Source: Terriglobales bacterium
GTDB lineage: Bacteria > Acidobacteriota > Terriglobia > Terriglobales > Acidobacteriaceae
Direction: 5' to 3'
NCBI GenBank assembly: GCA_025936825.1
Contig: JAICSO010000010.1
Location: 144,257-181,236, forward strand
Length of the DNA stretch: 36,980 nucleotides
Below are positions 1 to 36,980 of this stretch, piece by piece. Each line of letters opens with the position of its first letter. Positions within the stretch are counted from its first letter, which is position 1. The notes beneath the pieces are model-generated. The model did no database searches. It was not told the origin of the DNA and was given only the letters and a program-made list of their open reading frames with translations. The position numbers and the translations under genes are program-made.

Positions 1-2
1 AC

Positions 3-620
3 ATTAATGGCGACTACGGACCGTCCGCGATGGACATTCGCAACAGCTTGAACCTGGTTGGCGTTTACGAGCTTCCGTTCGGGCGCGGGCGGGCCTACGG
101 CAGCAATGCGAACAAAGTCGTCGATGGAGCTCTAGGAGGGTGGAAGATCTCAACCTCGGCGCTGTTCTATTCAGGATTCCCGGTGACGATTTTTGCCAAC
201 GGGAACAGTAACACCAATAGCTGGGGATTCAGCCGCGCTAACCAATATCGCCCGATGGTAATCAAGAACCGGTCCATCAACCAGTGGTGGGGCACAGATC
301 CATCGGCAACGCCATGCCTGAATGCGGGAGTAGATAATGGGACCTGCGCGTACGGCAATCCTGGTTCCTTCACGTTTGGGACAGCCCACAACAGTACCGA
401 GCGTGGGCCGGGCTACCGCCAGGTCGATCTGTCGCTGTTCAAGGACTTCAGCGTCTGGCACGAACAGGTGGTGGGATTCCGTGTCGACTTCTTTAACGCA
501 TTCAACATTGCCAGCTATGGAAATCCGGACAACAATATTAACGATAGCTCGTTTGGTTTGATCAGCAACACCCGCTCCCCCGCGCGCTCCATACAGCTCG
601 GCTTGCATTACCAGTTCTAA
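3..620 (+). CDS. Oar-like TonB-dependent receptor, C-terminal part (5' cut by window)
   Basis: The frame is open from base 3, so the gene begins outside the window; the ATG at 30 is internal. The visible 205 residues are the last outer-membrane beta-strands of an Oar/CarboxypepD-type TonB-dependent receptor. Evidence is the DIRN...VYELPFGRGR segment, the GGW-x-S-x2-FYSGFPVT strand, the YRQVDLSLFKDF...RVDFFNAFN strand typical of acidobacterial members, and a C-terminus ending in aromatic Phe (LHYQF), the usual beta-barrel assembly signal. Such proteins import oligosaccharides or other large ligands using TonB energy. The cutC and fucosidase genes that follow on the same strand suggest a glycan ligand, which is inference. 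The plug domain lies outside the window. Confidence 0.85.
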   Translation: MNGDYGPSAMDIRNSLNLVGVYELPFGRGRAYGSNANKVVDGALGGWKISTSALFYSGFPVTIFANGNSNTNSWGFSRANQYRPMVIKNRSINQWWGTDPSATPCLNAGVDNGTCAYGNPGSFTFGTAHNSTERGPGYRQVDLSLFKDFSVWHEQVVGFRVDFFNAFNIASYGNPDNNINDSSFGLISNTRSPARSIQLGLHYQF

Positions 621-629
621 AGCGAAGCA

Positions 630-663
630 CGGTCTGCTGGAGGTTCGCGTCTCTGGCAGACCG
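630..663 (+). terminator. Hairpin after the TonB receptor gene
   Basis: CGGTCTGC (630-637) and GCAGACCG (656-663) form a perfect 8-bp stem with an 18-base loop, 9 bases after the receptor stop codon. There is no T run, so it may be a weak or factor-assisted terminator, or an mRNA-stabilising 3' hairpin. Confidence 0.45.
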
Positions 664-697
664 GTTCACGAAAACTTAGCGTTGGCGATCAGTACCT

Positions 698-1471
698 ATG
701 CGAGAACCGATCACACTCGAAATCTGCGCCGACTCGGTGGAGTCCGCGCTCGCTGCGCAAAAGGGCGGTGCACATCGAATTGAGTTGTGCAGCGGCCTCG
801 TCGAGGGTGGAACAACTCCGAGTTCCGGCCTGATCTCTACCGTGCGCAGCCGGTTGGCGATTCCGATTTGCGTGATGATTCGTCCGCGGAACGGGGACTT
901 CTGCTACGGAGCGGACGACTTCGAAACCATGGAACAGGACGTGCTCACCGCCAAACAACTCGGCGCAGATGGCGTGGTGTTTGGAATCCTGCAGGAAGAC
1001 GGCCGCGTGGATTCGGAAAGAATCCGACACCTGGTGCAGTTGGCCCGACCGTTGCAAGTGACCTTTCACCGCGCATTCGACATGTCCCGTGATTTAAATG
1101 AATCTCTGGAAGTGCTGATTGCGGCGCAGGTGGACCGCGTGCTTACTTCCGGAGGAGAACAACGCGTTGAAGATGGACTGGCGGCGGTCCGGTCGCTGTC
1201 CGCTAAGGCTGCAGGGCGGATAGCGATTATGGCCGGCGGCGGAATCACAGAATCGAATGCACACCACGTCAGCGCATCGACGGGGGTGCACGAGTTGCAC
1301 GCCAGCGCCGCTGCATTGATATCCAGTCCTATGCGGCACCGCAATGAAAAGATTTCGATGGGTGCGCTGAAGGGCCGCGAATATCAGAGGCCTGTGGTGC
1401 TGGAAGACAAAGTTCGGCGACTTCTCGAAGCTGCCATGGATGGCACCCGCCAAAGCGCCAAGGCGCGATAG
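698..1471 (+). CDS. cutC: CutC family protein
   Basis: A 257-residue, full-length CutC-family TIM-barrel protein. Recognised by the N-terminal EICADSVESA..GGAHRIELC block, the LVEGGTTPSSGLI loop, the MIRPRNGDF-Y segment and the QLGADGVVFGIL strand. The family was named for copper homeostasis in E. coli, but the direct copper role is disputed, and in many bacteria the gene sits among glycoside hydrolases, as here. The ATG at 698 has no clear Shine-Dalgarno sequence. The next gene begins 10 bases after the stop if its signal-peptide start is used, so the two are probably co-transcribed. A function in sugar metabolism rather than copper handling is inferred from context only. Confidence 0.9.
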   Translation: MREPITLEICADSVESALAAQKGGAHRIELCSGLVEGGTTPSSGLISTVRSRLAIPICVMIRPRNGDFCYGADDFETMEQDVLTAKQLGADGVVFGILQEDGRVDSERIRHLVQLARPLQVTFHRAFDMSRDLNESLEVLIAAQVDRVLTSGGEQRVEDGLAAVRSLSAKAAGRIAIMAGGGITESNAHHVSASTGVHELHASAAALISSPMRHRNEKISMGALKGREYQRPVVLEDKVRRLLEAAMDGTRQSAKAR

Positions 1472-1481
1472 TATCGCACGC

Positions 1482-2831
1482 ATGCACAAGTTTCGGCTCG
1501 CAAGGCGAATCGCAGCCGTCCTCTTCTTGACCTGCGGCGCGCTCGCCGCCCAGAATTTCACCGACATCAAACCTTCCCCCCAGCAACTCGAATGGCAGGA
1601 CCTCGAATTCGGCGTCATCATTCACTTCGGAACCAACACGTTTTTGGATCGGGAGTGGGGAGACGGTACCGCTGATCCGAAAGTCTTCAATCCAACGAAT
1701 TTCGACCCTGAGCAGTGGATGCGTGCGATCAAAGCTGCCGGCGCGACGTACGTCGTGTTTGTTGCCAAGCATCACGACGGATTTTGCTTGTGGCCGACAG
1801 AGCAAACCAATTACAGCGTGAAGAGCAGTCCATGGCAAAACGGGCAGGGCGATGTTGTGCGCCAGGTTTCCGACGCGGCTCGCAAGTATGGGCTGAAATT
1901 CGGCGTGTATCTCTCGCCCTGGGACCGCCACGAACCGAAGTACCAGAATTCCGCTGAGTATGACGACTACTACATTGCTGAATTAGGCGAACTGGCGAGT
2001 AATTACGGCAATCTCGTCGAATGGTGGCTGGACGGCGCCGGAAGCGGCGGGCACGTCTACAACTTCCCACGATTCATTGAAAACCTTCGCATGTATCAAC
2101 CGAACACGCTCGTCTTTGCTGATGCCGCGCTGTTCGAATATGGAGACACTCGTTGGGTCGGCAACGAAGAGGGCACTATCCCTTACGAGAACTGGAATGT
2201 GCTCGATCGCCATGGCTACTTGCGATGGCGTCCGGTTGAGGCAGATACGCCGCTGCATAAGGCGCACTGGTTCTGGCATCCGAACGACGAGGGCAGCCTG
2301 AAAACCGTTGAGGAACTGTTATCCACGTACGACAACACTGTCGGCCACGGCGGCCAGTGGATGCTCGGGCTTGCCCCAGATCGCCGGGGACTCTTGCCCG
2401 ATGCCGATGTGAAGAGGCTAGAGGAATTCGGGGCGGCCGTGCGCAAACGCTACGGCGACAATCTAATCGCGAAAGACCATATACGGAATCCATCCAGCGA
2501 CGCCGCGCTGGACGGGGATCCGGACACTTTCTGGTCGGCACCAGCGGGTTCACACCATGCCATTCTCGAAGTGAATTTTCCGCATCCTGTCACTTTTGAC
2601 CGCAGCATGCTCATGGAATGGCTCAACGACGGCCAACACGTCGAGCACTATCGCATCGAGGCTTGGGATGGAAAAGGCTGGAAGAGATTAGTTGAGGGCC
2701 ACGCTATTGGCCACAAAAAAATCGACAGTTTTCCCTCGACAACCACGATGCGAGTGCGCCTGAATATCCTCTCCTCATCGTCCGAGACGCGTATCCGAGA
2801 ATTCCAGCTTTTTAGTGGATCGGACCGATAA
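1482..2831 (+). CDS. GH29 alpha-L-fucosidase with C-terminal F5/8-type domain
   Basis: A 449-residue secreted glycoside hydrolase family 29 enzyme that removes alpha-L-fucose from glycans. The start at 1482 is chosen because it begins directly with a signal peptide (MHKFRLARR, a hydrophobic core, then LAAQ); an in-frame ATG at 1440 would add 14 hydrophilic residues ahead of it and overlap cutC. GH29 marks are the FGVIIHFGTNTF strand, AKHHDGFCLWPT, and EWWLDGAG, whose Asp (about residue 184) is the expected nucleophile. The last 110 or so residues (DTFWSAPAG...RIREFQLF) resemble a discoidin/F5-8C carbohydrate-binding domain. It has a dissimilar GH29 paralogue just downstream. The exact linkage preference cannot be read from sequence. 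Confidence 0.88.
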   Translation: MHKFRLARRIAAVLFLTCGALAAQNFTDIKPSPQQLEWQDLEFGVIIHFGTNTFLDREWGDGTADPKVFNPTNFDPEQWMRAIKAAGATYVVFVAKHHDGFCLWPTEQTNYSVKSSPWQNGQGDVVRQVSDAARKYGLKFGVYLSPWDRHEPKYQNSAEYDDYYIAELGELASNYGNLVEWWLDGAGSGGHVYNFPRFIENLRMYQPNTLVFADAALFEYGDTRWVGNEEGTIPYENWNVLDRHGYLRWRPVEADTPLHKAHWFWHPNDEGSLKTVEELLSTYDNTVGHGGQWMLGLAPDRRGLLPDADVKRLEEFGAAVRKRYGDNLIAKDHIRNPSSDAALDGDPDTFWSAPAGSHHAILEVNFPHPVTFDRSMLMEWLNDGQHVEHYRIEAWDGKGWKRLVEGHAIGHKKIDSFPSTTTMRVRLNILSSSSETRIREFQLFSGSDR

Positions 2832-2955
2832 ACTCTCTTTGCATAGAGGATTTTATGAGTTAACGTCGCGATCTAGAGGCAGGTATTGCTCTGTTACATG
2901 GTGATATCCGCGAGTATTTTGATACTCGGCGTTGCTTATCGCTCCGGAGGCGCTG

Positions 2956-4428
2956 ATGAAAATGAAGAATGCCCTGCCCTTGTTGCTCTGCTTGCTTTCC
3001 CTTCCGCTGTTTGGACAGAAATACGAACCCACCTGGGAGTCGATTGACAAGCGTCCTACGCCCTCTTGGTTTAGCGAGGCGAAGTTCGGAATCTTTATTC
3101 ATTGGGGCACATATTCAGTGCCTGCCTATGCTCCTGTCATCCCTGGGAAGCTCGCCTACGCGGAGTGGTACTGGCACGCGCTGACGAATGGCCGCAACGA
3201 TCCTAATGCCAACGAGCTTGAAAAAGGTACCTGGGCATTCCATCAGAGAGTCTATGGCGCCGATTTTGCATATCAGAACTTTGCAGCGCAATTCAAAGCT
3301 GAGTTGTTTGATCCCGATCACTGGGCAGAAGTGTTGGCCGGATCGGGAGCCAAGTACGTTGTGCTGACCTCCAAGCACCACGAAGGGTTTGCATTGTGGC
3401 CTAGCAAAGAGGCGTCAGCAACCTGGGGCCGCCCGTGGAATGCGGTTGAAATTGGGCCGAAGCGCGATGTTCTCGGGGATCTATCAGAAGCCGTGCGTCG
3501 CCACGGCGTCAAGATGGGTTACTACTACTCTCTCTACGAGTGGTACAACCCGCTCTGGCTTTACGACAAGCCGCGTTATGTGCAGCAACACGTGTTCCCA
3601 CAATTTAAGGACCTGGTTACGCATTACAAGCCGGCGATCATCTTCAGCGATGGCGAGTGGGAAATGACTTCCGCGCAGTGGCGCAGTCCGGAATTGCTGG
3701 CGTGGTTGTTCAATGACTCACCGGTGAAGGACGACGTGGTCATCAATGATCGCTGGGGAAGCGATACTCGTCACAAACATGGCGGCTACTGGACGACGGA
3801 ATACACGGCCGGCATGAGCGGCAGCGAGCATCCTTGGGAAGAGAGTCGCGGGATGGGAGTGAGCTACGGTTATAACCGCGCCGAGGACCTCAAGGTCTAC
3901 CACACCGGCAGAGAACTCGTCTTTATTCTGATCGACACGGTCAGTCGCGGGGGAAACCTGTTGCTCGATATTGGCCCGAAGGCTGATGGCACGATTCCGG
4001 TCGTTATGGAGCAGCGGCTCAAGCAGATCGGCGATTGGCTCAAGATCAACGGGGATGCCATTTACGGCACGAGACCTTGGAAGAATTCGCGCCAATGGAC
4101 AGCGGGCGACGTTCCCAAAGTCGAATACAACAAGGAATACTCGTCCGCGTATGACGTCACCCAGTTGATCGATAAATCGAGCGACGGAAAAGCCTCGATT
4201 GAAGCATTTTTCACGGAAAAAGGCGACGACGTGTACGCCATTCTGCCGCACTGGTCCCGGCACACGCTCGTTATCAAAGACTTGGCCTCAGCCAAGTCAG
4301 TGAACCTCCTGGGTTCGGAAACTCAACTGAAATTCAAGAGCTCGAAGAACGGCTTGAGCGTGGAACTCCCGGATTTGCCTGAAGAACTCTATGGTCAGCC
4401 TGCCTGGGTTCTGAAGATCACCCGATGA
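2956..4428 (+). CDS. GH29 alpha-L-fucosidase
   Basis: A 490-residue secreted GH29 enzyme. The start is the ATG at 2956, because GGAGG lies 5 bases upstream (2946-2950) and the product opens with a signal peptide (MKMKNALPLLLCLLS, cleavage near LFGQ); an in-frame TTG at 2932 lies upstream of that ribosome site. Family marks are FGIFIHWGTYSVPAY, TSKHHEGFALWPS, IIFSDGEWE with the predicted nucleophile Asp at about residue 232, and HPWEESRGMGVSYGYNR, the region where classical (GH29-A-like) enzymes carry the acid/base. A C-terminal beta domain follows (DDVYAILPHW onwards). It is clearly distinct from the upstream enzyme, so the pair may split linkages or glycan types. That division of labour is inference. 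Confidence 0.92.
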   Translation: MKMKNALPLLLCLLSLPLFGQKYEPTWESIDKRPTPSWFSEAKFGIFIHWGTYSVPAYAPVIPGKLAYAEWYWHALTNGRNDPNANELEKGTWAFHQRVYGADFAYQNFAAQFKAELFDPDHWAEVLAGSGAKYVVLTSKHHEGFALWPSKEASATWGRPWNAVEIGPKRDVLGDLSEAVRRHGVKMGYYYSLYEWYNPLWLYDKPRYVQQHVFPQFKDLVTHYKPAIIFSDGEWEMTSAQWRSPELLAWLFNDSPVKDDVVINDRWGSDTRHKHGGYWTTEYTAGMSGSEHPWEESRGMGVSYGYNRAEDLKVYHTGRELVFILIDTVSRGGNLLLDIGPKADGTIPVVMEQRLKQIGDWLKINGDAIYGTRPWKNSRQWTAGDVPKVEYNKEYSSAYDVTQLIDKSSDGKASIEAFFTEKGDDVYAILPHWSRHTLVIKDLASAKSVNLLGSETQLKFKSSKNGLSVELPDLPEELYGQPAWVLKITR

Positions 4429-4622
4429 AGCGCGGTTAAGCTTGTCGCATCCGTCGTGGAGAACAAATCACTCCCGATACGACCCGATCCCATTCTGGAA
4501 TTCTGCGGCTGACGTCGGTACCGGAATTACCGCCACTCGAACGTTAAACTCGATGGTTCTGAGCGAGACTAGCACCAGCAGTTAAAAAACTGATTTCCTA
4601 CGCTCTATCGACGGACAACGCC

Positions 4623-5096
4623 ATGCACACCCATACAATAAAACTAAGGCATTCTTCATCACGGGAGAAGCCTGCTGTAACTTCCAAAAACCGTCTTCAC
4701 CCTGAAGCAGAACGGGAATGCAAGAACCAGCGACAGCGTGAGTACATTGCGAACCGTGTGGCCGGTTCGATTGTCGAGCTTCGCAATCTCCAGGAACTAC
4801 TGTTGAGCGAGGATGTAGATCCTCGTCTGCTGACGGATTTTCGGGATGCATTGAATCGAACACGCACTACAGCGTGGGCGGTGCAGCAGTACCTAGCATG
4901 CTTGACAACCGAGGCAGACTCGACAAGTTTGATGAATATCCTGGCTGCGGAACGAATACGAGTCATGTATCAACTCGGGCAAGCTCTCGCGCAAGAACTG
5001 CACAAGCCCGATTTAAAATTACAACCTGGACAACTGTTGGAGCTTTACAAGGTGATGAAAGATCTGACTGCACGACTGGCGGAACTGGTGGACTGA
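4623..5096 (+). CDS. Small helical protein of unknown function
   Basis: 157 residues, no signal peptide, no membrane segment and no family I recognise. The first 35 residues are basic and polar and probably disordered; the rest is predicted helical with heptad-like Leu spacing (ELRNLQELLLSEDVDPRLLTDFRDALNRTRTTAW; then LMNILAAERIRVMYQLGQALAQEL; then LLELYKVMKDLTARLAELVD). This suggests a helical bundle or an oligomerising protein. It follows the fucosidase after a 194-base gap with no visible gene, so it is probably a separate unit. No clear Shine-Dalgarno sequence precedes the ATG. It is convergent with the small membrane genes at 5267-5555. Confidence 0.65.
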   Translation: MHTHTIKLRHSSSREKPAVTSKNRLHPEAERECKNQRQREYIANRVAGSIVELRNLQELLLSEDVDPRLLTDFRDALNRTRTTAWAVQQYLACLTTEADSTSLMNILAAERIRVMYQLGQALAQELHKPDLKLQPGQLLELYKVMKDLTARLAELVD

Positions 5097-5266
5097 CACG
5101 AGCACAAGGCAAAGATAGTTGTAGAAGACCGCTGATCGCCGAGGCCGTCACGAGACACGGGAATCCCGTGGAAGCAAAGAGAAGCGGCCGTCGCACGTCG
5201 AATCTACTTCTTCTCTGAACTTTCCTGCGCCGCATCGCGCCGAGACCCGGCGCAATTGTTGCTGGC

Positions 5267-5356
5267 TCACGTGGGTACACCGAGCTTGGGCAATATCCAC
5301 TGCGTCAGCACGATGTAGCCAACGACGAACACCACGATCCAGGCCCAATCAGGCAT
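5267..5356 (-). CDS. 29-residue single-helix membrane peptide
   Basis: A small ORF below usual calling limits. The ATG (5356-5354) overlaps the stop of the DUF2892 gene by 8 bases, a translational-coupling arrangement. The peptide starts [14 protein letters not shown], forms one hydrophobic helix of about 16-18 residues, and ends QWILPKLGVPT, an amphipathic tail with a conserved-looking Pro-Lys-Leu-Gly-Val pattern. It is the last gene of the OsmC-RND-DUF2892 run. By analogy with known small accessory subunits of RND pumps (AcrZ with AcrB), it could bind the pump or the DUF2892 protein. That role is a guess; the overlap and the composition are what is seen. Confidence 0.6.
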   Translation of the reverse strand: MPDWAWIVVFVVGYIVLTQWILPKLGVPT

Positions 5357-5551
5357 GTGTGGCGACTCCCTTTTCAACTCCGAGCTTCTTCAGGAACCAC
5401 ATCATCGGGCACCAGTTCGAGAATGCCGACTGAAACAGGTTCAGCCCGACAAACGCGGTAAAGAAATACCAATACGGATGCACCCAATGTCCGAGCGCCA
5501 GGGTCGCGAGGACGAAGGCGCCTGCAATCATTCTAAGGTAGCGATCAATAG

Positions 5552-5555
<4 letters not shown>
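5349..5555 (-). CDS. DUF2892 (YgaP-like) membrane protein
   Basis: 68 residues with two hydrophobic hairpin helices: [15 protein letters not shown], then [17 protein letters not shown]. The [14 protein letters not shown] signature of the DUF2892/YgaP transmembrane family follows. In E. coli YgaP this module is fused to a rhodanese and linked to sulfur or thiol chemistry; here it stands alone. The ATG overlaps the RND pump stop by 4 bases (ATGA), and its AGGAGGG ribosome site lies inside the last codons of the pump gene, so translation is coupled. Stand-alone DUF2892 genes occur next to RND pumps, OsmC proteins and rhodaneses in other bacteria. The conserved Cys may bind or pass on a sulfane sulfur, which is inference. 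Confidence 0.85.
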
Positions 5556-8832
<3,277 letters not shown>

Positions 8833-8836
<4 letters not shown>

Positions 8837-9951
8837 TGCTGCGCCTCAATCCGCTTACCCGAGAGATCGGCTTCTCCAGGCTGGGCCACCACTCGCTCGC
8901 CGTTCTGCACCCCGGCGAGAATCTCGACTTGCGCTCCCGTCGTCCGGCCCAAGGTCACGTAACGAAGATTTGCTATACCGCCCGGATCCAGTACATAAGC
9001 GCCATGCAGCTGGCCGCGCTCAACCACCGCCGTCCTGGGAATCAGAAGTGCTTGTTTTTCTCCGCGCGAGAATTGCGCATGCCCGAACAGTCCGGAACGG
9101 AGTGCATTGTTACCCGGCAACTCGACTTTGACAATGAAGGTGCGGCTGGCAGCGTCTGCGGCAGGAACGATCTGCACCACACGCCCGGTGAGTTGGATAT
9201 CGCCCAGCGCATCAATCGACACAGGAACACGATCTCCCATGCGCACACAGCGCAGGTCGTTCTCATTTACCGAGGCTTCGAGACGGTAGCGGCTCACATC
9301 TTCCACGGTCAGGATGGGAAGTCCAGGACTCGCCATCGCACCTGGATCCAGTTTGCGTTCCGTAACCACGCCATCAAAGGGCGCAGTGACACGGGTGAAA
9401 TCAAGAACTACCTTGGCCTCGGTCACCGCCGCCTTAGCCTGCAGTTGTGCAGCGCGCGCCAGATCGCGGTGCGCGAGCGCGCTCTGCTGCCGCGCTTTGA
9501 CTTCATCGAACTGCTGACGGGCAATGATCTCCTTGTCGTAGAGGATTTGATAACGAGCCAGTGTGGATTCGGCCAACTGGAGGTCAGCCTCGGCGGCTGC
9601 CAATTCGTTGGCTGCCGCAGCCTCGGTTGCGACGGCGCGGTCCAGTGCAGCTGAAGGCGCGGATTGATCAATCAGGGCCAGCACTTCGCCACGACTCACG
9701 TGGTCGCCTTCGCGTACCCGCACCTGGGTGATGGTTCCGGTGGCCTGGCTCGCAAGCTGACTGGTCTGGAACGCGCGTACCGTCCCAACAGCTTCGAGTG
9801 AATCGGGCACGTTGGTCGTGGTAGCTGTGGTTACGCTCGACCGGACCACTTCCGACGTGCTGGCATCCACCTTTGCGTCGGAGGAGCAAGCGCTCAAACC
9901 AGCTGCGACCGCCAACACCAACCCAGAAAAGATAAGCGTCCGATTCTTCAT
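8833..9951 (-). CDS. RND efflux periplasmic adaptor lipoprotein
   Basis: 372 residues from the ATG at 9951, which begins a lipoprotein signal ([10 protein letters not shown]...GLSAC) with lipobox LSAC and Cys22; an in-frame TTG at 9972 would place seven acidic and polar residues before it and is less likely. The membrane-fusion-protein order is visible: a half lipoyl motif ([27 protein letters not shown]), an Ala/Gln/Glu-rich helical hairpin (about residues 110-190), the second lipoyl half ([21 protein letters not shown]), and beta-barrel and membrane-proximal domains. It joins the RND permease to an outer-membrane channel. Its stop overlaps the permease GTG. It lies 45 bases after the OsmC gene, so the genes are very probably one transcript. 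Confidence 0.92.
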
Positions 9952-9996
9952 AGTTCTGTCATCCTCGTTCAAGACTTGAAGCCACCAAACGACCAG

Positions 9997-10455
9997 CTAT
10001 GCCGTTGTAGGTTGCGAGATGATCCACTCGGTTTTTTCATCGGCAATTTCGTACGTGGTATGAAACACCGCGCTCTTTTGCACCATTGCGCCAACCGAGC
10101 AATACTTCTCCTCTGACAGCCGAATCGCCTGCTCAACCGCCGCCATGTCAATGTCGAAACCGGTAATAAGGTGGTGAATGCGGACGGCATTAAAAACCTG
10201 CGGCGGCCGCTCCATTTGGTCGGCTTCCACTGTGACGTTGTAGGCAGTCACCTTCTGGTGGTACTTCTGGCGAAGAATGGTAATGACGTCGAATGCGGTG
10301 CATCCGGCGAGGCCGACGGCGACAAGTTCTATGGGCTTCGGCCCGGTGTCGCCCGCCGCGTCGTCGATGAGGAACGAGTGGCCACTTCCGCTGGTTGCGA
10401 CGAACTGTCTTTGCTGACCTAGAGCTTGCGTGAGATCGACCCTTGCTTGAATCAC
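9997..10455 (-). CDS. OsmC family thiol peroxidase-like protein
   Basis: 152 residues. The OsmC fold is recognised by the GPKPIELVAVGLAGCTAFDVITIL helix containing the first Cys, and by RLSEEKYCSVGAM containing the second. In OsmC and Ohr these two cysteines reduce organic hydroperoxides or act on reactive thiols. This sequence, with VTAYNVTVEADQ before the second helix, looks closer to the general OsmC/YhfA group than to Ohr. The GTG start at 10455 is supported by AGGAG six bases upstream. It heads the run into the RND adaptor and pump, so the pump may export a compound made or met under thiol or peroxide stress, which is inference. Confidence 0.87.
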   Translation of the reverse strand: MIQARVDLTQALGQQRQFVATSGSGHSFLIDDAAGDTGPKPIELVAVGLAGCTAFDVITILRQKYHQKVTAYNVTVEADQMERPPQVFNAVRIHHLITGFDIDMAAVEQAIRLSEEKYCSVGAMVQKSAVFHTTYEIADEKTEWIISQPTTA

Positions 10456-10518
10456 AGTGAACTCCTTTGCCCCCCGAGGGGATCGGGGAACACGAATAAA
10501 TGCAGCGCACGAAGTTTT

Positions 10519-10594
10519 GTTACAAGAATTTTTTGCGGGAGCCGCGCAGACAGTCAGATCACCGGAAATACTTGAAATGTAAGCTGGTTACAAA
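10519..10594 (-). promoter_or_regulatory. Two direct TTGTAAC motifs upstream of the OsmC-RND operon
   Basis: On the minus strand TTGTAAC occurs at 10593-10587 and again at 10525-10519, 68 bases apart, in the gap between the sigma factor stop and the OsmC start. The TGTAAC core resembles -35 elements of ECF sigma factors, and an ECF-like gene lies directly upstream. No convincing ECF -10 partner was seen at 16-17 bases, so this is only a candidate site. Confidence 0.25.
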
Positions 10595-10617
10595 TGGACA
10601 GGACTATTCCTAGCGAG

Positions 10618-11487
10618 TCACATCGGCATCGCATTCTTGTAGCCGGCAAGAACGTGTTCCCGGATTTTCCGTGCCTTGCTGGGATCCGGCGTCTCGGTTC
10701 CGCTCTGCCGCAACGCAAGAATGGTGTTTTCCAGGCTGGACAGAAAAGCTTTGCAAGGCTCGCAGCCGTCCATGTGCTTTTCGAGTTCGGCGCACAGGGA
10801 ATCGTCGAGTTGCTCGTCGAGATAGTTGGACAGCTCCGCAAACATGGCCTTGCAGTTGGCGGGACGAACCGGCTCGGCTTTCGCTTCGGAAGCTGCAACG
10901 GAAGCGGTCTTCCCCGCTCGCAGCCGCTTCGAGATTTCCTTGCGCACGAAAAGCCGCGCGCGATGTAACCGGACTCTCACGGTACCCGCACGTAGACCGG
11001 TAATCTCGGCGACTTCGTCGTCGGACAAGCCTTCCATGTCGCGCAGTACAAGAATGATGCGATAGTCAGGAGGAACCTTTTGCACCGCTTCCCGCAGCCA
11101 ACTGGCTTCTTGGCTGCGGATTGCAAATGCTTCCGGATTACCGCCACTTTTGGCCAGAGCCGCGAGTTCAATGCGATCCGGCATCAGGTTGTCGAGCGAG
11201 AGCTCTTCTGTGGGAGCAAACTTGCTTTTGCGGCGGGTCATCAGGCAGCGGTTCTTCGCCACCTTATATAGCCAGACGGCCAGCGCCTTCGCATTTTCAA
11301 ATCGAGAAAGCACCGGCACGGACTTCAGCAGCACTTCCTGCATCGTGTCTTCGGCATCTTCGCGCTGGTTGCAGACGCGCATGCTGAAGGAAAAGACACT
11401 GTCCTGGAGCAGAGCAACGGCCTTCTCCGTAGATTCCGGATCGCCGGATTTCAGAAGCCGGATGGCTTCCTCGATTTGGCTGCGCAC
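10618..11487 (-). CDS. ECF-type sigma factor with fused C-terminal zinc-finger (anti-sigma-like) domain
   Basis: 289 residues from a GTG at 11487; the open frame extends to 11535 but the added N-terminus is not sigma-like. Region 2 is seen at AEDTMQEVLLKS...KALAVWLYKVAKNRCL and region 4 at LREAVQKVPPDYRIILVLRDMEGLSDDEVAEITG...RVRLHRAR. A basic linker leads to about 90 C-terminal residues resembling a zf-HC2/ZAS domain: a Cys (PANCKAM), then HMDGCEPC, which is the Hx3Cx2C zinc motif of redox-sensing anti-sigma factors. Sigma and anti-sigma-like modules thus sit in one chain, so self-inhibition released by thiol oxidation or metal is plausible (inference). The gene lies on the same strand just upstream of OsmC and the RND pump, the obvious candidate targets. 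Confidence 0.85.
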   Translation of the reverse strand: MRSQIEEAIRLLKSGDPESTEKAVALLQDSVFSFSMRVCNQREDAEDTMQEVLLKSVPVLSRFENAKALAVWLYKVAKNRCLMTRRKSKFAPTEELSLDNLMPDRIELAALAKSGGNPEAFAIRSQEASWLREAVQKVPPDYRIILVLRDMEGLSDDEVAEITGLRAGTVRVRLHRARLFVRKEISKRLRAGKTASVAASEAKAEPVRPANCKAMFAELSNYLDEQLDDSLCAELEKHMDGCEPCKAFLSSLENTILALRQSGTETPDPSKARKIREHVLAGYKNAMPM

Positions 11488-11620
11488 GGGCCCACCATAG
11501 CACGCCCAGACACGCAGAAGAATGATCCCAGTCACAAATGACGTGCATCCCGACTCGGACGAACCCTCTTCAGTTATTTCGTGCTGTGAAACAACAGTGC
11601 TCCCTCGACGAGTAAACGAT

Positions 11621-11626
11621 TACAAT
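11621..11626 (+). promoter_or_regulatory. Candidate -10 element before the GH51 gene
   Basis: TACAAT lies 12 bases before the ATG at 11639, in the divergent gap with the sigma factor gene. A short GAGG (11627-11630) follows, 8 bases before the start. No good -35 was seen. Confidence 0.3.
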
Positions 11627-11638
11627 GAGGCCGATCCC

Positions 11639-12856
11639 ATGCGAAAAACATCCCTCGTCATCCTTGCGCTCGTCATAATTCCCATTTGCCTGATTGGACA
11701 AGAGCATCAGAATTCTGCCGTTATTTCCGTGGACTTTGCTCATCCCGGAGCAGCGATCTCTCCGCAGATGTTCGGCATTTTCTTTGAGGACATCAACTTC
11801 GGGGCTGACGGTGGGCTCTACCCCGAGCGCGTCAAGAACCGCTCGTTTGAGTTCGACAAGCCGCTCATGGGCTGGCACCAGATCCTGACCATGATGGCAA
11901 AGGGCACCGCCGGCGAGAACAGCGACAAAGGCGAGATGGACGTGCTCACCGAGAATCCGCTGCACGCCACCAATCCGCACTATCTTCGCGTGCGGGTTTA
12001 TCAGCCAGGCTACGGCTTCTACAACACGGGCTTTCGCGGCATCGGAGTTGAGAAGGGTGCCGAGTACCGCCTTTCGTTGTACGCACGGACCAGCGGTCCG
12101 AAGTCGATTCGCGCAACGCTGACCGATCCGAATGGCCAGGAAATCGGCAGTGGAAAGCTCGAGGGATTCGCCGATCATTGGAAGAAGTACGAAACTGTCA
12201 TTCGCGCCAATACCACTGAGCAGCATGCGCAGTTGAACATCTTCGTCGACGAAAAAGGATCCCTCGATCGCGACATGCTTTCGCTACTCCCCGTCGACAC
12301 ATGGAAGAATCGCCCCAACGGTTTGCGCAAAGATCTGGTGCAACTGCTTGCCGACATGCACCCGGGATTTCTGCGCTTCCCCGGTGGCTGCATCGTGGAG
12401 GGACGTCGCCTGGCCACTCGCTATCGCTGGAAAACTACGATTGGTGACATCACCGAACGGAAAACCATTATCAACCGCTGGAATGATGAGTTCGATCACA
12501 AGCCTGCCCCGGACTATTTCCAATCCTTCGGCTTGGGATTCTACGAATATTTCCAACTGGCAGAAGATATCGGAGCGCGTCCGCTGCCTATTCTGAACTG
12601 CGGCATGGCGTGTCAGTTCAACTCGAGCGAAACCGCCGCAATGAGCGAAATCAATGAATACGTGCAGGACGCGCTCGACCTGATCGAATTTGCCAATGGG
12701 CCGGTCACGTCACCTTGGGGAAAGCTACGCGCGCAAATGGGCCACCCCGCGCCGTTTCACCTCACGATGATCGGTGTAGGCAATGAGCAGTGGGGCCCCC
12801 GGTACATTGAGCGGTACAAGGTTTTCGCGGCAGCGCTTAAGGCCATCCGGATGTGA
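11639..12856 (+). CDS. GH51 alpha-L-arabinofuranosidase, N-terminal fragment (frameshifted)
   Basis: First 405 residues of a secreted GH51 enzyme that releases L-arabinose from arabinans and arabinoxylans. The ATG at 11639 begins a signal peptide (MRKTSLVILALVII, cleavage near LIGQ). Family marks are ISPQMFGIFFEDINFGADGGLYPE, a carbohydrate-binding-like insert (about residues 75-200), PGFLRFPGGCIVEG, and IGVGNEQWG with the acid/base Glu at about residue 383. The reading frame stops at 12854-12856 just after LKAIRM, while the homologous text continues in the -1 frame from 12844 (H-P-D-V-K-L-V). One extra C in the GCC run near 12842-12844 would join the two parts. This fragment lacks the nucleophile, so alone it should be inactive. 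Confidence 0.85.
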   Translation: MRKTSLVILALVIIPICLIGQEHQNSAVISVDFAHPGAAISPQMFGIFFEDINFGADGGLYPERVKNRSFEFDKPLMGWHQILTMMAKGTAGENSDKGEMDVLTENPLHATNPHYLRVRVYQPGYGFYNTGFRGIGVEKGAEYRLSLYARTSGPKSIRATLTDPNGQEIGSGKLEGFADHWKKYETVIRANTTEQHAQLNIFVDEKGSLDRDMLSLLPVDTWKNRPNGLRKDLVQLLADMHPGFLRFPGGCIVEGRRLATRYRWKTTIGDITERKTIINRWNDEFDHKPAPDYFQSFGLGFYEYFQLAEDIGARPLPILNCGMACQFNSSETAAMSEINEYVQDALDLIEFANGPVTSPWGKLRAQMGHPAPFHLTMIGVGNEQWGPRYIERYKVFAAALKAIRM

Positions 12857-13617
12857 AACTGGTCGTGAGCGCAGGGCCCTTCCCTGCAGGTGAATCTTTC
12901 GAGACGCTCTGGTCCAATTGGCGACAAATGAAGGCCGACATTGTCGACGAACATTACTACATGGCTCCGGAGTGGTTCCTGCAGAACACCGGGCGCTACG
13001 ACCATTACGACCGCTCCGGTCCGAAGGTGTTTGCGGGCGAGTACGCCGCTCAAAGCTCCGGCGTTGCTAAGCCAGACAATCACAACAACTGGAATACAGC
13101 GATCTCCGAAGCTGCGTTTATGACCGGTCTCGAGCGGAACGGTGACGTAGTTCAGATGGCTTCCTACGCGCCTCTCCTCGCCCACATCGATGCCTGGCAG
13201 TGGACGCCGGACGCGATCTGGTTCGACAACTTACGTTCCTACGGCAGCACGGATTATTACGTTCAAAGCATCTTCGCAAACAACGTTGGCGATCACGTGA
13301 TACCGATAACGCCGTGGGCTGATAGTGGGCTCTATACCAGCGCCTCGCTCGATGACCGCACGCATGAACTGATCGTTAAGGCCATCAACGTTTCCGCCAG
13401 CACTCGACCGGCGGAGATTCGCCTGAATGGACTCAATCCTTCGGGAACGGCCAAAGTAATCACGTTGGCGAGCGCGGACCTCAATGCCGAGAACAACTTC
13501 GACCATCCAAAACTGGTATCGCCGAAATCTTCGACGCTTCAGGTAACCTCCGCGACGTTGCCGGTGCAGCTGGATCCTTACTCAGTAACGGTGTACCGGA
13601 TTCCGGTTCAGCAATGA
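12853..13617 (+). CDS. GH51 alpha-L-arabinofuranosidase, C-terminal fragment (frameshifted)
   Basis: Continuation of the enzyme in another frame, 254 residues if read from the GTG at 12853; homology begins at the CAT codon at 12844, after an in-frame TAA at 12838. Seen here: KLVVSAGPFP, MKADIVDEHYY, KVFAGEYAA with the catalytic nucleophile Glu (codon 13039-13041), MASYAPLLAHID, WTPDAIWFDN, and the C-terminal beta domain ending DPYSVTVYRI. No ribosome site precedes the GTG and it has no signal peptide, so it is not credible as an independent gene. Together the fragments encode about 659 residues, a normal length for secreted GH51 proteins with an inserted binding module. Confidence 0.85.
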   Translation: MKLVVSAGPFPAGESFETLWSNWRQMKADIVDEHYYMAPEWFLQNTGRYDHYDRSGPKVFAGEYAAQSSGVAKPDNHNNWNTAISEAAFMTGLERNGDVVQMASYAPLLAHIDAWQWTPDAIWFDNLRSYGSTDYYVQSIFANNVGDHVIPITPWADSGLYTSASLDDRTHELIVKAINVSASTRPAEIRLNGLNPSGTAKVITLASADLNAENNFDHPKLVSPKSSTLQVTSATLPVQLDPYSVTVYRIPVQQ

Positions 13618-13655
13618 GGGATCGCAGGGACACCAGCAGTTCGGAGTACTGCGGG

Positions 13656-13661
13656 TAAACT
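13656..13661 (+). promoter_or_regulatory. Candidate -10 element for a leaderless HAD transcript
   Basis: TAAACT ends 5 bases before the GTG at 13667, and there is no Shine-Dalgarno sequence. A start site 6-7 bases beyond the hexamer would fall on the start codon. The -35 is not recognisable. Confidence 0.3.
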
Positions 13662-13666
13662 GTAGA

Positions 13667-14272
13667 GTGGCTCCCAAACTCGCGCTGCCCCCCGGAAATT
13701 TCAAAGCTTATCTCTTCGATTGCGATGGCACCGTGGCCGACTCCATGCCCTTGCACTACATCGCCTGGAGCCAGGCACTCGGTGAATGGGGATGCAAGTT
13801 CACCGAAGAGCGCTTTTACCAACTCGGAGGCATGCCGATCGTCGAGATCATCGCACTGCTTGGGCGTGAGCAGGGGATCGAGATGCCTATCCCGCAGGTC
13901 GCCAAGCGAAAAGAAGAACTTTACTTCGAGCACCTGCCGAAACTGCAATGTGTGCCCGAGGTGCTGGAGCACATCGAACAGCAGCGCGGACGCATTCCGT
14001 TCGCCATCGTTTCCGGCAGCGCGCGGGATTCAGTTGAGGCTTCACTGCGTGCGATTGGCCTGCTGGACAGCTTCGACGTGCTGGTCTGCGCCGGAGACTA
14101 CACCAAGAGCAAGCCCGATCCGGAGCCATTCCTGATTGCGGCGGAGAAGCTCGGGGTTCCAGCCGAATATTGTCTGGTGTTCGAAGACACCCGCATGGGA
14201 ATAGAAGCCGCAACGGCGGCAGGAATGGCTTCCGTTCTCGTTCCGGCCCCGTGGGAACGCCGGCGAACATAG
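13667..14272 (+). CDS. HAD-superfamily phosphatase (beta-phosphoglucomutase-like)
   Basis: 201 residues. Motif I is AYLFDCDGTVADS with the nucleophile Asp and the second Asp; the helical cap (about 30-85) is of the subclass-I type; motif II is AIVSGSARDS; the motif III Lys is in YTKSKPDPEPFL; motif IV is CLVFEDTRMGIEAATAAGM. This is the layout of beta-phosphoglucomutases and small sugar-phosphate phosphatases such as YqaB. Magnesium-dependent hydrolysis or mutation of a phosphosugar in the cytoplasm is expected; the exact substrate is unknown. The start is GTG without a ribosome site. It lies 50 bases after the GH51 gene. Confidence 0.85.
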   Translation: MAPKLALPPGNFKAYLFDCDGTVADSMPLHYIAWSQALGEWGCKFTEERFYQLGGMPIVEIIALLGREQGIEMPIPQVAKRKEELYFEHLPKLQCVPEVLEHIEQQRGRIPFAIVSGSARDSVEASLRAIGLLDSFDVLVCAGDYTKSKPDPEPFLIAAEKLGVPAEYCLVFEDTRMGIEAATAAGMASVLVPAPWERRRT

Positions 14273-14401
14273 CAGAATCGCTCGCAAGATATTCACAGCC
14301 CTTCACCGCAACCTCACCTCCGCACCGCGACATCTTCCATTCGATCACCCGCAAGAAAATCAAGCGAAAGCCAGACCCGAATTCTATTTTTAGGAGATCC
14401 C

Positions 14402-15367
14402 ATGTTTCATCACGTTAAAGAACTGCAATTCAACGCCCGCGTCACCGAGCCTGATCCGCAATTTGCCCGCTTGCTGCTGGAACAGTTCGGCGGCGGCAAC
14501 GGCGAACTAAAAGCAGCCATGCAGTATTTTGTGCAGGCATTCGGTTGCAGGCAGGCGTATCCCAAGGAATACGACCTGCTCATGGACATTGCTACCGAGG
14601 AATTCAGCCATCTTGAAATTGTTGGCGCCACAATCCAGATGCTGCTTGGGCCTATCAACGGTGAACTGAAGAATGCTGTTGAGACAAACCCAGTGGTCAA
14701 GCTGGCCGATGGCAAGCGCAGCGGCAAGGAAGAGTACATTCATCACGCGCTCTCTCATCCGGAGTTTCTCGTGCTGACTGGAGGCAGCCCGAGTGTCACC
14801 AACAGTCAGGGCGTGCCCTGGTCGGGATCGTACGTGAACGCCAACGGCGACTTGACCGTTGACCTGCGCAGCAACATTGGCGCTGAGTCACGCGCCAAAA
14901 TCGTTTACGAGTACCTGATGAAGTTCACGGAAGACCCTCTGGTGCACGAGTCATTGCGGTTCCTGATGACGCGCGAGATCGCGCACTTCCAGCAGTTCTC
15001 GGCGGCGCTGGCCAACATTCAGCCGAACTTCCCTCCAGGAGTGCTGCAGGGCGATCCTCGGTTCACGCACGCTTACTTCAACATGTCGAATGGTGCCGAG
15101 GTGCGTGGGCCGTGGAACCAGGGTCAGGGGCCGTGGGCGGAAGGAGAGTGGACCTACGTGGATGACCCGATCACAACGGTGCGTCAGACGCAAGGCCTGA
15201 CCACAATGAACGAGACCGCACCGTATTCCAACGATGAAGTCGAAACCGCAAACAAGAAGCTCGCCAAGATGCGCCACACGGAAGTGAGCCAGGCGGTACC
15301 TGAAGGCGAGAACCAGTGGTCGGAGTACGCTGGGCCAAAATCGCCGAGGGTGAAGAAGGTCAGCTAG
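14402..15367 (+). CDS. Manganese catalase
   Basis: 321 residues. A non-haem dimanganese catalase that converts hydrogen peroxide to water and oxygen. The ligand pattern of the family is complete: Glu35 in GNGELKAAMQYF, Glu67 and His70 in TEEFSHLE, Glu162 in NIGAESRAK, and His195 in REIAHFQQF. The C-terminal 110 residues form the extended tail seen in other members (YFNMSNGAEVRGPWNQG). The ATG at 14402 has AGGAG 5 bases upstream (14392-14396). A terminator follows directly, so it is a single-gene unit or the end of the HAD transcript. It protects against peroxide, a theme shared with OsmC in this window. Confidence 0.93.
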   Translation: MFHHVKELQFNARVTEPDPQFARLLLEQFGGGNGELKAAMQYFVQAFGCRQAYPKEYDLLMDIATEEFSHLEIVGATIQMLLGPINGELKNAVETNPVVKLADGKRSGKEEYIHHALSHPEFLVLTGGSPSVTNSQGVPWSGSYVNANGDLTVDLRSNIGAESRAKIVYEYLMKFTEDPLVHESLRFLMTREIAHFQQFSAALANIQPNFPPGVLQGDPRFTHAYFNMSNGAEVRGPWNQGQGPWAEGEWTYVDDPITTVRQTQGLTTMNETAPYSNDEVETANKKLAKMRHTEVSQAVPEGENQWSEYAGPKSPRVKKVS

Positions 15368-15394
15368 GGACATCTTCTTTGCTTCAAATCAGGA

Positions 15395-15417
15395 GGGTCG
15401 CGAAAAGCGGCCCTTTT
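15395..15417 (+). terminator. Intrinsic terminator after the manganese catalase
   Basis: GGGTCGC (15395-15401) pairs with GCGGCCC (15407-15413), with one T-G wobble and a five-base GAAAA loop, followed by TTTT (15414-15417). It lies 27 bases after the catalase stop. Confidence 0.8.
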
Positions 15418-15525
15418 GAATTGCCGCAACTTTTAACCGATATTCGCGGAATGCAGTAGGTACTAGGCAATTGCACAGAAAAAATTTCTGCCAGAACCGC
15501 TGGGGAACAACTGGGGCTCCCACGC

Positions 15526-15531
15526 TACAAT
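15526..15531 (+). promoter_or_regulatory. Candidate -10 element for a leaderless transcript of the 133-residue orphan
   Basis: TACAAT ends 6 bases before the ATG at 15538, and no ribosome site is present. A start site at the A of ATG would fit. Confidence 0.35.
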
Positions 15532-15537
15532 CTGGGC

Positions 15538-15939
15538 ATGCCAGACGTTTGCGTCATTGTGAACCCTTCTGAAGGCGAGCACATCGAAACGCTTTCCGTT
15601 TCGGCTTCAATTTGGGCTGTAGATACTCCACAGAACAGAACGGTATGCGAGCGAATTTGGAAGCAGAATCCGGTTCACGACCATCGTGAACGAGGAGGTA
15701 TCACTTTATTTAAGGTCAAGGATTCGGAAGAGCGGCTCAAAAATCTTTTAGAAATGGTTTCGCAAATAGAACAACATCATGGAGTGCCTGAAGGCGATTA
15801 TCTAACCTTCCCTGTTGGCTTCGCTCTCGAAGTCGCCGGATTGCCCCTCTCCGAAAACGCTCGTTTGGGTCTGACAGAATATGGGTTTTCTGACTTCCAA
15901 GAGACTTCAGCCGGATTCTTGGCCCGCAAACTCCTTTAA
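15538..15939 (+). CDS. Protein of unknown function, 133 residues
   Basis: No family recognised. The sequence reads as a soluble alpha/beta protein: strands in PDVCVIVNPS and GGITLFKVKD, helices in SEERLKNLLEMVSQIEQHH and a Pro/Gly-rich GVPEGDYLTFPVGFALEVAGL segment. His-rich and acidic patches (NPVHDHRERGG) are present, with no signal peptide or membrane helix. By eye the gene is more AT-rich than its neighbours, and it sits alone between the catalase terminator and the convergent thiolase (stops 4 bases apart), so a recent acquisition is possible. The ATG at 15538 has no Shine-Dalgarno sequence, but a -10-like TACAAT ends 6 bases upstream, which supports a leaderless start here. Confidence 0.6.
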   Translation: MPDVCVIVNPSEGEHIETLSVSASIWAVDTPQNRTVCERIWKQNPVHDHRERGGITLFKVKDSEERLKNLLEMVSQIEQHHGVPEGDYLTFPVGFALEVAGLPLSENARLGLTEYGFSDFQETSAGFLARKLL

Positions 15940-15943
15940 CGGG

Positions 15944-17137
15944 TTACCTCTCCACCGCCATGGCCACCGCGTTACCTCCGCCCAGGCACAAAGCGGCAAT
16001 CCCACGGTGCACGTCGCGTCGAATCATTTCATAGATGAGGGTCGTGAGCACCCGCGCGCCACTCGCGCCAATCGGATGGCCGATGGCCACCGCGCCTCCG
16101 TTCACGTTGACCTTGTTGGGATCGAGTCCCAGCTCGCGCATTACGCCCAGCGCCTGCACGGAGAAGGCTTCGTTCAATTCATAAAGATCAACGTCTTCGT
16201 TCTTCCAGCCGGTCTTCTCCCAAATCTTGCGAACGGCACCGACGGGCGCCATCATTACCCACGCGGGGTCGATACCACTCGTGGCCTGGGCAACAATACG
16301 CACCATCGGCTTCGCGCCAAGCTCCTGCGCCTTGGCGGCGCTGGTTACGATTACAGCGGCTGCGCCATCGTTCACGCCGGGAGCATTGCCGGCGGTTACA
16401 GTTCCATCTTTCTTAAATGCGGGCTTGAGAGATCGAAGGATCTCAATCGTCGTGTCCTCGCGCGGAGACTCATCTTTATCGAAGATGACCGGCGGCGCGC
16501 CCTTCTTCTTTGCGGGAAGCTCGACAGGAACGACCTGCGACTTGAACCGGCACTCTTTTATCGCGGAAATCGCCTTGCGATGCGAGTTGACGGCAAACTC
16601 GTCCTGCTCTTCGCGCCTGATGCCGTACTTCTCGGCGACGTTCTCGCCGGTGATGCCCATGTGGTAGTTGTTGTAAACGTCCCAGAGGCCGTCGCGAATC
16701 ATGGAATCGACCACCTGCGCATCGCCCATGCGGAACCCTTTGCGTCCCTGCGGCAGAAGGTAAGGCGCGTTCGTCATCGACTCCATGCCCCCCGCTACAA
16801 CTATCGTGCTATTTCCTGTTTCGATAGCCTGCTCGGCAAGCGCGACCGCCTTTAATCCCGATCCGCAAACCTTATTGATGGTCATGGCGCCGACTTCAGG
16901 AGCGAGTCCGCCATAGATCGCGGCCTGGCGCGCAGGATTCTGGCCGAGCCCCGCGGAAACCACGTTGCCCATAATGCATTCGTCAACCTTGGCAGCATCG
17001 ACGCCGGCGCGCTTCACAGCTTCGCGCACAACGATCGCGCCGAGCTGCGTTGCGCTGAGATCGGAAAGACTGCCTTGGAATTTTCCTACGGGAGTGCGAC
17101 AAGCAGAGATGATGACAACGTCGTTGTTTGCGGGCAT
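15944..17137 (-). CDS. Acetyl-CoA acetyltransferase (thiolase)
   Basis: 397 residues, the usual thiolase length. It condenses two acetyl-CoA to acetoacetyl-CoA or cleaves 3-ketoacyl-CoA. Catalytic elements are intact: the nucleophile Cys91 in [30 protein letters not shown] with the catalytic His near residue 353, and the second Cys in ALCLGGGNA near residue 383. Biosynthetic-type features ([21 protein letters not shown]) suggest the AtoB/PhaA side of the family rather than FadA. The ATG has AGGAGG 5 bases upstream. No other beta-oxidation or polyhydroxybutyrate gene is adjacent, so the pathway cannot be fixed from context. An inverted repeat (17191-17253) lies upstream of its start. Confidence 0.92.
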
Positions 17138-17190
17138 GGGAACCTCCTGCGGGAGCGTCTACAAAAATTATAGTCGCGCCGTGAGATGCT

Positions 17191-17253
17191 GTTCCGAGTT
17201 TCCAGTTTCGAGTTCAACGTCACGCTTGAAACTTGAAACTAGAAACTCGGAAC
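17191..17253. repeat. Inverted repeat A built of 7-bp words
   Basis: The left arm (17191-17218) and the right arm (17224-17253) pair over about 28 bp with a few mismatches; GTTCCGAGTTTC (17191-17202) is matched perfectly by GAAACTCGGAAC (17242-17253). Within each arm the sequence runs in 7-bp steps: GAGTTTC then CAGTTTC on the left, and TAGTTTC then AAGTTTC in the right arm read in reverse complement. It lies between the thiolase start and the 13-codon unit. Confidence 0.85.
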
Positions 17254-17342
17254 TTTACCGCACAACAACTCCAGGATCGCTTTCGCATCCTTCAGTGACC
17301 TTCGTACCACGACCTCGACCAACTTCATGCTTCATTTTTTGC

Positions 17343-17371
17343 TTGACTTCACATTTCAATGACTCTATACA
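17343..17371 (+). promoter_or_regulatory. Sigma-70 type promoter of the 13-codon gene
   Basis: TTGACT (17343-17348), a 17-base spacer, and TATACA (17366-17371). This is the best-formed housekeeping promoter seen in the window. The predicted start is near 17378, giving a leader of about 59 bases. Confidence 0.6.
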
Positions 17372-17436
17372 TTCAGACAGTTGCAACTGAAGACCGTTGC
17401 ATGCATCCATGAACAATGGAAGGGAGAATAGTTAAC

Positions 17437-17478
17437 ATGGCAACCAAAAAGAAAGCTGCAAAGAAAAAGAAACACTAG
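17437..17478 (+). CDS. 13-residue lysine-rich peptide
   Basis: The ORF reads MATKKKAAKKKKH and ends with TAG. It has AGGGAG at 17421-17426, 10 bases before the ATG, a promoter upstream and a strong terminator 23 bases after the stop. The unit is too short for gene callers. Eight of 13 residues are Lys, with two adjacent Ala, like fragments of the lysine-rich tails of bacterial histone-H1-like proteins. It might bind nucleic acid or polyanions, or translation may simply be regulatory for an sRNA; both are guesses. The complete set of expression signals is what makes it more than a chance ORF. Confidence 0.5.
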   Translation: MATKKKAAKKKKH

Positions 17479-17501
17479 TTGGCAATGCAGCAAAAGACAA
17501 A

Positions 17502-17530
17502 GGGGACGCGAAAGCGTCCCCTAAGTTTTT
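17502..17530 (+). terminator. Strong intrinsic terminator of the 13-codon unit
   Basis: GGGGACGC (17502-17509), GAAA tetraloop (17510-17513), GCGTCCCC (17514-17521), then TAAG and TTTTT ending at 17530. The 8-bp stem is perfect. It ends 12 bases from the stop of the convergent helicase gene, for which the same stem could also act, though without a T run on that strand. Confidence 0.92.
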
Positions 17531-17542
17531 GTACGAGAGTGC

Positions 17543-20500
17543 TCAGTTGACCTGTTCCACAGCAATCGCAATCTCGGGAACGCGCTTTTCGGTTTTCGGG
17601 CAAATGCCCCGGTAGGCGCAGGAATTGCAGTGATAACCAATCTTGGGGTCGAACTTGCCTTCCGCGATTTTCACCGCGATCTTCTCCACTTCGATCCGCG
17701 CCTCTTCCAATTGAATTGCACTTCGGACGGTACTGATCAGCGTGTTCCCATCCAGGTTATGAAACTCCAACCGTTCGGGAATGTAGCCCCACTTCTCGCT
17801 AGCCGCGAGGGCATACAACGAAAGCTGTAGGCTCTCGTCAGCGTCTTCCTGCGACTTCGGCTTGCCGGTTTTGTAATCCACAATGACAACGCGGCCATCT
17901 CCGGCGCGGTCCATGCGATCGATCCGGCCTACTAGAGTGGTCGCTCCGATCTTGATGTTGAAGTATTCCTCCGTGTGAAGGACCTCGGTGTGACTTTCGT
18001 TGGCGGCGAGGAACTCCTTCAACTGCGCAATTCCCTGCTGCTCGTACAAATCATGCTGGTATGGATCGGCAATCGCCTCGGAGCGGAGATCGTCGCGGAA
18101 CAGCTGAAGAAGCTCTGGCTCGGTCTTGGCACGGCCCAGCTTAATGGAATCGTAGTAGGTGCGCAGGACGCGGTGCATCGAAGCCCCATACTGCAGTGCA
18201 GCCGAAACGTCGCCGGGGATTCTCCAGTCGCGATCCAGCTTGAACCGTAGCGGGCAGAGTTTGTAGTTGTCGATGGCGCTCGCGCTCAAGGTACTTGCGA
18301 GATCCGATGCCGGCGGCATTCCCACCCACTCTGAGAGACGCGACGCGGGTGTAAGGACCTCTTCTTCGGCGAAGATCGCGGTTTGGAATTCCCTGCAATT
18401 ACGCTCCCGCAGCACCGGCTTGAGTTCCCGCGCCTTCAGCAGCTCGCGCAAATATCCCGGAGGCGTCTTGTCCTTCTCACCACGTCCAAAGGGCGCGTAG
18501 ATGGTCAGAGTGTCGCGGGCGCGGGTCATCGCCACATAGAAAAGACGACGCTCCTCGTGCTCGCAGAGAGTCTTGTCGTCGAAGTCGGAGAACGAAGTGG
18601 AGTTGCGAAGTTCGCGAGGGAAATCGATGAGGCTCTCGCGGTAGGCTGCGGGGAAACTTGGCTTAGTCGCCCGAAGAACGAAGACGTGCTCGTATTCCAG
18701 GCCCTTAGCGCCGTGGACGGTCATCAGCTTAACCGAATTTTCTTCTTCGGTCATGGCCAGCGGCACCGTGCCGCGCGCCTCGCGGAAGTATTCGAGGTAC
18801 TCCAGGAACTCGGTGGGACTGCCGCTCTCAGTCAAAGGGAATTCTTGCCACTTCTGCGCAAATTCCAGGAAGGCATTCACCGCAGAATTTCGCGGCACCT
18901 GGAACTGGCGCGCAAGCGACATCAGGGCTGAGTTCGCCTTCAGTCCTGAAGTAGAGGCCCGGGCCTTGTCGATTGAGCCAAGCACCTCGGGGCCACCGGG
19001 AATTATCGGCAACACACCGAGCACTCCCGCATTCGAATCGCGAGGCAGCGACTTTAGCGCGCTGCGCAGCGCGTTCGGATCGACGGTGAACTGGCGCAAG
19101 GCGACGACACGAAGCAGTGACGCGCTGTCCCCAGGCATGAATACGGCGGAGAGGCAGGCGAGCAGGTCGCGCACCTCGGGCGTGTCCAGCACGTCCATGG
19201 CTTCGATCGAGAACGGAACGTTGTTGCGGGCCAGTTCATTGGCCACCTCGTCGCGGTGAGTGTGGATACGATACAGAATCGCAATATCCTTCCATTGACA
19301 TCGCGAGCGCTTGCGGCGGTCGAGAAGCGTTGTGACCAGGTCAGTGGCTTCCATGAATGCGCTGGTGACCAGCACGGCCTCCACGAGGGCGCGCTTGGAG
19401 GCTAGCTCACGCTCCTGCTCGTCTCTTGCGGAAAGCAGCGGCTCCCGGCGATATGGAGCACCGGATTGCGACGATATCTCGGGATTTTTGTCGATCACTG
19501 CATAAGCCGACTTGAGGATCGGCGTGGTCGATCGCCGGTTGCGAGTCAGGGAAACCAGTTTTGCATCCGGAAACCGCTGCAGGAATAAATCGAATGCTTC
19601 GCTCGAAGCACCACGGAAGCGGTAGATGCCCTGGTCGGGATCGCCCACGGCGAAGATGTTCTGAGTCTCTGAATTGCCGCCTGCAATCTTGCCTAAGACT
19701 TCAATCTGCGCGAAGTTGGCGTCCTGAAATTCATCGACGAGGATGAACTTCGCCCTTCCCCTAGCTTTCGCGAGCACCTCAGGGTTGTTCGCCAACAGAT
19801 CATTCGCGCCGAGAATCATGTGGCTGAACGTGCCGAGATTCCGCTCGCGAAGCATTCGTTCCACCGTCTCGAAGACGAAAGCAATCTCGCGACAACGCCC
19901 GAGTGCTTCTTCGTCGCTGATTTCGTCAATGTCTTTGGATTTCGTGACCCTCGGAATTGGCAGTTCGCCCTTTTCCAGTCGGCAAACGTAGTTGCGGTAG
20001 GCCTCCGGGGTGACCAGTTCGTCGTGGCAACGGCGGATGAAATCCAGCAGATCATCCAGGAACTTGGAGACATTTGCCGCGCGAACGAAGTGGTTCAGCT
20101 TCAGTTCGCGCAAGTTCTTGCGCAAGAAGATCCACAGTTGCTTGTCATCGAGTACGCCGAATTTTCGGTCGGCGGCGATGAGTAGTTCGTTGCAGTATGC
20201 GTGAAAGGTACAAACCTGCAGACCTTGGACTTCCCGCTTTCCTAGTTCCGCACCAAGGCGGTCGCGCATCTGGGCGGCAGCGTTGTCGGTATAAGTAAGG
20301 GCAATGATCTCGTCGGGACGTGCGTGGCCGTCGCGAATGAGGCTGGCTATGCGCCGGATGAGAACCGTTGTTTTGCCGGTCCCGGCGCCCGCCACGACCA
20401 GCATGGGCCCATGCACATGCTCGATTGCCTGCTGTTGTTGAGGATCAGGAAGGATGTGTGGCTTAGAATTCACCTGGTGAGGACCACTAAGCAGGAGCAT
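17543..20500 (-). CDS. Single-chain UvrD/Rep-type helicase with C-terminal Fe-S PD-(D/E)XK nuclease
   Basis: 985 residues. SF1A helicase motifs are complete: Q-motif region PDPQQQQAIEH, Walker A VVAGAGTGKTT (Lys near 42), ALTYTDNAAAQM, Walker B FILVDEFQDAN (near 255), GDPDQGIYRFRGA, VKLMTVHGAKGLEYEHVFV and RLFYVAMTRARDTL. The C-terminal third is a RecB/AddB-type nuclease: GRIDRMD..VVIVDYKTGK (Asp near 875). Four cysteines fit an iron-sulfur staple: one in YKLCPLRF (near 748), and CNSCAYRGIC (Cx2Cx5C, near 955). It probably processes DNA ends in recombination repair, like one subunit of AddAB or AdnAB. No partner gene is adjacent. The ATG at 20500 lacks a ribosome site; a GTG ten codons later is an alternative start. 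Confidence 0.9.
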   Translation of the reverse strand: MLLLSGPHQVNSKPHILPDPQQQQAIEHVHGPMLVVAGAGTGKTTVLIRRIASLIRDGHARPDEIIALTYTDNAAAQMRDRLGAELGKREVQGLQVCTFHAYCNELLIAADRKFGVLDDKQLWIFLRKNLRELKLNHFVRAANVSKFLDDLLDFIRRCHDELVTPEAYRNYVCRLEKGELPIPRVTKSKDIDEISDEEALGRCREIAFVFETVERMLRERNLGTFSHMILGANDLLANNPEVLAKARGRAKFILVDEFQDANFAQIEVLGKIAGGNSETQNIFAVGDPDQGIYRFRGASSEAFDLFLQRFPDAKLVSLTRNRRSTTPILKSAYAVIDKNPEISSQSGAPYRREPLLSARDEQERELASKRALVEAVLVTSAFMEATDLVTTLLDRRKRSRCQWKDIAILYRIHTHRDEVANELARNNVPFSIEAMDVLDTPEVRDLLACLSAVFMPGDSASLLRVVALRQFTVDPNALRSALKSLPRDSNAGVLGVLPIIPGGPEVLGSIDKARASTSGLKANSALMSLARQFQVPRNSAVNAFLEFAQKWQEFPLTESGSPTEFLEYLEYFREARGTVPLAMTEEENSVKLMTVHGAKGLEYEHVFVLRATKPSFPAAYRESLIDFPRELRNSTSFSDFDDKTLCEHEERRLFYVAMTRARDTLTIYAPFGRGEKDKTPPGYLRELLKARELKPVLRERNCREFQTAIFAEEEVLTPASRLSEWVGMPPASDLASTLSASAIDNYKLCPLRFKLDRDWRIPGDVSAALQYGASMHRVLRTYYDSIKLGRAKTEPELLQLFRDDLRSEAIADPYQHDLYEQQGIAQLKEFLAANESHTEVLHTEEYFNIKIGATTLVGRIDRMDRAGDGRVVIVDYKTGKPKSQEDADESLQLSLYALAASEKWGYIPERLEFHNLDGNTLISTVRSAIQLEEARIEVEKIAVKIAEGKFDPKIGYHCNSCAYRGICPKTEKRVPEIAIAVEQVN

Positions 20501-20526
20501 ACCAGACCAGGGCTGAGGAAATACTA

Positions 20527-20961
20527 ATGAAACTCCGGACGCTGAAAGTGATCCTAGCTCTACTTTCGTTAATCTGCATTCTCCTTAGCTGGAAATTGAC
20601 AATGGCCTTAGGCGGAACGGAATTTTCCGGCGGCAGGATTACAGGCCCTCTCTATAGCATGTCCGAATTCGCATTGCTCCTTTTCACGATTTCATTGATT
20701 CTCGTGATCCGATTGCCACGAGCAAGTGCGGCCTTTGTCAGCATTGCAGCGTTGCTTTGCATTCCTCTCAGCTTCTTACTCCTTGCGCCGGGACCGTTCA
20801 GAAGGATTACAGGAGAGGAGTGGACCGTTCCACTACAGTCTAACTTCGTCCTCAGTTTGTGGAACGTGGGATGGGGATTCGCTCTCGCAGCATGCCTTGT
20901 GGTTTCGATTGCAATCCTATTTCAGCCGCGAAGCGGCGAACGAATAGAACCCAGGGCGTAG
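20527..20961 (+). CDS. Four-helix membrane protein of unknown function
   Basis: 144 residues with four hydrophobic segments: about 6-26 (LKVILALLSLICILLSW), 45-65 (SEFALLLFTISLILVIRL), 68-90 (SAAFVSIAALLCIPLSFLLLA) and 115-135 (NVGWGFALAACLVVSIAILF). Short polar loops and a basic, acidic C-terminal tail follow. No family is recognised. GAGGA (20515-20519) lies 7 bases before the ATG. It diverges from the helicase gene 26 bases away, so the two promoters must overlap, and it is convergent with the monooxygenase-fold gene (8-base gap). Confidence 0.7.
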   Translation: MKLRTLKVILALLSLICILLSWKLTMALGGTEFSGGRITGPLYSMSEFALLLFTISLILVIRLPRASAAFVSIAALLCIPLSFLLLAPGPFRRITGEEWTVPLQSNFVLSLWNVGWGFALAACLVVSIAILFQPRSGERIEPRA

Positions 20962-20969
20962 CCGCTTCC

Positions 20970-21326
20970 TCAGCCAAGCACCACACGGCGCCTGAAGGCT
21001 TTACGGTGGCTCATCTCCAACTGGTGAGTCGAGACGATTTCGTAATGCGCGGACTTCGCGTCGTAATGAGCCAGGTACTTGCGTCGTTCTTCCGGGATCA
21101 CAGCGGTTTCGTAATCCTCTCCGGCGACCGCACGAATGGATTCAATGGAATCAAAGAGCATGATCGTTGTGAACTCGATCTCGTTCCCGGCAACTCGCCG
21201 CAACAGGTAACTGCCGATATAACCTTTTGCTTTGCTGATACCGGGTAGTAGTTCCGGTTTCAGCATGGCCTCGTACGCGTCTGCATGTTCAGGCTTGGTA
21301 TAACCGTGCCAAACTCTTGCGATCAT
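20970..21326 (-). CDS. Antibiotic-biosynthesis-monooxygenase-like (ABM/dimeric ferredoxin-like) protein
   Basis: 118 residues. The N-terminus MIARVWHGYTKPEHADAYEAML is typical of the small ABM/EthD-like fold, with the repeating strand-helix pattern (GSYLLRRVAGNEIEFTTIMLFDSIESIRAVAGEDYETAVIPEE). Proteins of this fold dimerise; some are cofactor-free oxygenases and many have unknown substrates. This one is close to uncharacterised ABM proteins and no catalytic residue can be assigned. GGAGG lies 4 bases before the ATG. It follows rsmE by 48 bases on the same strand and may be co-transcribed. Confidence 0.75.
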   Translation of the reverse strand: MIARVWHGYTKPEHADAYEAMLKPELLPGISKAKGYIGSYLLRRVAGNEIEFTTIMLFDSIESIRAVAGEDYETAVIPEERRKYLAHYDAKSAHYEIVSTHQLEMSHRKAFRRRVVLG

Positions 21327-21374
21327 TGTGCCTCCTCCATCACTGGTGGGCCGGAATCACCGGATATCTGATCC

Positions 21375-22079
21375 TCACAGCATAGATGCCGCGACGGCGA
21401 CCGCCGCGATCACAGCGGTTTCAGCCCGCAAGATCGTTGGACCAAGCGATGCGGATTTCCATCCCGCGCTGGCGAAAGCAGCCAACTCCTGTTCTTTCCA
21501 ACCGCCTTCGGGACCGAAGGCAAGGGTCAGAGATTCCCCCGGGATGATTGCATCTCTTAACGGAATTTCCTGCTCCACTTCGGAAAGGACAACGCGACTG
21601 CCGTCGGCCACTCCGGCGACGAAGCCTTTGAACTTGATTGGATTTGCGATCTCCGGCGGCGAAGTTCGCCGCGATTGCTCCGAAGCCTGCTTGACGATGC
21701 GCCTCCAGCGTTCAACGCGCTTTCCAGCCGCCGAGGCAAGATGAGACTCGGTCCGGCCAGCAATCAAAGGCACAATCCGCACGACGCCCAGTTCCGTGCA
21801 CTTCTCGATCGCCCATTCCATGCGATCGAACTTGAAGATGGAAATGGCGACCGAGACAGGCAGCGGCACAGATGCGGCAACTGGATCTCCCAAATCGAAC
21901 TCGACCCGATCCGGCGAAATCGTCGCAATCCGGCCTCGGTGAACATTTCCATTCACCGATATCTCAAATTCCTGTCCGATCTGTGCGCGCAAAACCTGCG
22001 CAAGATGCCGGGCGTGATCGCCGACGAGCATCGCGCGATTCGCGGAGACTTCGTCAGCGATCCAGCGGCGGCGGGTCAT
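21375..22079 (-). CDS. rsmE: 16S rRNA (uracil-1498-N3)-methyltransferase
   Basis: 234 residues. RsmE methylates U1498 of 16S rRNA with S-adenosylmethionine. Recognised by the N-terminal PUA-like part (HARHLAQVLRAQIGQEFEI), FKFDRMEWAIEKCTELGVVRIVPL, the QSRRTSPPEI segment, and the SPOUT knot motifs LTLAFGPEGGW and SLGPTILRAETA. It follows the hrcA-grpE-dnaJ cluster, a common neighbour order. Inverted repeat B sits in the 82-base gap between dnaJ and this gene, so it may be a separate transcript or a read-through. Confidence 0.93.
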   Translation of the reverse strand: MTRRRWIADEVSANRAMLVGDHARHLAQVLRAQIGQEFEISVNGNVHRGRIATISPDRVEFDLGDPVAASVPLPVSVAISIFKFDRMEWAIEKCTELGVVRIVPLIAGRTESHLASAAGKRVERWRRIVKQASEQSRRTSPPEIANPIKFKGFVAGVADGSRVVLSEVEQEIPLRDAIIPGESLTLAFGPEGGWKEQELAAFASAGWKSASLGPTILRAETAVIAAVAVAASML

Positions 22080-22090
22080 GGAGTTGCCAA

Positions 22091-22161
22091 TAGCTAGTTG
22101 CTAGTTTGTAGCGAAATGGGCAGTCGTTTCTGGCTACTAACAACTAACTACTAGCAACTGG
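22091..22161. repeat. Inverted repeat B built of 7-bp words
   Basis: The left arm is 22091-22112 and the right arm 22132-22161. AGTTGCTAGT (22096-22105) pairs perfectly with ACTAGCAACT (22150-22159). Words step by 7 bp: CTAGTTG, CTAGTTT on the left; CTAGTAG, TTAGTTG, TTAGTAG in the right arm read in reverse complement. It lies directly after the dnaJ stop and before rsmE. Confidence 0.82.
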
Positions 22162-23301
22162 TCACAGTTCATTGAACATCTCTTTCACTTTGCCCAGGAG
22201 CGTACGCCGCTGCGGCTTGTTCTCGACGGGTGTGGTCCCTTGCAATTCCTGCAGCAACTCGCGCTGGCGCTTATTGAGCTTGGTCGGCGTCTGCACACGG
22301 ACTTCGACAAACAGATCGCCCTTTCCATGCCCATTCAGCACCGGCACGCCCTTGTTCCGCAGCTTTAGCACTGCGCCGGACTGCGTGCCCTCGGGGATTT
22401 TCAACATCTGCTCTCCTTCGAGGGTCGGGACTTGAATCTCCGTGCCCAGGGCAGCCTGGGTAAAGGAAATCGGAACTACGCAATGCAGATCAGTTCCCTC
22501 GCGCTCAAAGAAGGGGTGATCGTTCACATGCAGTACGACATAAAGGTCCCCTGCAGGGCCGCCCTGCACACCTGCCTCGCCAAGTCCGCTGAAACGAATG
22601 CGGGTTTCTTCCTCGACGCCGGCGGGGATCTTCGCCTCGACCGTCTTCTGCTGAATGATGCGCGCTTCACCTTTGCATTTCGGGCACGGATCGCTCACCA
22701 CCGTACCAGCGCCCTGGCATGCTGGGCATGTGCGGGCAATGCTGAAGAATCCCTGCTGATATCGAACTTGCCCGCGTCCTCCGCAAGTGCGGCAGGTGGT
22801 CGGAGCTTTGCCGTTTGCGCTGCCTGAGCCTTTGCAGGAATCGCATTGCTCAAAACGGCGGTAGGAAATCTTCTTCTCCGTTCCGAAGACTGCTTCCTCA
22901 AATTCGATGGTGATGTCTTCGCGCAAATCGGCGCCGCGTTGGGCACGTGTACGGCGGCCTCCGCGACCGCCTCCGCCAAAGATGTCGCTGAACCCGAAGA
23001 ACTCGCCGAAGATGTCGTTGAAGTCCTGGAAAACGCTGGCATCAAAGCCGCCACCAGCAGCCGCGCCCCCTACGCCCGCATGCCCGAACCGGTCATACAT
23101 GCTTCGTTTTTCGGCGTCGGCCAGGATGGCGTAAGCCTCGCTACATTCCTTGAACTTTTCTTCCGCATCCGGATTATTCGGATTGCGGTCGGGATGGAAC
23201 TGCAGCGCCAGCTTGCGGTACGCGCTCTTGATTTCCTGCTCGCTCGCGCCCCTCTGGACGCCGAGCACCTCGTAATAATCTCGTTTTACGTTGCTAGGCA
23301 G
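22162..23301 (-). CDS. dnaJ: Chaperone DnaJ (probable CTG start)
   Basis: 379 residues from a CTG at 23301-23299; a GTG at 23268 would cut off the first J-domain residues ([10 protein letters not shown]). The longer form is supported by GAGGG 7 bases before the CTG and by the in-frame KRDYYE text that all DnaJ proteins carry; no ATG, GTG or TTG exists between the upstream stop and 23268. Domains: J-domain with HPD (QFHPDRN), Gly/Phe region ([22 protein letters not shown]), four CxxCxGxG-type zinc repeats ([32 protein letters not shown]), and the C-terminal substrate domains. It stimulates DnaK ATPase. It follows grpE by 19 bases; dnaK is not in the window. Confidence 0.9.
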
Positions 23302-23320
23302 AGTTTAACCCTCGCGAAAA

Positions 23321-23899
23321 TTAGTGTTTGCCGTTACGCGCCACGCGCACCATGGCCGGACGTAGCAGCCGATCCTTCAATTTGTAACCACGCTGTAGCT
23401 CATCAATGACTTCGTTGTCCTTCGCGTCTTCCGTGTCGACCATCTCAATGGCTTCGTGAAAACGCGGATCGAACTGCTGGCCCTTGGCCTTGACTGGCTG
23501 CACTCCAATCTTGGTCAAAGCATCGAGCAGTTGCTTGTGAATCAGTTCAACGCCCAGGTGAAACTCTGACTTCTCAGGCGACGATTGCAGCGCGCGGTCG
23601 AAGCTGTCCATGACGGGAATCAAAGTCTTTACCGTGTCGGTCAGAGCGTAATCGCGATAATCCTGCTGCTCACGTTGCGCGCGCTTGCGCGCGTTGTCGA
23701 ATTCCGCCTGCATTCGAGCCATACGGTCGACCAGCAGGTCGCGCTCAGCGCGGAGCTTTTCGACTTCAGACACCCTTTCGCCCTGGGCCTGCTCCGTTGT
23801 CGGGCTCGGCTGGTCCTCGCTCCCATCCGATGGTGGAAGCTCGTGTTCTACATCCATCTCTTGCTCTTGATACTCAGTTTTTCCGTTTGTTCTCGCCAT
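23321..23899 (-). CDS. grpE: Nucleotide exchange factor GrpE
   Basis: 192 residues. GrpE releases ADP from DnaK. The acidic, disordered N-terminus (about 1-45) leads into the long dimerising coiled coil (VEKLRAERDLLVDRMARMQAEFDNARKRAQREQQD), then the family segment LIPVMDSFDRAL, then FDPRFHEAIEMVDT and the C-terminal beta domain with LQRGYKLKDRLLRPAMVRVA. The ATG lies 2 bases after the hrcA stop, so the genes are co-translated from one mRNA. Confidence 0.95.
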   Translation of the reverse strand: MARTNGKTEYQEQEMDVEHELPPSDGSEDQPSPTTEQAQGERVSEVEKLRAERDLLVDRMARMQAEFDNARKRAQREQQDYRDYALTDTVKTLIPVMDSFDRALQSSPEKSEFHLGVELIHKQLLDALTKIGVQPVKAKGQQFDPRFHEAIEMVDTEDAKDNEVIDELQRGYKLKDRLLRPAMVRVARNGKH

Positions 23900-23901
23900 G
23901 A

Positions 23902-24942
23902 CTACTCATTCTCATTCAGGATTTTGTCAAACAGCCGCGCGATATAGGAGACGGCGGTAATCGTGTGTTGATAATCGATGCGCGGCGGTCCCAATACTGC
24001 CAGGGACCCCATCACTTCTCCGCCCACGCGCGCCGGGGTGCCAATAAGCACCAGATTGCGCATCGAAGGCTGGGCTTCATCCAGACCAATCACTACCCGA
24101 ACCGCTTCCTGCTTGGCATCGAGGTAGGCGCTCAATAGTTCGACGAGGCGCTGCTTTTGATCAAGCGCGGCCAGCAACTCCTGCAAGCGCGACCGGTCCT
24201 GCTCGTTAGCAACCAGATTGGATGCCCCTTCGATAAAAACGACCTGCGCGGAATCATCGCCGGAAAGCACACCCTGTTTATAGAGTTGCTCCACCGAGGA
24301 CATCAGCCGGTCGTACTCACTGCGTTCCTGCTCCAGTCGACGCGCAATCTCGCCTCGCACTGCTTCCAGAGTCCACCCACGAAAGTTGTCGTTTATGAAG
24401 CGCGCGGCAACATCCAAGTCGGACTGCGGCAGATCCAGACGTAATACTCGATCGCGCACCAGGCCTGACTTCGTGACAACTACCGCAAGCACCTTCTGAT
24501 CTCCCAGTCGCGAGAAATAAACGTGCTCCAGCGCGTTCTTCGGTCCGCTCACCGCTATGGTTACACCGACGTTGCGCGAAATCAGCGACAGCACGTGCGA
24601 GGTGCGCTCCATGAACTCCTGCACGTCGCTGACACCGCGAAGCGAATCGTCAATGACGCTGGCATCTGCTTGGGACAGTTGCGTCTTCCCGCTGAGTTGC
24701 TCGACGTAGTAGCGATACGCGGCGGTACTCGGGACCCTGCCAGCTGACGTGTGCGGCTGCTCAAGATATCCGGCATCGACGAGGTCAGCCATGACATTTC
24801 GGATCGTGGCGGGACTCAAACCTTCCCGGCTCCCCCTCGAAAGCACACGCGACCCTACCGGTTCGCCGGTCGAGATGTATGTCTCGACGATGGCGGTCAG
24901 AATCTCGCGTTCCCGATTTCCTATGGGTTGACCAGCCGACAT
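23902..24942 (-). CDS. hrcA: Heat-inducible transcription repressor HrcA
   Basis: 346 residues, normal length. Winged-helix N-terminus with REREILTAIVETYISTGEPVGSRVLSRG and LSPATIRNVMADLVDAGYLEQPHTSAGRVP, then the GAF-like domain (KVLAVVVTKSGLVRDRVL) and a C-terminal LSAYLDAKQEAVRVVIG region. HrcA represses chaperone operons by binding CIRCE (TTAGCACTC-N9-GAGTGCTAA). I searched the region before this gene by eye and did not see CIRCE. It is the first gene of the hrcA-grpE-dnaJ cluster. The ATG has no Shine-Dalgarno sequence; a -10-like TATAAC ends 9 bases upstream. Confidence 0.94.
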   Translation of the reverse strand: MSAGQPIGNREREILTAIVETYISTGEPVGSRVLSRGSREGLSPATIRNVMADLVDAGYLEQPHTSAGRVPSTAAYRYYVEQLSGKTQLSQADASVIDDSLRGVSDVQEFMERTSHVLSLISRNVGVTIAVSGPKNALEHVYFSRLGDQKVLAVVVTKSGLVRDRVLRLDLPQSDLDVAARFINDNFRGWTLEAVRGEIARRLEQERSEYDRLMSSVEQLYKQGVLSGDDSAQVVFIEGASNLVANEQDRSRLQELLAALDQKQRLVELLSAYLDAKQEAVRVVIGLDEAQPSMRNLVLIGTPARVGGEVMGSLAVLGPPRIDYQHTITAVSYIARLFDKILNENE

Positions 24943-24951
24943 ACTTTGATT

Positions 24952-24957
24952 GTTATA
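24952..24957 (-). promoter_or_regulatory. Candidate -10 element for hrcA-grpE-dnaJ
   Basis: TATAAC on the minus strand ends 9 bases before the hrcA ATG. No Shine-Dalgarno and no good -35 were seen. The transcript would have a leader of only a few bases. Confidence 0.3.
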
Positions 24958-25219
24958 GGAGAGCCCCGCCGCTAAGCCAGAGACACCCTTCGGAGCAACA
25001 GCTTAGAAAACAACAAGTTAGATGACGACCACTCATCCAGACCTGAAGGCGGGCTCGGCACAACCGATCCGCTCCCCACCTTATATTCTAGCCACTCAGA
25101 AAACCTGTGTCAGTACCTGAAAGGCTCCTGTCTATTGGATGATGAATACAGGCTAGCGGATTGGACCAGTTGGGTGCTGCATTCCCGTGTTATTCGGGAC
25201 CCGCTCTAAGCCTGGACAG
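24958..25219. other. Intergenic region between hrcA and the Mrp gene
   Basis: No gene seen. A short hairpin (TCCCG 25183-25187, CGGGA 25195-25199) lies just after the Mrp stop on the minus strand but has no T run. It may be a weak Mrp terminator. Confidence 0.4.
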
Positions 25220-26062
25220 CTACTGTATCTGAATGACCCCTTCTCCGCTGCTGGCCCTGATCTGCTGAACCCGGTCCGCGACCTTGCGGGCGAACTCGAA
25301 CAACGACTTCGCGTGAGGCGAGTTCTCGCCTTCCAGAATAGCTGGCTTGCCTTCGTCCCCACCCCGGCGAATCTCCGGATCAAGCTGGATGCTGCCCAGA
25401 AAATCCACCCCAAATTGCCGTGCCATCCGTTCGGCGCCACCCCGGGAGAATACGTCGATTTCATGATTGCAATGCGGACAAACGAAGTAACTCATGTTCT
25501 CGACAATTCCGGCGATATCGACCTTCATCTGGCGGAACATTTCAATGGCCTTGCGGGCGTCCTGCAACGAAACGTCCGACGGCGTTGAAACCACAATGGA
25601 CGCGGTCAACGGTACTGTTTGGATCAATGACAAAGCCACGTCACCCGTTCCGGGAGGCAAATCGACGATTAGGTAATCGAGCACTCCCCACTCTACCTGT
25701 CCTAGGAACTGACGGATGATGGAGTGCAGCATCGGTCCGCGCCAGATCAAAGGCTTGTCGCCGGGATTAAGCAGACCAACGGAAATGGTCTTCAGGCCAT
25801 GCACGGTCAGCGGCTCAATGCGGTTCTCGCCGACCACTCGTGGCTGGGCATTCGTGCCAAGCATTAAGGGAACGTTCGGGCCATAAACGTCTGCATCGAG
25901 CAAACCGGTCTTGTGCCCGAGCTTTGCCAAGGCCAAGGCCAGATTCACCGCCAGCGTCGTTTTACCTACGCCTCCTTTGCCGGAACCGACGGCGACGATC
26001 GCATCCACTCCGGGCAGAGGCTGCGGCCCCTGCTGAGGCTGTCCATGCATATGTGCGTTCAA
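25220..26062 (-). CDS. Mrp/NBP35-type iron-sulfur carrier ATPase, short form
   Basis: 280 residues. A P-loop ATPase that carries and delivers iron-sulfur clusters. Seen: the deviant Walker A VGSGKGGVGKTT (Lys34), LLDADVYGPNVPLMLG, LIVDLPPGTGDVALSL, and the cluster-binding CPHC (Cys195, Cys198) after GIVENMSYFV. The N-terminal MIP18/DUF59 domain of many bacterial Mrp proteins is absent; the P-loop begins within 30 residues and is preceded by a Gln/Pro/His-rich tail. The TTG start at 26062 is supported by AGGTG 5 bases upstream; an ATG four codons later is the alternative. It diverges from the TPR-protein gene. Confidence 0.9.
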   Translation of the reverse strand: MNAHMHGQPQQGPQPLPGVDAIVAVGSGKGGVGKTTLAVNLALALAKLGHKTGLLDADVYGPNVPLMLGTNAQPRVVGENRIEPLTVHGLKTISVGLLNPGDKPLIWRGPMLHSIIRQFLGQVEWGVLDYLIVDLPPGTGDVALSLIQTVPLTASIVVSTPSDVSLQDARKAIEMFRQMKVDIAGIVENMSYFVCPHCNHEIDVFSRGGAERMARQFGVDFLGSIQLDPEIRRGGDEGKPAILEGENSPHAKSLFEFARKVADRVQQIRASSGEGVIQIQ

Positions 26063-26146
26063 GAGATCACCTGGGAGGAAGAGTCCAACTATCGATTATA
26101 AGTGCAGACCTGAGAGCCCGCCGGTCCGGTTTGGCGCCAAGGTTAG

Positions 26147-26218
26147 CCGTGAGCTATGAGCAGTGAGCTTGAGAGCAGGGAGGCCCATCACGGCTCATAG
26201 CTCACCGCTCATCGCTGC
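26147..26218. repeat. Inverted repeat C built of 7-bp words
   Basis: GTGAGCTATGAGC (26149-26161) pairs perfectly with GCTCATAGCTCAC (26193-26205). The arms extend further with mismatches, from about 26147 to 26218. Words step by 7 bp: GTGAGCT, ATGAGCA, GTGAGCT on the left; ATGAGCG, GTGAGCT, ATGAGCC in the right arm read in reverse complement. It lies in the divergent gap between the Mrp and TPR-protein genes, so it is not a terminator for either. Confidence 0.88.
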
Positions 26219-26256
26219 GCGCAGCGTGTTACGATCATCCCATCGGCGGCTCGCTC

Positions 26257-28215
26257 ATGTCCGCATCTTCCTATCGTTATAAAGCAATCCTTCTAGCTGG
26301 CATTTCCCTGCTCACGTGTTTGCCGCTTCATGCCGGCGAACCGAAATGGCTGCAGACCAGTTCCTCGCATTTCCTCGTGATCACCGACGCCGGCTCCAAA
26401 AAGGGGCATGAAATCGCGGCCCGCTTCGAGCAGATGCAGGCGGTATTTTCGCAGCTCATGATGAGGCAGAAGATACGCATGTCGCAGCCCATCGAGATTT
26501 TGGCGCTGCAAAACCCGGCGACTTACGGCAAGCTTGCCCCACAAGGAACGACCCTGCCGGCGTTCTTTCTGCGCGGCGAGGAGCGGGTGTTTATCGTCGT
26601 GAACGCCTCGGTCCCGGACAGCTGGCGCGCGATTGAGCACCAATTTGCGCACTACCTGCTGGACTACAACTATCCGCCAACCGCGCCATGGTTCGACGAA
26701 GGATTCGCGGAGTATTTCGCGTCTTTGTATTTCACCGACAAGAAAACGGAACTAGGCACCGATCCCGAACTCGCGTGGCCCGGTCAGCCGGCCTATTCCG
26801 AACAAGGCCCCGGCTTGAAGTCACTGACCGAATTGCTGAACAACCCAGTGTGGCTGAACATCAGCGACGTGCTGCAAATGCGCAACCGAATTGTGAATGG
26901 CCGCGAAGGCACGCATCACACGCTGTTTTATGCGCAGTCGTGGATGCTCATGCACTATCTTCTGAATCAGAACAAGCTGGCGGAAGCGGGCACATACTTC
27001 GATCTGGTGGAAAACCAGCGCATGCCGATGGCCCAAGCTGTGCAGCAGGCGTTTGGCGTGACTCCGGCGCAGTTGGATCAGCAGGTAAAAGACTATTTCC
27101 ATTCGCTGAAACCGCTGCAAACATCCCTGCAGGAGACGCAGACTCAATCTCAACTTGCCCCCGCCGCGCCAGAGGTGGTGCAGGAATCGCCGCTCCCCGG
27201 AACCCTCGAGGACATTGCTTCCAGCAACAGAGAACTCAAAGCTGCAGAGGCAGACGCTCTCGTTGCGGAGATGGAATTGCGCATGCCTGAGCACCGCGAA
27301 GACGCGATCCGGCAACTCCAGAAACTTGCCGATGATCCTAAGACGGAGACCGCGATTGCACACAGGGCGTTGTCCTGGTCCTACGTGCAGAAGGGTGATT
27401 CGAAGTCGGCTTTCGAGGAACTGCACTCAGCACTTCAACTCAACAACTCTGACCCGTGGTCGCATTTCGGAATCGCCCTCGCCGCCTACCACTCGGCTAC
27501 ACAAAAAGGTAAGTACATCCAGGGTCTCGCCAACACCATGGAGAGCCTGCAGTTTGTGCTGGATGAGTTTCGCGAATTTGCGCAGGGCTACAACATCCTT
27601 GGATGGGCAAGACTGGAGGGCGGAGGAGCCAACGGTGCGGTCGAAGCCATGAAGGTTGCCGTCCAATTGAGTCCTCGGGATGAGTCATATCAGTTGCGCC
27701 TGGCACGGGCATTCCTGGCGGCTAAGAAGTTCGATGAAGGCACTGCGGTTCTGGATCGGCTGCAGCACAGCCACGACCCGCAGGTTGCGAAAGCTGCAGC
27801 CAAGGACCTGGAAGACCTCCCATTCCTGAAGAAGTATGGCGTTTCTCCCGAGGAGCAGGAGGCCCGGAACCAGGAAGCGAATAAGATGGCCAAAGAGATC
27901 GCCGACGCGGAGCCTGAGGAGAGGGCCCAGTCTTCCAACCCCGCCGTTCCCGCGGAACCGGTCATTGACAAGCGCCCGGTGAAATTCGTCAAAGGCAGGA
28001 TTCTGTCGGTCGATTGCTCACAAACCCCCGCCGCCATTGTGTCGATCAGCGACGGCCGCGGCACTTTGAAGCTGCACGTCCGCGACTACAAATCTACGAC
28101 CGTGATCGGCGCGGGGGAGTTCTCGTGTGACTGGAAGAATGTTCCGGCAAGCATCAATTATCGCGACGGCGGCAAGACCCAAAGCGACCTGGTCTCAATC
28201 GAGATCCAGCGTTAG
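26257..28215 (+). CDS. Secreted peptidase-MA-like protein with TPR repeats (degenerate active site)
   Basis: 652 residues. Signal peptide 1-26 (ILLAGISLLTCLPLHAG). Residues about 30-290 resemble the gluzincin peptidase-MA fold: a strand reading HFLVITDAG, then EHQFAHYLLDY, then WFDEGFAEYF. The zinc motif should be HExxH, but here it is His128-Gln129-x2-His132: the catalytic Glu is a CAA codon for Gln, while Glu148 and Glu152 in the downstream motif remain. TPR-like helical pairs follow (about 340-550: AHRALSWSYVQKGDSKSAFEELHSAL), then a charged linker and a small beta domain (KFVKGRILSVDCSQTPA). It probably binds zinc or partners without hydrolysis. The paralogous family is common in Acidobacteriota. 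Confidence 0.75.
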   Translation: MSASSYRYKAILLAGISLLTCLPLHAGEPKWLQTSSSHFLVITDAGSKKGHEIAARFEQMQAVFSQLMMRQKIRMSQPIEILALQNPATYGKLAPQGTTLPAFFLRGEERVFIVVNASVPDSWRAIEHQFAHYLLDYNYPPTAPWFDEGFAEYFASLYFTDKKTELGTDPELAWPGQPAYSEQGPGLKSLTELLNNPVWLNISDVLQMRNRIVNGREGTHHTLFYAQSWMLMHYLLNQNKLAEAGTYFDLVENQRMPMAQAVQQAFGVTPAQLDQQVKDYFHSLKPLQTSLQETQTQSQLAPAAPEVVQESPLPGTLEDIASSNRELKAAEADALVAEMELRMPEHREDAIRQLQKLADDPKTETAIAHRALSWSYVQKGDSKSAFEELHSALQLNNSDPWSHFGIALAAYHSATQKGKYIQGLANTMESLQFVLDEFREFAQGYNILGWARLEGGGANGAVEAMKVAVQLSPRDESYQLRLARAFLAAKKFDEGTAVLDRLQHSHDPQVAKAAAKDLEDLPFLKKYGVSPEEQEARNQEANKMAKEIADAEPEERAQSSNPAVPAEPVIDKRPVKFVKGRILSVDCSQTPAAIVSISDGRGTLKLHVRDYKSTTVIGAGEFSCDWKNVPASINYRDGGKTQSDLVSIEIQR

Positions 28216-28221
28216 AGGAAC

Positions 28222-28241
28222 AGGGCCACGCTCGTGGCCCT
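28222..28241. terminator. Bidirectional hairpin between convergent genes
   Basis: AGGGCCAC (28222-28229), loop GCTC, GTGGCCCT (28234-28241). The 8-bp stem is perfect. It lies between the TPR-protein stop (28215) and the DUF899 stop (28254). No T run on either strand. Confidence 0.6.
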
Positions 28242-28253
28242 AAATCCGTACAG

Positions 28254-29063
28254 TCAGCTCACAAATTCAATCAAATCCTGGACGGTTGCTGCGCGGTATC
28301 GCCCTGTGGGATCCACAAATCCAGATGCCTGGTATCGGTCGTGGTGGCGCACCCAGTCCCCCAGACTGTACGTCGGTCCGTACTCCTCCCGACCTTTGGG
28401 CGTCAAATCAATCAGACTGTACGACCCCAGCAGTTCTTCGCCTCCGCGGGCGTAAGAGGAGTAGGTATGGAACACTTTCCCATCTTCGTCCTTGTAGAAG
28501 ACGCTGGTGCCGGACATGTCTTCGCTCAGGAAATTGCCGCTGCGGTTTTCGGAGTTGTAGTAAATGCTCCCGCTGGCGACCTCCTCGGGCTGGAATGAAA
28601 CCTGATAGTCATAGTTGAAGTCGCTGTCATTCGAGGAAACCCACTTGAAAGTCCATCCCATACGCTTCTTGAACGCTTCAATCTCGGCGAGCGGTGCGCG
28701 AGAAATAGCCACGAACGCGATGTCCTTCTGCTGGACGTGCAACAACGCACCGCCGAGGTGATCCGCGAGGAACGAACACCCGACGCATCCTTCCTTCCAT
28801 CCCGGACCAAACATAAAGTGGTAAATGATGAGCTGGCTTTTGCTGCCGAACAAGTCAGAGAGCGTTTCCCTGCCATTCGGACCTTCGAAGCGATAGGATT
28901 TTGTGACTTCTTCCCACGGTAACTCGCGGCGTTGGCGCGCAACTTCATCGCGGAGGCGTGTGAGTTCCTTTTCTTTGTTGAGGAGCTGTTTGCGTCGCTT
29001 CAGCCAGACTTCTGGGGTTACGACTTCATGATTGCGCAGACCCTTGGGCGTTGCTTCAGACAT
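28254..29063 (-). CDS. DUF899 thioredoxin-like protein
   Basis: 269 residues from the ATG at 29063, chosen because AAGGAG lies 6 bases upstream; an in-frame start at 29117 would add 18 basic residues before it. DUF899 marks are VVTPEVWLKRRKQLLNKEKELTRLRDEVARQRRELPW, LIIYHFMFGPGWKEGCVGCSFLADHL and FKWVSSNDSDFNYDYQVSF. The fold is thioredoxin-like and the CVGC sequence fits a redox CxxC motif. The biochemical role of the family is not established. It is the last gene downstream of a TetR operator and follows the CPFC peptide gene by 66 bases, so it is probably TetR-controlled. Confidence 0.88.
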   Translation of the reverse strand: MSEATPKGLRNHEVVTPEVWLKRRKQLLNKEKELTRLRDEVARQRRELPWEEVTKSYRFEGPNGRETLSDLFGSKSQLIIYHFMFGPGWKEGCVGCSFLADHLGGALLHVQQKDIAFVAISRAPLAEIEAFKKRMGWTFKWVSSNDSDFNYDYQVSFQPEEVASGSIYYNSENRSGNFLSEDMSGTSVFYKDEDGKVFHTYSSYARGGEELLGSYSLIDLTPKGREEYGPTYSLGDWVRHHDRYQASGFVDPTGRYRAATVQDLIEFVS

Positions 29064-29129
29064 ATCTTTCTCCTTCAATGAAAGTTTGTGGTGGTTCCGT
29101 TTCCGACTCCTACGCACGATTGCGGCCGG

Positions 29130-29297
29130 TCAGTTCTGCACGGTTGCGTGCCGAGTATCGGGAGAATCGGCTTCGGAGGAGTCGTCCGCCTTTCTCATTC
29201 TGTTCATTACGACCTTCGTAACGACGGCTCCGCCGCCGGTTGCCGCCACAGCTTTTGCTGCCACAAGCGCCAGCGCTGAAATACAGAATGGGCACAT
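29130..29297 (-). CDS. Small CPFC-motif membrane peptide
   Basis: 55 residues. The ATG at 29297 has AGGAGG 9 bases upstream (29307-29312); an in-frame ATG at 29348 would start before that site and inside the operator region. It begins MCPFCISALALVAAKAVAA: a CxxC pair directly before one hydrophobic, Ala/Gly-rich helix. A basic stretch (KVVMNRMRK) and a polar tail follow. N-terminal CPFC peptides of this design recur in similar regulon settings in my recollection, but I know no assigned function. The CxxC could bind metal or act in redox with the DUF899 protein, its neighbour, which is inference. Confidence 0.7.
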   Translation of the reverse strand: MCPFCISALALVAAKAVAATGGGAVVTKVVMNRMRKADDSSEADSPDTRHATVQN

Positions 29298-29320
29298 TGG
29301 GCCGGACCTCCTTTCTAGTA

Positions 29321-29340
29321 CATACCAACTAGTTCGTATG
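29321..29340. promoter_or_regulatory. TetR operator 1 (upstream of the CPFC-DUF899 genes)
   Basis: CATACCAACTAGTTCGTATG is a 20-bp palindrome broken only by one C-C pair. It shares CATACCAACTAGT and GTATG with operator 2 before tetR. It lies just after the tetR stop and before the CPFC peptide's ribosome site. Confidence 0.85.
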
Positions 29341-29357
29341 CATCGCAAACCAAAAAA

Positions 29358-29984
29358 TCAGGCGCGCATGGACTCGAGATAATCGATCATTCGTCTCTTT
29401 CCTGACTTCAACAGCTTGGGATCCTGCGAGTTCTTAGCCAGGGAAATGTAGCCTTCGTACATAGCGATCACAAACGTCGCTTCGTCGTCGGGATCCAGGT
29501 CTTTTCTGAGCATTTTTTCCGCCTGAGCTCGCCGAAATGCACCGGCCATGGCACCGTGCCACTCACTCAATATCTTCGCTAATCGCTTACGGAAGCCTTC
29601 ATCGAGCGGCGACATCTCCTGCGCCAGATTGTTGAATGGACAACCACCCCGCATCTCAGCTACTTCGGTACGCGTCGATTGGACGATGTGAATCAATGTA
29701 TCGATCGGATTGCCTTTCTGCAGCGGAATGTGCCACTTTTGCCTCGTCATCTCCGCTATGACTTCTTCGATGATCGCGTGCCCTAATGCTTCCTTGTTCT
29801 CGAAGTGATAATAGAGCGCACCCTTCGTGACCCCTGCCCTTTCCAGAACAGCATCCAGATCGGCGCTCTGGTACCCGCGCTCATAAACTTCACGAAAGCC
29901 GGCATCAAGGAGTTTCCGCCGGGTCCGCTCGGGATCGCGAAGTGATGCCGATCTCCGAAGCTTCGATCTCGCCGTCGCTAACAT
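29358..29984 (-). CDS. TetR/AcrR-family repressor
   Basis: 208 residues from the ATG at 29984; longer in-frame starts exist but would begin inside the promoter. The N-terminal helix-turn-helix is RTRRKLLDAGFREVYERGYQSADLDAVLERAGVTKGALYYHFENKEAL (about 20-67). The C-terminal ligand domain carries GGCPFNNLAQEMSP, a Cys-containing motif common in one TetR subgroup. A perfect TTGACA -35 at 30019-30014 and CATACT -10 at 29997-29992 put the transcription start at the ATG, so the message is probably leaderless. Operator 2 covers the -10 and the start codon, so it should repress itself; operator 1 would repress the CPFC and DUF899 genes. The ligand is unknown. Confidence 0.9.
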   Translation of the reverse strand: MLATARSKLRRSASLRDPERTRRKLLDAGFREVYERGYQSADLDAVLERAGVTKGALYYHFENKEALGHAIIEEVIAEMTRQKWHIPLQKGNPIDTLIHIVQSTRTEVAEMRGGCPFNNLAQEMSPLDEGFRKRLAKILSEWHGAMAGAFRRAQAEKMLRKDLDPDDEATFVIAMYEGYISLAKNSQDPKLLKSGKRRMIDYLESMRA

Positions 29985-30001
29985 ACCAACTAGTATGTAT
30001 G
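29982..30001. promoter_or_regulatory. TetR operator 2 (over the tetR start codon)
   Basis: CATACCAACTAGTATGTATG. Taking one more base on each side gives ACATAC-nn-ACTAGT-nn-GTATGT, an exact palindrome apart from the n positions. It covers the -10 element and the first codon of tetR. Confidence 0.85.
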
Positions 30002-30019
30002 TAAATTGCCAAATGTCAA
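29992..30019 (-). promoter_or_regulatory. tetR promoter
   Basis: Minus strand: TTGACA (30019-30014, perfect consensus), 16-base spacer, CATACT (29997-29992). The gap from the -10 to the ATG is 7 bases. Confidence 0.65.
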
Positions 30020-30060
30020 GTGGAAAAAGAGGGTACAACGAAATTCCTGTGCTGGATTCC

Positions 30061-31596
30061 CTACTCTGCCGCTTCGGACTTCTTCTCCGGCCGAAGTAGA
30101 GGGAACAGGATCACGTCCCGGATGGATTGCGAGTTGGTCAGGAGCATTATGAGCCGGTCGATTCCGACGCCCACGCCTCCCGCTGGCGGCATCCCGTACG
30201 AGAGCGCCCGAATGTAGTCCTCATCCATCTGGTGGGCTTCTTCGTCGCCGCGCTCCCGCTCCTTTAACTGGCCTTCGAACCGGCGGCGCTGGTCCACGGG
30301 GTCATTAAGCTCGCTGAACCCGTTGGAAATCTCCATTTGGCCGATGTAAATTTCCCAGCGCTCGGTCCAATCCGGCTCGTCTGCTTTTTGCTTGGAGAGA
30401 GGTGACACCGCAGTGGGAAATTCATAGATGATCGTCGGCTGGGTAAGGTGCTCCTCCGCTACAGCCTCAAAGAGTCCCGAGATGGTCTTCCCTGCCGGCG
30501 CGCTTGGGTCAAAGGCCATGTGCGAGTGCCCTGAGTTGAAGCGTTGGACAACTGCCTTAACCGAATCGTGTGTGGCGAAATCAGCCATCGTCGGTTTTGC
30601 ACCCGCTCTCTCGGGCCAGTACTGAATGATTGCCTCGCGCATGGTCAGGCGGCGCCAGTTGCCCTCGGACCAGTCGATTTCACCATCGCCCCACTTCGTC
30701 TTTGTTCCGCCGGTCACGTCGATGGCCGCCTGCGTAATCAACTTCTGCGTGAGGTCCATCACGCCGCGATAGTCGGTGTAGGCCTGATAAAACTCCAGCA
30801 TCGTGAATTCGGGGTTGTGCCGCGTCGAGATGCCCTCGTTGCGGAAGTTGCGATTGATCTCGTAGACGCGATCGAATCCGCCAACCGTGAGCCGCTTCAA
30901 ATAAAGCTCGGGTGCGATGCGCAGGTACAAATCGATGTCAAGGGTATTGTGGTGCGTGATGAACGGTTTCGCCACCGCGCCCCCCGCAATCGGCTGCATC
31001 ATCGGGGTCTCAACTTCGACGAAGCCTTGCGCGTCGAGAAAACGCCGCATGGACTGCACCAGCTTGGCGCGCTTCAGGAAAACGTCGCGCACCTCGGGAT
31101 TCATGAACAGATCCACGTAGCGCTGACGATAACGGAGTTCAACGTCAGTCAGCCCGTGCCACTTCTCTGGAAGTGGAAGGAGGTCTTTGGATAGGAAGGT
31201 GATGTCCTCCACGTGAACCGAGAGTTCGCCGGTCCGCGTGCGGAAGAGATAACCGCTCACGCCAACGTGGTCGCCGAGGTCAAGCAGTTTGTACAGTTCG
31301 AATGCTTTCTCGCCGACCGCATCCTTTTTCACGTAGATCTGGAGACGGCCGCCGTTCTGCTGCAGGTGCGCGAATCCCGCCTTCCCCATGAGGCGGATCG
31401 CCATAATGCGACCTGCAACTCGCACATTGACGCGAGAAGTTTCTAGCTCCTCGCCAGTTTTCGACGAATAGTCGGCCAGAATCTGGGGAATCGTGTGGGT
31501 GAATTCATATTGGGTGGGATAGGCGCGCTGCCCGAGCCCTTCAATCTGCTTCAGCTTTTCCAGGCGGAGTTGATATATGTTTTCGTCGAGAGCCAA
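30061..31596 (-). CDS. lysS: Lysyl-tRNA synthetase, class II
   Basis: 511 residues, the usual length. It charges tRNA-Lys. The N-terminal OB-fold anticodon-binding domain covers about 55-150 ([24 protein letters not shown]). Class II motif 1 lies in [17 protein letters not shown], motif 2 in [33 protein letters not shown], and motif 3 in [24 protein letters not shown]. The start is TTG at 31596, with AGG 7 bases upstream (AAAGGTCAGATC). Inverted repeat D and a divergent gene lie upstream. It ends 76 bases before tetR. Confidence 0.96.
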
Positions 31597-31632
31597 GATC
31601 TGACCTTTGCGTTAAGTAAACAGCGATTATAG

Positions 31633-31757
31633 AGGATTGAATCTTGAGTTATCGGGCATTGAATGATTGAAACCCGGCCTATTTTGCCTGACGCCTTCAG
31701 CGAATCAGCTAATGACACAATCATTCAATGTCTCAATGATTCAACGCTTCAATTCTT
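31633..31757. repeat. Inverted repeat D built of 8-bp words
   Basis: ATTGAATGATTG (31658-31669) pairs perfectly with CAATCATTCAAT (31718-31729). Further words on both sides (GATTGAA near 31635; AATGATTCAA 31735-31744; CTTCAATT 31748-31755) let alternative pairings form. Read in reverse complement the right arm steps by 8 bp (ATTGAAGC, GTTGAATC, ATTGAGAC, ATTGAATG). It occupies the divergent gap between lysS and the PH-like gene. Confidence 0.82.
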
Positions 31758-31782
31758 CTGTATCATTTGACCGGAGTTTCTC

Positions 31783-32136
31783 ATGGCCACCAATGTTGCA
31801 ACTGCGGGCTCAACCCAAAGTTACACCTTCTCCGCCAGCCGCTGGACGCGCGGCAACCACATTTTCCCGACCCGAATCGTTGTCACGCCGCTACACGTGA
31901 GCCGGGTAAAGTCGCGGATGTTCGGGGCCACGGAGGAGAGCATCGCGATTTCCCAAGTCGCGTCGGTGGAGATTAAGACGGGAATGATCTGGTCGGAGAT
32001 TCGTATCGACTCGACTGGGGGCGCGGAACCCATCACCAGTCATGGGCACAGCAAACGTGACGCTATTCGCATCCGCGAGCTGATTGAAAGCTATCAGGCC
32101 GTCCAAAGCGGAGGCCGAGTTACTGGCCAAAAATAA
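31783..32136 (+). CDS. Small PH-like domain protein of unknown function
   Basis: 117 residues, soluble, no signal peptide. The strand pattern (NHIFPTRIVVTPLHVSRVKSR..., ESIAISQVASVEIKTGMIWSEIRIDSTGG, then helix SKRDAIRIRELIESYQAVQ) matches bacterial pleckstrin-homology-like proteins, which often have IPLxxIxxVE and a final helix. The match is to architecture rather than a known function. GGAG (31773-31776) lies 6 bases before the ATG. Its last 17 bases overlap the end of the convergent YfiR-TonB gene. Confidence 0.65.
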   Translation: MATNVATAGSTQSYTFSASRWTRGNHIFPTRIVVTPLHVSRVKSRMFGATEESIAISQVASVEIKTGMIWSEIRIDSTGGAEPITSHGHSKRDAIRIRELIESYQAVQSGGRVTGQK

Positions 32137-32944
32137 GATGCACAAGTTCCACGCTCTCTGCGGGACCCGAGCGATATTTCCAGGATCGTACGGCTTGCAC
32201 GGCCGCCTGCACGAGCACGGGATGTCCTCCCAGCACGCGAACGTCCTTTACGCTGCCGCCTGCATCCACTGTCACCTGCAACTGAACCGCGCCGGTGATA
32301 TTCATCTGGCGGGCCAGATCGGGATATTTCGGCGGAATATTTGAGCGTACGGCGCGAGATCCTGAGTTCTGGACTCTCGTGCTGCCTGCATCGCTTTGCG
32401 CCATATTGAGGAAGCTGGTGTCGAAACGGATGTCGGCGCGATCGAGTGCAAGCGAATTCACCTCGAAGCGGACCTTACCGTCTTTCAGCACCAAGTTGAT
32501 CATTCCGCCATTCGTGAGGAAACTTGAATCCTCGCCGACGAGCAGCGTACTCGATTTTTTCACGCCACTGATCACGCCAGGAACGCGACTCTTTTCAGAG
32601 CCGCGAACAAAGAGCAACGTGCATGAGTCCGTCTCAGAAGGTGAACTGAGCGCCTTGGCTACCAGGCTGTGAGCATTGATCGATTTATTGCTCAGAGTAT
32701 TGCGCAGCATCGCGACAAAGTCATCGTCGCCGCCAAGCACGCAGAAGACAATCGGAGAGGTTGGCGTTGAAAACCCGTTGTCCGGCCACTCTGCCAACTT
32801 AGCGAAGTTGTACAGGTAAGCAGCCTTCACTTGGTACTCGCTGGCAGATTGGCCGCGGGCCGTGGGCGCAGCCAGAAGCAGCGACGCGGCAAGCACGAAG
32901 TAAATCGCGCCCAAACGTCTGCCGTTCGCAAGAGGAAGGACCAT
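32120..32944 (-). CDS. YfiR-family (DUF4154) protein fused to a TonB C-terminal domain
   Basis: 274 residues. Signal peptide about 1-32 (AASLLLAAPTARGQ). Residues 33-185 are YfiR/DUF4154: ASEYQVKAAYLYNFAKLAEWP, FCVLGGDDDF, SCTLLFVRGSEKS, LLVGEDSSFLTNGGMINLVLKDGKVRFEVN. A linker leads to a TonB C-terminal domain (about 200-274): IPPKYPDLARQMNITGAVQLQVTVDAGGSVKDVRVLGGHPVLVQAAVQAVRSWKY. YfiR controls a diguanylate cyclase in Pseudomonas; TonB C-terminal domains contact outer-membrane receptors. The gene starts 3 bases after the receptor stop, so receptor and fusion are one operon. The join of periplasmic sensor and TonB tip is unusual. It has no membrane anchor beyond the signal peptide. Confidence 0.87.
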   Translation of the reverse strand: MVLPLANGRRLGAIYFVLAASLLLAAPTARGQSASEYQVKAAYLYNFAKLAEWPDNGFSTPTSPIVFCVLGGDDDFVAMLRNTLSNKSINAHSLVAKALSSPSETDSCTLLFVRGSEKSRVPGVISGVKKSSTLLVGEDSSFLTNGGMINLVLKDGKVRFEVNSLALDRADIRFDTSFLNMAQSDAGSTRVQNSGSRAVRSNIPPKYPDLARQMNITGAVQLQVTVDAGGSVKDVRVLGGHPVLVQAAVQAVRSWKYRSGPAESVELVHLIFGQ

Positions 32945-32947
32945 CGC

Positions 32948-33343
32948 CTACTTCTTTCCGCGGCGCTCGCCGCCATGCTGCCAAATCAACGTGAATTCCG
33001 CGGACCGGCGCACTTGCCCGGCAACATTACCGAAGATCGTGTTGCGGGTCTCGATATGGCTCGGCGACTGCAGATTGCGTCCCCACACTCCAAACGTCCA
33101 CTGCGGAAGCAACTGCCACGTGCCTCCAAGGTCGAGGCGGTCGAACGAGGGCACGGATTGCAGAAGGACGGTGGGGTACTCAGCCAGACGCCCTAGTGGG
33201 ACGGCGCCATAGTGATAAAGCGAGCTCTCGAATTCCAGTCTATTGGTTGCCTGGAAGCGAGACTGAAGGTTGAAGAGGTGGCGCGGTGTCGCTTGCAGGG
33301 CATCAGGACTGCCGCGAGTTTCTGTGACCGCACCGGAAAGCAT
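32948..33343 (-). CDS. TonB-dependent receptor, C-terminal fragment
   Basis: Last part of the receptor, 131 residues from an internal ATG; homology in this frame extends back to about 33430 (LLLDYSYINGSRAQSHGAEVSVQWRPIERW). It contains beta-barrel strands (FNLQSRFQATNRLEFESSLYHYG, DRLDLGGTWQLLPQWTFGVWGRNL, SAEFTLIWQHG). It ends with basic residues rather than the usual aromatic residue. One base added to a GGG run near 33432-33434 would join it to the middle fragment. Not an independent gene. Confidence 0.75.
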   Translation of the reverse strand: MLSGAVTETRGSPDALQATPRHLFNLQSRFQATNRLEFESSLYHYGAVPLGRLAEYPTVLLQSVPSFDRLDLGGTWQLLPQWTFGVWGRNLQSPSHIETRNTIFGNVAGQVRRSAEFTLIWQHGGERRGKK

Positions 33344-33408
33344 CCACCGTTCTATAGGACGCCACTGGACTGATACTTCTGCGCCGTGACTCTGCGCTCG
33401 GCTCCCGT

Positions 33409-33807
33409 TTATGTAGCTGTAATCCAGGAGGAGCCCTGACGGTTGCTGTACGCGTTGTAGTACGTCGAGAGGTCAAATGCGAACGAATTGGTTTGGTAGC
33501 GATAGCCAGCCTCGTACGCATGCAGGCGCTCTGCGTGAAGGTCGTTACTCCCGTAAATTTCCAGGAGGACGGGAAGGCCACCCGGTCCAACATTAGGAAC
33601 GATCGTCTGCAGAACGACGTCGCTTTCTCCGCGTGAGGGCACACGAAGTGCCCGAGAAATACTTGCCCAGAAGGCATGCTGCTTGCGAGGAGTCCAGACC
33701 GCACGAACTTGCGGCTGGTACTCCCCTCCGGTGTATCCGTTGTGTTCTATTTTGGTTCCGGCAATCAGGCGCAGTCGGTCAGGGATGAGTGCGAAGCCAT
33801 ACTGCAA
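33409..33807 (-). CDS. TonB-dependent receptor, middle fragment
   Basis: 132 residues in a second frame. It holds central barrel strands: MQYGFALIPDRLRLIAGTKIEHNGYTGGEYQPQVRAVWTPRKQHAFWASISRALRVPSRGE, which is the classical R-PS receptor strand, then ERLHAYEAGYRYQT...FAFDLSTYYNAYSN. It joins the N-terminal fragment if a T is added to the TTTT run near 33811 (GGCTTTTTGCAGTATGGC would read GFLQYG). It has no own start signals. Confidence 0.75.
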   Translation of the reverse strand: MQYGFALIPDRLRLIAGTKIEHNGYTGGEYQPQVRAVWTPRKQHAFWASISRALRVPSRGESDVVLQTIVPNVGPGGLPVLLEIYGSNDLHAERLHAYEAGYRYQTNSFAFDLSTYYNAYSNRQGSSWITAT

Positions 33808-34877
33808 AAGCCGCTTATGACGGTATTACGGCGGCGAAGCCGCGTGAACATGAACGAGTTGGCAACCAGGTCATCTCCAGTTGTGCTGAATGCCCCTCCC
33901 CAAACAATCGAATTGCGAGCGTTCCATTCAAAGTCGTGCTGGAACTCGACATCGCACGTATTCCGAGAGTCTGCGGGCATGCTGAAGCGCGAATACCAGT
34001 CACAGTAGGCGAGCGTGTCGGTGCTGGACCGTGCAGAGAACTGGTGCTTCCAACGTAGAAGGACATTGTTCCCTTTCAGGAGCGTCGTGCTCGGCGTCGG
34101 GATAATGAACTGCGTGCTACGTACGCGTCCATCGTAAGCGCCGCCCTCCAGAGTGATCGCGTTTTTGTCGTTGGCTGCCCAGTCGAACCGCAGGCCTGCC
34201 TGAGGCAACATCAGGCGATTCGGGATGGGCGCTTCTCCGGGACCGCGGAGCGGCTCCCAATAAGATGCCCTCCCATATGCGTAGTAGCCCAGCTTTGAAC
34301 CTAGCATGCCACCCTGGCGAACGGTGGTGGTGTAGCCCGCGTCTTTATCCAGAGTCGCGGAGATCAGTGTTCCCTGCGCGTCGCTGGCTTGCTTGGTCAC
34401 GATGTTGATCACGCCATTGACCGCGTTCGCTCCCCAGAGCGTTCCACCCGGGCCACGGATAATTTCGATCCTTTCGATGTTCTCGACAGGAATATCCAAC
34501 GCATCCCAATAAACCCCGCCGTACAGAGGCGTGTACACGCTGCGTCCATCGACCAGGACCAGCATCTTGTTGTTGTAGAAATCGCTGTAACCACGGGCGC
34601 TGATCTGCCATATGTGGGCATCGGTCTGTGCGACATAGAGGCCGGGAACCGTGCGCAACGCCTCTGGCAGATTACGGAAGCCAGCGTCCACAATCGCCTC
34701 TCCGGTCAGCACGTAGATAGCTGCAGGGGCAGTGGAGAGATTCTCCGATTTTTTCGACGCCGAGGTGACCTTGACCTGGCCCAGTTGTTCCAAATTTAGT
34801 TCACTGAGGTCAGATTGGGCGAAGCACAGGCCAGCAAGGACGAGCGGGAGCAGCAACAACCGTACGAGAATGGACAT
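33765..34877 (-). CDS. TonB-dependent receptor, N-terminal fragment (frameshifted)
   Basis: First 370 residues; about 350 are true receptor sequence before the frame is lost near ISGF. Signal peptide (MSILVRLLLLPLVLAGLCFAQ), a short N-terminal segment DLSELNLEQLGQVKVTSASKKSEN typical of receptors without a carboxypeptidase-like domain, then the plug: APAAIYVLTGEAIVDAGFRNLPEALRTVPGLYV, ISARGYSDFYNNKMLVLVDGRSVYTPLYGGVYWD, and IERIEIIRGPGGTLWGANAVNGVINIVTK. GAGGGG lies about 8 bases before the ATG. With the two later fragments (to 32948) the product is about 643 residues. The partner YfiR-TonB fusion gene follows. The ligand is unknown. Confidence 0.87.
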   Translation of the reverse strand: MSILVRLLLLPLVLAGLCFAQSDLSELNLEQLGQVKVTSASKKSENLSTAPAAIYVLTGEAIVDAGFRNLPEALRTVPGLYVAQTDAHIWQISARGYSDFYNNKMLVLVDGRSVYTPLYGGVYWDALDIPVENIERIEIIRGPGGTLWGANAVNGVINIVTKQASDAQGTLISATLDKDAGYTTTVRQGGMLGSKLGYYAYGRASYWEPLRGPGEAPIPNRLMLPQAGLRFDWAANDKNAITLEGGAYDGRVRSTQFIIPTPSTTLLKGNNVLLRWKHQFSARSSTDTLAYCDWYSRFSMPADSRNTCDVEFQHDFEWNARNSIVWGGAFSTTGDDLVANSFMFTRLRRRNTVISGFCSMASHSSLTDCA

Positions 34878-34924
34878 GAATCAGCCCCTCTGCACAATTC
34901 GTCGGCGAAATTGAGGATTTCCTT

Positions 34925-34930
34925 TACGAT
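34925..34930 (+). promoter_or_regulatory. Candidate -10 element for the ATP synthase operon
   Basis: TACGAT ends 6 bases before the ATG at 34937, with no Shine-Dalgarno sequence between. No -35 recognised. Confidence 0.35.
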
Positions 34931-34936
34931 GAAGGC

Positions 34937-35155
34937 ATGGCGGACCCCAACCCGAAGGACAGGTCACCTTGGTCACAGGCGGGAAACTACGCGCAACTTG
35001 CTTTCATATTCCCCGCCGCAACCGTGATCGGCTGGCTCATCGGCGTCGGCCTCGACAAGTGGCTGCACACCACGTGGTTGTACATTGTGGGGCTGATCCT
35101 GGGGATCATCGCCGGATTCGTGGAATTGATACGGACGGTGTCAAAGAACCAGTGA
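34937..35155 (+). CDS. AtpI/AtpZ-type F-ATPase accessory protein
   Basis: 72 residues with two membrane helices (AQLAFIFPAATVIGWLIGVGLDKW, then WLYIVGLILGIIAGFVELIRTV). This is the ATPase_gene1/AtpZ pattern, including the G-x2-LD-KW turn between helices. Such proteins lie at the start of F-ATPase operons and help assemble the c ring or carry magnesium or calcium. It is the first gene of the operon here. No ribosome site; TACGAT ends 6 bases upstream. Confidence 0.85.
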   Translation: MADPNPKDRSPWSQAGNYAQLAFIFPAATVIGWLIGVGLDKWLHTTWLYIVGLILGIIAGFVELIRTVSKNQ

Positions 35156-35163
35156 ACGCCATT

Positions 35164-35303
35164 CACCGCCGAGCACGCCGAGATCGCAGAGAAACACCAA
35201 GATAGCAAAGAAGGCGACTTGCAAGAGTTGCGACTTGCGAGTCTTCATTATCTGCATTTCCGTTCTGCTCTTTTCCTCTGCGTTCTCGGCGGTCTCCGCA
35301 GTG
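35164..35303. repeat. Inverted repeat F built of 9-bp words
   Basis: The left arm (35164-35195) and the right arm (35271-35303) pair imperfectly: CGCCGAG and CGCAGAG occur in both. Words step by 9 bp on the left (CACGCCGAG, ATCGCAGAG) and in the right arm read in reverse complement. Between them lies a second small array of about 7 bp (AGTTGCG, ACTTGCG; 35216-35243). It sits between the two AtpI-like genes. Confidence 0.7.
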
Positions 35304-35325
35304 AAATGATCTCCAGTCTTCCGTT

Positions 35326-35331
35326 TAGAAT
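35326..35331 (+). promoter_or_regulatory. Candidate -10 element before the second AtpI-like gene
   Basis: TAGAAT ends 6 bases before the GTG at 35338, with no Shine-Dalgarno sequence. Confidence 0.3.
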
Positions 35332-35337
35332 CGTTTT

Positions 35338-35754
35338 GTGACTGACGCTGCCCCGGCCGAGAGCGACTTCCACATCCATGCACTCGATCGCATCAACAAA
35401 TTCATGCTCGTCCTGGGTGCGGCGGCGCTGATCACGGCGTTCACGATGTTCGGCTGGCGCACCGCCGTGGGATTCGCGGTGGGTGCCGCCGTTGCTTTCC
35501 TTAATTTTTACTGGTTGAAGAAGGTGGTTGCTGGGGTTGCGGCAGCCGCCGAGCGCACCGGACCTACCGTCTCCAGCCGTCGCGTGGTCCAGCGGTTTCT
35601 GCTCCGCTACTTTTTGATGGCCGTCGCTGCCTTTGTTATACTTACTGTTTCCCGCGACAGCCTCTATGGATTCTTTGCGGGGCTGTTTCTGCCCGTAGCG
35701 GCGATGTTGTGCGAGGCGGGGTACGAGACGTACAAAGTGATTAGTGGCTCGTGA
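35338..35754 (+). CDS. atpI: ATP synthase subunit I-like membrane protein
   Basis: 138 residues with four membrane helices (INKFMLVLGAAALITAFTMF; RTAVGFAVGAAVAFLNFYWL; FLLRYFLMAVAAFVILTVS; YGFFAGLFLPVAAMLCEAGY). The GAAVAFLNFYWLKKVV segment matches the ATP synthase I chain family, which helps c-ring assembly. The start is GTG at 35338 without a ribosome site. Its stop (35752-35754) lies inside inverted repeat E. With the upstream AtpZ-type gene it makes the usual two-protein accessory set. Confidence 0.82.
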   Translation: MTDAAPAESDFHIHALDRINKFMLVLGAAALITAFTMFGWRTAVGFAVGAAVAFLNFYWLKKVVAGVAAAAERTGPTVSSRRVVQRFLLRYFLMAVAAFVILTVSRDSLYGFFAGLFLPVAAMLCEAGYETYKVISGS

Positions 35755-35816
35755 GTAGTGGCTCGCCAAATCTGAGTTTTGCTAGCCACTAGCCACTGAT
35801 CACTAGCAACTTTTTT
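35737..35816 (+). repeat. Inverted repeat E built of 7-bp words, followed by T6
   Basis: The left arm is 35737-35764 and the right arm 35781-35810. Words step by 7 bp: GTGATTA, GTGGCTC, GTGAGTA, GTGGCTC on the left; GTGATCA, GTGGCTA, GTGGCTA in the right arm read in reverse complement. The right arm is followed by TTTTTT (35811-35816), so on the plus strand it has the form of an intrinsic terminator, placed directly before the atpB start codon. Confidence 0.85.
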
Positions 35817-35817
35817 C

Positions 35818-36576
35818 ATGCCTGAACAACTCTATTTCACTCGACTTTTGAACGACGCCTTCCACGGGCCGGTCACCGCGCTGCTCAACGCGCTGGGCGT
35901 TAGGCCGGATTACCCGAGCGCGCCGATCTCCAACTCCGTTGCCATGGAAGTGCTGGTTTTCGCGTTCCTGGTCATCATCTTCCTGATTCTGAGATCGCGG
36001 CTTTCAGTTGAGAGCCCGGGCGCTCTGCAGCACATGCTGGAGGGATTGCACGGTTTCGTCGAGGGCCAGAGCCGAGAGGTTATCGGCCATCACAGCGAGC
36101 GGTTTACGCCGTTTCTGATGGCTTTGGGCCTGTTCGTCCTCATATCGAACCTCTGGGGTTTGATTCCAGGATTCGAATCGCCGACCGGAAACTATGTGGT
36201 TCCTCTCGGGTGCGCGGTCTGCGTTTTCATCTATTACCAGGCGCACGGCTTCCGGAAGTCCGGGATTAAATACATCGCGCACTTTGCAGGGCCGCCAATG
36301 AAAGGCATGCATTGGAGCGGACGCGCCGCCCTGGCAGTCCTGATGTTTCCTCTCGAAATCATCAGCCATCTCGCGCGCGTCTTGTCGCTCACAGTTCGTT
36401 TGTACGGAAACATGTTTGCGGGCGACATGGTCATTCTCGTGTTCGTTTCCCTGATCCCGATCGCGATACCCATCATCTTCATCGGACTGCATATTGGAGT
36501 TGCGTTTATCCAGGCGTATGTCTTCGTCCTGCTGGCGACTGTGTATTTGGCCGGCGCCGCAGGCGAAGCTCATTGA
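35818..36576 (+). CDS. atpB: F-ATPase subunit a
   Basis: 252 residues. The proton or sodium channel subunit of the membrane sector. The essential Arg is in LTVRLYGNMFAGDM (helix 4 region), preceded by LAVLMFPLEIISHLARVLS; the last helix is VAFIQAYVFVLLATVYLAGA with the Gln-x-Tyr-Val-Phe pattern. Typical length. The ATG at 35818 has no ribosome site and follows a hairpin plus T6 by one base, so either translation is coupled in some other way or the mRNA is processed there. Confidence 0.95.
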   Translation: MPEQLYFTRLLNDAFHGPVTALLNALGVRPDYPSAPISNSVAMEVLVFAFLVIIFLILRSRLSVESPGALQHMLEGLHGFVEGQSREVIGHHSERFTPFLMALGLFVLISNLWGLIPGFESPTGNYVVPLGCAVCVFIYYQAHGFRKSGIKYIAHFAGPPMKGMHWSGRAALAVLMFPLEIISHLARVLSLTVRLYGNMFAGDMVILVFVSLIPIAIPIIFIGLHIGVAFIQAYVFVLLATVYLAGAAGEAH

Positions 36577-36662
36577 CCCTGAAACAAGTTCGCCGTTCAG
36601 CGTGAGGGCGTTTGCACGGTAACGTCAACCACCCACTGGCGGCAATTTATAGGAGAAAAAGC

Positions 36663-36968
36663 ATGAGACAAGTGATGAGCAAGGTGTTCATGGTGATGTC
36701 GGCGCTCTGTTTCGCCATGCCTGCGTTCGCGCAGGGCGGCACGACAGGGGGCACGAATTGGGTTGCAGTCGCGGCGGGTATCGCGATGGCAATTGCGTCC
36801 GCCGGTTGCGGACTTGGACAGGGACGCGCGGCTGCAGCTGCCAATGAGGGCATTGCGCGGAATCCTTCGGCGAGCGGCGCGATTCAAACTGCCCTTATTA
36901 TTGGGCTGGCGTTCATTGAATCGTTGGCGATTTATACGCTGCTGATTGTGTTCGTGAAGATGAAGTAG
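36663..36968 (+). CDS. atpE: F-ATPase subunit c with N-terminal signal-peptide-like extension
   Basis: 101 residues from the ATG at 36663, which has AGGAG 7 bases upstream; an in-frame start at 36612 lies before that site. The first 25 residues ([24 protein letters not shown]) are a signal peptide ahead of helix 1. Helix 1 ends [22 protein letters not shown] (the GQG loop region) and helix 2 carries the ion-binding Glu in [14 protein letters not shown]. Gln in GQG with Glu-Ser and Tyr five residues later matches most ligand positions of sodium-binding c rings, but similar sequences occur in bacteria thought to use protons. The rest of the operon is beyond the window. Confidence 0.93.
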
Positions 36969-36980
36969 GCTAAGTATTCA

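Follow-up and report, generated by a model that had tools for sequence, protein, structure and literature searches.

Heptamer repeats have been reported separately from cyanobacteria, Xanthomonas and Beggiatoaceae, in each account as one or a few words with explanations specific to the word (PMC2670836, PMC4692102, PMC4679880). The closest described case that we found is that of the Xanthomonas GGGAATC repeats, which Rehm et al. (2015, PMC4692102) describe as degenerate, mostly intergenic tandem units of 7 nt, lying on average 28 nt from the upstream open reading frame and forming facing inverted pairs, 70 in one genome and 75 in a second. According to the same report, the repeat type is usually preserved between two species, and the lengths differ. 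Cyanobacterial STRR are described as 7-bp tandem units in gene gaps, sometimes forming hairpins, with unknown function (PMC2670836, PMC4692102). In the account of MacGregor (2015, PMC4679880), the TAACTGA heptamers of Beggiatoaceae are intergenic, are scattered over distant phyla and, in marine Beggiatoaceae, mostly point the same way with respect to start codons; 169 sets consist of direct arrays and a single one is inverted, most lie upstream of starts, and related heptamers are rarely or never repeated in this family.

The window discussed here, a 36,980-nucleotide stretch of a contig from a soil-type bacterium of the Terriglobales, holds six intergenic inverted repeats, A to F. They are not isolated but are part of many such gap arrays. 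Probably they represent several genome-wide families of short-word arrays that grew in place, mainly as a mutational product.

Six repeats in the window

All six repeats were found at the positions given for them in the initial annotation, and its reading of inverted-repeat stems and word periodicity was borne out: each stem exceeded all 300 dinucleotide shuffles, and each best lag exceeded all 500 shuffles (lag 7 for A, B, C and E, lag 8 for D, and lag 9 for F). An ungapped hairpin search missed most of the repeats, and gapped searches were therefore used. Each repeat consists of two facing arrays and is given here without strand.

Repeat A (17191..17253) is built of 7-mers, with the word AGTTTCN on the 5' arm, and occupies a tandem gap 53 bp off the start of a thiolase gene (15944-17137, minus strand). 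Repeat B (22091..22161; 7-mer word CTAGTTG) lies in the gap that separates a dnaJ-like gene (22162-23268) from an rsmE-like gene (21375-22079), both on the minus strand, and starts directly at the stop of the dnaJ-like gene. Repeat C, with the 7-mer word GAGCNNT, lies in a divergent gap flanked by an Mrp/NUBPL-like ATPase gene and by a gene that matches TPR weakly; it is present at 26147-26218, as first marked, but its true extent is slightly wider (26134..26220). Repeat D (31625..31764), an 8-mer repeat with the word ATTGAATC, occupies a divergent gap upstream of a lysS-like gene (30061-31596, minus), and its left end overlaps a minus-strand TATAAT-like hexamer. Repeat F (35160..35308; 9-mer word CGC(A/C)GAGNN) had been assigned to a tandem gap, but the gene calls (33765-34877, minus; 35338-35754, plus) make the gap divergent. 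The loop of F contains a small terminator-like hairpin of its own at 35216-35243. Repeat E (35737..35810; 7-mer word TAGTGGC) lies between an atpI-like gene (35338-35754), whose stop codon is overlapped by the array, and an atpB-like gene (35818-36576). No Rfam model reached its gathering score within the window.

Abundance, words and orientation

A stem score of at least 14 was reached in 169 of the 882 gaps within 1.63 Mb of this genome, compared to 12 after one shuffle each; at a score of at least 18 the numbers are 102 and 0. In the arms of 174 stems, lag-7 self-matches make up 36.2% of positions, compared to 26.9% in shuffled arms, and this sharp peak (z = 23) is the excess over shuffles that the initial annotation predicted; the pooled arms show no excess at lags 9 and 10 (z = -0.3 and -0.5). 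A significant lag of their own was found for 114 of the 174 stems, with 8.7 expected. Intergenic arrays in the same 1.63 Mb number 107 at lag 7, 22 at lag 8, 5 at lag 9 and 1 at lag 10, with none at lags 4-6, 11 or 13. Tandem degenerate 7-nt units are concentrated in intergenic DNA, with the 107 lag-7 arrays there set against 13 in coding DNA, though intergenic DNA makes up about 20%. An inverted partner lies within 350 bp of 66 of the 107 and is absent for 41. Contigs C12 and C45 end in perfect CTAGTGG arrays, as expected of long recent arrays.

The word had been thought private to each locus, which fails, since the same words turn up again at tens of loci and also in further genera. At up to three mismatches, the B word has 156 places (15 for its reversed control), the A word 78 (control, 0) and the E word 149 (control, 6); in the 1.63 Mb, inverted pairs lying within 250 bp number 20 for the D word and 12 each for the F and C words, as counts without a shuffled control. 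The companion idea, a common design and not a single dispersed sequence, is upheld. Some dozen different words occur in a single genome, in the same layout and under an almost uniform orientation rule; in two genomes from a further family of Acidobacteriota that layout returns with partly other words. Together this points to a general process. None of the exact word strings was found in the literature searched.

The surprise here is the facing orientation, which is nearly fixed for the 7- and 8-mers. Facing pairs outnumber back-to-back pairs by 61:1 for ten 7-mer patterns and by 19:1 for ATTGAATC, where one pair may count under two similar words. On the 5' arms of lag-7 stems in four genomes, AG prevails over CT in tandem (63:11), convergent (10:1) and divergent gaps (15:1); stop codons were rejected as the cause of this rule because divergent gaps follow it. 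The GT-over-AC form is clear in tandem gaps (61:10) and not in divergent ones (10:6, p = 0.45). A generally G/T-rich 5' arm was also rejected: in genome G000, G+T is over 0.5 in the lag-7 arms of 43 of 59 loci, yet in G008 G exceeds C in merely 9 loci versus 17, so that the AG form alone is claimed as general, for the genomes examined. The 9-10-mer families break the rule (CGCAAAG 1:6, CACGAAG 5:4, CACAGAG 8:4; AG form 12:11) and, having also longer defined arms, may be a different thing from the 7- and 8-mers. In IMG/VR contigs with AGTTTC arrays the orientation is mixed (7 facing, 11 back-to-back, 8 in the same direction), which argues against a universal orientation rule.

Relation of the arms and possible origins

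The two arms had been supposed to be held alike by template switching. When own-arm pairing is ranked against pairings between loci within a family, its rank is 0.44 (0.50 meaning no difference), compared to 0.05-0.12 for simulated true hairpins, so the test has power. The small own-arm excess (0.44 versus 0.50 in a re-dealt control, sd 0.04, reached in 0 of 20) arises partly because arm ends were fitted to their own partner. Permuting the words of the 3' arm lowers the pairing from 19.3 to 16.2 at lag 7 and from 22.1 to 18.3 at lag 8, with p < 0.05 in 7 of 59 and 3 of 27 loci, respectively; at lags 9 and 10 this level is reached in 0 of 11 and 1 of 12 loci. Site-wise double changes that keep Watson-Crick pairing between species G008 and G009, counted in both directions, number 20 versus 11.8 permuted; they do not bear out concerted evolution of the arms but leave room for weak selection on pairing. 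The arms behave as separate draws from one word family, so that the inverted repeat mostly follows from the facing of like arrays; the "palindrome" is mainly two such arrays, not a hairpin kept by pairing or by template switching.

In a close species pair, the stem is kept in 12 of 13 aligned orthologous gaps, and in the same 13 gaps words and copy number drift, in agreement with the slippage-type gain and loss of words proposed at the outset. The conserved positions could alternatively mean function. Some orthologous pairs, e.g., L198/L221 and L214/L220, have word changes in both arms. In the atpI-atpB gap, words differ among congeners, and a short loop core is common to G000 and G001 (p = 0.003) and to G000 and G004 (p = 0.007), 2 of the 15 pairs tested reaching that level, uncorrected; this suggests arms younger than the loop at that gap. 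As a rule this order does not fit, since the loops of G008 and G009 are, if anything, slightly more diverged than the arms, in crude identities near shuffle baselines.

In the explanation that we favor, families mainly of 7-mers, and also of 8-, 9- and 10-mers, stand at gap edges, usually as facing pairs. Arrays would lengthen and shorten in place via slippage, and words would pass between loci by ectopic copying of arrays, with word homology feeding recombination or repair. The factor that fixes orientation would act on DNA at gap edges and not on folded RNA. Arrays would be mainly a mutational product, tolerated where least harmful, with incidental side effects on nearby expression, and should abound in certain lineages and be nearly missing from others. 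Among the lineages compared, genera g1 and g5 and family f21 have arrays, and genus g4 is array-poor. The mechanisms of spread and orientation are proposals. Loss of the hairpin nuclease SbcD was rejected as a permissive cause, as it fails to distinguish array-bearing genomes from the others: TIGR00619 is above cut-off in 0 of 28 acidobacterial genomes of both kinds (weak matches in 5) and in 8 of 14 controls (13 with any match).

It is unlikely that the repeats are instead REPIN- or MITE-like, mobile but non-autonomous palindromes that were copied arm, loop and arm together and whose loops have since decayed. REP/REPIN elements with RAYT transposases are intergenic, inverted and present in many copies with a variable spacer, and the families here share that layout, occurring at many loci with one orientation and in some cases with outer ends that are long and conserved, such as AAAACCTTYACCACAGAGG; the genome also encodes Y1 transposases of the RAYT kind, and the slight excess of loop over arm divergence in G008/G009 is in keeping. 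Yet REP/REPIN elements are not known to contain word arrays, and the conserved internal sequence of a MITE is absent: among within-family loop pairs (11 families with at least three loops each of at least 18 nt), 3 of 164 have z > 3 and 161 are unrelated, while loop and arm divergence differ little between close species. A REP/RAYT origin was rejected because the palindromes flanking the RAYT genes at the four loci examined (five of eight Y1_Tnp hits) are other, non-word ones and because Y1 transposase presence fails to separate genomes with and without arrays. One word pair adjoins one RAYT gene. Of the plasmid searches, one gave no match and one gave five weak records.

Less probable again are RNA hairpins that selection would keep at the ends or in the leaders of mRNAs, as transcript stabilizers, attenuators or terminators. 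Their positions would suit this: in 83 tandem cases, word pairs lie a median of 5 nt past the stop and 34 nt ahead of the next start, 67 being nearer the stop, which is also where the facing pairs of Xanthomonas lie, and positions persist across close species. Mismatches on the transcribed strand, 112 G-T versus 109 A-C, show no RNA-type bias and give the suggested mRNA-end structure no support; TTTT stands no more than 12 nt downstream in 5 of the 83 cases, with AAAA upstream in 3. On these wobble and T-tract tests an RNA role was rejected. Own arms, moreover, pair hardly better than cross-locus arms, and the window lacks Rfam matches. That termination is insufficient for all repeats, as first argued, agrees with the few T-tracts, with word pairs in 16 of 178 divergent gaps and with the place of E between atpI-like and atpB-like genes.

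We give little credence to a biased, formally telomere-addition-like extension of DNA ends, which calls for a hypothetical enzyme and of which no event was seen. At a break or stalled site in a gene gap, both 3' ends would receive the same short word, and fill-in and joining would leave two facing arrays around a remnant of the old gap. If true, it would account together for the near-fixed orientation, for words that are shared but do not pair in register, for unique loops, for the few mixed-word facing pairs, for orphans leaning the same way and for differing words at one site in congeners. Very improbable, finally, are locus-specific quasi-palindromes that template switching would have created and maintained. 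They would fit the both-arm word changes and the small own-arm excess but are largely refuted for the families tested by arms nearly interchangeable between loci; word-permuted 3' arms, moreover, pair nearly as well, and the words are not private.

Comparison with described repeats

The arrays seem to belong to a kind of bacterial repeat that has received little study, and to be neither a switch nor a terminator; such inverted repeats should not be taken for terminators or RNA elements. Any model of how 7-nt arrays arise in bacteria, a question that becomes testable, must account for the orientation rule and for the interchangeable arms. As the initial annotation supposed, no description from Acidobacteriota was found in the literature searched, a scope mostly outside subscription journals.

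Likened by description, cyanobacterial STRR are also 7-bp tandem units in gaps, in another phylum. The Beggiatoaceae repeats, as reported, are likewise intergenic heptamers mostly in one orientation; unlike the arrays here, those of TAACTGA are almost all direct and mostly lie upstream of starts. The Xanthomonas repeats, in their published description, share degenerate 7-nt tandem units, intergenic position and facing pairs near the upstream open reading frame. They consist of one G-rich word, for which G-quadruplexes are discussed, whereas here there are many words, the recurrent ones without the GGG tracts of the Xanthomonas and Nostoc words, and 8-, 9- and 10-mer families besides, so quadruplexes cannot be the general reason; a search of the 1.63 Mb for the GGGAATC pattern itself found 18 loose clusters but no pair. 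Heptamer arrays were thus already known, and what is new here is the presence of many words in one genome under a near-fixed facing orientation.

Word arrays in the window and across the source genome

The source genome, G000, comprises 6.54 Mb in 141 contigs, with the window at C96:144257-181236. For one window protein the closest records are acidobacterial MAGs, with a top identity of 58%, and identities within its own genus (G001 to G007) are 49 to 61%. The six inverted repeats of the initial annotation were all found in place: A (17191-17253), B (22091-22161), C (26134-26220), D (31625-31764), F (35160-35308) and E (35737-35810). Each stem scores above all 300 dinucleotide shuffles, and the word lengths held as well, the best lag being 7 in A, B, C and E, 8 in D and 9 in F, each above all 500 shuffles. 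Gene starts and gaps are those of a simple dicodon gene caller and not of a curated annotation; they place F in a divergent gap, where a tandem one had been given. Genes next to the repeats code for proteins with matches to thiolase, UvrD helicase carrying a PDDEXK nuclease domain, RNA methyltransferase, DnaJ, NUBPL-type ATPase, class II tRNA synthetase (lysS-like) and the I and A chains of ATP synthase. A terminator-like hairpin at 17501-17522, directly after the UvrD/PDDEXK gene, may be the ordinary terminator of that gap rather than repeat A; such sites are no more frequent in the whole scan than in shuffles. The left end of D (31625-31632) overlaps a TATAAT-like hexamer on the minus strand upstream of lysS, and a similar TATAAT is present in congeners that lack repeat D.

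A gapped stem search (score ≥14) was run on 882 gaps of 30 to 1500 bp in 1.63 Mb of G000, i.e., C140:200001-1000000, C34:1-400000, the whole of C45, C12:1-20000 and the window. Stems were found in 169 of these gaps, compared to 12 after one shuffle per gap, and at a cut-off of 18 the counts were 102 and 0. The expected lag-7 excess was borne out in the arms of the 174 stems (self-match 0.362 versus 0.269 shuffled; z 23), with a further strong pooled signal at lag 14 (z 18), a weak one at lag 8 (z 6) and none at lags 9 and 10. A significant lag of their own was seen in 114 stems, where 8.7 were expected: 59 at lag 7, 27 at 8, 12 at 10, 11 at 9 and 5 at others. With no stem required, the same 1.63 Mb held 107 intergenic arrays at lag 7, 22 at 8, 5 at 9, 1 at 10, 1 at 12, 49 at 14 (a harmonic) and 5 at 15, and none at 4, 5, 6, 11 or 13. 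Perfect CTAGTGG arrays sit at two contig ends (C12, 2-117; C45, 376346-376447 of 376449), which suggests that they are parts of longer arrays that broke the assembly.

The words, which had been thought private to each locus, are shared. The B word (CTAGTTG) occurs at 156 places with up to three mismatches, compared to 15 for its reversed control, the A word (AGTTTCN) at 78 versus 0, and the E word (TAGTGGC) at 149 versus 6. More recurrent words include, among others, TTAGCTN, GAGCNNT, CAGCCNT, CAGATTN, ATTGAATC, CGCAGAGNN and CACGAAGG. CAGCANT is abundant in the close species pair G008 and G009, and in another acidobacterial family G210 has arrays of AGTCCAA and AGTGCTG/AGTACTG, the first being present in G038 too.

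Orientation and pairing of the arrays

Across the 1.63 Mb, ten 7-mer patterns formed 61 facing pairs of arrays and 1 back-to-back pair (similar words can double-count a pair); in G008 the ratio was 22:2. Individual G000 words gave 19:1 for ATTGAATC, 11:1 for CGCAGAG and 5:1 for CGCGGAT, and the rule was weak or reversed for CGCAAAG (1:6), CACGAAG (5:4) and CACAGAG (8:4). When stems were assigned to families one by one, the 7- or 8-mer word lay on the 5' arm in 68 cases versus 2 in G000 and 15 versus 1 in G008, with 81 of 202 stems unassigned. Independently of families, AG exceeded CT on the 5' arm in 47 versus 9 lag-7 and 18 versus 3 lag-8 stems of G000. Lags 9 and 10 showed no comparable lean (12 versus 11), and weak, mostly chance stems gave 172 versus 155. 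G210 and G038, picked afterwards for their richness in the A word, together gave 22 versus 2 at lag 7. Over four genomes the AG rule held by 63:11 in tandem gaps, by 10:1 in convergent ones and by 15:1 in divergent ones, and thus neither stop codons nor the avoidance of ribosome-binding motifs can account for it by itself. A GT-over-AC rule held in tandem gaps (61:10), less surely in convergent ones (9:2; p 0.065), and was absent from divergent gaps of the four genomes (10:6; p 0.45). Partnerless arrays leaned the same way: in 28 of 39 the strand rich in AG/GT/TT pointed away from the closest gene, compared to 776 of 1431 random intergenic 35-mers. In at least two gaps the word at one edge differs from that at the other, and both face inward (C140, 684820/684912; C34, 219127/219678). 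Exact AGTTTC triple arrays are also present in 77 IMG/VR contig stretches (L242 to L318). AGTTTC arrays in IMG/VR contigs are of mixed orientation (7 facing, 11 back to back, 8 on the same strand), which counts against a universal rule.

In a hairpin kept as such, the best partner of a 5' arm should be the 3' arm of the same locus. Among 73 loci in 12 family-genome groups of at least four (restricted to arms of up to 60 nt that carry the word on the 5' side), own-arm pairing ranked 0.44 among same-family cross-locus pairings, 0.50 meaning no difference, and was best in 7. Simulated true hairpins with 5 to 20% substitutions were clearly separated (rank 0.05 to 0.12; own arm best in 58 to 40 of 73), which shows the power of the test. 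Re-dealing arms within families gave 0.50 (sd 0.04), with 0.44 reached in 0 of 20 re-deals; there is thus a small own-arm excess, part of it arising because arm ends were fitted to the partner at the same locus. When the words of the 3' arm were permuted, the mean lag-7 stem fell only from 19.3 to 16.2, and the drop was significant in 7 of 59 loci at lag 7, 3 of 27 at lag 8, 0 of 11 at lag 9 and 1 of 12 at lag 10. The loops are unrelated, z exceeding 3 in 3 of 164 within-family pairs (11 families, each with three or more loops of ≥18 nt; 8 smaller families were left out). A mobile palindrome of REPIN or MITE type would recur as a unit; with arms nearly interchangeable and loops unrelated, the recurring unit is the array, and the palindrome is largely a consequence of like arrays standing face to face.

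A stem under selection as RNA should tolerate G-U far more than A-C, yet the transcribed strand has 112 G-T and 109 A-C mismatches; the window has no Rfam match. Word pairs occupy 82 of 568 tandem, 10 of 136 convergent and 16 of 178 divergent gaps (summed length bins). In 83 tandem cases the median distance is 5 nt from the preceding stop to the repeat and 34 nt from the repeat to the start that follows it, with TTTT within 12 nt downstream in 5 and AAAA upstream in 3. Repeat E lies between atpI-like and atpB-like genes, its array running across the first gene's stop, where a strong terminator would cut the operon. The scarcity of T-tracts, the divergent pairs and the position of E uphold the earlier view that termination cannot explain all the repeats.

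Turnover and distribution among Acidobacteriota

G008 and G009 are 82 to 94% identical in the probed flanks. In a nonrandom 311-kb sample of G008, taken at places listed with the CAGCANT word, 28 of 169 gaps held stems (2 after shuffling); probes from all 28 led to 14 places in G009, one of which failed alignment. A stem above the 95th shuffle percentile was kept in 12 of the 13 gaps compared, L229 being the exception; two of the 12, L225 and L230, are not word-built, and L225, with identical arms in both genomes, may be coding DNA. Words drift and copies are gained and lost (L198/L221, L214/L220, L201/L218). To the right of the repeat, beyond 6695, L214 is 99 to 100% identical to L220 for several hundred bp, versus about 88% on the left, reflecting either a recent transfer or a chimeric MAG contig. 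Arms kept alike by template switching had been expected to evolve in concert. This was not supported: with L225 excluded, Watson-Crick-kept two-sided changes numbered 20 (11.8 permuted) beside 138 one-sided ones. Mean identity over ten loci was about 0.74 for loops (shuffled, about 0.66), slightly below the 0.80 or so for arms (shuffled left arms, about 0.69).

By eye, the atpI-atpB gap in six genomes of the genus holds TAGTGGC in G000, TTAGC and CCAACAG in G001, TTAGC/CAGCC in G007, a one-sided CACTGAC-type array in G003, and no word in G004 or G005. The stem search, which omitted G001 and G004 (upstream gene not called), found stems in G000 and G007 and none in G003 or G005. The core CAAATCTGAGT between the G000 arms recurs in G001 (p 0.003) and nearly so in G004 (p 0.007; 15 pairs, uncorrected), and the loop therefore seems older than the arms there. 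Repeat D has a decayed match, seen by eye and below the stem threshold, in G003 alone of six congeners; G002 carries another inverted repeat at that position.

Of 199 genomes in the phylum, 48 contain the A word, in a patchy pattern, with counts of 72 and 89 in genus g5, 146 in G038 and 168 in G210, and none in the ten genomes of genus g4, which is of the same family as G000. In some of the 48 (e.g., G018, G051, G076 and G088) the reversed control equals or exceeds the A-word count. In G018, where that control is abundant (176 and 143), there seems to be yet another heptamer, CTTTGAN. Within the family the E word broadly tracks the A word (G143, 28; G086, 18; G097, 11; 0 to 2 in g4), and in G134 it nearly equals its control (37 and 31). 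Samples of 200 kb each gave 61 stems in 113 gaps for G210 and 42 in 96 for G038, both with a lag-7 peak; only 16 and 10 of these are lag-7 stems, and the rest include many non-word palindromes; 100 kb of G062, in g4, gave 1 stem in 44 gaps. Array-rich and array-poor lineages thus coexist side by side, and neither SbcD nor Y1 transposase presence separates them. SbcD scored above the NCBIfam cut-off in 0 of 28 acidobacterial genomes and 8 of 14 controls; those 28 may lack this common hairpin nuclease or have a diverged form of it. Y1/RAYT genes in G000 (C140:994124, L232; C65:90264, L236; C83:2080, L233) are flanked by non-word palindromes of their own (CCCGGCAC..., GGGTGCCCCACCC...). These form a distinct REP-like population, to which some of the stems lacking word periodicity may belong. 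A REP survey (PMC3733652) reportedly names Koribacter once.

Origin of the arrays and comparison with known systems

The gaps contain arrays of like words that face one another, turn over and are not mainly kept by pairing. We consider it probable, with some reserve, that they are word-array families facing at gap edges: arrays would grow in place by slippage, words would spread by ectopic copying between arrays, and the orientation constraint would act at the DNA level. The loops of G008 and G009, not clearly slower than the arms, and the failure of the GT rule in divergent gaps make us slightly less confident in these array families and slightly raise the standing of mobile units and of template switching. 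A bolder and improbable hypothesis, in which a break would gain a word at each of its 3' ends, agrees with the main observations.

Literature searches found no formal description in Acidobacteriota, as the initial annotation had supposed. Palindromes and inverted repeats are over-represented in almost all bacterial phyla according to a survey that includes Acidobacteria (PMC4060949), whose passages on palindromes describe no word arrays like these. Filamentous cyanobacteria have 7-bp STRR hairpins, not unusual there and of unknown function (PMC2670836), and in marine Beggiatoaceae TAACTGA arrays lie before start codons in one main orientation (MacGregor 2015, PMC4679880, where older studies of abundant heptanucleotide repeats and of polymerase slippage are cited). 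Among the descriptions found, that of the Xanthomonas GGGAATC heptamers comes nearest; these are mostly intergenic and near the upstream ORF, form 70 and 75 facing inverted pairs in two genomes, and have been discussed as G-quadruplexes (Rehm et al. 2015, PMC4692102). The present arrays fit this known heptamer-repeat kind, yet one genome holds many words that lack G-tracts, and a word-specific cause can therefore not be general.
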